This document shows positions 1 to 64,000 of a DNA stretch of 64,000 nucleotides, piece after piece. Each line of letters starts with the position of its first letter. The stretch's first letter is position 1. The notes beneath the pieces were generated by a model. It worked only from the letters and a program-made list of their open reading frames with translations. It ran no database searches and had not been told where the DNA came from. A program made the translations under genes and the position numbers. The stretch comes from Ornithinimicrobium sp. F0845. GTDB lineage: Bacteria; Actinomycetota; Actinomycetes; Actinomycetales; Dermatophilaceae. The stretch spans positions 357,478 through 421,477 of the forward strand of contig NZ_JALKAL010000001.1 of the NCBI RefSeq assembly GCF_023015765.1. The letters run 5' to 3'.

Positions 1-1
1 C

Positions 2-3000
2 GACGCCGAGGCCCGCGTGATCAGCAACCTCATCGTGGACAACTCGGACAACAACCCCACGGTCCTGGACGCTGCCGCGAACAACGACGGTGCGGTCATC
101 GACCCGGACACCGGGGAGCTCTACCTGCCGAACACCACCGCGGACGAGGGACTGTCCGCGCCCGTGAACATGTGGTTCGTCTTCTTCGGCCAGTTCTTCG
201 ACCACGGCCTGGACCAGGTCAACAAAGGCGGCAACGGCACGATCATCGTGCCGCTGGCCGAGGATGACCCGCTCTACGCGACCACCCCGCCCGAGCTGCG
301 CTTCATGGCGCTGACCCGCGCGACGAACGTAGCGGGCGATGACGGGGTCATCGGCACCGCGGACGACGTGCGTGAGCACGCGAACCGGACCACCCCGTGG
401 GTCGACCAGAACCAGACCTACACCTCACACCCGGCGCACCAGGTGTTCATCCGGGAGTATGCCGGCGGCGAGAGTGGCAACCTGCACGCGACCGGCCGTC
501 TCCTCAACGGCGCGGACCAGGACGGTGACGGCGAGCGCGACGGCCTGCCCACCTGGAACGACATCAAGGCACAGGCCCGCGACCAGCTCGGCATCGACCT
601 GGTCGACCGGGACGTGCTCGCGGTGCCGCAGATGGTCGTCGACTACTACGGCAACTTCGTGCCGGGCCCGAACGGCTACCCGCAGATGATGACGAGTGCC
701 GGCGTCGTCGAGGGCGACCCCGCCGCGCCGCGGTCGACCGCCAACGCCGTCCGCCTCGACCAGGCCTTCCTGGACGACATCGCCAACGGTGCGGTCCCGG
801 ATCCCAACGCGGACCCGAACGCGCCCCCCGGCTACGACAACGTCCTGCTCGGTGAGCACTTCGTCACCGGTGACGGCCGTGGTAACGAGAACATCGGCCT
901 GACCGCCGTGCACCACGTCTTCCACGCCGAGCACAACCGGCTCCTGGGCGACATCATGGAGACCCTGGACGCCAACCCGGACCTCAAGGCTGCCTACGAG
1001 AGCAGCGGCGAGCTCGACGACTGGAGCTATGAAGAGCGCCTCTTCCAGGCCGCCCGGTTCGGCACCGAGATGCAGTACCAGCACCTGGTGTTCGAGGAGT
1101 TCGCGCGCACCGTGCAGCCTCAGATCGACGCCGTGGTGTTCAACGAGAACGCCTACGACAGCACGATCGACGCCTCGATCAAGGCCGAGTTCGCCCACGT
1201 GGTCTACCGGTTCGGTCACTCGATGCTGACCGAGGACATCCACCGCGAGGGCTTCGGCGCCGAGCCGGCAGCACTGCTCGACGGCTTCCTCAACCCGGTG
1301 GCCTTCCACTGCAGGGTCCAACCCGACATCAACAACGAGTGCCCCAACCCGGCGGTCAACCTGATGACCACCGAGGAAGCGGCTGGAGCCATCGTCAACG
1401 GCACCACCAACCAGGCTGCCAACCAGATCGATGAGCTCGTCACGAGCACGCTGCGCAACAGCCTCCTGGGCCTGCCCCTGGACCTGGCCACGATCAACAT
1501 CATCCGTGGTCGGGACACCGGTATGCCCTCGCTGCAGCAGGCACGTCGCACGTTCTACGCCGAGACCGGCAACCCCAACCTGGAGCCCTACTCATCCTGG
1601 GAGGACTTCGGCCTGGCGCTGCGGAACGGCAACAACTTCGGTCGGGGCGAGAGCACCAGCTCGCTGGTCAACTTCGTCGCGGCCTACGGCACCCACCCGA
1701 CGATCGAGGCACAGACCACGGTCGTCGGACGCCGGCAGGCGGCCGAGGTGCTGGTCAACGGTGTCGCGACCACGGACATCGTGGAGCGGATCGCCGGCGC
1801 CAACCGGTATGAGACCGCGGCGCAGATCAGTCGGAACAACTACCAGACGGCATCCGTCGTCTACGTCTCCAACTCCACCAGCCCGATCGACTCGCTGACC
1901 TCCGGTCCGGCCGCGGCGGCCCGTAACGCTCCGCTGCTGTTCGTGGGTCAGAACTCGATCCCGCAGGCCACGGCACTCGAGCTGTTCCGGCTCAAGCCTG
2001 AGCGGATCGTGGTGCTGGGCGGCACCGGGGTGATATCGACCCAGGTGGCGAACTCGCTGGAGACCTACACCACCACCAACACGGTGACGCGGCTCTCCGG
2101 TCCCAGCCGTTACGACACGGCTGCGGCGATCAGCCTGGACGCCTTCCCCACCGCGGACGCGGTCTACATCGCCAACGGGTTCTCGTTCGTCGACGCCCTG
2201 CCTGGCGGTGCGGCTGCTGCCGCCGAGGACGCGCCGATGCTGCTGGTGAACGGCAGCACCGTGCCCAACGCGACGCAGGCGGAGCTGGAGCGACTGACCC
2301 CGAGCAAGATCGTCCTGCTCGGTGGATCGTCGATCATCACCCCAGCGGTGGAGAGCATGTTGGCCACCTACCTTGCTGATGGTGGCCAGATCGTCCGGCT
2401 CTCCGGGGCCAACCGCTACGAGACGGCCGTGAGCATCAGCGACTCGTTCGCGACCGTCGGCGGTGGCACTGTCTACCTGGCCACCGGGCAGGACTTCCCG
2501 GACGCACTGGCCGCGGCTCCGGTCGCCGGTCTGCAGGGTGCACCGATCCTGCTGATGCCGCGCTCGGACGCTCTCCCGAACTCGACCCGCGACGAGCTCC
2601 TGCGGCTCGACCCGGGCCGAGTCGTCATCCTGGGTGGCGAGGGTGTGATCACCCTGGTCCAGGAGGCCTTGATCGAGGCGCTGTTCCCGGACCCAGAGGC
2701 CCCCGGAGACCGCCAGGCCTTCATGAGGAGCACGGGCACGTGGGCCAGTGAGGCCGGTATCACGACGACGGGTCTGGAGGAGGTCGACTTCTGGACCGGT
2801 GGTCTGGCCGAGGCGCTCGATCCCTTCGGCGGCATGCTCGGCAGCACGTTCAACCACGTGTTCGAGCAGCAGCTGGAGGACCTGCAGTTCGGTGACCGGT
2901 TCTACTACCTGTTCCGCAACCAGGGCGAGCAGTTGTTCGGCGCCCTGGAGGCCAACTCGTTCTCGTCGCTCATCCAGCGCAACACGGACGCGTCCCTGCT

Positions 3001-5122
3001 GCCTGGTGACATCTTCCTGACGCACGACCCGTACATCGATCTCGAGAACCTGCCGGACCCGTGGCCCGAGGGCCTCATCCAGCTGGCGAGCGGGCTGTGG
3101 CGCTGGGACGGCGACGAGCACATCGAGATTCACGGCTTCCGCACCGACCCTGACCTGATTCAGGGCGGCCAGGGCGACGACTCGATCTGGGGCTACGGTG
3201 GCAACGACCGGATCCACGGCGGGTCGGGCAACGACACGATCGTCGGCGGACCAGGCGACGACATCATCCAGGACTCCTTCGGTGACGACAACATCAAGGG
3301 AACCCAGGGTCACGACGCCATTGACGGCGGCACCGGAGCGGATCTGCTGCTCGGCGGCGCTGGCAACGACTACGTGTCCAAGAGCGGCGACAACGCCGCA
3401 GGTGCGACCGGCTTCCTCGGGACCGGCAGCGACATCTTCGTTGGTGGATCCGGGCGGGACAACCCGTTCGGGAACGAGGATGACGACTGGCTCGAGGGTG
3501 GCGCGCACGCCGACCTGCTGATGGGCGACAACGGTCAGCAGTTCCAGAACGACGTCGACGGCGGCAACGACATCCTCATCGGCGGCCCCGGGTCGGACGA
3601 CATGGATGCCGAGGGCGGTGACGACATCATGGTCGGCGGCATCGGTGGCACCGATCGCTACCACGGCATGTTCGGGTTCGACTACGTCACCTACTACGGC
3701 GCCAACACCGGCGTCGACGCGGACCTGAACTTCAACCTCCTGCAGCCCCCGGACGTCACCGCGGTGCGCGACCGGTTCCTGCAGGTGGAGGCACTGTCCG
3801 GCGGTGACCACAACGACGTCATCCGAGGTCTGGGAGTCTCACCGGACGACCTGGCCGACGACGCCGTCAACAAGATGGACGACGAGGGTCTGGCGATGAT
3901 CGACGGACTGGAGGAGATCCTGCGACCGCCCGCGGCCGTGCAGGACTACGCCCTGCGGTTCCACATCGACGACCCGTTGCTGCAGGACAACGACGGTGTC
4001 AGCACCCTGCTGTTCGGCGGTAGCGGCAACGACGTCCTGGAGGGTCGCTTCGGCGACGACTTCATCGACGGAGATGCCGCGATCCGGGTCCAGCTGGAGG
4101 CCAACGGCGTCCGCTACGACAACGCCGGCCAGCTCAAGACCCTGGTGTTCAACGGGACGGTCAACCCCGGCGACATCACCTTCCACCGCGAGATCGTGGT
4201 GGCCGACGATGCCGGTTCCGACACCGACACGGCGGTATACCAGGACCCGTTCCTCAACGAGGAGGGTGTGCCTAACTACACGATCAAGCACCTCCACGAC
4301 ACCTACTACGAGGTGGTTCACGTGGGCGGTCCGGAGTTCGAGGAGAGCGAGGGACAGGACATCCTGCGCAACATCGAGGTCATCCAGTTCGGCGACGGAG
4401 GATGCTTCCTCCTGAGCGAGGACACGGAGAACCTCGAGCCCTGCCCGTCGCTCGGGTTCGTCGAGTTCGAGGGTCAGACCAACCCGCCGACCGAGAACCA
4501 GGCCATCATCGCGACGGTGCACTTCGAGGACGAGGCGGGCGAACCCAGCGTCGCCAACCCCACGTCCATCCGGTTCAACTGGCAGGCCGGTGAGGTCGGC
4601 GAGGCGTGGGACCCGGCATCGTCGGGCGACTCCCTCCCGGACGCACCGAACGGCCGGGTGGACACGTTCACACCGGGCGACGGTGAGGCCGGCGCGATCC
4701 TGCGGGTCGTGGTCACCTTCCACGACGACAACGGCGTCCTGCGGCAGATCGCCTCGGAGGTTGTCGGCGGGCCGGCGAACCTGGCCGTGGTGAACGTCAA
4801 CGACGAGCCGTACGGTCTGACGATCAACAACACGGCACCGGTGGTCGGTTCGGCGCTCGTGCCCAGCGGCTTCTACGACGACGACGGCCTCGAGGAGTCC
4901 GTCGAAGGCGGGATGACGTATGAGTGGCAGACCATGGAGAGTGGCGGCGCCTGGAACACCGTGGCAACACGGGTGACGCCTGACACCTTCCTGCTGGGCT
5001 ACACCGTTCAGCCTGCCGATCTCGGCAAGCCGATCCGCGTGCAGGTCAGCTACACCGACGACCAGGGAACGGATGAGGTGATCATCTCCCCACCCACCGA
5101 CCCGGTCGCTGCAGGGTTGTAG
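2..5122 (+). CDS. Animal-type haem peroxidase with inserted CWB2 repeats and RTX repeats (5' end outside window)
   Basis: The frame is open from base 2, so the true start and any signal peptide lie upstream; residues here are counted from the GTG at 17. The peroxidase fold is recognised by a distal histidine in FGQFFDHG (His63), a proximal histidine in YRFGHS (His401) and the IIRGRD arginine (Arg497). Near residue 582 the fold is broken by three cell-wall-binding type 2 repeats, each with IAGANRYETA-like and VVLGGxGVI-like motifs (about 589-893). The peroxidase sequence then resumes at STGTWAS, with GGMLGST and GDRFYYL. Glycine/aspartate nonapeptides of the RTX type (GGxGxD) follow at about 1048-1215 and again near 1335. 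The tail looks Ig- or cadherin-like and has no LPXTG anchor. Known family members oxidise halides or phenols outside the cell. Attachment to wall polymers by the CWB2 triplet is inferred. Confidence 0.93.
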   Translation, partial: DAEARVISNLIVDNSDNNPTVLDAAANNDGAVIDPDTGELYLPNTTADEGLSAPVNMWFVFFGQFFDHGLDQVNKGGNGTIIVPLAEDDPLYATTPPELRFMALTRATNVAGDDGVIGTADDVREHANRTTPWVDQNQTYTSHPAHQVFIREYAGGESGNLHATGRLLNGADQDGDGERDGLPTWNDIKAQARDQLGIDLVDRDVLAVPQMVVDYYGNFVPGPNGYPQMMTSAGVVEGDPAAPRSTANAVRLDQAFLDDIANGAVPDPNADPNAPPGYDNVLLGEHFVTGDGRGNENIGLTAVHHVFHAEHNRLLGDIMETLDANPDLKAAYESSGELDDWSYEERLFQAARFGTEMQYQHLVFEEFARTVQPQIDAVVFNENAYDSTIDASIKAEFAHVVYRFGHSMLTEDIHREGFGAEPAALLDGFLNPVAFHCRVQPDINNECPNPAVNLMTTEEAAGAIVNGTTNQAANQIDELVTSTLRNSLLGLPLDLATINIIRGRDTGMPSLQQARRTFYAETGNPNLEPYSSWEDFGLALRNGNNFGRGESTSSLVNFVAAYGTHPTIEAQTTVVGRRQAAEVLVNGVATTDIVERIAGANRYETAAQISRNNYQTASVVYVSNSTSPIDSLTSGPAAAARNAPLLFVGQNSIPQATALELFRLKPERIVVLGGTGVISTQVANSLETYTTTNTVTRLSGPSRYDTAAAISLDAFPTADAVYIANGFSFVDALPGGAAAAAEDAPMLLVNGSTVPNATQAELERLTPSKIVLLGGSSIITPAVESMLATYLADGGQIVRLSGANRYETAVSISDSFATVGGGTVYLATGQDFPDALAAAPVAGLQGAPILLMPRSDALPNSTRDELLRLDPGRVVILGGEGVITLVQEALIEALFPDPEAPGDRQAFMRSTGTWASEAGITTTGLEEVDFWTGGLAEALDPFGGMLGSTFNHVFEQQLEDLQFGDRFYYLFRNQGEQLFGALEANSFSSLIQRNTDASLLPGDIFLTHDPYIDLENLPDPWPEGLIQLASGLWRWDGDEHIEIHGFRTDPDLIQGGQGDDSIWGYGGNDRIHGGSGNDTIVGGPGDDIIQDSFGDDNIKGTQGHDAIDGGTGADLLLGGAGNDYVSKSGDNAAGATGFLGTGSDIFVGGSGRDNPFGNEDDDWLEGGAHADLLMGDNGQQFQNDVDGGNDILIGGPGSDDMDAEGGDDIMVGGIGGTDRYHGMFGFDYVTYYGANTGVDADLNFNLLQPPDVTAVRDRFLQVEALSGGDHNDVIRGLGVSPDDLADDAVNKMDDEGLAMIDGLEEILRPPAAVQDYALRFHIDDPLLQDNDGVSTLLFGGSGNDVLEGRFGDDFIDGDAAIRVQLEANGVRYDNAGQLKTLVFNGTVNPGDITFHREIVVADDAGSDTDTAVYQDPFLNEEGVPNYTIKHLHDTYYEVVHVGGPEFEESEGQDILRNIEVIQFGDGGCFLLSEDTENLEPCPSLGFVEFEGQTNPPTENQAIIATVHFEDEAGEPSVANPTSIRFNWQAGEVGEAWDPASSGDSLPDAPNGRVDTFTPGDGEAGAILRVVVTFHDDNGVLRQIASEVVGGPANLAVVNVNDEPYGLTINNTAPVVGSALVPSGFYDDDGLEESVEGGMTYEWQTMESGGAWNTVATRVTPDTFLLGYTVQPADLGKPIRVQVSYTDDQGTDEVIISPPTDPVAAGL

Positions 5123-5139
5123 GTCCCACAACCCGCACA

Positions 5140-5174
5140 GAGGGGCCCGTCGCGCGTTGCGCGGCGGGCCCCTC
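5140..5174. terminator. Strong hairpin between convergent genes
   Basis: The arms 5140-5155 and 5159-5174 pair over 16 bp with one G-U wobble and a 3-base loop (GTT). It lies 17 bases after the peroxidase stop and 50 bases before the stop of the minus-strand HelR gene. There is no T-run on either side, as is common in high-GC actinobacteria, so it may work in both directions. Confidence 0.75.
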
Positions 5175-5224
5175 GCCCTGTCCGGCTCACCATGGCCGAC
5201 CCTGGCCGGGCCCGGCGCGTCCTC

Positions 5225-7372
5225 TCAGCGCATGGCCCCGGACCGCAGCTCCACGGGCAGCGGCTGGTCGTGCACCACGGTCAGCCCGGAGACGGCTCGG
5301 GTCAGCACGACATACAGCCGGCGCAGACCGGTGCGCTCGTCCGGCTCGGCGGCCACGATGGCGGCGGGCTCGACGACGACGACCTGGTCGAACTCCAGGC
5401 CCTTGGCCAGCGTCGCCGGGACGAGCTGCACGCGTGGCGGCGGCTGATCCTGCGCAGCCTGCTCCGGTGCCGGATCCTCGGTGGCACGCACGCCACCCAG
5501 CACGGTGTGTTCCAGCCCGCCGGAGTCCAGGGCTCGTGCGGTGGCGCGCACCTCGCCGTCGGCGACGATGATCCCGACGGTCCCCGGCGCACCGGCCAGC
5601 GCGCCACGGGCCGCCGCGACGACCGCGGAGAGCAGCTGGCCACCGGCCGGGACCAGCTCCAGGCGCCCCCGGTTGGACCGGACGGACTCCGGCAGGGCCA
5701 GGTCGGGCGCGATGCGCGGCAGGAGACGCGCCGCATACTCCAGGACCGCGGCGGGGACGCGGAAACCGCGGGTCAGCTCCTCCAGGTGCGCTCCACTCTT
5801 GCCCAGGTGCTCCAGCGACTCGGTCCAGGAACGGGTGGCCCACGGGGTCGTGCCCTGCGCGAGGTCCCCCAGCACGGTGAGCGACCCGGTCGAGGCGCGC
5901 CGGCCGACGGCGCGCAGCTGCATGGGGGAGAGGTCCTGCGCCTCGTCCAGGATGATGTGGCCCAGGCTCGGGGTGCGCTCCAGGAAGTTGGCGATCTCAT
6001 CGAGCAGGACCGTGTCGGCCGGGCTCCAGCGGGCCGCTCCCTTGCTCCGGGGAGGCCTGTCCCACAGGAGAAGTCCCTGCTCGTCCGCGGACAGGATGTC
6101 CTCCGCGGCCGTGGCGAGGGCGTCGGCGTCCGAGAACAGGGTGTAGAGCACCGCGGCCGGGTCGAGCGCGGGCCAGATGCGGGCCGCGTAGTCCCGGACC
6201 GGCTTGCTGCGCGCCACGGTGTCCTGGACGCGGTCGTCGGGGGTGTCTCCCGCCCGCTCCATCCGGACCAGCACGGCGTGCGCGAGGCGCTGGGGGAGCA
6301 TCGCCCGGGCGGACTGGTAGGGGACCCCGCGAGCGGTGAGCTCGTCCACGATCTCCTGCACGTCATACTCCGGCACCCGCCAGCGGCGGGCCCCCCGCGG
6401 CACGACCAGCGCCTCACCGGCCCTCCCCACCCCGGACCACACCGCCCTGCGCAGCACCTGGGCCAGGCGTGCGTCGCCCTTGAGCGTGGCGACCTCGGGG
6501 GAGTCGGTGCCGCGGCTGGTGCCGGTGAGTTCCTCGACGGTCGTGTGGCCCACCTCGATCTCGCCGAGGGTGGGCAGCACCGCGCCGACGTGCTCGAGGA
6601 AGGCCCGGTTCGGCCCCACGACCAGGACGCCGGAGCGGGACAGCCGGTCGCGGAAGGAGTAGAGCAGCCACGCCGCCCGGTGCAGTCCGACCGCGGTCTT
6701 GCCGGTGCCCGGGGCGCCCTGCACGCAGATGGTCGTGGTGACGTCGGCGCGCACGATCTCGTCCTGCTCGGGCTGGATGGTGGCGACGATGTCGCGCATC
6801 GGTCCGGAGCGTGGGCGCTCGATCTCGCGCGCCAGGATCGAGCTGTGGCCGGCGTCGGGCAGGTCGCCGTCCTGCGGGGCCGCGAGGTGCTCGTCCTCGT
6901 ATGCCGTGAGCTGGCCGCGGTCCACGCCGAACCGGCGGCGCAGGGTCACCCCCATCGGTTCCCGGGGGGAGGCGCGGTAGAACGGGGTGGAGACCCCGGC
7001 CCGCCAGTCCACGACGACCGGCTCGCCGTCGGCGTCGGAGATGTGCCGGCGACCGATGTAGTGGCGCTCGACCGGTGATGACAGCCCGGCCCCGGTGTCG
7101 ATCCGGCCGAAGAAGAGGGTGCTGGACGGGTCGTCGCGCAGGGACTGGGCCCGGCGCCAGAGGGTGTAGGCGAGGTACTCACCGGCCATCTTGTCGCCGG
7201 CCTGGGCCTGGAGGCCGAGGGTGTGCTCACGCATCCGGGCCATCTCGGCCCGGGCGCTGCGCAGGTAGTCCTGCTCCCGGGCGAGCTCCGGGTCCGGTGC
7301 CGGGTGTCTGGGTGGGTCGGGTGCCGGGTCTGTGGGGCCGACGGGATCAGGAGGGTGGGCGGGCGAGGACAT
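5225..7372 (-). CDS. helR: HelR/HelD-type RNA polymerase recycling motor ATPase (UvrD-like superfamily 1)
   Basis: This 715-residue superfamily 1 ATPase has Walker A GAPGTGKT at about residues 219-226 and Walker B LDEAQD. Its N-terminus is predicted helical and carries FFGRID and IGRRHI, motifs typical of the HelD/HelR branch rather than of DNA-repair UvrD. Known HelD/HelR proteins pry stalled RNA polymerase off DNA, and HelR can also displace rifamycins. The ATG at 7372 has a GAGGTGG ribosome site seven bases upstream, inside one arm of a perfect inverted repeat. The rifamycin-associated element found before some helR genes is not visible here. The role is inferred from family; HelD-like and HelR-like subtypes are not separated with certainty. 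Confidence 0.85.
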   Translation of the reverse strand: MSSPAHPPDPVGPTDPAPDPPRHPAPDPELAREQDYLRSARAEMARMREHTLGLQAQAGDKMAGEYLAYTLWRRAQSLRDDPSSTLFFGRIDTGAGLSSPVERHYIGRRHISDADGEPVVVDWRAGVSTPFYRASPREPMGVTLRRRFGVDRGQLTAYEDEHLAAPQDGDLPDAGHSSILAREIERPRSGPMRDIVATIQPEQDEIVRADVTTTICVQGAPGTGKTAVGLHRAAWLLYSFRDRLSRSGVLVVGPNRAFLEHVGAVLPTLGEIEVGHTTVEELTGTSRGTDSPEVATLKGDARLAQVLRRAVWSGVGRAGEALVVPRGARRWRVPEYDVQEIVDELTARGVPYQSARAMLPQRLAHAVLVRMERAGDTPDDRVQDTVARSKPVRDYAARIWPALDPAAVLYTLFSDADALATAAEDILSADEQGLLLWDRPPRSKGAARWSPADTVLLDEIANFLERTPSLGHIILDEAQDLSPMQLRAVGRRASTGSLTVLGDLAQGTTPWATRSWTESLEHLGKSGAHLEELTRGFRVPAAVLEYAARLLPRIAPDLALPESVRSNRGRLELVPAGGQLLSAVVAAARGALAGAPGTVGIIVADGEVRATARALDSGGLEHTVLGGVRATEDPAPEQAAQDQPPPRVQLVPATLAKGLEFDQVVVVEPAAIVAAEPDERTGLRRLYVVLTRAVSGLTVVHDQPLPVELRSGAMR
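6899..6908. repeat. GTATGCCGTG, recurrent 10-base word (first copy; others listed)
   Basis: Exact copies on the plus strand begin at 6899, 12629, 22332, 24970, 28025, 38429, 40877 and 46615. On the minus strand they span 8499-8508, 14154-14163, 15596-15605, 20894-20903 and 26461-26470. They fall in several reading frames and in gaps. Near copies include 35654 (CTATGCCGTG) and 35193 (GTATGCCGTC). Confidence 0.8.
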
Positions 7373-7377
7373 GAGAG

Positions 7378-7437
7378 GGCCACCTCGGATCGGAGAGGGG
7401 ACGGGGAGAAGGCGACCCTAGCCGATCCGAGGTGGCC
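7378..7437 (-). promoter_or_regulatory. Perfect 16-bp inverted repeat spanning the helR leader
   Basis: The arms 7378-7393 and 7422-7437 are exact reverse complements, separated by 28 bases. The arm next to helR contains its ribosome site. On the minus strand the spacer holds a -10-like TAGGGT (7415-7420). A transcript starting there would lack the far arm, whereas read-through from the protease gene would carry both arms and could fold over the ribosome site. It could instead be a two-half-site operator or a terminator for the protease gene. Confidence 0.6.
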
Positions 7438-7448
7438 AGAACAGGGGT

Positions 7449-8588
7449 TTAGGAGTCGGCGCGCACATCCAGGGTGACGGTGACGTGCTGCGTCTCGCCG
7501 TCGCGGATGTAGGTCAGCTCGACCTCCGAGCCCGCGGTGCGCTGCCGCACCTGGGCGACCAGCGCCAGGGAGCCGTTGACACGCTCGCCGTCGATGTGGG
7601 TGACCACGTCCCCCTCCTTCAGGCCCGCGCCGTCGGCCGGCGAGCCGGGCTCGACCATCGTGACGCCCGCGGCGTACAGCGTGGCGCCGTCCTGGTCCGC
7701 GGTGGCGTCGCTCAGCCCGATGCCGAGGAAGGCGTGCTCGGCGGTGCCGTCCTCGATCAGCTGCCCGGCGATGGAGGACACCTCGTTGACCGGGATCGCG
7801 AAGCCGATGCCGATGTTGCCCGCCTGGCCGCCCATGGCGCTGGACAGGCTGGCGATCGAGGAGTTGATGCCGATCAGGGCCCCGCTTCCGTCCACGAGCG
7901 CGCCACCGGAGTTGCCGGGGTTGATCGCGGCGCTGGTCTGGATGGCGTTGGTGACCACCGGCTCCGCCTGTGCCATGGCGCCGGGCTGCATACCCTCAGC
8001 GCCGGCCTGCTCGGTCGTCACCGGCCGGTCCAGGGCGCTGATGATGCCGGTGGTGACCGTGCCACTCAGGCCCAGCGGGTTGCCGATCGCCATGACGGGG
8101 TCGCCCACGGCGAGCGTCTCGTCGTCACCGACGGTGATGGGGTGCAGGTCCTCGGGCGGGGAGGTGAGCGTCAGCACCGCCAGGTCGGTCGACGGGTCGG
8201 CCCCGGCGATCTCGGCGCTGTAGGACCGGCCGTCTGCGAGGGTCACCTGCACCTGCTGCGCCCCGGCCACCACGTGGGCGTTGGTGACGATGTGCCCGTC
8301 CTGGTCCCACACGACACCCGAACCGGCGCCACCCCCGGCGTTCGACTCGACGCTGATGGCCACCACGCTCGGGGAGACGTTGGCGGCGACGCCGCCCCAG
8401 TCGGTGGAGGGGGAGTATGCCGCCGGGCTGGCGTTGGCGCTCGTGGTGGCCGCCGCGGCGTCCAGGACCACAGGCTGCTCGTCCTGACTCGCCTGCACCA
8501 CGGCATACGTCCCGCCGGAGGCCAGGATCGCGGACAGGAGACCCACCGCGGTGACCTGTGTCCACATGGTCGGGTTCGTCCTGCTCAT
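7449..8588 (-). CDS. HtrA-like S1C serine protease with PDZ domain
   Basis: This 379-residue protein has an N-terminal membrane anchor or signal segment (about residues 10-32), a linker rich in alanine and serine, a trypsin-fold domain and a C-terminal PDZ domain (VEPGSPADGAGLKEGD). The catalytic triad is visible as TNAHVV (His), STDLAVL (Asp) and NPGNSGGAL (Ser). Proteins of this layout act outside the membrane in quality control or stress signalling. The ATG start has AAGGAG about 8 bases upstream. The downstream gene helR is separated by a 76-base gap containing a large inverted repeat. The substrate is unknown. Confidence 0.92.
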   Translation of the reverse strand: MSRTNPTMWTQVTAVGLLSAILASGGTYAVVQASQDEQPVVLDAAAATTSANASPAAYSPSTDWGGVAANVSPSVVAISVESNAGGGAGSGVVWDQDGHIVTNAHVVAGAQQVQVTLADGRSYSAEIAGADPSTDLAVLTLTSPPEDLHPITVGDDETLAVGDPVMAIGNPLGLSGTVTTGIISALDRPVTTEQAGAEGMQPGAMAQAEPVVTNAIQTSAAINPGNSGGALVDGSGALIGINSSIASLSSAMGGQAGNIGIGFAIPVNEVSSIAGQLIEDGTAEHAFLGIGLSDATADQDGATLYAAGVTMVEPGSPADGAGLKEGDVVTHIDGERVNGSLALVAQVRQRTAGSEVELTYIRDGETQHVTVTLDVRADS

Positions 8589-8739
8589 CGTTCGTCTCCT
8601 TCGTCCTCGGCTGGGCTCGCGGTCGGTTCGCTGCTGCGGCCCACGTGTCTAGAGAACACCGGCGACCTTCCAGAACCCTGGGTCACGTCTGGCTGTTTCC
8701 TGTGAATCACTCACCGCGCACCAGATCAGGGCGCCGGAG

Positions 8740-8766
8740 TGTCGATGTGCGGGGTGCCCGTCCGTC
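8740..8766 (+). promoter_or_regulatory. ECF42-type promoter of the DGPF operon
   Basis: TGTCGA (8740-8745) is followed after 17 bases by CGTC (8763-8766), about 70 bases before the first DGPF gene. This agrees with the published ECF42 target motif as I recall it (TGTCGA at -35 and a CGA/CGTC-type -10) and implies autoregulation through the sigma factor at the end of the operon. The rest of the gap 8589-8739 also serves the divergent protease; I see no further gene there. Confidence 0.55.
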
Positions 8767-8835
8767 ATGGGGGTGAGGTCGCGACCGCGGCCTGGCCGAC
8801 GCGCGAGGTCGGCCGCGACCAGAGAGGATCGACAC

Positions 8836-9219
8836 ATGACGGAATACATGGTGGTGATCGTGGGCGACGCCGACCGGTGGTGGTCGACGATGAGCCGGCA
8901 GGAGCGGGCCGACGGCTATGCGGAGTACACCCGCTTCGGTGAGGAACTGACCGGGCGGGGCCACCGCATCACCGGCGGCGCCGAGCTGCACGCGACGACG
9001 GAGGCGCGCACCGTCCAGCCGGGTGGCCAGCAGGTCACCGACGGACCCTTCGCGGAGAGCGCGGAGCACGTGGGTGGCTTCTACCTGGTGGAGACCGAGG
9101 ACGTCGACGACCTCACCGAGTGCTGCAGGATCATCGCGGCCCTGGGTGACGCCGTCGAGATCAGGCGCACGGTGTCGCCGGAGGACCGGGCGGACTCCAC
9201 ACGGGAGGAGGCGTCATGA
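8836..9219 (+). CDS. YCII-related DGPF protein 1
   Basis: A 127-residue YCII/DGPF-domain protein (motif DGPFAES, then GGFYLVE). The ATG at 8836 is preferred over an upstream in-frame GTG at 8767 because the family starts here (TEYMVVIVGD) and a GAGGA-like ribosome site lies before it. It is the first gene of a coupled set of three DGPF proteins followed by an ECF42 sigma factor, the standard neighbourhood for that sigma group. The biochemical role of DGPF proteins is not established; related YCII proteins include small dehalogenase-like enzymes. Confidence 0.9.
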   Translation: MTEYMVVIVGDADRWWSTMSRQERADGYAEYTRFGEELTGRGHRITGGAELHATTEARTVQPGGQQVTDGPFAESAEHVGGFYLVETEDVDDLTECCRIIAALGDAVEIRRTVSPEDRADSTREEAS

Positions 9220-9572
9220 AGTTTGTGGTCCTCCTGATGTCCGAGGGTGAGATGCCCGCGTGGGACCGGCAGACGCCGGAGCAGCAGGCTGCCGCGATGC
9301 AGCGCCACGACGACTTCGGCGCCGCGTGCCGGGACCGCGATGGCGTGAGCATCCTGGCTGGAGAGGCCCTGGACGGGCTCCCGACCGTGGTGCGCGTGCG
9401 TGGTGGTGAGCGGAGCGTGACCGAGGGTCCCTACGCGGAGGCGGTTGAACAGCTCGGCGGCTTCTACCTCATCGAGTCGCCCGACCTCCAGACCCTGCTG
9501 GAGCTCACCGAGGCCCTGCCACCGTACGACCTCCAGATCAGCCCCGTCGGTGAGGTCGACGCAGCGCCATGA
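9216..9572 (+). CDS. YCII-related DGPF protein 2
   Basis: A 118-residue member of the YCII/DGPF family. Its start overlaps the previous stop by four bases (ATGA), so translation is probably coupled. The signature is degenerate, EGPYAEA in place of DGPFAE, while the following GGFYLIE is kept. The three copies in the operon are clearly diverged from each other rather than recent duplicates, suggesting separate roles or a hetero-oligomer; this last point is inference. Confidence 0.9.
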   Translation: MKFVVLLMSEGEMPAWDRQTPEQQAAAMQRHDDFGAACRDRDGVSILAGEALDGLPTVVRVRGGERSVTEGPYAEAVEQLGGFYLIESPDLQTLLELTEALPPYDLQISPVGEVDAAP

Positions 9573-9916
9573 AGCGCTATCTGATCCTGATCGCCTACGA
9601 GCCGTGGGACTGGGGCTCGGCGACGGAGGAGACGCGGGCGGCCTTCTTTGCGCAGCACAGTGCGTTCTCGGCCTTCGTCACCACCCACGGCAGGGAGGTG
9701 GCCAGTGCTGCCCTGGACGACACGGACACGGCCACCACCGTGCGGCACGTCGACGATGAAGTGGTGGTCTCGGACGGCCCCTTCGCCGAGACGGTGGAGA
9801 TGATCGGCGGCTACTACGAGGTGGAGCTGCCCGACCTGGACACCGCGATCCAGGCGGTGTCGCTGCTGCCACCGTCCTACTCCCTGGAGATCCGCCCGAT
9901 CGTCACGATCACGTGA
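9569..9916 (+). CDS. YCII-related DGPF protein 3
   Basis: A 115-residue YCII/DGPF protein with the canonical SDGPFAET motif and GGYYEVE. It overlaps the second gene by four bases (ATGA). Its stop codon sits inside a 12-base palindrome (GATCACGTGATC, 9907-9918), the first of three CACGTG sites leading into the sigma factor gene 25 bases downstream. Confidence 0.9.
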   Translation: MKRYLILIAYEPWDWGSATEETRAAFFAQHSAFSAFVTTHGREVASAALDDTDTATTVRHVDDEVVVSDGPFAETVEMIGGYYEVELPDLDTAIQAVSLLPPSYSLEIRPIVTIT

Positions 9917-9944
9917 TCCCGCACCACGTGGGGCACGACACGTG
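9910..9944. promoter_or_regulatory. Three CACGTG palindromes before the sigma factor start
   Basis: CACGTG occurs at 9910-9915, 9925-9930 and 9939-9944, spaced 15 and 14 bases. The last overlaps the GTG start of the sigma gene. Each is self-complementary, so the cluster could bind a regulator or shape the mRNA around the start codon. No function is established. Confidence 0.4.
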
Positions 9945-11198
9945 AGTGGCGCGAGCAAGGACGCACTCGAGCAGGTGGTGCGCGAGGAGTGGGGACGCCT
10001 GACCGCCCTGCTCCTCGCGCGCTACCGGCGGCTCGACCTGGTCGAGGACGCGCTGGGCGACGCTGTCGAGGCCGCGGCGCGCACCTGGCCCGCGGACGGG
10101 GTGCCCGACAATCCCGCCGCCTGGCTCAACACCGCGGCGAGCCGTCGTGTCCTGGACAGGCTGCGGGCAGAGGCGATGCGGCAGCGGCGTGGCCCGCTGC
10201 TGCTGACGGAGGCCGAGCGAGGGCAGGAGCGGACCGTGGTGATGGCCGACACCGGTGACCTCGTGGAGGACGACGTCCTGCGGCTGGTGCTCATGTGCAC
10301 CCACCCGGCACTGGCGCCGGAGGCGGCCAGTGCGCTCGCGCTGCGGCTGGTCCTGGGCGTCAGCACCCATGACGTGGCGCGGCTCTTCCTGGTCCCGGAA
10401 CCGACGATGGCTGCGCGCATCACCCGGGCCAAGAAGAAGATCGTCGCAGCCGGCATCCCGTTCTCCGTGCCACGGGCCGATGTGCTCCCCGATCGGCTCG
10501 ACACGGTCGCGCAGACCGCCTATCTCGCGTTCACGGCCGGCTATGCCCCAGGAAGCGGGGCGGATCTGCTCCGCGCCGACCTGGCGGGTGAGGCCGTGCG
10601 GCTGGTGCGTGTGGTGCTGAGCCTGCGACCCACCGAGCCGGTGCTGGTGGCGCTCCTGGCACTCATGCTGTTCCAGCACTCCCGCCGGGACGCGCGGGTC
10701 GGTGCCGACGGAGGTCTGGTGCTGCTCGCGGACCAGGACCGCTCCCGGTGGCACACCGAGGAGGTCGAGGAGGCCGTGAGGCTGCTGCGGACGCTCGGTC
10801 CGGCCCGGGTCGTGACGCAGCAGTGTGCTGCCTACGTCGTGCAGGCCCGGATCGCGGCCGAGCACGCGACCGCCGAGACCGCCGCCAACACCCGGTGGGA
10901 CCGGATCGTCGGCCACTACGACGTCCTCCTGCAGATCATGCCGTCACCTGCGGCCCGGCTGGGCCGTGCCGTCGCCCTGGCCGAGGCCGAGGGGCCGCGG
11001 GCCGGCCTCACCGCCCTGGACGACGTCCACCTGCCCGGCAGCCACCGGCCGGCTGCCGTCCGCGCCGAGCTGCTCGTCAGGGCAGGCTCGGCCAGCGAGG
11101 CGCGCGAGGCCTTCCGCGAGGCGATCGCACTGTGTCGCAACGAGGCCGAGCTGCACTACCTACGCGAACGCCTGGCCGCGCTGGCCACCTCGGACTGA
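9942..11198 (+). CDS. ECF42-group RNA polymerase sigma factor with long C-terminal extension
   Basis: At 418 residues this is about twice a minimal ECF sigma factor. Residues 1-170 carry sigma regions 2 (ARYRRLDLVEDALGDA) and 4 (VSTHDVARLFLVPEPTMAARITRAKKKI). The remainder is the TPR-like extension (DUF6596 type) typical of the ECF42 and related groups, needed for activity in characterised members. The GTG at 9942 is chosen because it lies just after the DGPF genes. No anti-sigma gene is nearby, as is usual for this group. The operon promoter at 8740 fits recognition by this factor. Confidence 0.9.
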   Translation: MSGASKDALEQVVREEWGRLTALLLARYRRLDLVEDALGDAVEAAARTWPADGVPDNPAAWLNTAASRRVLDRLRAEAMRQRRGPLLLTEAERGQERTVVMADTGDLVEDDVLRLVLMCTHPALAPEAASALALRLVLGVSTHDVARLFLVPEPTMAARITRAKKKIVAAGIPFSVPRADVLPDRLDTVAQTAYLAFTAGYAPGSGADLLRADLAGEAVRLVRVVLSLRPTEPVLVALLALMLFQHSRRDARVGADGGLVLLADQDRSRWHTEEVEEAVRLLRTLGPARVVTQQCAAYVVQARIAAEHATAETAANTRWDRIVGHYDVLLQIMPSPAARLGRAVALAEAEGPRAGLTALDDVHLPGSHRPAAVRAELLVRAGSASEAREAFREAIALCRNEAELHYLRERLAALATSD

Positions 11199-11224
11199 TC
11201 CGGACCCAGCCCGTTGCCGTCGGG

Positions 11225-12736
11225 TCAGGCGTGCTGCGAGGCTGGACCGGATGCGGGTGCCGCGAGCTGGACCGTGCGCGGGAGCTCGACGCGGAAGGTC
11301 GCGCCGCCGCCGGGCGTCGGCCGGTGCCGGACGGTGCCGCCGTGCCGCCCGACGATCGAGGCGACGATGGACAGGCCGAGGCCGGTGCCGCCACCCCGGC
11401 CAGCGCCCCGGGAGCGCGAGGGGTCGGCGCGGTAGAACCGCTCGAAGACGCGACTGGCTGCCTCGGGCGGAATGCCCGGACCGTGGTCCTGCACCTCGAT
11501 GACGGCGGCCGTGGGAGTCTGCCCGACCAGCACCTCGACCGACGTGTCGTCCGGAGTGTGCGACACCGCGTTGGCGACCAGGTTGGTCAGCACCTGGCGC
11601 AGCGCGAAGTCATCCCCGGGCACGACGACCGGTCCGTTGGCGGCACCGTAGCGGCGCAGCGAGATGACCCGGTCGGGAGCCCTCACCAGCGCGTCCTGCA
11701 CCACATCGTTGGCCACGACCACCAGGTCCACGTCGCCGTGCGGCCGGTGGGGCGTGGTGTCCAGCCGGGTGAGCAGCAGCAGGTCCTCCACGAGCCTGGC
11801 CATCCGGGAGGACTCGTCCTCGATGCGGCGCATCGCACCGGCCACGTCCTCCGGGTCGGTGACGCCACCGACGCGGTACAGCTCGGCATACCCCTTGACG
11901 GTGGCCAGCGGGGTCCGCAGCTCGTGCGAGGCGTCGGCGACGAACTGACGCATCCGCGCCTCGGACGCCTCCCGGACGGCGAACGACTGCTCGATCTGGG
12001 CGAGCATGGCGTTGAGGGACTGCGAGAGGGAGGCCACCTCGTCGTTGGCGTTGCGCTCCGGGATGCGGCGGGTGAGGTCCCCGGCCGCGATCGCGGCGGC
12101 GGTGTCCTCGATGCGAGTCAGCGGGCGGAAGGCGCGGCGCACCGCGAACCAGCTGATCAGGGCGACGGCCAGGAGGGTCGCCAGGCCGACCACGGCGGTC
12201 AGGATCAACAACCGGCTCACCGTGTTGGTGACCGTCCAGAGCGGCAGGGCCACCGCGACGGTGCCCTGCTCGCCGGTGATGCTGTTCTGGTAGGTCTGCA
12301 CCAGCACGCGCCACTGCGACGTCCCGTCCACGGAGTCCACCGTGAACGGCCCCGCGCCGACGCTCTGGTCACGGATCGAGGTCCAGCCGATGTCTGGCTC
12401 CTGGCCCTGCGTGCTGCTCACCGAGGTGCTCTCGATGAGCTGGCCCCGCATGGGGCCGCTGATCAGCAGGTAGTACGGGATGGGGTCGCGCGGCGTGCGC
12501 GGCTGCTGCCCGCTCACCCGGAGCCAGGCGTCCTGGGCCAGCGGCTGGCTGTAGGCCTCCAGGTCCCGGTCGGTCTTGTCGGCCAGGTAGTCACGCATCA
12601 GGGTGGCGGTCAGCACGGTGGTGATGACGTATGCCGTGAGCACCAGTGCCACGACGACCGTCACCAGACGCGCCGTCAGCGACAGGTCGTGCAGCCGCGA
12701 GACGGCGGACCGGCGCGAGTTGCCGAGCCAGCCCAT
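11225..12736 (-). CDS. Sensor histidine kinase (TrcS/MprB-like)
   Basis: This 503-residue kinase has a first membrane segment at about residues 20-45, an extracytoplasmic domain of roughly 125 residues, a second segment at about 175-200, HAMP (about 200-255), HisKA with phospho-accepting His271 in SHELRTP, and an HATPase domain with an N box (NLVANAVSHTP), DHGPGIPPE and GTGLGLSIV. It starts five bases after the response regulator stop and is co-transcribed with it. The layout matches actinobacterial kinases that sense the cell envelope; the signal is unknown. It converges on the sigma gene with a 26-base gap. Confidence 0.93.
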   Translation of the reverse strand: MGWLGNSRRSAVSRLHDLSLTARLVTVVVALVLTAYVITTVLTATLMRDYLADKTDRDLEAYSQPLAQDAWLRVSGQQPRTPRDPIPYYLLISGPMRGQLIESTSVSSTQGQEPDIGWTSIRDQSVGAGPFTVDSVDGTSQWRVLVQTYQNSITGEQGTVAVALPLWTVTNTVSRLLILTAVVGLATLLAVALISWFAVRRAFRPLTRIEDTAAAIAAGDLTRRIPERNANDEVASLSQSLNAMLAQIEQSFAVREASEARMRQFVADASHELRTPLATVKGYAELYRVGGVTDPEDVAGAMRRIEDESSRMARLVEDLLLLTRLDTTPHRPHGDVDLVVVANDVVQDALVRAPDRVISLRRYGAANGPVVVPGDDFALRQVLTNLVANAVSHTPDDTSVEVLVGQTPTAAVIEVQDHGPGIPPEAASRVFERFYRADPSRSRGAGRGGGTGLGLSIVASIVGRHGGTVRHRPTPGGGATFRVELPRTVQLAAPASGPASQHA

Positions 12737-12741
12737 GAACG

Positions 12742-13455
12742 TCAGTGTCCTTCGGTGTCGCGCGGTTCGCGCAGCACGTAGCCGACGCCTCGCTTGGTGT
12801 GGATCAGCGGCTCGCCCTCGGTGTCGATCTTGCGGCGGAGGTAGGAGATGTAGGACTCGACGATGCCCATCTCGCCACGGAAGTCGTAGTCCCAGACATG
12901 ATCCAGGATCTGCGCCTTGGACAGCACCCGGTTGGCGTTGAGCATCAGGTAGCGCAGGAGCTTGAACTCGGTGGGGGAGACGTCGATGACGCGGCCCGCC
13001 CGGGTGACCTCGTGACGGTCCTCGTCGAGCTCGAGGTCGGCGACCCGTAGCACGGTCTCGTCGTCGTCGGGCACCATCGACTGGGTCCGGCGCAGCACGG
13101 CGCGGATCCGGGCCACGACCTCCTCGAGGCTGAACGGCTTGGTGACGTAGTCGTCCCCGCCCACGGTCAGGCCCTTGAGCTTGTCGTCCAGGCTGTCGCG
13201 CGCCGTGAGGAACAGCACGGGCAGGTCGCGGCCCTGGTCACGCAGCCGGCGGGTGACCGTGAAGCCGTCCATGTCGGGCAGCATCACGTCCATCACGGCC
13301 AGGTCGATCTCGTGCTCCTCGGCGAGCCGCATCGCGGTGTTGCCGTCCGGGGCCGCGTGCACGGCGAAACCGGCGAACTTCAGGCTCGTGGTGAGCAGCT
13401 CACGGATGTTCGTCTCGTCCTCAACGACGAGCAGGGTTGCCTCGGGTGCACTCAT
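12742..13455 (-). CDS. OmpR-family response regulator
   Basis: A 237-residue regulator with a receiver domain (acidic pocket EDE at 12-14, phosphorylated Asp56 in VMDVMLPDMDG, Thr84 and Lys106 in VTKPF) and a C-terminal winged helix (about 140-232, ending in RGVGYVLRE). The start ATG has no good ribosome site but has CACACT six bases upstream, so the message may be leaderless. A direct repeat of TCTCAG eleven bases apart lies upstream, suggesting autoregulation. The partner kinase follows immediately. Confidence 0.94.
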   Translation of the reverse strand: MSAPEATLLVVEDETNIRELLTTSLKFAGFAVHAAPDGNTAMRLAEEHEIDLAVMDVMLPDMDGFTVTRRLRDQGRDLPVLFLTARDSLDDKLKGLTVGGDDYVTKPFSLEEVVARIRAVLRRTQSMVPDDDETVLRVADLELDEDRHEVTRAGRVIDVSPTEFKLLRYLMLNANRVLSKAQILDHVWDYDFRGEMGIVESYISYLRRKIDTEGEPLIHTKRGVGYVLREPRDTEGH

Positions 13456-13461
13456 GACACC

Positions 13462-13494
13462 AGTGTGTGACCGTTCACTGAGAGCTTCCTGAGA
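13462..13494 (-). promoter_or_regulatory. Response regulator promoter with TCTCAG direct repeats
   Basis: On the minus strand TCTCAG occurs twice (13489-13494 and 13478-13483), eleven bases apart, one helical turn, as expected for an OmpR-type dimer. A -10-like CACACT lies at 13462-13467, six bases from the ATG, so the repeats cover the -35 region. The arrangement resembles binding boxes described for mycobacterial MprA and related regulators. Confidence 0.5.
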
Positions 13495-13505
13495 ATGTGC
13501 TGGGG

Positions 13506-14519
13506 CTAGGGGGATACCTGCGGCACGACCGGCTCCGACGCGAGGAGGTCCAGCCCGAGCTCATAGGACATCGCGCGGGCCGCCAACTGCCCACGCACGC
13601 TGTTGCCCTCGCGGTCCAGGGGCGGGGAGAACGAGCCGAGGGCGCCCTTGCCCGGGGAGACGGCCACGATCCCGCCACCGATGCCACTCTTGCCGGGGAT
13701 CCCGACCCGCATCAGCCAGTCGCCGGAGGTCTCGTAGAGCCCGGCGACCGTCATCACGACCAACGTCGCCCGGGCCACCTCCGCGTCGACCACGCGGACA
13801 CCGGTGAGCGGGTTGACCCCGCCGTCGGCCAGCGTCGCTCCCATCACGGCCAGGTCCACGGCCGTCACTTGCAGGCAGCTCTGGCGCGTGTAGAGCTCAA
13901 CGGCTGTCAGCGGGTCCTCGTCGAGCGCGCTGAGCTCGCGCAGCAGCATCGCCAGCGCCCGGTTGCGGAAGTTGGTCTCCCGCGCGCAGGCCAGCACGTC
14001 CTGGTCGAGGTCCAGCTCGTGCCCGGCGAACCGGGAGAGACCCTCCGCCAGCCCCTCCCAGCGCTCGTCCAGGCTCGTGCCGGTGAACAGGCTCGTGGTG
14101 GCGATGGCCCCGGCGTTGACCATCGGGTTGGTGCGGCCGTCGACCGTCCGCTCCACGGCATACGCGGAGTTGAAGGGCAGGCCCGTGGCATCCACCCCCA
14201 CCCGCTCGATCACGGTGTCGATGCCGACCGCCTGGGCGGCCAGGGCGAAGGCGAACGGCTTGGCGACACTCATGATCGTGAACTCGACGCGGGAGTCGCC
14301 CACCTCCTGGGTCGACCCGCTCACCCCGACCAGTCCGAGCCCGAAGTGCTCTGGGCGCGCCCGCTCCAGCGACGGGTACACCCGGGAGACCTGCCCGTCG
14401 ACGACGTGGCGGTAGCGCTCGTGGGTGGCGCGCAGGATCTCCCCGCGCGCCCGGTGCCCCGGCAGGTCGCCGGTCGAGGTGTAGCGGTGCCCGACCGCGA
14501 CCTCCTCCTGGTCGGCCAC
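13506..14519 (-). CDS. glsA: Glutaminase (serine-dependent, beta-lactamase fold)
   Basis: A 337-residue glutaminase that hydrolyses glutamine to glutamate and ammonia. The catalytic SxxK is at Ser84-Lys87 (MSVAKPF), and NAGAIATTSL, the KSGIGGGI segment and the ARAMSYELG tail match the family. Length is slightly above the usual 305-330 owing to the N-terminus; an in-frame stop lies shortly upstream, so the GTG at 14519 is the longest possible start. It begins only 15 bases after the stop of an aminopeptidase remnant and may use promoter sequence within it. Confidence 0.93.
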   Translation of the reverse strand: MADQEEVAVGHRYTSTGDLPGHRARGEILRATHERYRHVVDGQVSRVYPSLERARPEHFGLGLVGVSGSTQEVGDSRVEFTIMSVAKPFAFALAAQAVGIDTVIERVGVDATGLPFNSAYAVERTVDGRTNPMVNAGAIATTSLFTGTSLDERWEGLAEGLSRFAGHELDLDQDVLACARETNFRNRALAMLLRELSALDEDPLTAVELYTRQSCLQVTAVDLAVMGATLADGGVNPLTGVRVVDAEVARATLVVMTVAGLYETSGDWLMRVGIPGKSGIGGGIVAVSPGKGALGSFSPPLDREGNSVRGQLAARAMSYELGLDLLASEPVVPQVSP

Positions 14520-14534
14520 CCGACTGACCCGCGA

Positions 14535-15000
14535 CTAATCCTGCGCGGACGGTGCGAAGCCCAGCGCGAGCTCGATCAGCAGGCGCGCACCGAAGGCTGT
14601 CGGCCCCTTGTTGAGCCAGCTCGCGGCGGCCGAGGACTGCGCGGTCCCGGCGATGTCGAGGTGTGCCCAGGGCACGCCGTCGACGAACTCCTCGAGGAAG
14701 AGGCCGGCATGGATCGAGCCGGCGTTGGCGCCGCCGATGTTCTTGATGTCCGCGATGTCGGAGTCCAGCTCCTTGCGGTAGCTGCGGATGAGCGGCAACC
14801 GCCACACCTGCTCGTCGGTGAGCTCGGCCGCGGCGCTGACCTGGGCGGCCAGGGCGTCGTTGTTGGCGTACAGGCCGGCGACCTCCTCGCCGAGGGTCCG
14901 CAGGCACTGCCCGGTCAGGGTGGCGATGTTGACGATCGCGTCGACGCCCTCCTCGACGGCCAGCACGAGCGCGTCGGCCATCACGAGCCGGCCCGTGGCG
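14535..15000 (-). pseudogene. Remnant of M17 leucyl aminopeptidase (C-terminal third only)
   Basis: The encoded sequence matches the end of PepA/leucyl aminopeptidases: GRLVMADALVLA, then NIATLTGQC and the LDIAGTA segment, finishing with FGARLLIELA. The conserved NTDAEGRL lead-in is broken to TATGRL, and the N-terminal two thirds, including the DDAGK, KSMRGDM and other metal-ligand motifs, are absent. The upstream 80 bases to the helicase stop show no further homology. About 155 residues could be translated from the ATG at 14981, but without the metal site it should be inactive. Confidence 0.8.
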
Positions 15001-15081
15001 GTGGCGGGACCAGGGTGGAGAACGCTACCGGGTGCGCCGACTACCTGTCGACAACCCGACGGGGGTTGCGGCCGGGGAACC

Positions 15082-16740
15082 TCAGACCAGTTCGAGGGTG
15101 CCGAGGTCCTCGGCGTCGACGATGCGGTAGGCATAGCCCTGCTCGGTCAGGAACCGCTGCCGGTGGGCGGCGAACTCCGCGTCGACGGTGTCCCGGGCCA
15201 CGATCGTGTAGAAGTGCGCGGTGCGCCCGTCGCCCTTGGGTCGCAGCACGCGCCCGAGGCGCTGGGCCTCCTCCTGGCGGGAGCCGAAGGTGCCGGAGAC
15301 CTGGATGGCGACCGAGGCCTCGGGCAGGTCGATGGAGAAGTTGGCCACCTTGCTCACCACGAGCAGCTGGATCTCGCCCGTGCGGAAGGCGGCGAACAGC
15401 TTCTGCCGCTCGGCGACCGTGGTCTCGCCGGTGATCAGGGGTGCGTCCAACCGCTCCGCGAGCGTCCGCAGCTGGTCGAGGTACTGGCCGATCACCAGGG
15501 TCTGCTGGCCCCGGTGCCGCTCGACCAGCTGGTCGACGACCCTGTCCTTGGCCGGCGCGCACGAGGCGAACCGGTAGCGCTCGTCTGGCTCCGCCACGGC
15601 ATACGCCATCCGCATCGAGTCCGACAGGGTGACCCGGACCTCCACGCAGTCGGCGGGCGCGATGTAGCCCTGCGCCTCGATGTCCTTCCACGGCGCGTCG
15701 TAGCGCTTGGGCCCGATGAGGGTGAACACCTCGGACTCGCGGCCGTCCTCGCGCACCAGCGTCGCCGTGAGCCCGAGGCGGCGCCGGGCCTGTAGGTCAG
15801 CCGTCATCCGGAAGATCGGCGCCGGGAGCAGGTGCACCTCGTCGTAGACGATGAGTCCCCAGTCGCGGGCGTCCAGCAGGTCGAGGTGCTTGTAGACGCC
15901 GCCCCGCCGCGTGGTCAGCACCTGGTAGGTGGCGATGGTGACCGGGCGGATTTCCTTGCGGGAGCCGCTGTACTCCCCGATCTCGTCCTCGGTCAGGCTG
16001 GTGCGGGCCAGCAGCTCATCGCGCCACTGCCGCGCGGACACCGTGTTGGTCACCAGGATCAGGGTGGTGGTGGCGGACCTGGCCATGGCGCCGGCGCCGA
16101 CGAGCGTCTTGCCCGCCCCGCACGGGAGGACGACCACGCCGGACCCGCCGTCCCAGAAACCGTCGACGGCCTGCTGCTGGTAGGGCCGCAGCGACCAGTC
16201 GTCCTGCCGCAGGTCGATGGGGTGCTTCTCGCCGTCGACGTAGCCCGCGAGGTCCTCCGCGGGCCAGCCGACCTTGATCAGCTCCTGCTTGAGGTGACCC
16301 CGCTCGGAGGAGTGGACGACCACGGTGTCGGGGTCGAGGCGCTCACCGGTCAGCGGCTTGATCTTCTTGTGCCGCAGGATCTCCTCGAGCACCGCGCGGT
16401 CGGTGGTGCGCAGCAGCAGCCGTCCGGGCTCGGTGGAGTCGTCCTTCTCCAGCGTGAGACGACCGAACCGGTCCATCGTCTCGGCGACGTCCAGCAGCAG
16501 CGAGTTGGGCACCGGGTAGCGGCTGTGCCGCACCAGGGCGTCCACCACCTGCTCGGCGTCGTGACCGGCGGCCCGGGCGTTCCACAGACCGAGTGGGGTC
16601 ACCCGGTAGGTATGGACGTGCTCGGGGGCCCGTTCGAGCTCGGCGAAGGGCGCGACGGCGCGGCGCGCCGCCTCGGCGTCGGGGTGGTCGACCTCGAGGA
16701 GCAGGGTCTTGTCGGACTGGACGATCAGTGGGCCATTCAT
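15082..16740 (-). CDS. XPB/Ssl2-type DNA repair helicase
   Basis: A 552-residue superfamily 2 helicase of the bacterial XPB type. After an N-terminal domain of about 170 residues it has the Q-region RPYQQQAV, Walker A PCGAGKT (206-212), DEVH (VYDEVHLLP), the LTATLVRED motif with the XPB-type RED sequence, and motif VI QRLGRVLRPKG. XPB homologues unwind DNA 3' to 5' in repair; in actinobacteria the gene is often called ercc3. The ATG at 16740 gives the usual family length, although the frame stays open upstream. A TACCGT lies ten bases before the ATG. Confidence 0.93.
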   Translation of the reverse strand: MNGPLIVQSDKTLLLEVDHPDAEAARRAVAPFAELERAPEHVHTYRVTPLGLWNARAAGHDAEQVVDALVRHSRYPVPNSLLLDVAETMDRFGRLTLEKDDSTEPGRLLLRTTDRAVLEEILRHKKIKPLTGERLDPDTVVVHSSERGHLKQELIKVGWPAEDLAGYVDGEKHPIDLRQDDWSLRPYQQQAVDGFWDGGSGVVVLPCGAGKTLVGAGAMARSATTTLILVTNTVSARQWRDELLARTSLTEDEIGEYSGSRKEIRPVTIATYQVLTTRRGGVYKHLDLLDARDWGLIVYDEVHLLPAPIFRMTADLQARRRLGLTATLVREDGRESEVFTLIGPKRYDAPWKDIEAQGYIAPADCVEVRVTLSDSMRMAYAVAEPDERYRFASCAPAKDRVVDQLVERHRGQQTLVIGQYLDQLRTLAERLDAPLITGETTVAERQKLFAAFRTGEIQLLVVSKVANFSIDLPEASVAIQVSGTFGSRQEEAQRLGRVLRPKGDGRTAHFYTIVARDTVDAEFAAHRQRFLTEQGYAYRIVDAEDLGTLELV

Positions 16741-16821
16741 CGTGGGGTCAACGGTATGCCGCCCCGCCGGCATTCCGGACACCTCCCCTCCACCGTGGTC
16801 GGGTCTGCGAAGATCCTGTCC

Positions 16822-18540
16822 ATGGGTCTCGTCGCGCAACGGAGGCTCGTGGCGGTGGGGGCGCTGCTCCTGACGGTCTTCGCGATCTGGCGGGCCGGCA
16901 TCGGGGCCGACTTCGGGGACGGCACCCACGTCGTGGCCCTGGCGATGCGGATGGCCCAGGGGGACATGCCGCTCGCCGACGAGATGAACCTGCAGGCGCT
17001 CGGCTCGCTGCCCGCGGTCCCGTTCACCTGGGTGTGGCTCTCGACGGTCGGGGTCGACGGCATCGTGCTGGCCTCCCGGCTCTGGTATGTCGCTCTCGCC
17101 CTGCTCGCCGGTGTCCTCGGCTACCGGGCGCTGCGCACCGGGTTCGGCCCGGTCGGCAGCTTCGTCGCGGTGACCCTGATGATGCTGCCCACCCCGTACA
17201 GCCTGCTGGTGACCAGTTACAACACCGTCCCGGTCCTCGGTCTGGCATTGGCCACCTGCACCGCCTTCGCGGCGTGGCGCGTGCGCAGCGGCCGGTGGGC
17301 CGCCCTGAGCGGGGTCGCCCTGGCGCTCACGGCGCTGGCGCACCCGGCGATGGTGCCGCCGGCGATGGTGCTGCTGGCGATGGTCGTCGTCGTGGGGCGC
17401 GGGCCCGTGGCCCGCGGCGTGCTCACCGGCGCGCTCGGCACGGCGCTGGTGATCGTCGTGGCGGTGGCGCTGGGCCCCGGCGTGGGGGCGCTGGGCGAGA
17501 CCCTGCGCTACACCGCCGAGTACCAGTCGGCTCGACTCACGGCGTTTGAGCGCCTCACCCTCTCGGCGGAGATGCACAGGAACGGCCTGCTGGTCTGGCG
17601 GAACGTGCCGGCGTTGCTGCTCGCCGTTGCGGCCGGGCTCCCGTGGACCTCGCAGCGGTGGCGTGCGCTCCTGGCCACGGGCTCGGTCGTGGCCCTCTCC
17701 ATCGCCGTCGTGGGCGCCTCGCTGCAGCAGCCGCCGACCGAGGAGCTGCTGCTGGGCTCGGTGGCCGCCGCCCTCGTCGTGCTGGCGGCGGTGCTCCTCC
17801 TGCCGTTCCTGGTCACGGCCCGCGACCTCGGCGAGGACCGGCTGCGCGTTCTCCTCGTGCTGACCGCTCCCACCGCGGTCGTCGGCTTCGTGGCCGTCTC
17901 GCTCGTCTCCTCGGCCAGCGCGAAGTGGGGGGTGGCTGCCGCGCCCGTGCAGCCCCTGTTCGGTGCCGCGGCACTGGTGGTCCTGCTGTTCGTGGCGCGG
18001 CACCACGTCCGGGCGGTGGCGCTGCTCGCCGCACTCGCGCTGCTCGGATCGTTGGTCGTCGTCCATCCGATGCGCTCCTTCCGCGACGTGCAGCCGCACC
18101 GGCTCGACGGGCGGGTGGAGGACGGGCCGCTGGCAGGTCTGCTGACCCATGAGGCCTATCTGCAGGAGGACTGCGAGCTGCGCGCAGCGGTGAGGGACTG
18201 GGTCGACCCCGACGACAGCGTCTTCTTCTGGGCCGCGCCGGCGGGCTATGTCTACGCGGACGCCCCGATGAGCACCCACAACATCTGGGTGGCCGACTTC
18301 GGCGCGGCCAGTGCCGCCGGTGTCGAGTGGATGACCCGCACCGACCGCTGGCCGGACGTCGCGTTCGTGCACGCGGGTGCCCTCGCCTCGGCGGGCGGCT
18401 GGGAGGCGCTCGCGGCGCGCGACCCGGTCATCGCGCGCCTCGACGCCCACTACGGCGAGCCCACGGAGGTCGACGGCTTCGTGGTGCTGCGCCGCGACGG
18501 TGGCGTCCGGGCCGACGGGCCCGCCCCGCAGGGGTGCTAG
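16822..18540 (+). CDS. Polytopic membrane protein, possible GT-C-type glycosyltransferase
   Basis: A 572-residue protein with about ten to twelve hydrophobic segments and a soluble C-terminal domain of about 150 residues. The N-terminal loop GADFGDGTHVV, with acidic residues directly after the first membrane segment, resembles the first-loop acidic motif of GT-C lipid-linked glycosyltransferases, but no diagnostic family motif is clear. The ATG at 16822 is preceded by GAAGAT seven bases upstream, consistent with a leaderless start. It is divergent from the XPB gene (81-base gap) and overlaps tail to tail with the acyltransferase. Confidence 0.8.
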   Translation: MGLVAQRRLVAVGALLLTVFAIWRAGIGADFGDGTHVVALAMRMAQGDMPLADEMNLQALGSLPAVPFTWVWLSTVGVDGIVLASRLWYVALALLAGVLGYRALRTGFGPVGSFVAVTLMMLPTPYSLLVTSYNTVPVLGLALATCTAFAAWRVRSGRWAALSGVALALTALAHPAMVPPAMVLLAMVVVVGRGPVARGVLTGALGTALVIVVAVALGPGVGALGETLRYTAEYQSARLTAFERLTLSAEMHRNGLLVWRNVPALLLAVAAGLPWTSQRWRALLATGSVVALSIAVVGASLQQPPTEELLLGSVAAALVVLAAVLLLPFLVTARDLGEDRLRVLLVLTAPTAVVGFVAVSLVSSASAKWGVAAAPVQPLFGAAALVVLLFVARHHVRAVALLAALALLGSLVVVHPMRSFRDVQPHRLDGRVEDGPLAGLLTHEAYLQEDCELRAAVRDWVDPDDSVFFWAAPAGYVYADAPMSTHNIWVADFGAASAAGVEWMTRTDRWPDVAFVHAGALASAGGWEALAARDPVIARLDAHYGEPTEVDGFVVLRRDGGVRADGPAPQGC

Positions 18541-20669
18541 GAGACCCCCCGGCCCACGTCATACAGCCACGGCGCGCCGACGCGGAGCTGCTCGTCGAGG
18601 AAGGGAGCGAGCGACCGGGCAAAGGTCGCCGTGAGGTGGCTGTGGTCCCGGTAGACCAGGACGTTGCCGATGACGGCCGGGCACCACTGCTCCGTGCACA
18701 GGTAGTCGGTGAGGTCGACGGGCACGACGTTCTCCGGGCGAGCGGGGTCCTCGGCCACCGGGTAGCGCGGACCCAGCACCGCGTCCCGGGCCTGGCCGCA
18801 GGACGTCGCGTCGCCGCCGTCCTCCAGGCAGCGCGGCACGTTGCCCGCCATCCGAGCCGTGTCGCGGATCGCGATCACCGGGATGTCGTGCCCGGCGAGC
18901 TGGGCCCACACCTCCTGGAACCCGAGTGAGTAGCGCTCACGGTCTCCGGTCGTCGTGGTCCCGATGGTGACGACGCCATCCGGTGCCAGGTCCACGATGT
19001 CGGCGAGTGCGCTGACGTTCCAGGCCTGGCAGCTGGCCGACGTGGGCTGGTCGGTCTCCTCGGAGAACTGTCCGCTGTTGCTCGTCAGCTGGCACGCGGA
19101 CTTGTCCATCACCAGGACCGACCACCCGTACTGCTCGGCCAGCACCTCGAAGGCCGGTTGCCACATGTGCGCGTGGCTGCCGCCGGTGATCAGCAGGGTC
19201 CGGGTGGGATCCGCCACGTCGTCGGTGCAGAGCAGCACCTCCGCCGTCTCGGGTGTGTCCTCGTGGGACTGGACGCAGTCCTGGTCGTAGGTGCTGGGCT
19301 TGTCCTCCCGTGCGACGGCGGGCGAGGGCACCGGATCGGTCGGGTCGACCTGGGCCGCGCCCGGAGCCATCACGGCCGCCCCGGGGTGCTCCGGCGACCG
19401 CACCGCGGCGGCCGCGAGCTCGGCGCGCTGGTCGTCCTCGAGCCGCTCCTGCCAGAAGGTCAGCGCCACCGCGCCCGAGGCGACCACCACACCGCTGACC
19501 ACCAGGACGAGCATTCGTTCGCGGGCACCGCGCAGCTGGTGGCCGGTGATCGGACGCTCGACCAGCCGATTGGTCATCGAGGCCAGCACCAGTGAGGCCA
19601 GGACGACCATGACCGCGGTCGGCAGGTCGGCGCGCTCGGCGCCCTGTCGGTGCAGGGTGAAGACCAGAAGCGGCCAGTGCCAGAGATACAGGGGGTAGGC
19701 CACCGTGCCGAGCCAGGTCAGGGGTCGCGTCGTGAGGGCGCGGTCGGCGCCGAACCGGGAGTCGGTCCGCCCGGCCAGCAGGACCAGCAGCAGGGAGGCC
19801 ACCGGCCAGAGGGCCCACGGTCCCGGGAAGAGCTGGGCGCCGTCGAAGAGGAAGCCGCAGGAGACCAGCATGGCCACGCCCACCCAGCCCAGGATGATCC
19901 GGACCGGCCGCGGCGCCAGGTGCCCACCGGCGGCGAAGCCGATCAGGAGGGCGAACAGGCCGGCGAGGCCCAGCTCCCAGAGCCGGGTGCCGGTGTGCAG
20001 GTAGGCCACCGCCTGGTTGCGCTCGTGCTCGTGGACGGCAAAGGCGAACGAGGCCGCGGTCAGCACGGCCACGACAACCCCCGTGACCGCCAGCGGCGAC
20101 CGGTTGAGCCGACGGGCCAGCCACACCGCGCCCACGATGACGCCGAGCCACACCAGGTAGAACTGCCCCTGGACCGACAACGACCAGAAGTGCTGCAACG
20201 GGCTGGCGTCCGGGCCGGCCGCGCCATAGACGAGCTGGGAGTCGATGAGCTCCCAGTTCTCCCGGTAGAACAGGGTCGCGCGCAGTTCCCGCGCGAGCTG
20301 CGGGTGGTCGCTCCGGGGCAGCACCCAGTGTCCGACGACAGCGACCGCAGCGAGGGTCAGGACGGCTGGTGGCAGGAGGCGTCGGGCCAGCTGGGCGAAG
20401 TATCCGCGCAGGTCGAGCCGGCCGCTGCCCGCAGGACGACCGACCACGGCCCGACGGAACAGCGAGGCCGTGAAGAGGAAGCCCGAGATCGCCAGGAAGA
20501 CGTCGATGCCACCTGACACTCGGCCGGCGCCGAAGACGTGGAAGAGCACGACGAGCAGGATGGCCAGCCCCCGCAACCCGTGCAGCTCAGGTCGATAGCG
20601 GCTCGCCGGCAGGGCGGGCTGTGTCCCGGAACTGACCTCGGCAGCATCCGAGGAGCGATGGTGGGACAC
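18537..20669 (-). CDS. OafA/OatA-type acyltransferase with C-terminal SGNH domain
   Basis: A 710-residue membrane acyltransferase. The acyltransferase-3 domain (about residues 25-385) starts with RPELHGLRGLAIL and IDVFLAISGFL, and has about ten membrane segments. The C-terminal half is an SGNH hydrolase-like domain that transfers acyl groups outside the cell, with TGGSHA as block I and YRDHSHLT near the end. The block I sequence is GGSH rather than the usual GDSH. Likely substrates are wall polysaccharide or peptidoglycan. The GTG at 20669 is chosen because TAGGTT lies seven bases upstream (leaderless). Its stop shares CTAG with the convergent neighbour. Confidence 0.87.
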   Translation of the reverse strand: MSHHRSSDAAEVSSGTQPALPASRYRPELHGLRGLAILLVVLFHVFGAGRVSGGIDVFLAISGFLFTASLFRRAVVGRPAGSGRLDLRGYFAQLARRLLPPAVLTLAAVAVVGHWVLPRSDHPQLARELRATLFYRENWELIDSQLVYGAAGPDASPLQHFWSLSVQGQFYLVWLGVIVGAVWLARRLNRSPLAVTGVVVAVLTAASFAFAVHEHERNQAVAYLHTGTRLWELGLAGLFALLIGFAAGGHLAPRPVRIILGWVGVAMLVSCGFLFDGAQLFPGPWALWPVASLLLVLLAGRTDSRFGADRALTTRPLTWLGTVAYPLYLWHWPLLVFTLHRQGAERADLPTAVMVVLASLVLASMTNRLVERPITGHQLRGARERMLVLVVSGVVVASGAVALTFWQERLEDDQRAELAAAAVRSPEHPGAAVMAPGAAQVDPTDPVPSPAVAREDKPSTYDQDCVQSHEDTPETAEVLLCTDDVADPTRTLLITGGSHAHMWQPAFEVLAEQYGWSVLVMDKSACQLTSNSGQFSEETDQPTSASCQAWNVSALADIVDLAPDGVVTIGTTTTGDRERYSLGFQEVWAQLAGHDIPVIAIRDTARMAGNVPRCLEDGGDATSCGQARDAVLGPRYPVAEDPARPENVVPVDLTDYLCTEQWCPAVIGNVLVYRDHSHLTATFARSLAPFLDEQLRVGAPWLYDVGRGVS

Positions 20670-20676
20670 GGCTGGG

Positions 20677-20708
20677 AACCTAGCACCGGACGGCCGCCCG
20701 ACGGTGCT
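20677..20708. promoter_or_regulatory. Shared divergent promoter with AGCACCG/CGGTGCT inverted repeat
   Basis: Only 39 bases separate the acyltransferase and TOPRIM starts. AGCACCG (20682-20688) and CGGTGCT (20702-20708) form a 7-bp inverted repeat. The minus-strand -10 TAGGTT (20677-20682) touches the left arm. A regulator bound here could act on both genes; this is inference. Confidence 0.45.
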
Positions 20709-21377
20709 GTGACCGAAACGCGGTGGCCGCTGCGGCGTGCCGCGACACACAATGACCTGGTGCGTGATGACCTGGTGCGTGCAGAGCCGGCGCCCCCGCA
20801 GACCCTCGTCCTCCTCGAGGGTCCCAGCGACGTGGCCGCGGTGACCGCTCTCCTGCCCCGCGGCCCACGCGAGACGGACGACGGCCCCGTGCGCACGGCA
20901 TACTCCCTGGTGGACCTGGGCGGGGTGACCAATGTCGGGGCACACCTACTCAGGGCCGCCGCTGCGCGGCCCGCCCCGCGCGTGGTGGGGCTCTGTGACG
21001 CCGGGGAGTCGCGGGTCGTGCTGCGGGCGCTGCAGCGTGTCGGCCGCGAGGTGACCGAGGTGGACGACCTGCCGGCCGAGGGGTTCTTCGTGTGTGAGCG
21101 GGACCTGGAGGAGGAGCTGATCCGGGCGCTCGGGACCACGCGGTGCCTCGAGGTGCTCGCTGACCAGGGCCTGGCGGCGCGCTTCGAGGCGTTCAGCAGG
21201 CAGCGCGCCTGGGCCGGGAGGCCGCTGACCGAGCGGCTCCACCGGTTCAGCGGGATCGCCTCCGGTCGCAAGATCCTGCTCGCGGGAGCGATGGCCCGGG
21301 CCCTCGCGCCGGACCGGGTGCCGGCGCCGCTGGCCGGGCTGCTGCGACGCCTTCAGGAGGCCGGGTCACGGGCCTGA
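20709..21377 (+). CDS. Stand-alone TOPRIM-domain protein (OLD-family-like)
   Basis: A 222-residue protein with a TOPRIM-type core: VLLEGPSDVAAV supplies the glutamate, and GLCDAGE and FFVCERDLEEELI supply acidic positions expected for metal binding. It resembles the C-terminal TOPRIM part of OLD-family nucleases but lacks their ATPase half. A GTG at 20709 is chosen to clear the divergent acyltransferase gene. The next gene follows 12 bases downstream. The substrate is unknown; a nuclease or nucleotidyl transfer role is inferred from the fold only. Confidence 0.7.
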   Translation: MTETRWPLRRAATHNDLVRDDLVRAEPAPPQTLVLLEGPSDVAAVTALLPRGPRETDDGPVRTAYSLVDLGGVTNVGAHLLRAAAARPAPRVVGLCDAGESRVVLRALQRVGREVTEVDDLPAEGFFVCERDLEEELIRALGTTRCLEVLADQGLAARFEAFSRQRAWAGRPLTERLHRFSGIASGRKILLAGAMARALAPDRVPAPLAGLLRRLQEAGSRA

Positions 21378-21389
21378 GAGAATGGCGTC

Positions 21390-22331
21390 ATGACCAGCAG
21401 GACACTGCCGATGACCGAGCCGGCCGCGGGATTCCCCGAGCAGGTCACCATCTACGAGGTCGGCCCGCGCGACGGCCTGCAGAACGAGCAGGCCGTGGTG
21501 CCCGTCGAGGTCAAGGCGGAGTTCGTGCGCCGCCTCGTCTCCGCCGGCCTGCAGACGGTCGAGCTGACCTCGTTCGTCCCGCAGAAGTGGGTGCCCCAGC
21601 TCGGCGACGCCGAGGAGCTCCTGGACCTGCTCGGACCCCTTGCCGCAGGGCAGCAGCGGCCCGTCCTGGTGCCCAACGAGCGGGGGCTGGACCGCGCGCT
21701 GGACAAGGGCGTCAGGGCGGTCGCCGTCTTCGGGAGCGCGACCGAGACCTTCGCCCGCAAGAACCTGAACCGCTCGGTGGCGGAGTCCCTGGAGATGTTC
21801 GCGCCCGTGGTGAAGCGCGCGCTGGATGCCGGGGCGTGGGTGCGCGGCTACGTGTCGATGTGCTTCGGCGACCCCTGGGAGGGTCCGGTCCCGGTCTCCC
21901 AGGTGGTGGAGGTCTGCTCCCGGCTGATGGACCTGGGCTGCGACCAGCTGTCCATCGGGGACACCATCGGCGTCGGCACCACCGGCCACGTCAGCCGGCT
22001 GCTCGAGGCGCTGGACGCCGCAGGGATCGGCGTCGACCAGATCGGGGTGCACTTCCACGACACCTACGGGCAGGCGCTGGCCAACACGGTGGCGGCGCTG
22101 TCCCACGGCGTCAGCGTGGTGGATGCGAGCACCGGCGGGCTGGGGGGCTGCCCCTACGCGAAGTCGGCCACGGGCAACCTGGCCACGGAGGACCTGATCT
22201 GGACCCTCGACGGGCTGGGCATCGAGCACGGCGCCGACCTGGACGCGCTGGTCGAGACGAGCGTGTGGATGGCGGGCCAGCTGGGCCGCCCGTCCCCGTC
22301 GAGGGTGGTCAAGGCGCTCGCCGGCGCCTGA
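21390..22331 (+). CDS. Hydroxymethylglutaryl-CoA lyase family protein
   Basis: A 313-residue TIM-barrel enzyme of the HMG-CoA lyase group. The active-site strand IYEVGPRDGLQNE, the metal-binding HFHDTYGQ and the catalytic GGLGGCPYAKSATGN loop with its cysteine are all intact. The family cleaves 3-hydroxy-3-methylglutaryl-CoA to acetoacetate and acetyl-CoA in leucine degradation. No other leucine-degradation gene is next to it. The ATG at 21390 is twelve bases after the TOPRIM stop, with GAGAAT six bases upstream; a second in-frame ATG at 21411 is possible. Confidence 0.92.
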   Translation: MTSRTLPMTEPAAGFPEQVTIYEVGPRDGLQNEQAVVPVEVKAEFVRRLVSAGLQTVELTSFVPQKWVPQLGDAEELLDLLGPLAAGQQRPVLVPNERGLDRALDKGVRAVAVFGSATETFARKNLNRSVAESLEMFAPVVKRALDAGAWVRGYVSMCFGDPWEGPVPVSQVVEVCSRLMDLGCDQLSIGDTIGVGTTGHVSRLLEALDAAGIGVDQIGVHFHDTYGQALANTVAALSHGVSVVDASTGGLGGCPYAKSATGNLATEDLIWTLDGLGIEHGADLDALVETSVWMAGQLGRPSPSRVVKALAGA

Positions 22332-22339
22332 GTATGCCG

Positions 22340-22367
22340 TGAGGAGCGTCGGCAGCGACGCGCCTCA
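22340..22367. terminator. Hairpin between convergent genes
   Basis: TGAGG (22340-22344) pairs with CCTCA (22363-22367), and inside it GCGTCG (22346-22351) pairs with CGACGC (22356-22361) around a GCAG loop. It overlaps the stop of the minus-strand gene and follows the lyase stop by eight bases. No T-run is present. Confidence 0.6.
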
Positions 22368-22679
22368 GGACTCCGGGTCGAGCGGGATCTCCTCCGGAGC
22401 GTCCACGTCGTAGTCGAAGTCGCCGCCGGAGGGTCCGCCGGCCACCGACTCCACGTCCTCGTTGGCCGCCCAGGACACGTCGTCGCCCCCGGCGTCCTCG
22501 AACTCTCCTGCGGTCTCGATGAGCAGACCCTCCTCGGCGTTGTCGAAACCGGGGATCGAGGTGGTCAGGTCGGCCGCCGGCGCCTCGGTCGCGGTGGCGT
22601 CATCGTCGGCGGTCGACTTCGTGTCACCCACCTCGTCCTTCTTGTGGTTGGCGTTGAACAGGCCGCCTGCGATGCTCAC
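22365..22679 (-). CDS. Small acidic protein of unknown function
   Basis: A 104-residue protein rich in Asp, Glu, Ala and Gly with one short hydrophobic N-terminus (SIAGGLFNANHKKDE). It has no signal peptide or recognised domain and is probably unstructured. The GTG at 22679 has GAGG-type sequence just upstream. The strong acidity makes it distinct from its neighbours. I do not recognise a family. Confidence 0.65.
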   Translation of the reverse strand: MSIAGGLFNANHKKDEVGDTKSTADDDATATEAPAADLTTSIPGFDNAEEGLLIETAGEFEDAGGDDVSWAANEDVESVAGGPSGGDFDYDVDAPEEIPLDPES

Positions 22680-22819
22680 GGTGCCTCGTCTCCTCGTCGG
22701 TCTGGGGCGTGCGGCTTCGACGGTAACCGGCTGCGGAGATCGAGGCCAGTGCTGAGCGGATCCGGACCGACGAAACCCCTGCAAAAAGGCGGGAACGGAG
22801 CGCAAAACCACTCTCAAAA

Positions 22820-22848
22820 TTCGGGGTGGGGCCGGGAACGCTTACGGT
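22820..22848 (+). promoter_or_regulatory. Putative promoter of the M13 peptidase-menD unit
   Basis: TTCGGG (22820-22825) and TACGGT (22843-22848) are 17 bases apart in the only A-rich patch nearby (22782-22822, with several AAAA runs), 34 bases before the ATG. The -10 fits TANNNT; the -35 is weak. Confidence 0.35.
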
Positions 22849-22881
22849 GGTGCCAGTCCCCGATCCGAAGGAGCATCGCTG

Positions 22882-24858
22882 ATGAAGTCCGGAGTCCGCC
22901 GCGAGTTCATGAACCCGCAGGTCCGCCCGCAGGACGACCTGTTCGAACACGTCAACGGCGGATGGCTCGCCAGCACCGAGATCCCGCAGGACAAGGGGCG
23001 CTACGGCGCGTTCGACATCCTGCGCGAGAACGCCGAGGCCGACGTCCGCGCCCTGATCGAGGAGAGCGCCGCCGCGGCCGACGAGGCGGAGCCGGGCAGC
23101 GCCGAGCGCCAGGTGGGGGACCTCTACGCCTCGTTCATAAACACCGAGCGGATCGCCGAGCTCGGCACCGGGCCACTGACCGAGGACCTGCGCTCCATCG
23201 CCGCGGTGAGCGACCCCTCCGGGGTGGTCCGCGAGTCGGCCCGGCTGCAGCGCGGCGGCGTCGACCCGCTCGTCCACCTCTTCGTCACCGCCGACGCCGG
23301 CAACCCGCAGGAGTACATCGGCTACCTCCACCAGGGCGGGCTGGGGCTGCCCGACGAGGCCTACTACACCGACGACGAGCACGCCGCGGCCCGGGAGGCC
23401 TACGTCACCTACCTGGGCCGCCTGCTCTACCTGGCCGCTCCCGCACTGGCCGAGGCCGGGCTCGACCTGGGTGAGGACCCCGCGCAGCGCGTGTTCGACC
23501 TGGAGACGCGGATCGCCGCGGGCCACTGGGACCGGGTGACCGCCCGCGACGCGGTCAAGTCCTACACCCGGTGGTCCCGCGCCGAGCTCACCGAGGGCAC
23601 GCCGGGCTGGGACTGGACGGCGTATGCCGAGGGGCTGGCTCTGCCCGACGGAGCCCTCGACCACGTGGTCGCCCGGCAGCCGGACTTCCTGGCGGCCGTC
23701 GCGGAGGCGCTCCGCGACGTGCCGGTGGCCGACTGGCGCGCCTGGCTCACGGTGCGGCTGCTGGACAGCAGCGCGCCCTACCTGACCGAGGACTTCGTCG
23801 AGGCCGCCTTCGACTTCCACGGCCGCACCCTCACGGGCACCCCGGAGAACAAGGACCGCTGGCGCCGCGGGGTGGCCCTCGTGGAGGGCCTGATCGGCGA
23901 GGAGGTCGGCAAGCTCTACGTCGAGCGGCACTACCCGCCGGAGGCCGGGGAGCGGATGGCCGTGCTCATCGACAACCTGATGGCCGCCTTCCGGGCCCGC
24001 ATCTCCGAGTTGGAGTGGATGGGGGAGGAGACCCGCGCCAAGGCCCTGGAGAAGCTGGCGGCCTTCCGGCCCAAGATCGGGCACCCGTCCCGCTGGCGGG
24101 ACTACTCGGCATACTCCGTGGACGCTGGCGATCTCCTCGGCAACGTCCGTCGGGGCAGCGCCGTCGAGTTCGACTACCAGGTCGGACGGATCGGCGGCCC
24201 CATCGATCAGGAGGAGTGGATGATGACTCCTCAGACGGTCAACGCCTACTACCACCCGATGCTCAACGAGATCGTCTTCCCGGCCGCCATCCTGCAGCCG
24301 CCGTTCTTCGACGTGGAGGCCGACGACGCCGTCAACTACGGGGGGATCGGGGCGGTCATCGCCCACGAGGTCGGCCACGGCTTCGACGACCAGGGCTCCC
24401 GCTACGCCGGGGACGGCTCGCTCACCGACTGGTGGACCGAGCAGGACCGCGCCGCCTTCGACGAGCGCGCGCAGCAGCTCATCGCCCAGTTCGACGACCT
24501 GGAGTCGCGCAGCGCCCCGGGCACCAAGGTCAACGGCGGGCTCACCGTCGGGGAGAACATCGGCGACCTGTGCGGCCTGGCGGTCTCCCTGCACGCCTAC
24601 CGGTTGGCCAGCGACGGGGCGGCCCCCGAGATCGACGGATGGACCGGTGACCAGCGGTTCTTCCTCGGCTATGCCCAGGTCTGGCAGGGCAAGGCCCGGC
24701 TGGAGGAGGCCAGGCGGCTGCTCGCGATCGACCCGCACGCCCCCTCCGACCTGCGGGCCAACCTGGCGCGCAACGCCGATGCCTTCCACGAGGCGTTCGG
24801 GGTGAACGAGGGGGACGGCATGTGGCTGGCCCCGCAGGACCGCGTCCGGATCTTCTGA
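22882..24858 (+). CDS. M13-family zinc metallopeptidase (PepO/neprilysin-like)
   Basis: A 658-residue gluzincin. Zinc ligands are His495 and His499 in HEVGH, and Glu558 in GENIGD, with Glu496 catalytic; NAYYHP and the C-terminal HAPSDLRAN region bind substrate in known members. There is no signal peptide, as for bacterial PepO-type enzymes, so it may be cytoplasmic or exported by another route. AAGGAG lies eight bases before the ATG. menD follows after seven bases, so the two are probably co-transcribed though unrelated in function. Confidence 0.95.
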   Translation: MKSGVRREFMNPQVRPQDDLFEHVNGGWLASTEIPQDKGRYGAFDILRENAEADVRALIEESAAAADEAEPGSAERQVGDLYASFINTERIAELGTGPLTEDLRSIAAVSDPSGVVRESARLQRGGVDPLVHLFVTADAGNPQEYIGYLHQGGLGLPDEAYYTDDEHAAAREAYVTYLGRLLYLAAPALAEAGLDLGEDPAQRVFDLETRIAAGHWDRVTARDAVKSYTRWSRAELTEGTPGWDWTAYAEGLALPDGALDHVVARQPDFLAAVAEALRDVPVADWRAWLTVRLLDSSAPYLTEDFVEAAFDFHGRTLTGTPENKDRWRRGVALVEGLIGEEVGKLYVERHYPPEAGERMAVLIDNLMAAFRARISELEWMGEETRAKALEKLAAFRPKIGHPSRWRDYSAYSVDAGDLLGNVRRGSAVEFDYQVGRIGGPIDQEEWMMTPQTVNAYYHPMLNEIVFPAAILQPPFFDVEADDAVNYGGIGAVIAHEVGHGFDDQGSRYAGDGSLTDWWTEQDRAAFDERAQQLIAQFDDLESRSAPGTKVNGGLTVGENIGDLCGLAVSLHAYRLASDGAAPEIDGWTGDQRFFLGYAQVWQGKARLEEARRLLAIDPHAPSDLRANLARNADAFHEAFGVNEGDGMWLAPQDRVRIF

Positions 24859-24865
24859 GGGTCCG

Positions 24866-26629
24866 GTGAACGGCTCCACGACGCTGGCCACCGTCCTGGT
24901 CGACGAGCTGGTCCGGTGCGGCGTGCGCGAGGTGGTGCTGGCGCCGGGGTCGCGCTCCGCGCCGTTGGCGTATGCCGTGCAGCAGGCCGAGCGGGCCGGT
25001 CGCCTCCGGCTGCACGTGCGGGTGGACGAGCGGTCGGCGGGGTTCCTGGCGCTGGGGCTGGCCAAGGTGAGCCGGCGTCCTGCCGTGGTGATCACGACGT
25101 CCGGCACGGCCGTGGCCAACCTGCACCCCGCGGTCCTGGAGGCGCACCACGCGTCCGTGCCGCTGGTCGTGCTCAGCGCCGACCGCCCCGAGGAGCTGCG
25201 CGGCACCGGGGCCAACCAGACGACGGTGCAGCCCGGGATCTTCGGGCGCGCCGTGCGCTGGGAGCACGACCTCACCAGTTCTTGGGGAAGTTCTGTGCGC
25301 CTCTCACGCGATTTTGGGGAGATCCTGCACGCCCACCCCGGGTGGCGCACCACCGTGGACCGGGCGTGGGCGGCCGCGGTCGGTGCCCTGGGCGGCACCC
25401 CGGGGCCGGTGCATCTCAACGTCGCGTTCCGCGACCCCTTGGCGCCGGACCTCGACGCCAGCCCGGCCCTCCCGACCGAGCTGGCCGGACGTGCCGACGG
25501 CGCACCGTGGACCGCGGTGCCCACCACGTCGCCGCAGCCCCGCTCGGGCGGGCCGGGAGCTGGGGAGCGCCCGGACCCCGTGCCGACGCTCATGGTGCTC
25601 GGTGACCTGCCCGACCCGCGCCTGGCCGAGGAGGCCCTGACGGTCGCGGTGGCCCGGGGCTGGCCGGTGGTCGCCGAGCCGTTCGGCGCGGGTGACCGGG
25701 GCACCGTGCTGCCGCACGGCTCGCTGCTGCTCACCGCCGAGGACTGGCTGGACGACCACCTGCCCGAGCGGGTCCTGCTCGTGGGTCGCTGCACGCTGAA
25801 CCGGGAGACCGGGGCGCTGCTGCGGCGACCGGCCGTGCGGGTCGAGGCGGTCACACCCACGGGCACCTGGCCGGACCCCTCGCACGCCGTGGCGCAGGTC
25901 CATCCGTGGGGTGCCCTCGCCGAGTGGGCGGCGGATGAGGCGGGCCCCCCGGAAGCGCAGGGCTCGTGGGCGACGCTGTGGCACCGAGCCGGCCAGGCGG
26001 TGGCCGAGGCGGTGCGGCCGTTGCTCGAGGACTCCTGGCCGTCCGGACCCTTCGTAGCGCGAACGGTGCTCGACGCGCTCGCCGACGAGGATCTGCTCGT
26101 GCTCGGGTCGTCCAACGCCGCCCGTGACGCAGACCGGGCCGGCCTCGCCGGACGGCGCCTGCTGGTCACCGGCAACCGTGGTCTGGCCGGCATCGACGGC
26201 ACCAATGCCACGGCCGTAGGCATCGCGCTGGCCGCTCCCGACCGGCGGGTGGTGTCTCTCGTGGGGGACCTGACCTTCCTGCACGACGTGAACGGTCTCC
26301 TGCTCGGCCCGGACGAGCCGCGGCCCGACCTGACGGTCGTGGTCCTCAATGACGACGGCGGCGGCATCTTCGGGACGCTGGAGTATGGCGAGCCCGCCCG
26401 GGCCGGCGACTTCGAGCGGGTCTTCGGCACCCCCACCGGAGCGGACCTCTCAGCGGTTGCCACGGCATACTCCCTGGGGTTTGAGCGGGTGGGCAGCGCA
26501 GGTGAGCTGCGGGCCGCGCTGCACCGACCGGCTGAGGGGATCCGGGTGATCGAGGTCGTCGTGCCGCGGGACGGGCAGCGGGCCCTGCGTGAGCGGCTGA
26601 CCCAGGCCGCCGCGGCTGCTCTCGGCTGA
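24866..26629 (+). CDS. menD: MenD, SEPHCHC synthase of menaquinone synthesis
   Basis: A 587-residue thiamine-diphosphate enzyme that joins isochorismate and 2-oxoglutarate. The N-terminus has VVLAPGSRSAPLA and RVDERSAGF, and the middle has TTSGTAVANLHPAVLEA; SADRPEELRGTGANQTT and the C-terminal GDLTFLHDVNGL plus VVLNDDGGGIFG are characteristic. The GTG at 24866 has GAGGG just upstream. A short stretch at 25276-25318 uses AGT, TCT and GAT-TTT codons unlike the rest of the gene. It works with menF and menG found 8-9 kb downstream. Confidence 0.95.
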   Translation: MNGSTTLATVLVDELVRCGVREVVLAPGSRSAPLAYAVQQAERAGRLRLHVRVDERSAGFLALGLAKVSRRPAVVITTSGTAVANLHPAVLEAHHASVPLVVLSADRPEELRGTGANQTTVQPGIFGRAVRWEHDLTSSWGSSVRLSRDFGEILHAHPGWRTTVDRAWAAAVGALGGTPGPVHLNVAFRDPLAPDLDASPALPTELAGRADGAPWTAVPTTSPQPRSGGPGAGERPDPVPTLMVLGDLPDPRLAEEALTVAVARGWPVVAEPFGAGDRGTVLPHGSLLLTAEDWLDDHLPERVLLVGRCTLNRETGALLRRPAVRVEAVTPTGTWPDPSHAVAQVHPWGALAEWAADEAGPPEAQGSWATLWHRAGQAVAEAVRPLLEDSWPSGPFVARTVLDALADEDLLVLGSSNAARDADRAGLAGRRLLVTGNRGLAGIDGTNATAVGIALAAPDRRVVSLVGDLTFLHDVNGLLLGPDEPRPDLTVVVLNDDGGGIFGTLEYGEPARAGDFERVFGTPTGADLSAVATAYSLGFERVGSAGELRAALHRPAEGIRVIEVVVPRDGQRALRERLTQAAAAALG

Positions 26630-26642
26630 CGACGCGTGTGGA

Positions 26643-27077
26643 CTACTCGGTGATCGTGTAGATGATCGTGTAGATCGACGGTGCGGGACAGAGCTCCTGC
26701 AGCTCGATCACCGCGGCGCCGACGAGCTCGTGGCTCAGCGGGTCCCAGGGTGGCGTCATGACCGACTCCGGGGCGCGCTGCATCTCGGCCACGAAGGTCT
26801 CCAGGGAACGCGCCGGCACCGTCTCATAGCCCTCGTCCCCGGGCATGGGCTCGATCCCGACCTCGCCGTCCTCCTCGGTGACGGTGTAGCCCAGCTCGGC
26901 CATGCACTCGTGGCGCCGGTCCTGGGCGGCGAGGACCTGCTCGTACTCCGCCTGACGGTCCACACCGGTGCGCGAGGTAGTCTCGCCGGTCTCATCAGCC
27001 GTGTGGCTCGTCCCGGCACACCCACCCAGCAGGAGGGCAGCCAGGACGATGCCGATGGAGCCGGGGCGGGCAATCAT
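26643..27077 (-). CDS. Small lipoprotein of unknown function
   Basis: A 144-residue protein with a lipobox (LLLGGCAG) after a short hydrophobic signal, so probably lipid-anchored outside the membrane. The mature part is acidic with two cysteines (HECMAEL and LQELCPAP) that could form a disulphide. The last residues, YTIIYTITE, are encoded by a tandem 12-base repeat (ATCGTGTAGATG, plus strand). TAGGCT lies seven bases before the ATG, consistent with a leaderless message. No family recognised. Confidence 0.8.
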   Translation of the reverse strand: MIARPGSIGIVLAALLLGGCAGTSHTADETGETTSRTGVDRQAEYEQVLAAQDRRHECMAELGYTVTEEDGEVGIEPMPGDEGYETVPARSLETFVAEMQRAPESVMTPPWDPLSHELVGAAVIELQELCPAPSIYTIIYTITE

Positions 27078-27119
27078 GGCCAGCAGCCTAGGGTGGGATG
27101 ACCTGAGTGAGCCGGTGGG

Positions 27120-29342
27120 TCAGTCGGCTGCGGCGACGCCGGAGATGCGGTGCAGCAGGAAGGTCCGCGGAGCGTCCTGGTCGGCGACGGTGCCACGGAC
27201 CCGGCCCTGCTCGACGACCGTCGGCCGCAGCAGCAGCCGCTGGATGCCGCCGACCTCGTCGGCATAGCCGATCCACACCGGGAGCCGCTCGGCCGCGGCC
27301 TCGCGGAGCATCGCCGACGTCACCACGGGGTCGGTCGGTGCGGGGAGCCCGTTGCCGCCGCGCGGCCGGTTGGACTCCCCGCTCACCATCGTGCTGACGA
27401 TGCGGGCCGCGGTCTCCTCGTCGACGGTGCTGACCCGGGTGGGTGGCGTCCGCCGGCGAGTGGCCCGGTGGTCCTGGAGCGAGACCAGGGTGAGTGCACC
27501 GTCCTCACCCTCGGGGACGGGACCGTACTGTCCCTCGCGCAGCACGTCGAGCACCGTACCGGCCGGGACCGGGCTGACCAGCACGGTCGGTGCGATGCGG
27601 CGCAGCTGGAGCAGGGCCAACGCACGGTCGGCGAGCACCCGGTCGAGCAGCGCGGGGTCGTCGGAGCGCACGTAGGAGCCGACCGACCCGACCCGGGCGA
27701 CGCCGTGCCGCCTGGCGACGTCGCGGACGAGGTACTCCAGCGGCTGGGGGACTCCCGTCCGGCTGATCGCGGAGACCTCGGACAGCACGCGGTCGGCGGA
27801 CCAGCCGAGGTCGAGCGCTCGCCGGATCCCTGCCTCGGTGATGCGGTGCACCGTGGCTCCACCGCGCGACTCCACCTCGCCCAGGAGCCGCATCACCGAC
27901 CTGGCCGGCCCGTCCAGCCGCCCGGGTGCCACGGCTGTCAGGTCGGCCTGGACCAGCACGTGCTCCACGGCCTCGGGGATGTGGCCCTCCATGGCCCGTG
28001 CCGCAGCGGCCAGGTCACCGGTGAGTATGCCGTGGGCTGCGGTCGCCAGGGCGCCTCGCCCGGTGACCCCGGCCCACTCGGCCTCGCGCAGCACTGTGGT
28101 CACCCCGGGGTCGGTGGAGCGGCTCAACCGGATCGGGTGGCACCAGCGGAGCAGGTCGGCGAGCCGGTCAGCCCCTGGCGCAGCCCCGGACGGCAGCGTG
28201 GCCAGGGCGGCGAGGGTGTCCTGACGGCGCTGCCTCCCGTGGGGCCACGAGGTCTGCAGGCTCAGCGCGTTGACCTTGGTGTTGCAGTCGGCCGAGCCCA
28301 CGAGGGACGCCCCGGCCGCCATGGTGCGCCAGGCCGAGGCCAGGACGGCCCAGCGCTCCCCGGCGGGCAGCTCGGCCCAGTCGTCGGACTCGCCCGTGGG
28401 CATCCAGGACGGCTCCGTGGACTCGTCCGCCGCGATGAGACCGGCGGCGTGCAGAACCTCGACGAGCCAGGCCGCCTCCTCGGTGGTTGCCTCCAGCAGC
28501 GTCGCCGTCCGGTTGAGGTCACGCACGGCGAGCCCGCCCGTGCGCAGCACCCGGGGAGGACGGCTGCCCCAGGCGTCGAGCAGCTCGGCGGTCTGCTCGA
28601 GCAGCTGCGCCGCGCGGCCGCCGGCCGTGGCGTCGACCACCGCGACGTCGAGCGTGGCGTCCTCCTGCGTGGGGGGTGTGAGCTCGGGGTGGCGGTGCAC
28701 GCGACCACCGCGCAGCACCAGGGCCACCTGTCGGGGGAGCAGCACGTGGCTCTCGTCGGTGCGCCGCAGCAGCCGGAGCCCGAGGAGTTGCTCGCCGGCC
28801 TGCCGCATCGCGGTGTCACCCGCTCCGCCGCTGGGCAGCACCCCGGTGGGCGGTCCCCAGGTCAGGGCGTCCAGGATCGCCCGGGCCCTGGCGCCCAGCG
28901 AGCCCAGCGCCTCGGTGAGCTCCTCGCCGGTGGGTGCGTCCTCGGTGTCGGGGCCGAGTCCGGCGGGGGAGCCGATGATCTCGTGGACGGTCCGCGCCGC
29001 GCGGTAGCCCTCCGGCCCGTGCCAGCACAGGGCCCGGGCACACAGCTCGTCGACGAGCTCGCCCACCCGCGGGGACCGCTTCGGCTCGCCGAGGGCGGTT
29101 GCGATGTCCCCGATCCGGGCCGGGCCGATCACGCACACGACCTCGAGGGTTTGCAGCTGGGCGAGGTCCAGCCCGTCGAGCGCGCGCTGCACGCTGGCCC
29201 TGGTCGTGGCACGGGCGGCGAGGGTCGTCAGGTCCGCGGGGGTCGGCCGTGCCAGGTCGGGTCGCTGCACGAGCAACGCGACCAGGTCGTCGGGGGAGCG
29301 TCCACGCAGGTCATCGGCGAGGCTCCGGGCACGGGTCGGCAC
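27120..29342 (-). CDS. Helicase-associated (XPB/Ssl2-like C_3 domain) protein
   Basis: A 740-residue protein of the actinobacterial helicase-associated family, with no Walker motifs. Helical winged repeats make up the N-terminal half. In mycobacteria the homologue lies next to the XPB gene and the two are thought to act together; here they are about 10 kb apart. TACCGT lies six bases before the GTG at 29342 (leaderless pattern). A DNA-repair role is inferred from that association. Confidence 0.85.
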   Translation of the reverse strand: MPTRARSLADDLRGRSPDDLVALLVQRPDLARPTPADLTTLAARATTRASVQRALDGLDLAQLQTLEVVCVIGPARIGDIATALGEPKRSPRVGELVDELCARALCWHGPEGYRAARTVHEIIGSPAGLGPDTEDAPTGEELTEALGSLGARARAILDALTWGPPTGVLPSGGAGDTAMRQAGEQLLGLRLLRRTDESHVLLPRQVALVLRGGRVHRHPELTPPTQEDATLDVAVVDATAGGRAAQLLEQTAELLDAWGSRPPRVLRTGGLAVRDLNRTATLLEATTEEAAWLVEVLHAAGLIAADESTEPSWMPTGESDDWAELPAGERWAVLASAWRTMAAGASLVGSADCNTKVNALSLQTSWPHGRQRRQDTLAALATLPSGAAPGADRLADLLRWCHPIRLSRSTDPGVTTVLREAEWAGVTGRGALATAAHGILTGDLAAAARAMEGHIPEAVEHVLVQADLTAVAPGRLDGPARSVMRLLGEVESRGGATVHRITEAGIRRALDLGWSADRVLSEVSAISRTGVPQPLEYLVRDVARRHGVARVGSVGSYVRSDDPALLDRVLADRALALLQLRRIAPTVLVSPVPAGTVLDVLREGQYGPVPEGEDGALTLVSLQDHRATRRRTPPTRVSTVDEETAARIVSTMVSGESNRPRGGNGLPAPTDPVVTSAMLREAAAERLPVWIGYADEVGGIQRLLLRPTVVEQGRVRGTVADQDAPRTFLLHRISGVAAAD

Positions 29343-29369
29343 CCGACTACGGTAACCGTGGGCCGCGCC

Positions 29370-30836
29370 TCAGAAGCGGGAGGAGCTGCCCGCCCCGCTG
29401 AAGCTGCCGCCGCTGCTGTAGCCGGAGGTGGACCCGGAGGACGTCGACCGCGAGGCCTGCACCGCCTGGGTGCCGGTGGAGTAGCCGCTGGTGAAGGAGT
29501 TGATGCTGATCCAGGTCCACGTGGGGTTGGCCGTGCTGAGAATGGTCGGCTCGTGGCCTGCCCGCTCGTCGCCCAAGGCGTCCTTCAGCGTCTCCTGCTC
29601 CGACTCGTCCTCGCTGTAGGCACGCGCCACGGCACCGGCGAGGGTGTCCAGGTGGCCGCTCAGCTCGTCGCGGGTGGTGCGCAGCCGGTCCAGTGCGTCG
29701 TCGGGTGTGACGGTGCGGTCCTCCAGACCACCGTAGAGCTGGTCCAGGTCGACCAGGGCCTGCGACGCGAACTCACGCAGTGGCTGTGCCTCATCCAGGC
29801 CCCGCACCTCCTCGTCCAGGGTCGAGGTCAGAAGCTCCTCCACGCCGTCCAGGTCCTCCCGCAGCGGCGCGACCTGGCGCTCCCAGGACTTGGGCCAGGT
29901 GTGGTCCAGGTTGAGCAGCGCGGCGGTGTCGGCGATGACGTCATCGAGGGTGTCCAGCGCCTCGCCAGCCTCTTGGTACTCCGTCAGCGTGCTCAGGCTC
30001 GCCTTGCTGTCGAAGCTGCTCTCCGGGATGCCCTTGGCCCTGTTGCCGAGCTCGGTCAGCTCGCGGAACGAGGCGGTGTAGTCCTCGTAGCGCCGCAGCA
30101 TCGCCCCGCCGTAGCGCGACTCCTCGGGGATCAGGTTGGCGTGCACCTGGGTCTCGTCGTAGTCGCGGACGACGTTCGCCATGGCGCGGTCGCCGGCGGC
30201 GCGGGCCGTGCGGCTGCGACCGGCCCGACGCGTCCCCACCAGGAGGTACGCCCCAGATCCGGCGACCGTGGCCAGGGACAGTCCGGCCGCGGCCACGGTC
30301 CCGGCCGTCGAGCGGATGACCGGTTGGTTCATCTCGTCCGCGGCCGCCCGGATGCCGGCGATCGACCCGTCGGTCCAGCGGCCGTTGCGGAAGTCGTCCT
30401 TGGTGGCCTCCTGGATGTCATCCTGCGCGCTCTGCGGGACCGCGCGGTTCTCGCCGAAGTAGGTGCCGACGAGGCGACCCTCGGGGTCCACGCCCAGGAT
30501 GAACAGGTCGTCGGCCCAGTGCTGCTCGTCGTCGCTGAGCCAGTCGGTCCGGGTCTCCCGGGCGAAGGCCAGGGTCGCGTCGTTGAGGGCGTAGTCGTCG
30601 GTCAGTGCCTCGGACCCGCCGCGGTGGGTGAACACCGCGACCGTCGTGGGCTCGTGGAACCGCAGATCCTCCACGGCGGCCTCCAGGTCGGGGGCATAGA
30701 GGATCTCGGCCGTGTCCTCGATCTGGAGCTCGGTCGCGACCTGGCCCGGTGCCGCGCCGAGGAAGAGCCACACGCTGGTCCCGACGACCCCGACGCTCGC
30801 GGCACCCCCGATCAGTGCTCGCTGACGGATCGACAT
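29370..30836 (-). CDS. DUF5129 (TPM-like) membrane protein
   Basis: A 488-residue protein with an N-terminal membrane segment (about residues 8-28), an extracytoplasmic TPM-like domain (about 40-165, including YALNDATLAFARE and FILGVDPEGRLVGTYFG), a second membrane segment (about 178-202) and a long, probably coiled-coil cytoplasmic part. The tail is serine/glycine-rich (SSGGSFSGAGSSSRF), as is common in TPM proteins. The ATG at 30836 has GAGGAG eight bases upstream and is preferred over a GTG three codons earlier. Function is unknown. The 155-base gap upstream of it shows nothing clear. Confidence 0.85.
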   Translation of the reverse strand: MSIRQRALIGGAASVGVVGTSVWLFLGAAPGQVATELQIEDTAEILYAPDLEAAVEDLRFHEPTTVAVFTHRGGSEALTDDYALNDATLAFARETRTDWLSDDEQHWADDLFILGVDPEGRLVGTYFGENRAVPQSAQDDIQEATKDDFRNGRWTDGSIAGIRAAADEMNQPVIRSTAGTVAAAGLSLATVAGSGAYLLVGTRRAGRSRTARAAGDRAMANVVRDYDETQVHANLIPEESRYGGAMLRRYEDYTASFRELTELGNRAKGIPESSFDSKASLSTLTEYQEAGEALDTLDDVIADTAALLNLDHTWPKSWERQVAPLREDLDGVEELLTSTLDEEVRGLDEAQPLREFASQALVDLDQLYGGLEDRTVTPDDALDRLRTTRDELSGHLDTLAGAVARAYSEDESEQETLKDALGDERAGHEPTILSTANPTWTWISINSFTSGYSTGTQAVQASRSTSSGSTSGYSSGGSFSGAGSSSRF

Positions 30837-30991
30837 ACTCACCACTCCTCACTGGCCCGACCCCATCGTGTGGCCGTCCTCCCCTGACTGTTCCGACGGA
30901 CAGCCTGCCAGAGTCCCTGCGGTTCTCCGTGTCCTCCCACGGTGCGCTCGGTCGTCTCCTGCGCCACCAGGCGGCGCGCTCGGCGGGCGGG

Positions 30992-32332
30992 TCAGAAGCC
31001 GATGGCGGCGACCGGCTCGACGTCCCCGCGCATCGCCCGGGACAGCTCCGCCGCGGCGCCGGGGCGCAGCTCGGTCACCGTGCCAACCACGGTCTGACCG
31101 GCGATCGGACGCGAGCCCAGGTAGGCCGCTCCCAGGGCGGTGACCGGCATCCGCAGATCCGGTGCGTCGTCGGTGGGCAGGCACCGACCGACACCGTCGG
31201 AACCGACCGTGAGGCGCCAGCGACGCTGGTTCCACGGGCACACCGGGTCCAGCACGTCGAGCACCACGTCCGCGGGCGCGGCATAGCCCCGGGCGGTCAG
31301 CGCCTTGTCGACGTCGACCAGCCGGACCCAGAGCGAGTCGCCGGCGCGCAGCGAGGTCGGACGTGGTCCGCCGGCCCACCACAGGATCGGGTCGTCGAGC
31401 CCCCGACCGTGGAGCGTGACCTTGCCGGTGAGGTCGAAGTCGACGACCCGGCGGGCCAGCGCCAGCAGAGCCGCCGGGTCGGTGGCACCGATCTCGCGCA
31501 CCGTCACCTCGCCGCCGGGCACGTTGTGCTCCCACTTGGAGGACCGGCGGACGAGGGCGTAGCCGCAGACGTCGTCGTCCCGGGTGGCGAAGAGCACCTG
31601 CAGGGGCTCCTTGCTGCCCCGCGCCACGGGGAAGTCGCGGAACCACACCCCGGCCATCTCCTCGGTGCGGGTCACGGCGCCGAGCGTGTGCTCCGCGGCC
31701 CGCAGGTGGGCCCGCTGGATCACTGCCATCGCCTCCGGGGTCCCGGCCGGGACCATGTGGGTCGAGACCTGCTCTGCGGCGGCATCGAGCGCCTCACCCG
31801 CGGCGAGCTCCGTGCCCCGACCCAGGGTCAGGGTCACGTCCAGCGACGCCGCGCCGTAGCCGAACCGCCCGTAGATGCCCGGCTCGGCCGCCTGCAGCCC
31901 GGCGACGGCCTCGCCGTGGTCGTGCGCCGTCGTGAGGTGCTCGGTCATCATCTGCCGCAGGATGCCCCGGCGACGCAGGTCGGGGTGGACCCCGACCCAG
32001 GTCAGCCCGTTCATGGGCAGGCTCACCAGCGACCCGAGCGGACCCGGGGCAGTGACCGCCATCGCCCAGGAGGCGTACATCCCGGCCAGCGGCTCCGCCC
32101 CCGGCGCCGCCCCCGGGCGAGGACCGGACGAGACCAACTCGGCCCCGCGCGTGCGCTCGAAGTCGAGCTCGGCCAGACTGTCCTCGGCACTCACGCCGGG
32201 CGCGACCTCGAACCAGACCAGGTGCTCCAGGGCCATGATCCGTTCGGCGTCCTCGGGTCCGAGAGCGACCGAGGTCGTGGCCGGAGCCCGGGGTGCGGAG
32301 GTCAGGGCAGAATCGGACGTCGTCACCGGCAC
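30992..32332 (-). CDS. Eis-like GNAT N-acetyltransferase
   Basis: A 446-residue protein with the Eis layout: an N-terminal GNAT domain (LTWVGVHPDLRRRGILRQMM as the acetyl-CoA loop), a second degenerate GNAT domain, and a C-terminal SCP2-like domain. Eis proteins form hexamers and acetylate amines, including aminoglycosides and lysines. Start is uncertain between GTG codons at 32332 and 32326; CACACT lies six bases before the second. It is divergent from the MFS gene. Confidence 0.88.
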   Translation of the reverse strand: MPVTTSDSALTSAPRAPATTSVALGPEDAERIMALEHLVWFEVAPGVSAEDSLAELDFERTRGAELVSSGPRPGAAPGAEPLAGMYASWAMAVTAPGPLGSLVSLPMNGLTWVGVHPDLRRRGILRQMMTEHLTTAHDHGEAVAGLQAAEPGIYGRFGYGAASLDVTLTLGRGTELAAGEALDAAAEQVSTHMVPAGTPEAMAVIQRAHLRAAEHTLGAVTRTEEMAGVWFRDFPVARGSKEPLQVLFATRDDDVCGYALVRRSSKWEHNVPGGEVTVREIGATDPAALLALARRVVDFDLTGKVTLHGRGLDDPILWWAGGPRPTSLRAGDSLWVRLVDVDKALTARGYAAPADVVLDVLDPVCPWNQRRWRLTVGSDGVGRCLPTDDAPDLRMPVTALGAAYLGSRPIAGQTVVGTVTELRPGAAAELSRAMRGDVEPVAAIGF

Positions 32333-32412
32333 AGTGTGGCGCTCGCGGGTGGCCGAGGGCCAACCATTATCGCAACGTTCACCGCACTGCGGGTGACGGA
32401 CAGGAGGTCGGA

Positions 32413-33699
32413 GTGGCTGCAGCCGGGTGGCTCCGCACGAGCCACGGCACACGTCTGGGGTCCCCTGCGGCCGTCGCGGTGGTCTTCGCCGCCTCCGGCT
32501 TCGTCATGGCCCAGACCCTGGCCCGGCTCCCGGCGCTGCGCGACAGCGTGGGCGCCTCCCAGGCCGAGCTCGGGCTCGCGCTCGTCGGTGGCGGGCTCGG
32601 GTCCCTGCTGGCGATGCCGCACACCGCCCGCCTGATCGATCGCTTCGGCAACCGCACGGTCACCACCGTGGCCCTCATCCTGGGCAGCCTCGGCTGGGGC
32701 AGCGTCGCCTTCGCCCCCAACGTCTGGGTCCTGGGCGGACTGCTCGTCCTGGCCGGCGCCCCGGTCGGTGTGTGGGACGTGTCGATGAACATCCAGGGCA
32801 GCCGGGTCGAGCAGCTCCGGTCACGGACGCTGATGCCCTATCTGCACGCCGCCTTCTCGGCCGGTGCCGTGCTGGGTGCCAGCCTGGGTGCGCTGGCCGC
32901 CTGGCAGGGCGTGGGCCTGGTGCAGGTGGCGGTCGGTGCGGTGGTCGGCCTGCTCGTCGGCGTGGTGGCGGCCCGTCGCTTCGTGCCCGCTGACGCGGCC
33001 GGGGACACAGAGGGGACGGTGCCGGACGGCGGCGGGCATGGCACCCCCGAGCCTGCCACTCCCGAGCCCGCCCATCCTGAGCCAGCCACCCCCGAGTATG
33101 TCGACACTCACCTCGGCAGCGCCGCCCCGGTCAGTGGTCCGGTCCCGCGCTCCATCACCCGCACGGAACTGCTCATCGGCCTGGTCTGTCTGGCCGCCGC
33201 GCTCGCCGAGGGCGCGGCCAACGACTGGCTGGCGCTGCTGCTGGTGGACGTCCACGAGGCTCCGGCCGGGTTCGGGGCACTGGCGTTCACCGCCTTCAAC
33301 GTCACCATGATGGTCGGTCGGCTCCTGGGCGGCCCGGCCACCACCCGGTGGGGGCGGGCCAACCTGGCCCGGGGCGGTGGGGTGCTCGCCGGAACGGGCA
33401 TCCTGCTGATCACCCTGGTGCCGTCCCTGGAGGTCGCCCTCGTCGCCGCCCTGCTCTGGGGCCTGGGCGTCTCGACCGTCTTCCCGGCAGCGATCTCGGC
33501 GGCTGGCGAGATCCCCGGCCGTGGCAACCGTGCCATCGGCGTCGTAAGCACGATCGCCTATGGCGCGTTCCTCTTCGGCGCCCCGACGATCGGGCTGCTG
33601 GCCGAGGTCTTCGGCCTGGAACGCGCCCTGTGGCTGGTGGTCGCCTTCCTGGCGCTCATGGTGGCGCTGGCCGGGGTGCTGCAGCCCCGCCGCAGCTAG
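32413..33699 (+). CDS. MFS permease
   Basis: A 428-residue major facilitator with twelve predicted membrane segments. The conserved loop 2-3 motif is seen as MPHTARLIDRFGNRT. The central cytoplasmic loop (about residues 197-240) is a proline/glutamate-rich repeat with four PEP or PEPA units. It resembles YbjJ/fucose-permease-type carriers; the substrate is unknown. AGGAGG (32402-32407) lies five bases before the GTG start, an unusually strong ribosome site. Confidence 0.88.
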   Translation: MAAAGWLRTSHGTRLGSPAAVAVVFAASGFVMAQTLARLPALRDSVGASQAELGLALVGGGLGSLLAMPHTARLIDRFGNRTVTTVALILGSLGWGSVAFAPNVWVLGGLLVLAGAPVGVWDVSMNIQGSRVEQLRSRTLMPYLHAAFSAGAVLGASLGALAAWQGVGLVQVAVGAVVGLLVGVVAARRFVPADAAGDTEGTVPDGGGHGTPEPATPEPAHPEPATPEYVDTHLGSAAPVSGPVPRSITRTELLIGLVCLAAALAEGAANDWLALLLVDVHEAPAGFGALAFTAFNVTMMVGRLLGGPATTRWGRANLARGGGVLAGTGILLITLVPSLEVALVAALLWGLGVSTVFPAAISAAGEIPGRGNRAIGVVSTIAYGAFLFGAPTIGLLAEVFGLERALWLVVAFLALMVALAGVLQPRRS

Positions 33700-33753
33700 A
33701 CCAGCCCGCCCCGGGACCTGGACGACGGGACGTGGCGGCGGCCAGGGTGCGCG

Positions 33754-34326
33754 TCAGGACAGGTCGATCCAGTAGCGGCGGGTGGACGCGCCGTCGTCGC
33801 GGGGCCGGGTGTCCTCGAGCACGCCGCCGCAGCGCTCGATCGTGGCGATGGACGCGGGGTTGTCGTCGTCGCAGGTGACCAGCGCGCGGTCAACGCCCAG
33901 GCCTCGGACAACCTGCAGTCCCTGCCGGAGCATCGCCGTCGCATAGCCGCGTCGCCGATAGTCCGGGCGCACCCCGTAGCCGATGTGACCGCCCTCCTCC
34001 AGCAGGGCAGGGGTCAACTCGTGGCGGATGTGGGCCCGCCCAACGATCTCCTCGCCCACCACGCCGAACAGCATCGTCGCGGGCACCCGGCCCGGCGCCA
34101 GATCGACCCCGGCCCGGTCCCGGGCCACCTTGTCCAGCCACTGCGCCCAGGTCCGGTCGCCCAGGAGCAGGAAGTCGAAGCCGTCGGCTGCCAGCTCGTC
34201 CTGGGCCTGCAGAGCCGCCTCCTCGTCCCCGGGCTCCGGGGCGCGCAGGGACAGCGGAGGCGGACAAATCCTCCCTTTTTCTGCGCGGGAGGCGGGCAAA
34301 TCCTCCCTATTTCTTGGTGGGGGCAT
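33754..34326 (-). CDS. GNAT-family N-acetyltransferase (start uncertain)
   Basis: A GNAT domain with acetyl-CoA motif GVRPDYRRRGYATAML and the conserved strand ALVTCDDDNPASI. Homologues usually start just before the LRAPEPGDEEAA segment, but no ATG or GTG exists there; a CTG at 34254 would give 166 residues. The nearest ATG in frame is 34326, seven bases after GGAG and overlapping the end of menF by 20 bases, giving 190 residues whose first 24 are encoded by a duplicated hairpin element. I give the ATG form. The acceptor is unknown. Confidence 0.72.
   Translation of the reverse strand: MPPPRNREDLPASRAEKGRICPPPLSLRAPEPGDEEAALQAQDELAADGFDFLLLGDRTWAQWLDKVARDRAGVDLAPGRVPATMLFGVVGEEIVGRAHIRHELTPALLEEGGHIGYGVRPDYRRRGYATAMLRQGLQVVRGLGVDRALVTCDDDNPASIATIERCGGVLEDTRPRDDGASTRRYWIDLS
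34256..34314. repeat. Tandem hairpin element with T-runs at the end of menF
   Basis: Two near-identical copies 32 bases apart. Copy 1: GGAGG (34256-34260), 9-base loop, CCTCC (34270-34274), then five T. Copy 2: GGGAGG (34287-34292), 9-base loop, CCTCCC (34302-34307), then TATTTCT. Both look like intrinsic terminators on the plus strand, although the flanking genes run on the minus strand. The menF stop codon lies in copy 2. Confidence 0.6.
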
Positions 34327-35641
34327 GCCCGGACTCCAGGCCGAGGGCGTGCCGCATCGCCGCCAGTTTGACCTCGGTCTCGGCCAGCTCGGCCTCCGGG
34401 TCGGAGGCGGCCACGATCCCGCCGCCGGCGAACAGTCGCATCGACCGGGCGTCGGGGGCCAGCTGACCGCAGCGCAGCGCGATGCCCCAGTCCCCGTCGC
34501 CGTCGGCGTCCACCCAGCCGACGGGCCCGGCATACCGCCCGCGGTCCATCCCCTCGAGCTCGGCGATGAGGCGGGCCGCGTCCTCCGAGGGTGTCCCGCA
34601 CACGGCGGCGGAGGGGTGGAGCGCGGCGGCCAGGTCCAGCGATGTGGCGTCGTCGGCGGCCTCACCGCTGAGGTCGGTCGCCAGGTGGTAGACGTCCGGC
34701 AGCTCCAGCACGAACGGCTGCTCGGGCACCTGCAGGCTCGCGCAGTGCGGCGTCAGCGCATCGGCGACCGACCGCACCGCGAAGGCGTGCTCCTCCAGCT
34801 CCTTGGCGTCGGAGACCAGGTGCAGCCGCGGGTCGGGGCGGTGCGACTCCTCCAGCTCGGGGTGCGTCTCGGTCACCGACGGGGCGGGCGAGCGATCCCG
34901 GCGCACCGTCCCCGCGAGGACCCGGGAGCGCACCCGGCCGTCCTGCAGGCGCACGAGCATCTCCGGGGTGGCGCCGATCAGCCCGTCGACGGCGAAGGTC
35001 CAGGTGGCGGCGTAGCGCGAGGCCAGCCGCCGCAGCAGGGCCACCGTGTCGATCGGCCGGTCCGCCTCCGCGACGACGTCGCGGGCGAGCACGACCTTGG
35101 CCACCTCCCCGGCCTCGATGCGGGCGACCGCTCCGGCGATCACCGCGGGCCAGTCCTCGGCGGCCACCGCACCGGACCGCAGCCGTATGCCGTCCGTCGC
35201 GTCCGCGGACACCGAGCTGTTCCCCGTGGGCGCAGGAGCAGCGTCGCCGTCCTCGATGCTGGTCACCCACGCCCGCCCCGCGTGCTGGCCGGCGATGACG
35301 CGCGGGACGATCAGTCCGCCGCCGTCCGGCGAGTCGGGAGAGAAGGCGAAGGAGCCGAACGCGAGCAGCCCGGTGCCGGGCAACCCGACCTCGTCGACCA
35401 CCTCGGCCCCGGCGACCACGTCCCGCCACCACGCGGCGGCGAGGGCGAAGCGGTCGGGACCACCCCGCATACTCACCGGGCTGGCGGCCGCCCGGCCCCA
35501 GCCCACCAGCCCGCTGCCCTCGCGCACCCAACTGACGACCGTCGCCGGATCCACCTCCGGCGGGACGAGGTCGAACAGGTCGGGCTGCGGGGGCGCCTCG
35601 AGGGTGCGCGCGCGCAGACGGGGAAGGACGGGGACGGTCAC
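34307..35641 (-). CDS. menF: Isochorismate synthase (MenF/EntC type)
   Basis: A 444-residue chorismate-binding enzyme. The catalytic region has EVAKVVLARD, GATPEMLVRL, SRVLAGTVRRD, a lysine-containing SDAKELEEH, HPSAAVCGTP and YAGPVGWVDADGDGDW. It converts chorismate to isochorismate for menaquinone; MenD uses the product. The GTG start has no ribosome site but has TAGGCT eight bases upstream (35650-35655), consistent with a leaderless message. It is divergent from menG with a 43-base gap. Confidence 0.93.
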   Translation of the reverse strand: MTVPVLPRLRARTLEAPPQPDLFDLVPPEVDPATVVSWVREGSGLVGWGRAAASPVSMRGGPDRFALAAAWWRDVVAGAEVVDEVGLPGTGLLAFGSFAFSPDSPDGGGLIVPRVIAGQHAGRAWVTSIEDGDAAPAPTGNSSVSADATDGIRLRSGAVAAEDWPAVIAGAVARIEAGEVAKVVLARDVVAEADRPIDTVALLRRLASRYAATWTFAVDGLIGATPEMLVRLQDGRVRSRVLAGTVRRDRSPAPSVTETHPELEESHRPDPRLHLVSDAKELEEHAFAVRSVADALTPHCASLQVPEQPFVLELPDVYHLATDLSGEAADDATSLDLAAALHPSAAVCGTPSEDAARLIAELEGMDRGRYAGPVGWVDADGDGDWGIALRCGQLAPDARSMRLFAGGGIVAASDPEAELAETEVKLAAMRHALGLESGHAPTKK

Positions 35642-35684
35642 GGCAGGTCAGCCTATGCCGTGACGGTCTGGGAAGATGAGCCGC

Positions 35685-36374
35685 ATGAGTCGCGCGAGCC
35701 TGGACAAGGCGCCATCCGAGGTCGCTGAGATGTTCGACGGGGTGGCCGGTCGCTACGACCTGACCAACGACGTCCTGTCCCTGGGGCAGGACCGTCTGTG
35801 GCGACGGGCCGTGGTCAAGGCGGTCGATGCCCGGCCGGGGGAGCGGATCCTGGACATCGCCGCCGGCACCGGCACCAGCAGCGAGCCGTTCGCCGACGCG
35901 GACATCGACGTCGTGCCGGCCGACTTCTCTCTCGGGATGCTGCGCCAGGGCAACCGGCGGCGCCCCGACCTGGCGTTCACGGCCGCAGACGCGCTGGCGC
36001 TGCCGTTCGCGGACGGGTCCTTCGACGTGGTGACCATGTCGTTCGGCCTGCGCAACGTGGCGGACACCGGCGCGGCCCTGGAGGAGTTCCACCGGGTCAC
36101 CAAGCCCGGGGGCCGCCTGGTGATCTGCGAGTTCAGCACCCCGACCTTCGGACCGTTCCGCACCGTCTACCAGGAGTACCTCATGCGGGCGCTGCCGGCC
36201 GTCGCGAAGCGGGTGAGCAGCAGCCCCGACTCCTACGTCTACCTCGCCGAGTCCATCCAGGCCTGGCCCGACCAGACCGGGCTGGCCCGGCAGATCCGGG
36301 CCGCCGGGTGGAGCGGGGTGCGCTGGCGCAACCTCTCCGGCGGGATCGTGGCCCTGCACCACGCGGTGCGCTAG
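35685..36374 (+). CDS. menG: Demethylmenaquinone methyltransferase (MenG/UbiE)
   Basis: A 229-residue SAM-dependent methyltransferase performing the last step of menaquinone synthesis. It shows [14 protein letters not shown], the SAM loop [38 protein letters not shown] and the signature GLRNVADT. The second ATG (35685) matches the family start (SRASLDKAP) and has GGGAAG nine bases upstream, or GAAGAT seven bases upstream if leaderless. Confidence 0.95.
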
Positions 36375-36387
36375 GCCCGTCGGCACG

Positions 36388-38253
36388 ATGGACGGGGAGC
36401 TCACCGAGGTCGCGGAGTTCCTTGCTGGGCACGCGCCGTTCCGGGAGCTGTCCCGACCGCTGCTCTCGGCCCTGATCCGCCGGAGCAGCGTGCGCTACGT
36501 CCGGCGGGGCACCCGGATCCTCTCGGTGGGCGAGTCGCACGAGGTCATGTATGTCCTGCGCTCCGGGGCGGTCGACATCACCGACCGGGAGGGTGGCCTC
36601 GTCGAGCGCAGCGACCCCGGCACCTCGTTCGGCATGTCGCCCCTGGTCGAGCGGGCCCCCTCGCGCTATGACTTCACCGCCCTCGAGGACAGCCTGCTGC
36701 TCGTCGTGCCGGAGGACGCCTTCCGGGACCTCTGCGCCCAGGACCCCACCTTCGAGTCGTTCTACACCTCGGCCCACGCGGCCCGGTTGCGGCGGGCGGT
36801 CGGGGTCCTGCACGTGGCAGAGCGTGGCAGCGCCGTGCTCCGGACGACGCTTGACGACTTGGTCCGCCGACCGCCCGTGGCCGTGTCGCCCACGACGTCC
36901 GTCCGGGCGGCTGCGCAGCTCATGGTCCGGGAGCGCGTCTCCTCGGTGCTGGTCCTCGACGGGGAACGGCTGACCGGCATCGTGACCGACCGGGACCTGC
37001 GCGGTCGGGTCGTGGCGGTCGGCCGGGACACCGAGGAACCCGTGGCCCGGATCATGACCCCGCACCCGGCAACGGCCCGCGGGGACGAGCTCGCCTTCGA
37101 GGCGCTCATGGAGATGGTCGACCGGAGCATCCACCACCTGCCGGTCCTGGACGCCACGGGGCAGGTCATCGGGCTGGTCAGCAGCACCGACCTCATGCGG
37201 CTCGAGCACAACAACCCGGTCTATCTCGTGGCCGACCTCACTGCCGCCCAGGACGTCGAGACCCTCGCGGAGCTGGCCACGCGGATCCCGGTGATCCTGG
37301 AGCAGCTCGTCGCCGAGGACGCCTCGGCCCGTGACATCGGGCGCGTGGTCACCTCCCTGGGTGACGCCCTGGAGCGCCGGCTGCTCACGATGGCCGAGGA
37401 GGAGCTCGGCCCGCCCCCGGTGCCGTACTGCTGGGTCGTGCTCGGCTCGCAGGCACGCCACGAGCAGGGCCTGGCCAGCGATCAGGACAACGCCCTGGTG
37501 CTGTCCGACGAGGCCCGGCCGGAGCACGATGCCTACTTCGCCGCGCTCGCCGCCCGGGTGTCGGGAGGGCTCGAGGCCTGCGGCTACCCGCGGTGCCCGG
37601 GAGAGGTCATGGCGACGAATCCGCGGTGGCGCGCCTCCCGGTCGACGTGGCGGGAGCACTTCGCCCGGTGGGTCGAGACCCCGGAGCCGAAGGCCGTGCT
37701 CAACGGGTCGATCTTCTTCGACATGCGACCGCTGCACGGCGACGTCCGGCTGGTCGAGGAGCTCCGCGACGAGGTCCTGTCCCGCACCCGCGGTGCCGAC
37801 CTGTTCCTCGCCTACCTGGCCCAGCACGCAGTGGCACGCCGTCCACCCATCGGCTTCTTCCGCGGGCTGGTGCTGGAGAAGGAGGGCCGGCACCGGGACA
37901 CCCTGGACCTGAAGACGGGTGGCACGGCAGCGGTCGTCGAGCTGGCCCGGGTGCACGCGCTGCTCAGCGGGCTCCCCGAGGTGAACTCCCAGGCCCGGCT
38001 CGACGCCGCGGTCCGGGCGGGCTCGTTGTCGACCGAGCTGGGCGCGGAGCTGCAGGACGCGTTGGAGTTCGTGGCCTACCTGCGCCTGCGGCACCAGGGC
38101 CGTGCGGTCCGCGCGGGCCGTGCGCCGGACAACTTCGTGGACCCGGCAGACCTGACCGACTTCGAGCTGCGGCACCTGCGGGACGCCTTCCGGATCGTGC
38201 GCGGCGCGCAGCAGGCGCTCGGACAGCGGTTGCCGCTGGGCAGTCTGTCCTGA
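36388..38253 (+). CDS. cNMP-binding, CBS-pair and DUF294 nucleotidyltransferase protein
   Basis: A 621-residue regulatory protein. Residues 10-130 form a cyclic-nucleotide-binding-like domain (RRGTRILSVGESHEVMYVLRSG), 150-275 a pair of CBS domains (TGIVTDRDLRGR and VIGLVSSTDLMR), and 340-620 DUF294 with its C-terminal helical domain. The nucleotidyltransferase signature GSQARHEQGLASDQDNAL, akin to GlnD, is intact. Known relatives are thought to respond to adenylates and modify a target; the target is unknown. It starts 13 bases after menG and is followed after five bases by a DnaQ-like exonuclease, a recurrent pair in bacteria. Confidence 0.92.
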   Translation: MDGELTEVAEFLAGHAPFRELSRPLLSALIRRSSVRYVRRGTRILSVGESHEVMYVLRSGAVDITDREGGLVERSDPGTSFGMSPLVERAPSRYDFTALEDSLLLVVPEDAFRDLCAQDPTFESFYTSAHAARLRRAVGVLHVAERGSAVLRTTLDDLVRRPPVAVSPTTSVRAAAQLMVRERVSSVLVLDGERLTGIVTDRDLRGRVVAVGRDTEEPVARIMTPHPATARGDELAFEALMEMVDRSIHHLPVLDATGQVIGLVSSTDLMRLEHNNPVYLVADLTAAQDVETLAELATRIPVILEQLVAEDASARDIGRVVTSLGDALERRLLTMAEEELGPPPVPYCWVVLGSQARHEQGLASDQDNALVLSDEARPEHDAYFAALAARVSGGLEACGYPRCPGEVMATNPRWRASRSTWREHFARWVETPEPKAVLNGSIFFDMRPLHGDVRLVEELRDEVLSRTRGADLFLAYLAQHAVARRPPIGFFRGLVLEKEGRHRDTLDLKTGGTAAVVELARVHALLSGLPEVNSQARLDAAVRAGSLSTELGAELQDALEFVAYLRLRHQGRAVRAGRAPDNFVDPADLTDFELRHLRDAFRIVRGAQQALGQRLPLGSLS

Positions 38254-38258
38254 GCGGC

Positions 38259-38882
38259 ATGACACCTCTGTCCTGGCGTCGTCGCGCACCCGACGTGCCG
38301 GTCCGCGACCTTGAGCTCGTGGCCGTCGACCTGGAGACCACCGGGCTTGACCCCTCCTCGCACGAGATCCTCAGCATCGGGGTGGTCCCGGTTCGGCGCG
38401 GGGTCATCGAGCTCGGCGGCGCGCGGCAGTATGCCGTGCGGCCATCCGGCCCGACCGGGGTCGGGTCGAGCGCGACGGTCCACGGCATCACCGACGACGA
38501 GGCGGCCGCCGCCGCACCCCTCGCCGAGATCCTGCCGCAGCTGCTGACCGACCTGGAGGGCCGGGTTCTGCTGGCGCACCACGCCACGATCGAGACCGGG
38601 TTCCTCGCCGCGGCCTGCCGCGCCACCTCCCATGAGGTCCCGGCTCTGACGGTCGTCGACACCGTCCGGCTGCAGCGCCGGGTGCTGCAGCGCGGGCGCA
38701 CCCGCGGCCACGTCGCCGACGAGGAGCTGTCGCTGGCTGCGGCCCGCCGGCACTTCGGGCTGCCCCGCTACCGCTCGCACGACGCGCTGACCGACGCCCT
38801 CGCCTGCGCCGAGCTCTATCTGGCACAGGTGGCGGTGCTCGCCGGTGACCACGACCTCACCCTCCGCGCACTCATCCGGTGA
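38259..38882 (+). CDS. DnaQ-like 3'-5' exonuclease
   Basis: A 207-residue DEDDh exonuclease: Exo I VDLETTGL, Exo II region HHATIETGFL and Exo III HDALTDALACAELYL. It lacks the DnaE-binding tail of replicative epsilon subunits. The ATG at 38259 follows the DUF294 gene by five bases, so the two proteins are almost certainly made together. The substrate (nucleotide, RNA or DNA end) is unknown. Confidence 0.9.
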   Translation: MTPLSWRRRAPDVPVRDLELVAVDLETTGLDPSSHEILSIGVVPVRRGVIELGGARQYAVRPSGPTGVGSSATVHGITDDEAAAAAPLAEILPQLLTDLEGRVLLAHHATIETGFLAAACRATSHEVPALTVVDTVRLQRRVLQRGRTRGHVADEELSLAAARRHFGLPRYRSHDALTDALACAELYLAQVAVLAGDHDLTLRALIR

Positions 38883-39051
38883 CCTATCCCGCCTCGGCCG
38901 AGTCTGTGGTGCCGCGCTCGGTGCCAGGTGGGAGCGCGACACGGCGTGCCTGCTGGCGGCGGCGGGGTGGTGCCCGTCAGTAGGGTGGCTCCACGACCGG
39001 TGCCGCGGGGGCCGTGTCGGGGGAACGCCGGACCGCACGGAGGAGCACGTC

Positions 39052-40179
39052 ATGCGCACGAAGATCATGGTGGGGATGGCCGTCACCGCACTGGTGGCGA
39101 CCGCCTGCAGCGGGGGAGCCGAGGACGGCCTGGGCACGGGGGAGGCCTACACGGTGCTCGGTGCGCTCGCCGAGCTCCCCGGTCCGCCCAGCCCGGGCCT
39201 CATGATCCAGACCGCCGACCTCACGGGCGCGACCGAGGCCGCCGGCCTGGAGCGACCGGACACGCCGGAGGGGATCGCCCTGGTGGAGTGGATCAGCCCG
39301 CTGCTCGGCCAGCCGATCGGCGAGAGCGGTGAGCCGGCGCCCGTCTTCGTGCCGGTGGCCGAGGTCTTCAACCTCCAGCAGCTGCACCAGCACCAGGAGT
39401 TCCAGGAGTCCCTGGGCTGGTCCCTGGTCGACGTGGACTCCTTCGCCGAGCTGGTCCTGCCGCCGGAGCGCTTCGCCGTCGTCGCCGGGGACTTCGACGA
39501 GTCGACCCTGGCGGCCGACCTGCCCGAGGTCGCGGAGGGCGTGGTGACCTTCGGTGAGGGCGAGGACCTCTCGACCGACCTGGAGAACGCCTCGGTCGTC
39601 AGCAGGCTCGGGCAGCCGATCCGCCTCGCGCAGCAGGATGGTCGGGTCGTGGCCGCGTCCGGCACCGCGGCGGTCGAGGACTGGCTGGCCGGGTTGGACG
39701 AGACGCTGGCCGACGACGAGTCGCTGGCCGCGGTCGCGGCGGCACTCGACGAGCAGGACGCCGTCTCGGCCGTCCTCCTGTCCGGGGGGAGCTTCCAGGG
39801 CGCGCAGACGCTGGCCGGGAGCGGTGCGCCGGAGTCGACCGTGGCGCAGCTCCAGGATGAGCTGGCGGGCCTGCCGTCCGCGGCCTTCGGGACGGTGGGG
39901 ATCGGCTGGACGGTGCAGGACGGTGAGCCGGTCATCGCGGTGGCCTACCACCTGGGCTCCGAGGACGCCGTCGAGAGGGCCGCGCCAGAGTTCGAGGCGA
40001 TGTATCAGGACGGCGTGGAGCTGACCTCTGGCCGACCGGTCAGCGCCTCGGTGGAGCTGCTGTCCGTCGAGTCGTCGGGGCAGGTTCTCGTCGTGCGGGC
40101 AGCGAGCGCAGAGCCCGCCCGGGTGAGGTGGCTGCTCAACCAGCTCTCCGCCCGGGACGTGCCGTTCGCGCACCAGTGA
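39052..40179 (+). CDS. Lipoprotein of unknown function
   Basis: A 375-residue exported lipoprotein with a short signal (MRTKIMVGMAVTALV) and lipobox ATAC-SGG. The mature part is rich in acidic residues and alanine, with no recognised domain. GGAGGA lies seven bases before the ATG, and TAGGGT (38981-38986) could serve as a -10 about 65 bases upstream. It sits between the DnaQ-like gene and the complex I region; no link in function can be inferred. Confidence 0.82.
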   Translation: MRTKIMVGMAVTALVATACSGGAEDGLGTGEAYTVLGALAELPGPPSPGLMIQTADLTGATEAAGLERPDTPEGIALVEWISPLLGQPIGESGEPAPVFVPVAEVFNLQQLHQHQEFQESLGWSLVDVDSFAELVLPPERFAVVAGDFDESTLAADLPEVAEGVVTFGEGEDLSTDLENASVVSRLGQPIRLAQQDGRVVAASGTAAVEDWLAGLDETLADDESLAAVAAALDEQDAVSAVLLSGGSFQGAQTLAGSGAPESTVAQLQDELAGLPSAAFGTVGIGWTVQDGEPVIAVAYHLGSEDAVERAAPEFEAMYQDGVELTSGRPVSASVELLSVESSGQVLVVRAASAEPARVRWLLNQLSARDVPFAHQ

Positions 40180-40237
40180 GTCCGGGCGCCGAGGTCCGGT
40201 GACGCAGGGGGAAATAGGCCAGGGACTCAGCACGAAA

Positions 40238-40256
40238 TTGGGTGAGGATGACCTAA
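40238..40256. promoter_or_regulatory. IdeR/DtxR iron-box-like site
   Basis: TTGGGTGAGGATGACCTAA matches the actinobacterial consensus TTAGGTTAGSCTAACCTAA at 15 of 19 positions, including the whole right half-site end. It lies just upstream of a -10-like TAGACT (40281-40286), covering about -49 to -31 of that promoter. It is in an A/T-richer patch (40211-40256). Iron-dependent control of the downstream small gene and perhaps complex I is inferred. Confidence 0.55.
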
Positions 40257-40257
40257 C

Positions 40258-40286
40258 GCCTCGGCCCTCGGAGGGCGTCCTAGACT
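40258..40286 (+). promoter_or_regulatory. Promoter before the 34-codon frame and nuo operon
   Basis: TAGACT (40281-40286) fits the TANNNT -10; the -35 position (40258-40263, GCCTCG) is poor. Start would be near 40293. The leader includes GTGAA/TTCAC (40310-40323). A second -10-like TAGGAT (40451-40456) lies 40 bases before nuoA. Apart from these and the small frame, the stretch 40180-40495 holds nothing I recognise. Confidence 0.4.
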
Positions 40287-40329
40287 GGCGCGGAAGTTCG
40301 TGAATCCCTTCACAAGCGAGGCAGCCCAG

Positions 40330-40434
40330 GTGTCCCAGCCCACCCCGTGTGATCCCCCCGTCGCGACCGACGCAGCGGCCGATCTCCACGACCGGCTCAT
40401 CGCGGCTCTCGCGAAGACCGCTCCTGCGGCATGA
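40330..40434 (+). CDS. Possible 34-residue small protein upstream of nuoA
   Basis: A GTG with GAGG eight bases upstream opens a 34-codon frame ending in TGA at 40432-40434. The peptide begins SQPTPCDPP and continues as an amphipathic helix (ADLHDRLIAALAKTA). All third positions but a few are G or C, as in real genes here. It lies between an iron-box promoter and nuoA, so it may be a small iron-regulated protein or a leader peptide. Confidence 0.45.
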   Translation: MSQPTPCDPPVATDAAADLHDRLIAALAKTAPAA

Positions 40435-40495
40435 TGACAACGAAGACCCCTAGGATTGGCGTGCGGACCAGCCAGCGCCGAAAGGAGCGTGGGTG

Positions 40496-40861
40496 ATGGA
40501 CTACCACCCTTACCTACCGCTGTTGTTCTTCTTCTCGCTCGGGCTGTTGTTCGCCGGCGGGTCGATGGGTGCCGGGGCCGTCATCGGACGCAAGACCTAC
40601 AACCGCGCCAAGGCCGAGGCCTACGAGTGCGGCATCCAGCCCACGCCCCACGCACCGCAGGGTGAGCGCGTGCCGATCAAGTTCTACCTGACGGCGATGC
40701 TGTTCATCATCTTCGACGTCGAGGTGCTCTTCCTCTATCCCTTCGCGGTCGCCTTCGACCAGGTCGGGCTGTTCTCCCTGCTCGCGATGCTGCTCTTCCT
40801 GGTCGTGGCCTCCGTGCCGTTCGTCTACGAGTGGAGCCGGGGTGGCCTGGAGTGGGACTGA
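40496..40861 (+). CDS. nuoA: NADH-quinone oxidoreductase subunit A
   Basis: A 121-residue membrane subunit of complex I with three hydrophobic segments. The conserved loop YECGIQP with its cysteine and the FDVEVLFLYPFA segment identify it. The ATG at 40496 is nine bases after AAGGAG; a GTG one codon earlier is possible. It opens a 14-gene operon. Its last codons are part of a near-perfect 20-base repeat found again at the nuoB start. Confidence 0.96.
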   Translation: MDYHPYLPLLFFFSLGLLFAGGSMGAGAVIGRKTYNRAKAEAYECGIQPTPHAPQGERVPIKFYLTAMLFIIFDVEVLFLYPFAVAFDQVGLFSLLAMLLFLVVASVPFVYEWSRGGLEWD

Positions 40862-40956
40862 GGACAAGCTTCTGCAGTATGCCGTGCGCCGGGTTGCGCA
40901 CGAACGATGCACGTTGTGAAGGGACGGTGTGAGACGTGGGACTTGAGGACAAGCTT
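40852..40956. repeat. Direct repeat linking the nuoA end and nuoB start
   Basis: GTGGGACTGAGGACAAGCTT (40852-40871) recurs at 40936-40956 with one inserted T. The first copy encodes the nuoA C-terminus and stop; the second contains the nuoB GTG start in another frame. The 64 bases between them have no gene and contain one GTATGCCGTG. Confidence 0.7.
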
Positions 40957-41490
40957 CCGTCTGGATTCCTGCTGACCACGGTCGAGGGCATGGTCGGGCA
41001 GATGCAGGCCCGGTCGATCTGGCCGGCCACGTTCGGTCTGGCCTGTTGCGCCATCGAGATGATGGCCGTCGGCACGCCCGACTACGACATCGCCCGGTTC
41101 GGCATGGAGCGCTTCGCCGCGACGCCGCGCCAGGCGGACCTGATGATCGTCGCCGGCCGGGTGAGTCAGAAGATGGCGCCGGTCGTCCGGCAGGTCTACG
41201 ACCAGATGCCCAACCCGAAGTGGGTCCTGTCGATGGGGGTCTGCGCCAGCTCGGGCGGCATGTTCAACAACTACGCCATCGTGCAGGGCGTGGACCACAT
41301 CGTCCCGGTCGACATCTACCTGCCCGGGTGCCCGCCGCGGCCCCAGATGCTGCTCAACGCCCTGCTGTCGCTGCACGACTCGATCCGCCAGACCAAGTTC
41401 GGCGTCGACCGCGTCGAGGCGGCCCGCAAGGCCGAGGCGGCGGCACTGGCGGCGACGCCGACGCACGAGATGAAGGGGTTGTTGGCCTGA
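40936..41490 (+). CDS. nuoB: NADH-quinone oxidoreductase subunit B
   Basis: A 184-residue peripheral-arm subunit that holds the terminal 4Fe-4S cluster N2 next to the quinone site. Ligands are the tandem cysteines in [11 protein letters not shown], one in MGVCASSGG and one in YLPGCPPRP. The GTG start is inside a duplicated 20-base segment, with AAGGGA about 13 bases upstream. The stop overlaps the nuoC start (TGATG). Confidence 0.96.
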
Positions 41491-42235
41491 TGGCAGCGAA
41501 CGAGGACACCTCCAACATCCCGCAGAGCCCGACCGACGACCTGCCGGCGGCCCAGACCGCGGACGTGGCGCAGGCCGCGGGGGAGCCCGTGGTCGTGGCG
41601 CGTAAGCAGGGCATGTTCGGCCCGGCCGACAGCGGTGACACCTCCGGCTACGGCGGTCTGCAGCGCGAGGTCCTCTTCCCCGGGGCCGCCGCGCGGCCCT
41701 ACGGCGGCTGGTTCGACGAGGTCGCCGACGTGCTGGAGGAGGCGACGGGCTCGGCATACTCCGAGGGGGTCACGGTCGTCATCGACCGCGGCGAGATGAC
41801 GCTCCAGGTGGCGCGCGAGCACCTGCTGACCATCGCGCAGGCGCTGCGCGACGAGCCCGCCCTGCGCTTCGAGCTGTGCCTGGGCGTCAACGGCACGCAC
41901 TACCCGCAGATGACCGGTGCCGAGCTGCACGCGGTCAACAACTTCCTGTCGATCACCCACGGCGGCCGCCGGATCCGGGTCGAGACCTCCTGCCCCGAGG
42001 ACGACCCCCGCGTCCCCTCGCTCGTCGGGATCTACCCGGCCAACGACTGGCACGAGCGCGAGACCTGGGACATGTTCGGCATCATCTTCGACGGTCACCC
42101 GGCACTGACCCGGATCCTGATGCCGGACGACTGGCCGGGACACCCGCAGCGCAAGGACTATCCGCTGGGCGGCATCCCGGTGGAGTACAAGGGCGCCACG
42201 ATCCCGGCGCCGGACACGCGCAGGAGCTACAACTG

Positions 42236-42236
<1 letters not shown>
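41490..42236 (+). CDS. nuoC: NADH-quinone oxidoreductase subunit C
   Basis: A 248-residue connecting-module subunit, separate from NuoD as is usual in actinobacteria. The conserved 30-kDa-subunit sequences [18 protein letters not shown] and [21 protein letters not shown] are present. The first 60 residues are a disordered extension. ATG overlaps the nuoB stop by one base. Confidence 0.96.
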
Positions 42237-43566
<1,330 letters not shown>

Positions 43567-43570
<4 letters not shown>

Positions 43571-44391
43571 GCGCGGAGACGCACGACCCGCTGCACCGCT
43601 ACACCCCGCTGCAGGCCAGCGACGAGCCCTACACCGAGGAGCAGCTCGCCAGCCTGCGCGCCGACGCGGAGCAGATCATGGCCAAGTACCCGCAGAAGCG
43701 CTCCGCGCTCCTGCCGCTGCTGCACCTGATCCAGTCCGTCGACGGCTACGTCACCGGGCGCGGGGTCGACCTGTGCGCCGAGCTGCTGGACCTGACCCGG
43801 GCCGAGGTGTCCGGCGTGGCGACGTTCTACACGCAGTACAAGCGCCACCCCAACGGCGAGTACACCGTCGGCGTCTGCACCAACACGCTGTGCGCCATCA
43901 TGGGCGGCGACCAGATCTTCGACGAGGTCAGCGAGCACCTGGGCATCGGGCACGACGAGACGACGGCCGACGGCAAGATCACCCTCGAGCGGGTCGAGTG
44001 CAACGCGGCCTGCGACTTCGCCCCCGTGGTCATGGCCAACTGGGAGTTCTTCGACAACCAGACCCCGGAGAGCACCAAGCAGCTCGTCGACGACCTGCGG
44101 TCCGGCACCCCGGTGGCCCCGACCCGTGGCGCCTCCCGGGTCTGCACCTTCAAGCAGGTCTCCCGGATGCTGGCCGGCTTCGAGGACGGCCTGGCCGATG
44201 AGGGGGTGGGCGCGGGCCCGGCCTCCCTCGAGGGGCTCAAGCTCGCCAAGGAGCGCGGCTGGACCGCGCCCGACGCGGAAGAGACCACGGATCCCTCCAC
44301 CGAGGACACGACCAGTGACCCCGAGCCGGAGACCGGTGAGGAACACAGCTCGGCGGCGCAGCCGGGCACGGGCGAGGAGAAGGACGCGTGA
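43567..44391 (+). CDS. nuoE: NADH-quinone oxidoreductase subunit E with acidic tail
   Basis: A 274-residue subunit holding 2Fe-2S cluster N1a: cysteines in VCTNTLC and [11 protein letters not shown]. The core ends near residue 190; the remaining 80 residues are an acidic, threonine-rich tail (about 245-274) that most homologues lack or have shorter. ATGA overlap with nuoD. Confidence 0.95.
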
Positions 44392-45701
44392 GCACCCAAC
44401 TGACTCCGATCCTGACCAAGTTCTGGGACCACCCCACGAGCTGGACCCTGGAGACCTACGAGGCCAACGGCGGCTACCAGGGCCTGCGCAAGGCGCTGCA
44501 GACCGAGCAGGCCGACCTGGTCCAGATGGCCAAGGACTCCGGGCTCCGGGGCCGTGGTGGTGCCGGGTTCCCGACCGGGCTGAAGTGGAGCTTCCTGCCC
44601 CCGCCGGACGGTGGCCCCCGCTATCTCGTGGTGAACGCCGACGAGGCCGAGCCGGGCACGTGCAAGGACATTCCGCTGCTGTTGGCCGCGCCGCAGTTCC
44701 TCATCGAGGGCATGGTCATCACCTCCTTCGCGATCGGCTGCCACCACGCCTTCATCTATCTGCGCGGCGAGGTCGCACACGTGCACCGACGGGTCCAGCG
44801 GGCCATCGCCGAGGCGTATGCCGCGGGCTACCTGGGCAAGGACATCCTCGGCACCGGCTTCGACCTGGACATCACCCTGCACTCCGGCGCCGGCGCCTAC
44901 ATCTGCGGCGAGGAGACGGCGCTGCTGGACTCCCTGGAGGGCCGCCGCGGGCAGCCCCGGCTGAAGCCGCCGTTCCCGGCGGTCGCTGGTCTGTACGCCC
45001 GGCCCACCGTGGTCAACAACGTCGAGTCGATCGCCTCGATCGCACCGATCGCGGCCAACGGAGCCGACTGGTTCGCCGACATGGGCACCGAGAAGTCCCA
45101 GGGCTTCGGCATCTTCAGCCTGTCCGGGCACGTCACCAGGCCGGGGCAGTATGAGGCGCCGCTGGGCATCACTCTGCGCGAGCTTCTCGAGATGGCCGGG
45201 GGCATCCGCAACGGCCGGAAGCTGAAGTTCTGGACCCCCGGCGGGTCCTCGACCCCGCTCTTCACCGACCAGCACCTGGATGTGCCGCTGGACTTCGAGT
45301 CCGTGGCCGCCGAGGGCTCGATGCTCGGCACGCGCGCCCTGCAGATCTTCGACGAGACGGTCTCGGTCGTGCGCGCGGTCTCGCGGTGGACGGACTTCTA
45401 CGCCCACGAGTCCTGCGGCAAGTGCACGCCCTGTCGCGAGGGCACCTTCTGGCTCAAGCAGATCATGCACCGACTCGAGGCGGGCACCGGCAGCCAGGAC
45501 GACATCGACAAGCTCGTGGACATCTGTGACAACATCCTGGGTCGCGCGTTCTGCGCCCTGGGAGACGGTGCGACCAGCCCGATCACCTCGGCGGTGCAGT
45601 ACTTCCGCGAGGAGTTCGAGGCCGGCATGCACACCCCGGCGTCCGAGCTGTTCCCGCCGGGGCGCTCGACGTTGTTCGCGAAGGAGACGCAGCCAGCATG
45701 A
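44388..45701 (+). CDS. nuoF: NADH-quinone oxidoreductase subunit F
   Basis: A 437-residue subunit that binds NADH, FMN and 4Fe-4S cluster N3. It shows [16 protein letters not shown] and [12 protein letters not shown] for nucleotide binding, [14 protein letters not shown], and [11 protein letters not shown] plus FCALGDGA for the cluster. The GTG start overlaps the nuoE stop (GTGA). Confidence 0.97.
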
Positions 45702-48283
45702 CCGTCAACACCTCACCCGCATCCGGGGGCAACGCCGTCTCCGACGGCGGCAACGCCGAGGTCCCGGCCGAGCCCGACGTGCCCATGGTCTCGCTGACCA
45801 TCGACGGGGTCGACGTCAGCGTGCCGGAGGGCACCCTGGTGATCCGCGCCGCCGAGCAGATCGGCGTCCAGATCCCCCGGTTCTGCGACCACCCGCTGCT
45901 GGACCCGGTCGGCGCCTGCCGCCAGTGCATGGTCGAGGTGGCCACGCCGGACCGCGAGGGCAACGTCCGGCCGATGCCCAAGCCGCAGACCTCCTGCACC
46001 CTGACGGTCAGCGCGGGCATGCAGGTCAAGACCCAGCACACCTCCCCGGTCGCTGACAAGGCGCAGCACGGGCAGATGGAGTTCCTGCTGATCAACCACC
46101 CGCTGGACTGCCCGGTCTGCGACAAGGGCGGCGAGTGTCCGCTGCAGAACCAGGCGATGTCCAACGGCCGGCCCACCTCGCGCTTCGAGGACATCAAGCG
46201 GACCTACCCCAAGCCGATCAACATCTCCTCCCAGGTGCTGCTCGACCGGGAGCGCTGCATCCTGTGCGCCCGGTGCACGCGCTTCTCCGACCAGATCGCC
46301 GGTGACCCGTTCATCGCGCTGATCGAGCGGGGTGCCCTGCAGCAGGTCGGCATCTACGAGGAGAAGCCGTTCGAGTCCTACTTCTCCGGCAACACCGTCC
46401 AGATCTGCCCCGTCGGCGCCCTGACCGGCGCGGCCTACCGGTTCCGCTCCCGGCCGTTCGACCTCGTCTCGACGCCGAGCGTCTGTGAGCACTGCGCCTC
46501 GGGGTGCGCGATCCGCACCGACCACCGTCGTGGCGTGGTCCTGCGCCGGATGGCGCTGGACGACCCGGAGGTCAACGAGGAGTGGAACTGCGACAAGGGT
46601 CGCTGGGCCTTCCCGTATGCCGTGCAGCCGGACCGCCTGCGCGATCCGGTGGTGCGTGACCAGGACGGCAACTACCAGGTCGCCACCTGGGGCGAGGCGT
46701 TCGCCGCCGCAGCCGCTGGTCTGGCCGCTGCCCGGGCCGATGGTGGCGCCGGTGTGCTGGTCGGGGGCCGGGCCTCCGTGGAGGACGCCTACGCCTACAG
46801 CAAGTTCGCCCGGGTCGCGCTCGGCACCAACGACATCGACTTCCGGGCCCGCCCGTACTCCGAGGAGGAGACCACCTTCCTGGCCTCGCAGGTCGTCCGC
46901 CGCTCGGACGTCACCTACTCCGACATCGAGGCCGCGGACACCGTGCTGCTGGTCGGCTTCGAGCCGGAGGAGGAGAGCCCGCTGGTCTTCCTCAGACTGC
47001 GCAAGGCCTTCCTGTCCAACTCCACGAGCGTCTACGGCCTGGCGCCCTTCGCCACCCCCGGTCTCACCAAGGCCGGTGGGACGCTGATCCCCGCCGCCCC
47101 GGGCACGGAGGCGGAGATCCTGCGTGCGCTCGCCGACGGCCACGCGTCCGCCGACACCGGGGCCGCCTCCGCCGACACCGATGCCACCTCCGCCGCAGCT
47201 GACCCGGTGGCGGCTGCCGCAGCCGGGTTGAGCGAGTCCTCGGTCATCCTCGTGGGCGAGCGCCTGGGCCTGGTCCCCGGCGGGCTGTCCGCCGCAGCGG
47301 CTCTGGCCGAGGCCACCGGGGCCGGTCTGGCCTGGGTGCCGCGCCGCGCCGGTGAGCGCGGTGCGGTCGAGGTCGGGGCGTTGCCGGGCCTGCTGCCCGG
47401 TGGCCGCCCGGTGGCCGACGAGAGCGCTCGCGCCGCCGTGTCGGACCTCTGGGGCACGGGCCTGCCGGAGGCCGGCGGCCGCAGCACCGACGAGATCCTG
47501 GCCGCCGCCGCAGACGGCGAGCTGTCCGCCCTGGTGGTCGGTGGCGTCGACCCCGACGACACGGCCGACCCGGCCCTGGCCCGCGCCGCGCTGGCCAGCG
47601 CCTTCGTCGTCTCCCTCGAGTTCCGGGAGTCGGCCGTCCACGAGTACGCCGACGTCATACTCCCGGTCGCCCCGCAACAGGAGAAGGCCGGTGCCTATGC
47701 CAACTGGGAGGGCCGACTGCGTCCCTTCGAGCAGGCCCTGGAGTCCAACGCGATGAGCGATCACGTCGTGCTGGATCTGCTGGCCGGCGAGATGGGTGTC
47801 CACCTGCAGGCCCGTGACCTCACCGCCCTCCGCACCGAGCTGACGGCCCTGGGGTCGTGGGACGGGGTCACCGACCTGCCGCGCGTCGCCGCGGCCGAGC
47901 CGGCCCGGCCCGCGCAGGGCGAGGCGGTCCTGGCGACCTGGCACACCTTGCTCGACAACGGGTCGATGCAGGACGGCGAGCCGTTCCTGGCGGGCACCGC
48001 GCGCAAGGCGGTGGCGCGCATCTCGGCGGCCACGGCCGCAGCGGTCGGTGCCGCCGCCGACGGGCTGCTGACGGTGAGCACCGACCGCGGCAGCATCACC
48101 CTCCCTGTCGACCTCACCGAGATGCCCGACCACGTCGTCTGGGTCCCGACCAACTCGCCGGGGTCCGCGGTGCGGGCCACCCTCGGCGCCGAGGCGGGTG
48201 CGGTCGTGCGGATTGCGGCAGCTGACGAGCTCCGGGGCGTCGACAGCACCGGAGGCCACGCCCTCACAGGAGGTCAGGCATGA
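45698..48283 (+). CDS. nuoG: NADH-quinone oxidoreductase subunit G
   Basis: An 861-residue subunit. The N-terminus has the 2Fe-2S N1b ligands ([17 protein letters not shown]), the HxxxCxxC-type N5 site ([17 protein letters not shown]) and N4 cysteines ([10 protein letters not shown] and VQICPVGA). It also keeps all ligands of the off-path cluster N7: CEHCASGC, then a cysteine 27 residues on (EEWNCDKG). The C-terminal molybdopterin-like domain includes a 40-residue alanine-rich insert (about 480-520). ATGA overlap with nuoF. Confidence 0.96.
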
Positions 48284-49788
48284 GCGCGGTGAGCGTCCTC
48301 AACGACGTGACGACCCAGGCGCCGACCCTGCTCGCGGCGGTGCCCCTGCCGATGGCGGACGGCCCGCGGGCCGACTTCAGTGACACCCCGTGGTGGCTGT
48401 CGCTGATCAAGGCCGTCGGCATCTTCGTCTACCTGCTGCTCTCGGTCCTGGTCGTGATCTGGGCCGAGCGCCGCATCATCGGCCGGATGCAGCAGCGTCC
48501 CGGACCCAACCGGTTCGGTCCGTTCGGTGTGCTGCAGACCCTGGCCGACGGGCTCAAGCTGATCATGAAGGAGGACGTCACCCCCAAGAACGCCGACAAG
48601 GTGATGTTCATCATCGCCCCGCTGATGGTCGGCTCGCTGGCGTTCGTCTCCTTCGGCATCATCCCGATGGGTGGCGAGGTGTCGATGTTCGGGCACACCA
48701 CCCCCCTGCAGCTGACCGACATGCCGGTCGCCACGCTGCTGGTGCTGGCCGTCGCCGGCGTCGGCGCCTACGGCTTCGTGCTGGCTGGCTGGTCCTCAGG
48801 CTCGACCTACCCCCTGCTGGGCGGCCTGCGCTCGACCGCGCAGGTGGTCTCCTACGAGATCGCCATGGGCCTGTCCCTGGTCGCGGTCTTCCTCTACGCC
48901 GGGTCGATGTCCACCAGTGAGATCGTCGCGGCGCAGGACCGCTGGTGGTTCGTGTTCCCGCTGTTCTTCTCCTTCATCGTCTACATCATCACGATGGTGG
49001 GCGAGACCAACCGGCTGCCGTTCGACCTCGCGGAGGGCGAGGGCGAGCTGGGTGGTGGCTTCCACACCGAGTACTCCTCGATGAAGTTCGGCATGTTCTT
49101 CCTCGGTGAGTACATCAACATGTTCACCGTCTCGGCCCTGGCCACCACCCTCTTCCTCGGGGGCTACAACGCACCCTGGCCGATCGGCGCCATCAACGAC
49201 GGCATGTTCAACGAGGGCTGGTGGGGTCTGCTCTGGTTCACGGCCAAGATGTGGCTGTTCATCTTCTTCTACGTCTGGCTGCGCGGGTCGCTGCCGCGCG
49301 TCCGCTACGACCAGTTCATGAAGTTCGGGTGGAAGGTGCTCATCCCGTTGTCCCTGATCTGGGTGATCGCGGTGATGCTGATGCGGGCCGCCGACCCGAG
49401 CATCGGCTACTTCGGTGAGGGCCGCCTGCCGGTCATCATCACCACGGCGCTGATCATCGTCGGCGTCGTCGGCGGCATCATGCTGCTGATGTCGCGGCTG
49501 GAGAAGAGGGAGGCCCAGCGACAGGAGGACCGGCGACCCCCCGCTGAGGTCGACCCGTTCGCCGGTGGCTTCCCGGTCCCGCCCATGCCCGGCCAGACCC
49601 TGCGGGAGCCGGCGCCCAGGCAGCGTGCCGTCGCCCCGGCCCAACCGTTGTCCGGTGACACGGGCGCCGGTGACGCCGGAGCGACCGAGGCCGGGAGCAC
49701 GACGACCACCACCACGACCGCCGTCGCGGACCGCGAGGATACGGACGAGACCACAGGCCACACGACCGGGGAGGACACCCGTGACTGA
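48280..49788 (+). CDS. nuoH: NADH-quinone oxidoreductase subunit H with long C-terminal extension
   Basis: A 502-residue membrane subunit next to the quinone channel, with eight predicted helices, [18 protein letters not shown] and [26 protein letters not shown]. Usual length is about 330-440; the last 95 residues are a disordered proline/threonine-rich tail ending [15 protein letters not shown] overlap with nuoG and an 8-base overlap with nuoI. Confidence 0.96.
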
Positions 49789-50536
49789 GCGCAAGCAACC
49801 CAAGCACTCCCGGGGTGCCGACACGACGCCGGAGGCCGAGCCCGGCACCGAGGTGGCCAGGCTCCCCGAGGAGGAGAAGGCACCGGCGCTGGTCACCCGG
49901 CCCGACGGCACCCGGGAGAAGCCCGGCTTCCTCGAGGAGCTGTTCGCTCCCGTCGCCGGCTTCGGCGTCTCCTTCGGCACGATGTTCCGCAAGGTCTACA
50001 CCGAGGAGTACCCCGAGAAGCCGCGTCCCACCGCGGCCCGGTTCCACGGGCGCCACCAGCTCAACCGGCACCCGGACGGCCTGGAGAAGTGCGTCGGCTG
50101 CGAGCTGTGCGCGTGGGCCTGCCCGGCCGACGCCATCTACGTCGAGGGAGCCGACAACACCGACGAGGCACGCTTCTCCCCCGGGGAGCGCTACGGCCGC
50201 GTCTACCAGATCAACTACCTCCGCTGCATCTTCTGCGGCCTGTGCATCGAGGCGTGCCCCACGCGCGCGCTGACCATGACGAACGAGTACGAGCTCGCCG
50301 ACGAGGAGCGGGCACCCCTGATCTATGAGAAGCACCAGCTGATCGCCCCGCTGCGGGACGGCCAGCTGCCCCCGCCGTTCCCGATGGCCGAGGGCGCGAG
50401 CGAGCGCGACTACTACCGCGGCACGGTCACTGCGCCGACCCGCGCCCAGCGCGACTACGTCTTCGCCCGCGACAAGGCGGCCCAGCGCGCCGCCGAGGCG
50501 GAGCAGGAGCACGACAACGAGGAGGTGACCCGGTGA
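49781..50536 (+). CDS. nuoI: NADH-quinone oxidoreductase subunit I
   Basis: A 251-residue ferredoxin-like subunit with two 4Fe-4S motifs ([12 protein letters not shown] and [12 protein letters not shown]) for clusters N6a and N6b. The first 60 residues form an acidic, disordered extension. The GTG at 49781 overlaps the end of nuoH by 8 bases; a later start would still contain the full domain. Confidence 0.94.
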
Positions 50537-51327
50537 GCGGTGGTGAGGCCCTGCTCTTCTGGGTGCTCGGACCGACCTGCGTCCTGGGGGCCCTCGGGCT
50601 GCTGTTCGCCCGCAAGGCGGTGCACGCAGCGATGGCGATGGCCCTGGTCATGGTCGGCCTGGGCATCTTCTACATCGCGCAGTACGCCGAGTTCGTCGGG
50701 ATCATCCAGATCTTCGTCTACTCCGGCGCCGTGATGATGCTTTTCCTGTTCGTCATCATGACGGTCGGCACCGAGTCCTCCATCTCCCCGATCGAGACGA
50801 TCTCCGGACAGCGCGCCTGGGGCTGGATCCTGGTGCTGCTCTTCGGTGGCGTCGCGATGTACGGCGTGGCCCGCGTCACCTTCCCCGAGCCGGTCGGACT
50901 GGGGGGCGCGCAGGCCGAGGGCACGGTCACCGCCCTGGCCCGCGAGATCTTCAGCCGTCAGGTGATCAGCTTCGAGGTGCTCGGCTCGCTCCTGGTCATC
51001 GCGGTCATGGGCGCGATGGTGCTCGCACACCGGGAGCGGCTGGTGCCGCGCGCCACCCAGCGCGTGCTGGCAGCTGACCGGGTCCGGCGCAACACCTTCG
51101 TGGCCGGCAAGCCCGCCCCGGGCGTCTACGCCCGCCACAACGCGTCCGACGTCCCGGCGCTCCTGCCCGACGGGACTCCCGCCGACGTCTCCGTGCCGCG
51201 GACCCTGGTCGCCCGCGGCCAGACCGTGCCCGTGCCCTACCGGGGCGTGGACCCGGCCGGGACCCCACCTGACGCCGAGGCGGCGGACACCGCCCCGCCC
51301 AGCACCCGGCGGGGGGACCAGGCATGA
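50533..51327 (+). CDS. nuoJ: NADH-quinone oxidoreductase subunit J
   Basis: A 264-residue membrane subunit with five helices: [40 protein letters not shown] and a fifth helix near 155-175. The last 75 residues are a hydrophilic tail. GTGA overlap with nuoI. Confidence 0.94.
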
Positions 51328-51623
51328 ACCTGACCGCCTACATCTACCTGGCCACGCTGCTCTTCGCGATCGGCGCCCTGGTCGTCCTGCTGCGCCGCAA
51401 CACGATCATCGTCTTCATGGGTGTCGAGCTGATGCTCAACGCCTGCAACCTCGCGCTGATCACCTTCGCCCGGATGCACGGCTCCCTCGACGGCCAGGTG
51501 TACGTCCTGTTCGTCATGGTGGTCGCCGCGGCCGAGGTGGTCGTGGGACTCGCCATCATCATGTCCATCTATCGGGCGCGCCGCTCGGCCTCGGTCGACG
51601 ACGCCAACCTGCTGAAGCTGTAA
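51324..51623 (+). CDS. nuoK: NADH-quinone oxidoreductase subunit K
   Basis: A 99-residue membrane subunit with three helices. The conserved glutamate in [15 protein letters not shown] and a second in [13 protein letters not shown] form the proton path of this subunit. ATGA overlap with nuoJ; the stop TAA overlaps the ribosome site of nuoL. Confidence 0.96.
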
Positions 51624-51635
51624 GGAGCGAGCTGC

Positions 51636-53600
51636 GTGTCTGTACTCGAGACATCGGTCGGCCTAGCGCTCGCCGACCCCAGCGCGGTCCGGGCCGTGGA
51701 GGCCACGGGGACCTCCGCCCTGGCCTGGCTGCTGATCGCCCTGCCCCTGCTCGGAGCGGCGCTGCTCCTGATCGGCGGTCGCGCCACCGACTCCTTCGGT
51801 CCGCTGCTGGCGACCCTGCTCTCCTGGGGCAGCTTCGTGGTGGGGGCGCTGATCGTGCTCCAGCTGTCCGGCCTGGCCGAGGACGAGAGGGCGATGTCGG
51901 TCCCGCTCTGGGACTGGGTCACCGCGGGCGACCTGTCGGTTCACGCGGGGCTGCTCATCGACCCGCTCTCGATGGCGTTCGTGCTGCTGATCACCTTCGT
52001 CGGCTCGCTGATCCACGTCTACTCCCTGGGCTACATGGAGCACGACCCCGACAAGCGCCGGTTCTTCGCCTACCTGAACCTCTTCGTCGCGGCGATGCTG
52101 ATCCTGGTGCTCGCCGACTCCTACCTTCTGCTGTTCGTCGGGTGGGAGGGCGTCGGTCTGGCCTCCTACCTGCTGATCGGGTTCTGGAACCACAACCCGG
52201 CCTACGCCAGCGCCGCCAACAAGGCGTTCGTGGTCAACCGCATCGGTGACTTCGCCCTGATCATCGCGATGGCCTACATGCTGGCCACCTTCGGCGGGCT
52301 GGACTTCGCGACGGTGCACGGCAGCGCCGGCTCGGCGAGCACCACGATCCTGACCATCATCGGGCTGCTCCTCCTGCTCGGCGCCTGCGGCAAGTCCGCC
52401 CAGTTCCCGCTCCAGAGCTGGCTCGGTGACGCCATGGCCGGCCCGACCCCGGTCTCGGCGCTCATCCACGCGGCGACCATGGTCACCGCAGGTGTCTACC
52501 TCGTGGTCCGCAGCCAAGCGATCTTCGACCTCACACCCGAGGCCCGCCTCGCGGTGGCTGTCGTCGGCGCGATCACGCTGCTCTACGGCGCCATCGTCGG
52601 CTGCGCCAAGGACGACATCAAGAAGGCCCTCGCGGCCTCGACCATGAGCCAGATCGGCTACATGATGCTGGCCGCAGGGCTCGGACCGATCGGCTACGCC
52701 TTCGCGATCTTCCACCTGATCACCCACGGCTTCTTCAAGGCCGGCATGTTCCTCGGCGCCGGCTCGGTCATGCACGGCATGGCCGACCGGGTCGACATGC
52801 GCCGCTTCGGTGGCCTGTCCGGGATGATGAAGATCACCTGGCTGACCTTCATGGCCGGCTGGCTGGCCATCCTGGGGGTGCCGCCGTTCGCGGGCTTCTG
52901 GTCCAAGGACAAGATCATCGAGTCCGCCTTCGTCGACCAGGGCAACGGCGCGTGGCAGGCATGGGTCTTCGGCCTCGTCGCCCTCATCGGTGCCGGGATC
53001 ACCGCGTTCTACATGTCGCGCCTGTTCTTCATGACCTTCCACGGCAAGGCGCGGTGGGAGGACGACGTGGACCCGCACGAGTCACCGCTGACGATGACCG
53101 TGCCGATGATCGTGCTGGCCGTCGGCTCGGTCGCCCTCGGCTTCATCCTCAGCTGGAGAGGCACCTTCGCCTCCTGGCTGGAGCCGGTGACCGGACACGT
53201 CGAGCACCACGAGCCGGTCCTGTCCGTGCCGGTAATCATGGGCCTGACGCTCGTCCTGGTCATCATCGGCGGGGCCATCGCCTGGCTGCGCTACGGACGG
53301 GACGAGGTGCCGGTCGTGGCGCCGGTCGGGTCCTTCGCGACCCGGGCCGCCCGCCAGGACCTGTTCCAGGATGAGTTCAACGAGAACTTCCTCCGGCGCC
53401 CCGGTGCCAGCCTGGTGGCTGGCCTTGAGGTCGCCGACGACGACGTGATCGACGGCGGGCTGGTCGGCGGCACCAGCCGCGGCCTGGCCGGTGTGGCCGA
53501 CGTCGTGCGGAGAGCCCAGAACGGCTTCGTCCGCACCTATGCCCTGACGATGCTGGCCGGCATCGTCGCCATCCTCGGTGCTGTGTGGGTGATTCAGTGA
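51636..53600 (+). CDS. nuoL: NADH-quinone oxidoreductase subunit L
   Basis: A 654-residue antiporter-like subunit. It shows [18 protein letters not shown] with the conserved glutamate, [30 protein letters not shown] with lysine and histidine proton-path residues, and the long lateral helix at the C-terminus. GTG start with AAGGAG nine bases upstream. Confidence 0.97.
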
Positions 53601-55132
53601 TGTCCGACGTGCCCTGGTTGTCGATCCTGCTCGCGGTGCCGGCGCTCGGCGCCCTCGCGCTGGTCCTGATGCCGCGCGGCTTCGCCCGTGCCCGCGAGTT
53701 CGCCCTCGGCGTCTCGCTGCTCACCCTGGTGCTGGCAGTCCTGGCCGCGCTCCAATTCACCGTCGGCAGCGGCGGCGAGCTGCAGCTGACCGAGGTCTAC
53801 AGCTGGATCCCGCAGTTCGGGGTGAGCTTCGCTCTCGGTGTCGACGGGATCGCCCTGTCGATGATCCTGCTCAGCGTGATCCTGGTGCCCGTCTGTCTGG
53901 TGGCCGCCTGGAACGACGTGCCCGCCGACGGCACCCGCCGGCTGCAGGGCTACGTCGCGTGGATGCTGCTGCTCGAGGCGATGATGATCGGGGTCTTCGC
54001 GGCCACAGACGTCTTCCTCTTCTACGTCTTCTTCGAGGCCATGCTGGTCCCGGTCTACTTCCTGATCGGTCAGTACGGCGGACCGGACCGGGCCCGGGCA
54101 GCGACCAAGTTCCTGCTCTACTCGCTGCTCGGCGGGCTGATCATGCTGGTGGCCGTCATCGCCCTGTATGCCGAGGGGCCGGGCGGGACCGACGGGTTCC
54201 TGCTGGCGAACCTGACCGGTCTGGAGATCGGTGGTGTCACCGAGAAGCTGCTCTTCCTCGGCTTCTTCATCGCCTTCGCGATCAAGGCACCGATGTTCCC
54301 CGTCCACACCTGGTTGCCGCACGCCGCCACCGAGGCGCGACCGGCGACCGCGGTGCTCCTCGTGGGTGTCCTGGACAAGGTCGGCACCTTCGGGATGCTG
54401 CGCTTCTGCCTGCAGATGTTCCCCGAGGCGAGTCGCTGGGCGACGCCGGTGGTGCTCGTGCTGGCCGTCGTCTCGATCATCTACGGCGCCCTGCTGGCGA
54501 TCGGGCAGAAGGACATGATGCGCCTGATCGCCTTCACCTCGATCAGCCACTTCGGCTTCATCGTGATGGGCATCTTCGCGATGACGACCGTGAGCCAGAC
54601 CGGGTCGACGCTCTACATGGTCAACCACGGCTTCACCACGGCGGCACTGTTCCTCGTGGCCGGCATGCTCGTGGCCCGCAGAGGCTCCCGTCTGATCGCC
54701 GACTACGGCGGCTGGCAGCGGGTCACCCCGCTGATCGCGGGGACGCTGCTGCTCTCTGGCCTCTCCGCGCTGTCGCTGCCCGGACTCAACGCGTTCGTGT
54801 CCGAGTTCATGGTGATCGTTGGCACCTTCCAGCGCTACCCGGTCTTCGCGATCGTCGGTGCCACGGGTGTCATCCTGGCGGCCCTCTACATCCTGCTCTG
54901 GTACCAGAAGATCGCGACCGGTCCGAAGCCCGAGGAGGTGGCGGCGCGCACCCACGACATGTCGGTGCGGGAGAAGTTCGTCATCGCCCCGCTCATCGCG
55001 GCCTTCCTGGTGCTCGGTTTCTACCCCAAGCCCGTTCTCGATCTGTTGGAGCCCGCGGTGACCACCACCCTGCAGCACGTCGGCGTCACCGACCCGGCGC
55101 CCACCATCTCGGCCGAGGGGAGTGAGGGCTGA
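53600..55132 (+). CDS. nuoM: NADH-quinone oxidoreductase subunit M
   Basis: A 510-residue antiporter-like subunit with about fourteen helices. LFYVFFEAMLVPVYFLIG holds the conserved glutamate, and FAIKAPMFPVHTWLPHAATEA the lysine. The ATG at 53600 shares one base with the nuoL stop; the frame extends 15 bases upstream to a less likely GTG. Confidence 0.96.
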   Translation: MSDVPWLSILLAVPALGALALVLMPRGFARAREFALGVSLLTLVLAVLAALQFTVGSGGELQLTEVYSWIPQFGVSFALGVDGIALSMILLSVILVPVCLVAAWNDVPADGTRRLQGYVAWMLLLEAMMIGVFAATDVFLFYVFFEAMLVPVYFLIGQYGGPDRARAATKFLLYSLLGGLIMLVAVIALYAEGPGGTDGFLLANLTGLEIGGVTEKLLFLGFFIAFAIKAPMFPVHTWLPHAATEARPATAVLLVGVLDKVGTFGMLRFCLQMFPEASRWATPVVLVLAVVSIIYGALLAIGQKDMMRLIAFTSISHFGFIVMGIFAMTTVSQTGSTLYMVNHGFTTAALFLVAGMLVARRGSRLIADYGGWQRVTPLIAGTLLLSGLSALSLPGLNAFVSEFMVIVGTFQRYPVFAIVGATGVILAALYILLWYQKIATGPKPEEVAARTHDMSVREKFVIAPLIAAFLVLGFYPKPVLDLLEPAVTTTLQHVGVTDPAPTISAEGSEG

Positions 55133-56661
55133 TGTTCGACGTCCCCGAGATCGACTACCTGGCGATCCTGCCGCTGATCATCGTCTTCGCCGGCGGCCTG
55201 ATCGGCTGTCTGCTGGAAGGCTTCCTGCACCGCTCGCGGCGCCCGAACGCCCAGCTGTGGCTCAGCATCGTGACCCTGGTCGCGGCACTGGTCGCGGTCG
55301 TCTGGGTGGCCCGCGACAACCAGGGCATCACCGCGGCCGGCGCGGTCACCATCGACGGCCCGACCCTGCTGATCCAGGGCCTGGTGCTCATGCTGTCCAT
55401 CATCGGCCTGCTCGCCATGAGCGAGCGGCTCGGCGGCACGAACCCGGACGCCTTCACCCAGGCCGGTGTCTCTGTGCCTGGCTCCGTGGAGGAAGCCGAC
55501 GCCGTGCGGCTCGGCGGCACCACGACCGAGGTCTACCCCCTCACCCTGCTGTCCGTCGGCGGGATGATGCTGTTCCCGGCGTCCAACGACCTGCTGCTGA
55601 TGTTCATCGCACTGGAGGTCCTCTCCCTGCCGTTGTACGTGCTGTCGGGCCTGGCCCGGCGCCGCCGACTGCTGTCGCAGGAGGCGTCGCTCAAGTACTT
55701 CCTGCTCGGTGCCTTCTCCTCGGCCTTCTTCCTGTTCGGTGCCGTGCTGCTCTACGGCTACGCCGGCTCGATGCGACTGGACGTGATCGCCGAGGCGATC
55801 GGCACCCAGACGGTGATGGACGGGCTGCTCGTGCCCGGCATACTGCTGCTGGCCGTCGGTCTGCTCTTCAAGGTCGGAGCCGTGCCGTTCCACTCCTGGG
55901 TCCCGGACGTCTACCAGGGTGCACCCACCACGGTCACCGGCTTCATGGCGGCCTGCACCAAGGTCGCCGCGTTCGGCGCGATGCTGCGGCTCCTCTACGT
56001 CGGGGTGGAGGCGGCCCGGCTGGACTGGCAGCCGGTCCTGGCCGCGGTCGCCGCCGTCACGATGGTGGTGGGTGCCGTCCTGACGATCGTGCAGACCGAC
56101 GTCAAGCGGATCCTGGCCTACTCCTCGATCGCCCACGCGGGCTTCGTCCTGACGGGCCTGATCGCGATGCAGCAGGTCGGGGCGTCGAGCACCATGTTCT
56201 ACCTCATGGCCTACGGCTTCATGACGATCCCGGCCTTCGCGCTCGTTGCCCTGGTTCGATCGGCCGGCAGCGAGGCGACCCACATCAGCCAGTGGGCGGG
56301 CCTGGGCCAGCGCGCTCCGTGGATGGCCGCGGCGTTCTCCTTCCTGCTGCTGGCCTTCGCGGGCATCCCGCTGACCTCCGGGTTCACCGGCAAGTTCGCG
56401 GTGTTCGCGGCGGCGATCGCCAACGACTATGCCTGGCTCGCGGTGATCGGTGTCCTGGCGAGCGCGGTCACGGCCTACATCTACTTCAAGCTGATCGTGA
56501 CGCTCTACTTCGGTGACCGCAAGAACGACACCGTCGTGGTGACCCCGTCCGCGCTGACCACCTTCGCCGTGGTCTCCGGCGTCCTGATCACGCTCGGCCT
56601 GGGGATCGCTCCGGCCCCGCTGCTCGACCTGGCGGCCAACGCCGCGCACTTCCTGCGGTGA
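55132..56661 (+). CDS. nuoN: NADH-quinone oxidoreductase subunit N
   Basis: A 509-residue antiporter-like subunit: LLMFIALEVLSLPLYVLSG with the glutamate, and FKVGAVPFHSWVPDVYQGAPTTVTGFMA with the lysine. Start shares one base with the nuoM stop. It completes a full NuoA-N set. The stop overlaps the following polyprenyl synthase by four bases. Confidence 0.96.
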   Translation: MFDVPEIDYLAILPLIIVFAGGLIGCLLEGFLHRSRRPNAQLWLSIVTLVAALVAVVWVARDNQGITAAGAVTIDGPTLLIQGLVLMLSIIGLLAMSERLGGTNPDAFTQAGVSVPGSVEEADAVRLGGTTTEVYPLTLLSVGGMMLFPASNDLLLMFIALEVLSLPLYVLSGLARRRRLLSQEASLKYFLLGAFSSAFFLFGAVLLYGYAGSMRLDVIAEAIGTQTVMDGLLVPGILLLAVGLLFKVGAVPFHSWVPDVYQGAPTTVTGFMAACTKVAAFGAMLRLLYVGVEAARLDWQPVLAAVAAVTMVVGAVLTIVQTDVKRILAYSSIAHAGFVLTGLIAMQQVGASSTMFYLMAYGFMTIPAFALVALVRSAGSEATHISQWAGLGQRAPWMAAAFSFLLLAFAGIPLTSGFTGKFAVFAAAIANDYAWLAVIGVLASAVTAYIYFKLIVTLYFGDRKNDTVVVTPSALTTFAVVSGVLITLGLGIAPAPLLDLAANAAHFLR

Positions 56662-57677
56662 CCGGGCAGGACGTGGCCCCCCAGGTCGTCCCGGGGGTTG
56701 ACCCCGCCCTCAACGACCGCCTGCTCGCGGGCCTTGACGCGGTCCAGCGCCGGCTGGAGGAGGTCGTGGACCACGACGACGAGTTCATCGCCGGAGCCGC
56801 CCGCTACCTGAGCGACGCCGGGGGCAAGCGGTTCCGGCCCCTACTCACGCTGCTGGCCGCCGAGGTCGGTCGCACCTCCCCGGACCAGCCGCTGGCCCCG
56901 GAGGTGGTGGACGCAGCCGTCGGCGTCGAGCTGACCCACCTGGCCTCGCTCTACCACGACGACGTCATGGACGTCGCCGAGCTCCGCCGCGGGGTCCCCA
57001 GCGCCAACGTCGCCTTCGACAACTCGACCGCGATCCTCGTGGGTGACCTGCTGTTCGGCACTGCTTCCAAGGTGATCTCCCGGCTCGGGGCCGAGGCGGT
57101 CGGCATCCAGGCGGACACCTTCGTGCGCCTGTGCGCCGGTCAGATTCGGGACGACCGCCCGGTCCCTCCGGACGTCGAGCCGGTCGACCACTACCTCGGC
57201 GTGCTGGCCGACAAGACGGGGGCGCTCATCGCGACCGCCTCGCGCTACGGTGCGATGTTCGCCGGGTGCGACGCCGACACGGTCATCCTGCTCACGGAGT
57301 ATGGCGAGAAGGTCGGCATGGTCTTCCAGCTCGCGGACGATCTGCTGGACATCGCCTCGGACTCCGAGGACTCCGGCAAGACGCCGGGCACGGATCTGCG
57401 GGAGGGCAAGGCCACCCTGCCGGTCCTGATCGCGCGGAGTTCGACCGACCCGGCCGACGACCGGCTCAAGCAACTCCTGAGCGGACCCATCGCCGACGAG
57501 GCGGACCTGCAGGAGGCCCTCGGGCTGCTCCGCGCCCACCCGGCCATGGACGCGGCCCGGGCCCACACCCTCCGTGTCGCTGACGAAGCCCGCGCCACCC
57601 TGGCTCCGCTGGGCGAGGGCCCCGCGGTGCAGGCGCTGCGCGTCCTGGTCGACGGAGTAGCCCTCCGCTCCACGTAG
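56658..57677 (+). CDS. Polyprenyl diphosphate synthase (menaquinone side chain)
   Basis: A 339-residue trans-prenyltransferase with both aspartate-rich motifs (YHDDVMD and FQLADDLLD) and GGKRFRPLL. It makes the long isoprenoid tail added to menaquinone, most likely hepta- to nonaprenyl. The GTG start overlaps the nuoN stop (GTGA), so quinone supply is tied to complex I expression. Chain length cannot be read reliably from the sequence. Confidence 0.93.
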   Translation: MTGQDVAPQVVPGVDPALNDRLLAGLDAVQRRLEEVVDHDDEFIAGAARYLSDAGGKRFRPLLTLLAAEVGRTSPDQPLAPEVVDAAVGVELTHLASLYHDDVMDVAELRRGVPSANVAFDNSTAILVGDLLFGTASKVISRLGAEAVGIQADTFVRLCAGQIRDDRPVPPDVEPVDHYLGVLADKTGALIATASRYGAMFAGCDADTVILLTEYGEKVGMVFQLADDLLDIASDSEDSGKTPGTDLREGKATLPVLIARSSTDPADDRLKQLLSGPIADEADLQEALGLLRAHPAMDAARAHTLRVADEARATLAPLGEGPAVQALRVLVDGVALRST

Positions 57678-57724
57678 TCCCCGGCTGCCCGCGACCGCAG
57701 ACCCAGCTCGGTGTTCTTGCTGGT

Positions 57725-57745
57725 CAGACCACTGTCAGTGGTCTG
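57725..57745. promoter_or_regulatory. 21-base palindrome upstream of the DUF222/HNH gene
   Basis: CAGACCACTG (57725-57734) and CAGTGGTCTG (57736-57745) are exact reverse complements around one T. TAGCGT (57749-57754) just downstream could be a -10, so the palindrome would cover the -35. It is a good operator candidate; no known box matches. Confidence 0.5.
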
Positions 57746-57803
57746 TTCTAGCGTGGGCAGTAGTTGGCGAGGAGACTTCGGAGACGGAAGGGGGTGTGGT
57801 GCC

Positions 57804-60551
57804 GTGGAGGTGCTGGAGAGGCACGTCGAGCTGCAGCTGGCTGCGGCGACGGGTGAGTGCCGGCCATCGCGGCTGCGGGCAGAGCGGCAGCGGCGGATCG
57901 GGTTCCGGCTGTGCCGCCCCCGACCGGGGGTGCACGTCCTTGTCGAGGGGCCGAGCCTGACGCCCGGGGCCCCCGAGTCGTCTGTCGATGGAGGCGGGGC
58001 GCCACGACCGTCCTCCTCGCCCTCGTCCTCCTCGCCCTCGTCCTCCTCGCCCTCGTCCTCCTCGCCCTCGTCCTCCTCGCCTTCGAACTCCTCGCCTTCG
58101 AACTCCGCGCCTTCGTCCTCCTTGTCGTCCTCTGCCGAGGGGGAAGTTCGGTTGCGGGCGGCGTTGGCGGGAGTGGGGGTCTCGCCGGAGCTGGTGGAGG
58201 ACCTGACTCAGGTGGCGCTGGCGTGTGCTGCCGTGGATGGGGTGGATGCGGTGGATGCCTGGGGCCAGCCGTCGGGCTCGGCACCGAAGGCATTGGCGCC
58301 GGTGTCTGACGCACCGGCCGTCAGGACCCGGGCACAGGAGTTGCTGTCGGTCGTGGAGGTGGTGACCGGGTTCGGGTGCCGGTTGGACGGGGTGCGGCTG
58401 GCCGCCACCCGGCAGCTGACCGAGCGGCTGGGGGTGCTGGCACTTCTCGACCAGGGCAAATCAGATCCGGACGAGCTGTCCAAGACAGCCCGGGCACAGT
58501 TGGTTGCCACGGCGCGACGGTTGACCAGGCACGAGATCGAGGCCGCGACCGGGTGGGGAGCTGGTGATGTGACCACCCTGGTAGCAATGGCCAACGCTCC
58601 GGCGGCGGTGCGTGGCCCGGTCCACCAGGGACTGGCCAGGGGCGAGGCGTCCTGGCCGTTGGTGCGGTCCTTCTACCGCGCCGCCTCGGGGCTGGACCAT
58701 GAGGACAGCGCGGCGATCGCTCACGGCCTGTTCGGGGATGACCCGCAGTCGGCGGTCACCGAGCGGACCACTCGGCAGGGGGAGTTCACCGGTGACCCGT
58801 GGCGGGCCAAAGAGTTCTACCGCGCCCTCGACCGAGAGGTCCACAAGGTCAAGAACCGCGACCCCGAGGCGGCCAGGAAGACCCGGGACCGGGCTCGGCA
58901 CGCCGCAGACGTCCGGGTCAGGATCGATGGGGACGGCACCGCCGAGGTGCTCATCGGCACCCGCGCGGCCCACGCCGCTGCCGTCGCCGACCGGATCGAG
59001 CGGGCCGCACGTGGAGCCCGCAAGGCGGGGGACAAGCGAACTCTGCGCGAGCTACGGGCCGCGGTCGCGATGTCGCTGTTGCTGCACGGAACCCTGGACT
59101 TCTCCGGCATCGGTGATGACCAGGCCACCCTCACCGTGGAACAGTCCGACCAGCTCACCAAGCTGATGTACGCCCTACCCACTGCCGACCTGCAGGTCAT
59201 CCTGCCCCTGGAAGCCCTCTTCGGCTCGTTCACGCCGAACGCCAGTCCCGACGACACCGGACACAGTCCTGGCTGTCGTCCGGGCACGGGTGGCGACCGG
59301 CCAGGCCCGGGCGACGGCACAGCCGACCCTCCCGGCGACGGGCACGATCCCAACGACCGGCACGATCCCACCGACGGGCACGATCCCAGCGACGGGCGCG
59401 ATCCCAGCGACGGGCACGATCCCAACGACCACGATCTCAACGACCACGATCCCAGCGGCGCTGGGCACGATCCCAGTGCCGTGGGTGAGGTGATCGGGCG
59501 TCATCCCTGCTTCCTGGACAGCCGTCAACTGTGGGAGCTGCTGCTGACGCCGGGCTCGAGCCTCTATCGGTTGCTGACCGACCCGGTCACCGGGCGGTGC
59601 GTGGAGAAGTCGGCCAAGGGGTACCGGTTCACCGCCGCGCAACGTGCCCAGATCGTGGCAGCCGACGTCTTCTGCCGAGCCGCGGGGTGCCTGGTCCCGG
59701 CGTGGTTGTGCCAGATCGACCACGTCCAGGAGTACGGCACCGCCGGCGGGGACACCAGTGAGGCGAACGCCCAGTCGGCGCACGATCCGCATCACGACCT
59801 GAAGACGAAGAAGGCTTGGGACGCGACGATCAACGCTCAGCGCGAAGTCACCTGGACCACGCTCCTCAGGCGGATCTACACCACCAAGGCCCATGACCAC
59901 ACGCAGTACACCAAGCTGCTAACGGCCGCCACCGGCTTCGTCACGGCCGCGGAGGGTCCGGACATCTCCACTGGCCTGACCCAGCTCACCGGTGCCGCCG
60001 AGCCAGCCAATCCTGCCGACCCAGCCAGTCCCGCCGACGAGAATGTCGCCGACCGCGCCGAGGGCAGGGTGGTGCCGGTGCAGGAAGCCACCAGCGACGG
60101 GGCCGACCGCCTGGACCTGGCCGTCTACCAGGCACTGTCCTACCTCCCGCCGGGTGCACCGCTGGAACGCCCCGCGGACTGGGACGACTCTGACGACGTG
60201 TTCCACGGGTGGGAGCTCATCACCCTGACCCACCGCGACGCCAACGGCCGACGCGTCTGGCGACCCGATCCCGCCACCGTCCAGGCGGCGCGCCGGGCTC
60301 ACCACGACAGCGGCGAGGACGCCACCACGACCGGCACGGCGTCTGGTCGGGCATGCACCGACACGAAGGGTGACCAGGCCGACGGGGACCACGCCCTGCT
60401 TGAGGGCATCGACCTTTCCCAGTCCATCGACCTGACCACCCTGGACCCCGCCACCCCAGCGCAGGACGACACCCACGGCACGACCACCGACCCCTTTGGG
60501 CCTGTGCGCTACAGCCACTGGAGTCTGCACGACGACGACCCCCCGTTCTGA
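57804..60551 (+). CDS. DUF222 and HNH endonuclease domain protein (13E12-like)
   Basis: A 915-residue protein of the actinobacterial DUF222/HNH family. The DUF222 helical domain lies at about residues 110-440 and is followed by an HNH module: CRAAGCLVPAWLCQIDHVQEY, GGDTSEANAQ and a terminal HH-DLK-K (about 617-670). The gene carries two in-frame tandem repeats, SSSPS near residue 70-110 and DGHDPS near 512-560. The GTG at 57804 has GGAAGGGGG upstream; the frame is open to a GTG at 57711 inside the palindrome region. This family is often present in many copies; its role is unclear, with homing or repair suggested. Confidence 0.9.
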   Translation: MEVLERHVELQLAAATGECRPSRLRAERQRRIGFRLCRPRPGVHVLVEGPSLTPGAPESSVDGGGAPRPSSSPSSSSPSSSSPSSSSPSSSSPSNSSPSNSAPSSSLSSSAEGEVRLRAALAGVGVSPELVEDLTQVALACAAVDGVDAVDAWGQPSGSAPKALAPVSDAPAVRTRAQELLSVVEVVTGFGCRLDGVRLAATRQLTERLGVLALLDQGKSDPDELSKTARAQLVATARRLTRHEIEAATGWGAGDVTTLVAMANAPAAVRGPVHQGLARGEASWPLVRSFYRAASGLDHEDSAAIAHGLFGDDPQSAVTERTTRQGEFTGDPWRAKEFYRALDREVHKVKNRDPEAARKTRDRARHAADVRVRIDGDGTAEVLIGTRAAHAAAVADRIERAARGARKAGDKRTLRELRAAVAMSLLLHGTLDFSGIGDDQATLTVEQSDQLTKLMYALPTADLQVILPLEALFGSFTPNASPDDTGHSPGCRPGTGGDRPGPGDGTADPPGDGHDPNDRHDPTDGHDPSDGRDPSDGHDPNDHDLNDHDPSGAGHDPSAVGEVIGRHPCFLDSRQLWELLLTPGSSLYRLLTDPVTGRCVEKSAKGYRFTAAQRAQIVAADVFCRAAGCLVPAWLCQIDHVQEYGTAGGDTSEANAQSAHDPHHDLKTKKAWDATINAQREVTWTTLLRRIYTTKAHDHTQYTKLLTAATGFVTAAEGPDISTGLTQLTGAAEPANPADPASPADENVADRAEGRVVPVQEATSDGADRLDLAVYQALSYLPPGAPLERPADWDDSDDVFHGWELITLTHRDANGRRVWRPDPATVQAARRAHHDSGEDATTTGTASGRACTDTKGDQADGDHALLEGIDLSQSIDLTTLDPATPAQDDTHGTTTDPFGPVRYSHWSLHDDDPPF
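58011..58130 (+). repeat. 15-base in-frame tandem repeat
   Basis: Eight units of TCCTCCTCGCCCTCG; the first four are identical, the later ones diverge (AAC or TTC substitutions). They encode SSSPS in a linker of the DUF222/HNH protein. Identity of the first units suggests recent slippage. Confidence 0.9.
59337..59483 (+). repeat. 18-base in-frame tandem repeat
   Basis: About eight units related to GACGGGCACGATCCCAGC, encoding DGHDPS/N/T, with two shortened units near 59427-59456. It is an acidic, histidine-rich linker just before the HNH module and could bind metal. Confidence 0.9.
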
Positions 60552-60594
60552 CCGCGAGTCAGGTCCCGCGAGTGTGGGGCCGGGTGGAGGCCTG

Positions 60595-60648
60595 GTGCGT
60601 CGGCGCCGTTTATTGTTGCCCTTCGGGGGATTGGGGCCGTCGACGCAC
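60595..60648. terminator. Possible hairpin after the DUF222/HNH gene
   Basis: GTGCGTCG (60595-60602) and CGACGCAC (60641-60648) pair perfectly over 8 bp with a 38-base loop containing TTTATTGTTG and CCTTCGGGG. It may end the upstream gene; the long loop makes this weak. Nothing else is seen between 60552 and 60718. Confidence 0.3.
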
Positions 60649-60730
60649 ACAAGCGGGCGGACATCTCGTGGCGTCACGGAGGACAATGCGTCTGGAGTTG
60701 GTATGCCGGGGGCCCGGTTAGCCTGTGCCG

Positions 60731-61732
60731 GTGACCTCTGTGCGTGCCACCCGCGTGATCGCCGGCATCTGGGCGATGTTCCCGTTCCTGCTCCTGCTGA
60801 TGGGTGCCACCCTCTGGCAGGCGCCGGAGCGGGTCCCCACGCACTGGACCAGCGACCTGCCGGACGGGTTCAGCACCGGAGCGGGTGTCTTCGCCGTCGC
60901 CCTGTCGGTCGCGGGCTTCTGTGCGGTCGGCGCCGCGCTGCTCACCCTCCTGACCGCCTTCCTCCCGGCGGTGCTGAGCCGCTGGCTCACTACCATCCTC
61001 GCCGGCGTCGCGGCCACGGCTGCCGGGACCTACGCGGCAGCGGCGTGGGGCACACACCTGGCCGATGGGCCCGAGCACGTCCACGTCGTCTGGGCGCTCG
61101 CCCCCTTCGTCGTCGGACCGCTCTGGGCGTGGCTCGCCTACCTGCTTTACCGCCCCGACCCGGTCGACCGCCAGGCAGTGCTCGACACCGTGCCAGAGCG
61201 CTCCCGCGTGGTGCCGGTCGGCGCAGGAGACGGAGCGCCGTGGGCGACCCTCGTCACGTCGAGCGTGCTGAACGGGACCGCGGTATTCGTGGGTGTCGTG
61301 CTCACGGTGACCACTGTGCTGGCCTGGTGGAGCTCCATCTGGTTGGGGGTGGCGACGGCACTGTTCGCGGTGGCGATGACGCTGTTCGTGCTGGCCTGGT
61401 CCCGCGTCGAGGTGCGGGTCGACCGACGGGGCCTGGCGATCCGCTCCACCCTTGCGCTCCTGCCGGTCCACCTGCTGCGGGTCGCGGCCGAGGACGTCGT
61501 GGGCGTCGAGACGCGCGACCTGGACCCGATGAAGTGGGGTGGCATCGGGCTGCGGTGGCTCCCTGGCCGGACGGCCTACATCGTCCGCGGCGGACCGGGG
61601 ATCGTGGTGCACCGGGTCAACGGCCGGGTGCTGGGGGTGGAGGTCAGCGAGGGCGAGGAGGTCGCTGCGGCCGGAGCCCGTGCCCTCCTTCGCTCGGCCG
61701 GTCAGGTGATGTCTGCGGGGCGCTCCTCGTAA
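60731..61732 (+). CDS. DUF1648-domain membrane protein
   Basis: A 333-residue protein with a DUF1648-type N-terminus (first helix, then LWQAPERVPTHWTSDLPDG) and about six membrane segments in the first 220 residues. A PH-like cytoplasmic domain may follow (VEVRVDRRGLAIRS to the end). TAGCCT (60719-60724) lies six bases before the GTG at 60731, a leaderless pattern; a GTG at 60725 directly abuts the -10 and is less likely. Function unknown. Confidence 0.8.
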   Translation: MTSVRATRVIAGIWAMFPFLLLLMGATLWQAPERVPTHWTSDLPDGFSTGAGVFAVALSVAGFCAVGAALLTLLTAFLPAVLSRWLTTILAGVAATAAGTYAAAAWGTHLADGPEHVHVVWALAPFVVGPLWAWLAYLLYRPDPVDRQAVLDTVPERSRVVPVGAGDGAPWATLVTSSVLNGTAVFVGVVLTVTTVLAWWSSIWLGVATALFAVAMTLFVLAWSRVEVRVDRRGLAIRSTLALLPVHLLRVAAEDVVGVETRDLDPMKWGGIGLRWLPGRTAYIVRGGPGIVVHRVNGRVLGVEVSEGEEVAAAGARALLRSAGQVMSAGRSS

Positions 61733-61778
61733 CCGACCAGCACTCGACAGCGGGCAGGAGCCACGGGACGGACGGGGC

Positions 61779-61811
61779 CTGACCCGCCGAGCGGGGTCTG
61801 ACCCGCCGAGC
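61779..61811. repeat. Short direct repeat between convergent genes
   Basis: CTGACCCGCCGAGC occurs at 61779-61792 and 61798-61811. GACCCGC and GCGGGGTC between them can pair with one bulge, forming a short hairpin that may end transcription of either neighbour. Confidence 0.4.
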
Positions 61812-62897
61812 TCAGACCGCAGCTCCCTCGGCCGCGCGGGCCAGCCGACGGGACCGGCCAGAGGACACGACGGAGTCCACCGAGAGCACGACGAGGGCCA
61901 CCCAGACCAGCCCGAACCCGACCCATCGCGAGCTCGGCATCACCTCGCCCAGGACGAGCACGCCGGCCAGCAGCTGGAGGACGGGCGTCAGGAACTGCAG
62001 CAGGCCGATGGTCACCAGCGGGACCCGCTTGGCGGCTGCGGCGAACAGCAGGAGCGGGACGGTCGTGGCGACCCCGGCGCTGACCAGCAACAGCGTGTGG
62101 CCGGTGCCATGGCCGGTGAAGGTCTGCTCGCCCATGGCCGCGAGCCAGACCAGCAGCCCGATCGCGAACGGGGTCAGCACCACGGTCTCACCGGTCAGTG
62201 ACTGCAACGCCGACAACGAGGTCCCGAGCCGCTTCTTCAGCAGCCCGTAGCAGGCGAAGCTGCAGGCCAGCACCAGCGAGATCCAGGGGGGTGCGCCGTA
62301 GTCGACGGTGAGGTAGACCGCCGCCGCCAGCCCGATCGAGACGGCCACCCACTGGGCCGGGCGCAGGCGCTCACGCAGGATGAGCACGCCGAGCGCCACC
62401 GTGACCAGCGGGTTCAGGAAGTAGCCGAGAGCCGCCTCGGTGACGCGCCCGTTGAGGACGGCCACGATGTAGACCGTCCAGTTGACCGCGATCAGCAGCC
62501 CGGCCAGCGCCAGGGTGCCGAGTTGTCGCCCGTCGCGGAACATGTCGATCACCCAGCGGGCACGCCGGGTGACCGCCAGGATCAGCAGACACAGCACCAG
62601 CGACCAGATGATCCGGTGCGCCAGGATCTCCAGGGCGCCCGCCGGCTTGAGGGCCACGAAGTAGAGCGGGAACGCGCCCCACAGCAGATAGGCCAGGAAG
62701 CCGTAGACCGTGCCGCGGCGGGTCGCCGCGGCCTCGCCGGGCGTCGGGGCACCGGCGGTAGTCGGGGCCTCGCCGGGAGTCGGGGCACCGGCAGGAGTCG
62801 GGGTCGTCGGAGAGATCGGGGTGCCGGAGGAGGCTGTCGACCTCGGGGACGCCGGTGACCCGCCGGCCGGGACGGGGGTCCCGGCGGCTCGGCTCAA
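61812..62897 (-). CDS. RarD-type EamA-family permease
   Basis: A 361-residue transporter with ten predicted helices; RRGTVYGFLAYLLWGAFPLYF, ILAHRIIWSL and LNPLVTVALGVLILRERL match RarD. The first 60 residues are a proline/alanine-rich repeat (PTPAGAPTPGEA twice) not found in typical RarD. The start is TTG at 62897, overlapping the korB stop (TTGA), so it is coupled to korB. The substrate is unknown. Confidence 0.88.
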   Translation of the reverse strand: MSRAAGTPVPAGGSPASPRSTASSGTPISPTTPTPAGAPTPGEAPTTAGAPTPGEAAATRRGTVYGFLAYLLWGAFPLYFVALKPAGALEILAHRIIWSLVLCLLILAVTRRARWVIDMFRDGRQLGTLALAGLLIAVNWTVYIVAVLNGRVTEAALGYFLNPLVTVALGVLILRERLRPAQWVAVSIGLAAAVYLTVDYGAPPWISLVLACSFACYGLLKKRLGTSLSALQSLTGETVVLTPFAIGLLVWLAAMGEQTFTGHGTGHTLLLVSAGVATTVPLLLFAAAAKRVPLVTIGLLQFLTPVLQLLAGVLVLGEVMPSSRWVGFGLVWVALVVLSVDSVVSSGRSRRLARAAEGAAV

Positions 62898-63979
62898 GCC
62901 ACGGTCCAGGTGTCGCGGCCGCGCAGCAGGGCAGCCAGGTCCTCGTCGTCGGCGGGGCCTCCGGCGCTCGACCGGGCTCCGTCGACCTGGGCCCGCACCT
63001 GGTCGTCATAGGTGGGCCGGGAGACGGAGCGGAAGATGCCCATCGGGATGTGCGTCATCGACCCGTCGTCGAGCCGGGACAGGGCGAAGGCCAGCGACGG
63101 GTCCTCGTCGCCCGCGTCGTGGACCAGCACCGAGCCGGGCTCCGCCTCGCTCTCGGCCACGACCGCGAGCGCGCCGTCGGCGCGTCGCACCACGACGTGG
63201 TCGTTGCCGGCGCGCACCGGCTCGCCGTGGACCAGGTTGAGCACCCTGGCCTCCTTCTCGTCGCGGTCCTTCAGCAGCTGGAAGGCGCCGTCATTGAAGA
63301 TCGGGCAGTTCTGGTAGATCTCGACCAGGGCGGTGCCCCGGTGCTCGGCGGCGGCCTGCAGCACGGTGGTCAGGTGCGCCCGGTCGGAGTCCATCGTCCG
63401 CGCCACGAAGCTGGCCTCGGCACCGAGGGCGAGAGAGACAGGGTTGAACGGGTGGTCCACCGAGCCCACCGGCGTCGACTTGGTCACCGAGCCCACGTCG
63501 GAGGTCGGGGAGTACTGGCCCTTGGTCAGCCCGTAAATCTTGTTGTTGAACAGCAGGATCGTCAGGTTGACGTTGCGGCGCATCGCGTGGATCAGGTGGT
63601 TGCCGCCGATGCTCAGGGCGTCGCCGTCACCGGTGATCACCCAGACCGACAGATCCTCCCGGCTGGTCGCCAGGCCCGTGGCAATCGCCGGGGCACGACC
63701 GTGGATCGAGTGCATGCCGTAGGTGTCGAGGTAGTAGGGGAAGCGCGAGGAGCAGCCGATGCCGGAGACGAAGACGATGTTCTCGCGCTTCAGCCCGAGG
63801 TCGGGCAGGAACCCCTGGACCGCCGCGAGCACGGCGTAGTCGCCGCAGCCAGGGCACCAGCGCACCTCCTGGTCGGAGGTGAAGTCCTTCTTGGTCTGCC
63901 TCGGGGTGTCCTCCGCCAGCCGCGGCACTCCCTGCGTGCCGCCCAGGGCGGGTATCCCGAGATCTGTGCCGGTCGACAT
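62894..63979 (-). CDS. korB: 2-oxoacid:ferredoxin oxidoreductase subunit beta
   Basis: A 361-residue thiamine-diphosphate subunit: WCPGCGDYAVL with cluster cysteines, GIGCSSRFPYYLDTYGMHSIHGRAPAIATG, the ThDP motif GDGDALSIGGNHLIHAMRRN and NNKIYGLTKGQYSPTS. It works with KorA to oxidise 2-oxoglutarate and reduce ferredoxin. The ATG at 63979 is ten bases after GGAG; a GTG at 63985 is closer to it. A TGA at 63982-63984 on the same strand is probably the stop of korA, outside the window. Confidence 0.93.
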   Translation of the reverse strand: MSTGTDLGIPALGGTQGVPRLAEDTPRQTKKDFTSDQEVRWCPGCGDYAVLAAVQGFLPDLGLKRENIVFVSGIGCSSRFPYYLDTYGMHSIHGRAPAIATGLATSREDLSVWVITGDGDALSIGGNHLIHAMRRNVNLTILLFNNKIYGLTKGQYSPTSDVGSVTKSTPVGSVDHPFNPVSLALGAEASFVARTMDSDRAHLTTVLQAAAEHRGTALVEIYQNCPIFNDGAFQLLKDRDEKEARVLNLVHGEPVRAGNDHVVVRRADGALAVVAESEAEPGSVLVHDAGDEDPSLAFALSRLDDGSMTHIPMGIFRSVSRPTYDDQVRAQVDGARSSAGGPADDEDLAALLRGRDTWTVA

Positions 63980-64000
63980 ACTCACTGCACTCCTTCCAGG

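What the first reader, a model, noticed from the sequence alone, without database searches (positions are those of the whole stretch)
6899..46624. A 10-base word, GTATGCCGTG, is strongly over-represented on both strands
I find 13 exact copies by eye, 8 plus and 5 minus, listed in the feature table; the 8-base core GTATGCCG occurs about 27 times. At roughly 70% G+C, chance predicts well under one copy of the 10-mer and about two of the 8-mer in 64 kb. The word sits in different codon frames, in sense and antisense orientation, and in gaps (22332, 40877), so protein sequence does not explain it. Tyrosine is almost always TAC here; TAT appears mainly followed by GCC. It could be an uptake sequence, a Chi-like or chromosome-organising site, or a methylation target. 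The core ATGCCGT is also found in the Neisseria uptake sequence, which may be coincidence.
Basis: partly seen in the sequence, partly recalled or inferred. Interest (0 to 1): 0.75.

Follow-up and report, generated by a model that had tools for sequence, protein, structure and literature searches.

The report
Possible DNA-uptake word in Actinobacteria
A short DNA word is scattered hundreds of times through this actinobacterium and many of its relatives, some of which use other words of the same kind; it looks like a self-recognition tag for taking up DNA, so far known from two families of Gram-negative bacteria, but no uptake experiment has been done.

Summary
GTATGCCGTG occurs 13 times in the window (shuffle mean 0.03), GTATGCCG 27 times (1.00), and the whole genome has 542 copies against 13 of the reversed word. 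It is kept as DNA: in G-TAY-GCCG, tyrosine is TAT 143 of 157 times, against 13% where no GC follows. Copies lie on both strands without skew, in genes and between them; positions change between species. In its order the word was found enriched in one family only: 29 of 53 genera by my tally, not in 229 genomes of 19 other families. Sister genera carry other words: CGAAGGGGG, GGATGCCGK and a long GTATGCCGCTGRG form. Core density of 0.4 to 0.9 per kb, lack of orientation bias and dialects resemble the DNA uptake sequences of Neisseriaceae and Pasteurellaceae, and do not resemble polar Chi or KOPS sites. ComEC and T2SSF genes are in nearly all members, with or without a word, so they do not identify a reader. 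Best explanation: independently evolved uptake words in a Gram-positive family. Distribution is shown; uptake function and receptor are inferred.

The parts
457..464 (+). GTATGCCG core, sense in gene ending at 5122(+)
6899..6908 (+). GTATGCCGTG, antisense in HelD/HelR-like gene 5225-7234(-)
8415..8422 (+). GTATGCCG core, antisense in HtrA-like protease gene
8499..8508 (-). GTATGCCGTG, sense in HtrA-like protease gene 7449-8588(-)
11884..11891 (-). GTATGCCG core, sense in histidine kinase gene
12629..12638 (+). GTATGCCGTG, antisense in histidine kinase gene 11225-12736(-)
14154..14163 (-). GTATGCCGTG, sense in glutaminase gene 13506-14519(-)
15595..15604 (-). GTATGCCGTG, sense in XPB/ERCC3-like helicase gene 15082-16740(-)
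16754..16761 (+). GTATGCCG core, no called gene
20894..20903 (-). GTATGCCGTG, antisense in called gene 20775-21377(+), which has no Pfam match
22332..22341 (+). GTATGCCGTG, in no called gene
23622..23629 (+). GTATGCCG core, sense in M13 peptidase gene
24107..24114 (-). GTATGCCG core, antisense in M13 peptidase gene
24970..24979 (+). GTATGCCGTG, sense in TPP-enzyme gene 24866-26629(+)
26461..26470 (-). GTATGCCGTG, antisense in TPP-enzyme gene
28025..28034 (+). GTATGCCGTG, antisense in Helicase_C_3 gene 27120-29342(-)
34528..34535 (-). GTATGCCG core, sense in chorismate-binding enzyme gene
35185..35192 (+). GTATGCCG core, antisense in chorismate-binding enzyme gene
38429..38438 (+). GTATGCCGTG, sense in called gene 38295-38882(+)
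40877..40886 (+). GTATGCCGTG, in no called gene
41752..41759 (-). GTATGCCG core, antisense in called gene 41490-42236(+)
42880..42887 (-). GTATGCCG core, antisense in called gene 42236-43570(+)
44816..44823 (+). GTATGCCG core, sense in nuoF-like gene (Complex1_51K)
46615..46624 (+). GTATGCCGTG, sense in nuoG-like gene 45698-48283(+)
54166..54173 (+). GTATGCCG core, sense in Proton_antipo_M gene 53600-55132(+)
55836..55843 (-). GTATGCCG core, antisense in Proton_antipo_M gene 55132-56661(+)
60701..60708 (+). GTATGCCG core, no called gene

Best explanation
GTATGCCGTG is the commonest exact form of a tolerant recognition word with core GTATGCCG. It is dispersed through the genome because a protein of the DNA-uptake (natural transformation) machinery binds it and so prefers DNA of its own kind. 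Incoming DNA that carries the word enters and recombines more often, so copies accumulate by this drive wherever protein sequence allows, on both strands and between genes. Sister genera have moved to other words: a one-base dialect, a long form and one unrelated word. Shown here: over-representation, selection at the DNA level, lack of strand bias, turnover of positions, restriction to one family within the order, and the alternative words. The receptor is not identified; a minor pilin of a Tad/Flp-type pilus or a ComEA-like protein are guesses.
For: 103 copies in 823 kb against 1.07 and 5.02 expected at Markov orders 3 and 4, and 13.1 at order 5. Codons: G-TAY-GCCG uses TAT 143 of 157, against 514 of 3978 where no GC follows; CGGC-ATH-C uses ATA 34 of 115 against 52 of 8619; CG-GCN-TAC uses GCA 57 of 128 against 1489 of 29453. 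No strand skew: 145 and 140 on 681 kb of contig C1, mixed in each of 14 blocks. Positions differ between species: 4 of 62 sites in nine word-bearing relatives coincide with a G000 site. Enriched in this family only within the order. Words of the same behaviour in sister genera: CGAAGGGGG in 16 of 16 g37 and 3 of 3 g46 genomes, GGATGCCGK in g19, g25 and g61, GTATGCCGCTGRG in g28, g29, g30 and g36; g25 carries two words. ComEC in 180 of 186 and T2SSF-domain genes in 183 of 186 genomes. [quoted passage not shown]
Against: No transformation data for any member of the family turned up, but only one search aimed at this, with 10 of 718 papers listed. ComEC and T2SSF do not separate genomes with and without the word. 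comEC irregularities are found on both sides: word-rich G015 and G141 have disrupted comEC; word-poor G111 has matches in two frames and word-poor G135 a match cut near a contig end; word-poor G035 has one long match. No receptor was found; around comEC in 21 genomes no gene family tracks the word, apart from three small ones seen in 2 or 3 of 11 word-bearing genomes. Close inverted pairs, typical of some uptake sequences, are not in excess in G000 (2 against 4.2 expected), though they are in G104 (5 against 1.5) and G013 (3 against 1.1). In G013 copies are fewer than expected outside called genes (15 against 27), where gene calls cover only 68%. 18 of 53 genera have no known word by my tally.
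Confidence: 0.6

Rival explanations
1. Chi-like site for a RecBCD, AddAB or AdnAB type enzyme, or a KOPS-like site read by FtsK: a polar site that guides recombination or segregation along each chromosome arm.
For: Short asymmetric word, high density, positions that change. Chi is also over-represented (PMC8022716, passages).
Against: Chi in E. coli lies almost only on the leading strand (PMC8022716, passages). Here 145 plus and 140 minus on 681 kb, mixed in each of 14 blocks, and 45/40 and 43/58 in 200-kb stretches of two relatives. A wholly different word in sister genera is not expected of a conserved enzyme.
Confidence: 0.07
2. Site of a DNA methyltransferase or self-marking defence system, where many modified copies tell self from foreign DNA, inside the cell or at uptake.
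For: Would explain family-wide words and replacement of one word by another. Uptake in Campylobacter jejuni depends on methylated DNA (PMC8468864, start of abstract in a search listing).
Against: Restriction sites are usually not enriched (general knowledge). The word is not a palindrome and tolerates changes at several positions. No methylation data were at hand and no methyltransferase search was made.
Confidence: 0.12
3. Binding site of an unknown nucleoid-organising or cell-cycle protein that needs many sites but no polarity.
For: Spacing slightly more even than random (variance/mean 0.78 to 0.95), both strands, all regions sampled.
Against: Loss or replacement of the whole set between and within genera is hard to square with a housekeeping role.
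Confidence: 0.13
4. By-product of protein coding or mutation, such as avoidance of a neighbouring word or a context mutation bias.
For: 143 of 272 coding copies read Tyr-Ala in the sense frame. GTACGCCG is below its composition expectation in G000 (20 against 38.7) and rarer than in the pooled word-less relatives (47 in 240 kb).
Against: GTACGCCG is not depleted against a third-order model (20 against 10.6), and its shortfall is smaller than the gain of GTATGCCG (200 against 16.0 by composition). Copies also use the rare codons ATA and GCA in antisense frames and lie outside genes. A form of about 20 bases exists in g28.
Confidence: 0.04

Closest known systems
Uptake signal sequences of Pasteurellaceae (Hin-USS, Apl-USS)
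   Same: Dispersed short asymmetric word, no orientation bias, in genes and between them, two types within one family (PMC1626085 and PMC12616744, passages).
   Different: Unrelated sequence; high-GC Gram-positive hosts; the type IVa pilus family PilM matched in 7 of 186 genomes only; uptake preference not shown.
DNA uptake sequences of Neisseriaceae (eight dialects)
   Same: Dialects that differ by a few bases within one family (PMC12616744, passage). Part of the word, ATGCCGT, is shared with a Neisseria form (recalled).
   Different: One word in this family, CGAAGGGGG, is wholly different. No homologue of the receptor ComP was sought.
Chi sites
   Same: Over-represented word of about eight bases.
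   Different: No strand polarity; several words in one family.
HIP1 of cyanobacteria (recalled)
   Same: Highly repeated dispersed word.
   Different: HIP1 is a palindrome; this word is not.

Membership tests
DNA uptake sequence (USS/DUS) | Short asymmetric word strongly over-represented genome-wide | tested here: met
   542 copies against 13 of the reversed word; 103 against 1.07 to 13.1 expected in 823 kb
[quoted passage not shown]
   GTATGCCG 0.41 and GTATGNCG 0.67 per kb in G000; GGATGCCGK 3198 in 3.7 Mb of G061. The exact 10-mer alone is 0.13 per kb
DNA uptake sequence (USS/DUS) | No orientation bias | tested here: met
   145/140 on C1 and mixed in 14 blocks. Whole-genome forward and reverse totals are similar too but do not test arm polarity
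DNA uptake sequence (USS/DUS) | Somewhat regular spacing | tested here: inconclusive
   Variance/mean 0.78 to 0.95, but 3 empty 10-kb bins against 1.0 expected
DNA uptake sequence (USS/DUS) | Preference for non-coding DNA with many copies in genes | tested here: inconclusive
   In favour: G000 67 against 50, G104 36 against 26; g28 27 of 41, g37/g46 34 of 127 in 8% non-coding DNA. Against: G013 15 against 27
DNA uptake sequence (USS/DUS) | Some copies in close inverted pairs | tested here: inconclusive
   G104 5 against 1.5, G013 3 against 1.1, G000 2 against 4.2
DNA uptake sequence (USS/DUS) | Shared by family members, with dialects | tested here: met
   29 of 53 genera by my tally; other words
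DNA uptake sequence (USS/DUS) | Competence machinery in the hosts | tested here: met
   ComEC 180 of 186, T2SSF 183 of 186; also present where no word is known, so not discriminating
DNA uptake sequence (USS/DUS) | Word-bearing DNA is taken up preferentially | not testable with these tools
   Needs uptake assays
DNA uptake sequence (USS/DUS) | Cognate surface receptor | tested here: inconclusive
   Only the comEC neighbourhood of 21 genomes was compared; no candidate
Chi site | Polarised along the replication arm | tested here: not met
   Local strand counts; polarity from PMC8022716, passages. Origin and terminus were not located
KOPS site | Polarised from origin to terminus (recalled) | tested here: not met
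   Local strand counts
HIP1 | Palindromic octamer (recalled) | tested here: not met
   The word GTATGCCGTG is not a palindrome
Methylation/restriction site | Modified base at the word | not testable with these tools
   No read-level data

The most novel reading that the evidence does not exclude
A family of Gram-positive Actinomycetota (with Ornithinimicrobium, Serinicoccus, Knoellia, Terrabacter, Humibacillus and Janibacter among its named relatives) has independently evolved self-recognition words for DNA uptake. At least four words are in use, with switches between genera, one of them to an unrelated word. This would be the third family with such a system and the first Gram-positive one, in hosts that mostly lack the type IVa pilus gene pilM.
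Probability: 0.55. Interest if true: 0.92.

Novelty: new variant of a known kind. Interest (0 to 1): 0.85.

Why it matters
[quoted passage not shown] A third, unrelated case with several words inside one family would let one study how such words arise, how a receptor and hundreds of genomic copies change together, and whether genera with different words exchange DNA less. It would also point to a sequence-specific DNA receptor in Gram-positive bacteria.

Tried and rejected
ComEC, PilM and T2SSF as markers that separate genomes with and without the word: none does (PilM matched in 7 of 186, weakly in G000 itself). Gene content around comEC in 11 genomes with and 10 without GTATGCCGTG: no family tracks the word; three small families were seen in 3, 2 and 2 of the 11 and in none of the 10. 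One of the 10, G091, carries CGAAGGGGG instead.

Broken comEC as the cause of word loss: undecided. G135 (4 copies) has a match that stops about 155 bases before a contig end, which may be an assembly gap. G111 (1 copy) has matches in two frames that meet inside the gene. G035 (3 copies) has one long match. Against the idea, word-rich G015 and G141 have comEC in separated pieces.

Avoidance of GTACGCCG as the cause: not sufficient. Terminator role: no excess of close inverted pairs in G000. Viral contigs: 89 stretches hold the pattern GTATGCCGCTGRGCT, and each of the 80 listed has one match, which I read as near chance and of little weight.

Other words: CCGTACGGCG in G111, CCGGTCGAG in G046 and GTCGGTGA in G049 were looked at and not accepted as words of this kind. 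By my judgement no clear word appeared de novo in 20 to 76 kb per genome from g12, g13, g15, g16, g17, g21, g26, g39, g42, g45, g48, g56 and g63, nor in 60 kb each of G135 and G035; g38, g41 and g49 were not examined.

Papers: the exact word is in 28 papers, 20 listed, none by title about a genomic repeat. Searches for uptake sequences or enriched words in Actinobacteria or Gram-positives (lists partly capped) showed no paper that by title or start of abstract reports one here. PMC2843746 on abundant oligonucleotides was listed and not opened.

Full report
What was checked. The 13 copies of GTATGCCGTG and the 27 of GTATGCCG are at the stated places. The window lies on contig C1 of a 4.2-Mb genome, G000, which holds 542 copies against 13 of the reversed word. 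On 823 kb of it the count is 103, against 1.07, 5.02 and 13.1 expected at Markov orders 3, 4 and 5; the higher orders already contain parts of the word. By NuoG the closest named records are Ornithinimicrobium tianjinense, Ornithinimicrobium sp. CNJ-824 and a MAG labelled Acidobacteria (each 73% in the best segment) and an uncultured Serinicoccus (71%). Records of the genome itself may be left out of that search.

Anatomy. In 461 kb of G000, changes are tolerated at position 6 (C to T 20, A 15, G 6 copies), position 9 (T to A 31, G 25, C 16) and position 10 (G to C 17), against 63 exact copies; other changes give 0 to 7 copies. Tolerance at position 6 is not general: in G104 only 6 of 107 GTATGNCG sites lack the C. 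An A precedes 60% of 339 GTATGCCG sites in G000 but 3% of those in G104. A T 18 bases after the first G is raised in G000 (76 of 339), mainly outside the main sense frame (23 of 67 non-coding, 20 of 143 in that frame), in G104 (38%) and most in g28 (66% of 41), where the form is long, CCGTATGCCGCTGRGCTCGnTnCC. One recognition mode with a second contact is my inference.

Selection on DNA. In G-TAY-GCCG, tyrosine is TAT 143 times and TAC 14 times; where no GC follows it is 514 and 3464. In antisense frames the word uses the rare codons ATA (34 of 115 against 52 of 8619) and GCA (57 of 128 against 1489 of 29453). The same trends hold in G104 (TAT 24 of 39) and G013 (38 of 45). Gene calls are my own and approximate.

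Distribution. Orientation is even: 145 and 140 on C1, mixed in each of 14 blocks, the most uneven being 8 and 14. Spacing is slightly more even than random, yet one stretch of 13.6 kb has no GTATGCCG. Density rises from 0.30 per kb in the lowest GC fifth to 0.50 in the highest; by my own estimate composition alone would not do this, and late arrival in acquired DNA would, but that is inference. In orthologous genes of nine relatives with the word (G013, G104, L009, L011, L015, L017, L021, L025, L051; mean protein identity 0.47 to 0.73) 4 of 62 sites coincide with a G000 site; seven of the nine cover the same region. The five word-poor genomes compared had no site in their orthologs.

Phylogeny. 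Of the 186 genomes of the family, 30 of the 31 in the own genus have 55 to 573 copies and G135 has 4. By my tally 29 of 53 genera have at least one genome with 50 or more copies and three times the control; g23, g36 and g58 only just qualify or have a high control. In 229 genomes of 19 other families of the order the highest count is 24, in a genome with 11 control matches. Named loci rich in the 8-mer or 10-mer: Ornithinimicrobium tianjinense, Serinicoccus, Humibacillus, Knoellia, Ornithinibacter, Terrabacter, an Intrasporangium MAG, a Micrococcales MAG and Flexivirga (8-mer only). Not rich: Mobilicoccus, Phycicoccus avicenniae, Ornithinimicrobium CNJ-824 and two Janibacter; no Mycobacterium locus passed the print threshold. 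These loci are 5 to 23 kb, so a low count in one locus is weak evidence.

Other words. CGAAGGGGG occurs 797 to 1860 times in the 16 g37 genomes and 1317 to 1939 times in the 3 g46 genomes, and at most 80 times in the other 167. g37 is Janibacter-like by inference: both named Janibacter loci carry the word, 7 and 9 copies in 22 kb. GGATGCCGK occurs 2152 and 2176 times in g19, 1360 to 3198 in g25 and 3100 in g61; elsewhere at most 629, with a high background. GTATGCCGCTGRG occurs 836 and 923 times in g28, 407 and 172 in g29, 422 in g30 and 104 in g36; elsewhere at most 24, reversed control at most 4. In g25 the first word counts 82 to 290, and the two genomes richest in the second word have the least of the first, as a change of dialect would give; one of those two is 83% complete. 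The alternative words lie on both strands, in genes and between them; the long form is mostly non-coding, 27 of 41. With these words 35 of 53 genera have a known word and 18 do not, by my tally.

Mechanism. A reader that needs many copies anywhere, in either orientation, and whose word can be exchanged between genera, fits an uptake receptor with transformational drive. ComEC is found in 180 of 186 genomes and T2SSF, a domain of Tad, type II and type IV systems, in 183 of 186, while PilM of type IVa pili is matched in 7 of 186. I did not type the T2SSF genes further. Micrococcus luteus, another actinobacterium, takes up DNA with Flp pili (PMC4322843 and PMC6370729, title and abstract starts in a listing). 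Since ComEC and T2SSF also occur in word-less genera, they show opportunity, not cause. Published features of USS and DUS agree with those here on density, orientation and family sharing, less clearly on spacing, non-coding preference and inverted pairs (PMC1626085, passages). That lack of orientation bias speaks against replication-linked roles has been argued for the known uptake sequences too (PMC1939737, one passage).

Limits. No uptake assay, methylation data or receptor. The de novo word search used 20 to 116 kb per genome, so weak words may have been missed. Families outside the order were seen only as single loci.

Noticed in passing
G000 C1 491448/491480, 576389/576421, 260224/260256, 566120/566152; C2 125524/125556, 90338/90370: A second repeated word, TAGTGGTTTT/AAAACCACTA, 16 copies in 823 kb, 12 of them in pairs exactly 32 bases apart at separate places; possibly an operator of a regulator.
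   Followed up: partly
G111 (g43), L115-L117, L177, L223-L224: CCGTACGGCG is over-represented (25 against 1.8 in 116 kb, order 2) in the g43 genome that has almost no GTATGCCGTG; some copies are palindromic.
   Followed up: partly
G117 and G116 (g45), L208-L209, L180, L124-L126, L181: GTACGCCG, one base from the window's core, is raised (39 against 6.3 in 56 kb; 35 against 7.1 in 76 kb, order 2), but in G117 other GTAC words are raised as much, so I did not count it as a dialect.
   Followed up: no
G163 and G168 (g56): GGATGCCGK is higher than in the other ten g56 genomes (561 and 623 against at most 417), perhaps a weak or early use of that word.
   Followed up: no
G066, G067 and G069, places listed: Several copies of the long form GTATGCCGCTGRG stand in close opposite pairs, their starts 17 to 37 bases apart.
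   Followed up: no
L225 (G046, g20), positions 85-305: A cluster of GCCGGTCGAG repeats with short spacing outside called genes.
   Followed up: no
L124-L126 (G116): CTACTTGTTT and ATAGTTAGAG, 13 and 7 copies in 60 kb, probably a local repeat array.
   Followed up: no
L014, L016, L021, L043, L060, L075: The palindrome AAGTACTT appears among the top words of six relatives' loci; the count of 4 means only 2 sites each, since both strands were counted.
   Followed up: no
G141 C46:68443 and 108976: Two comEC matches lie about 40 kb apart on one contig, as if an element had inserted in the gene.
   Followed up: no
window 58009-58122 and 59330-59476: Tandem repeats of 15 and 18 bases, 7.6 and 8.3 copies, before and inside called gene 58173-60551.
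   Followed up: no
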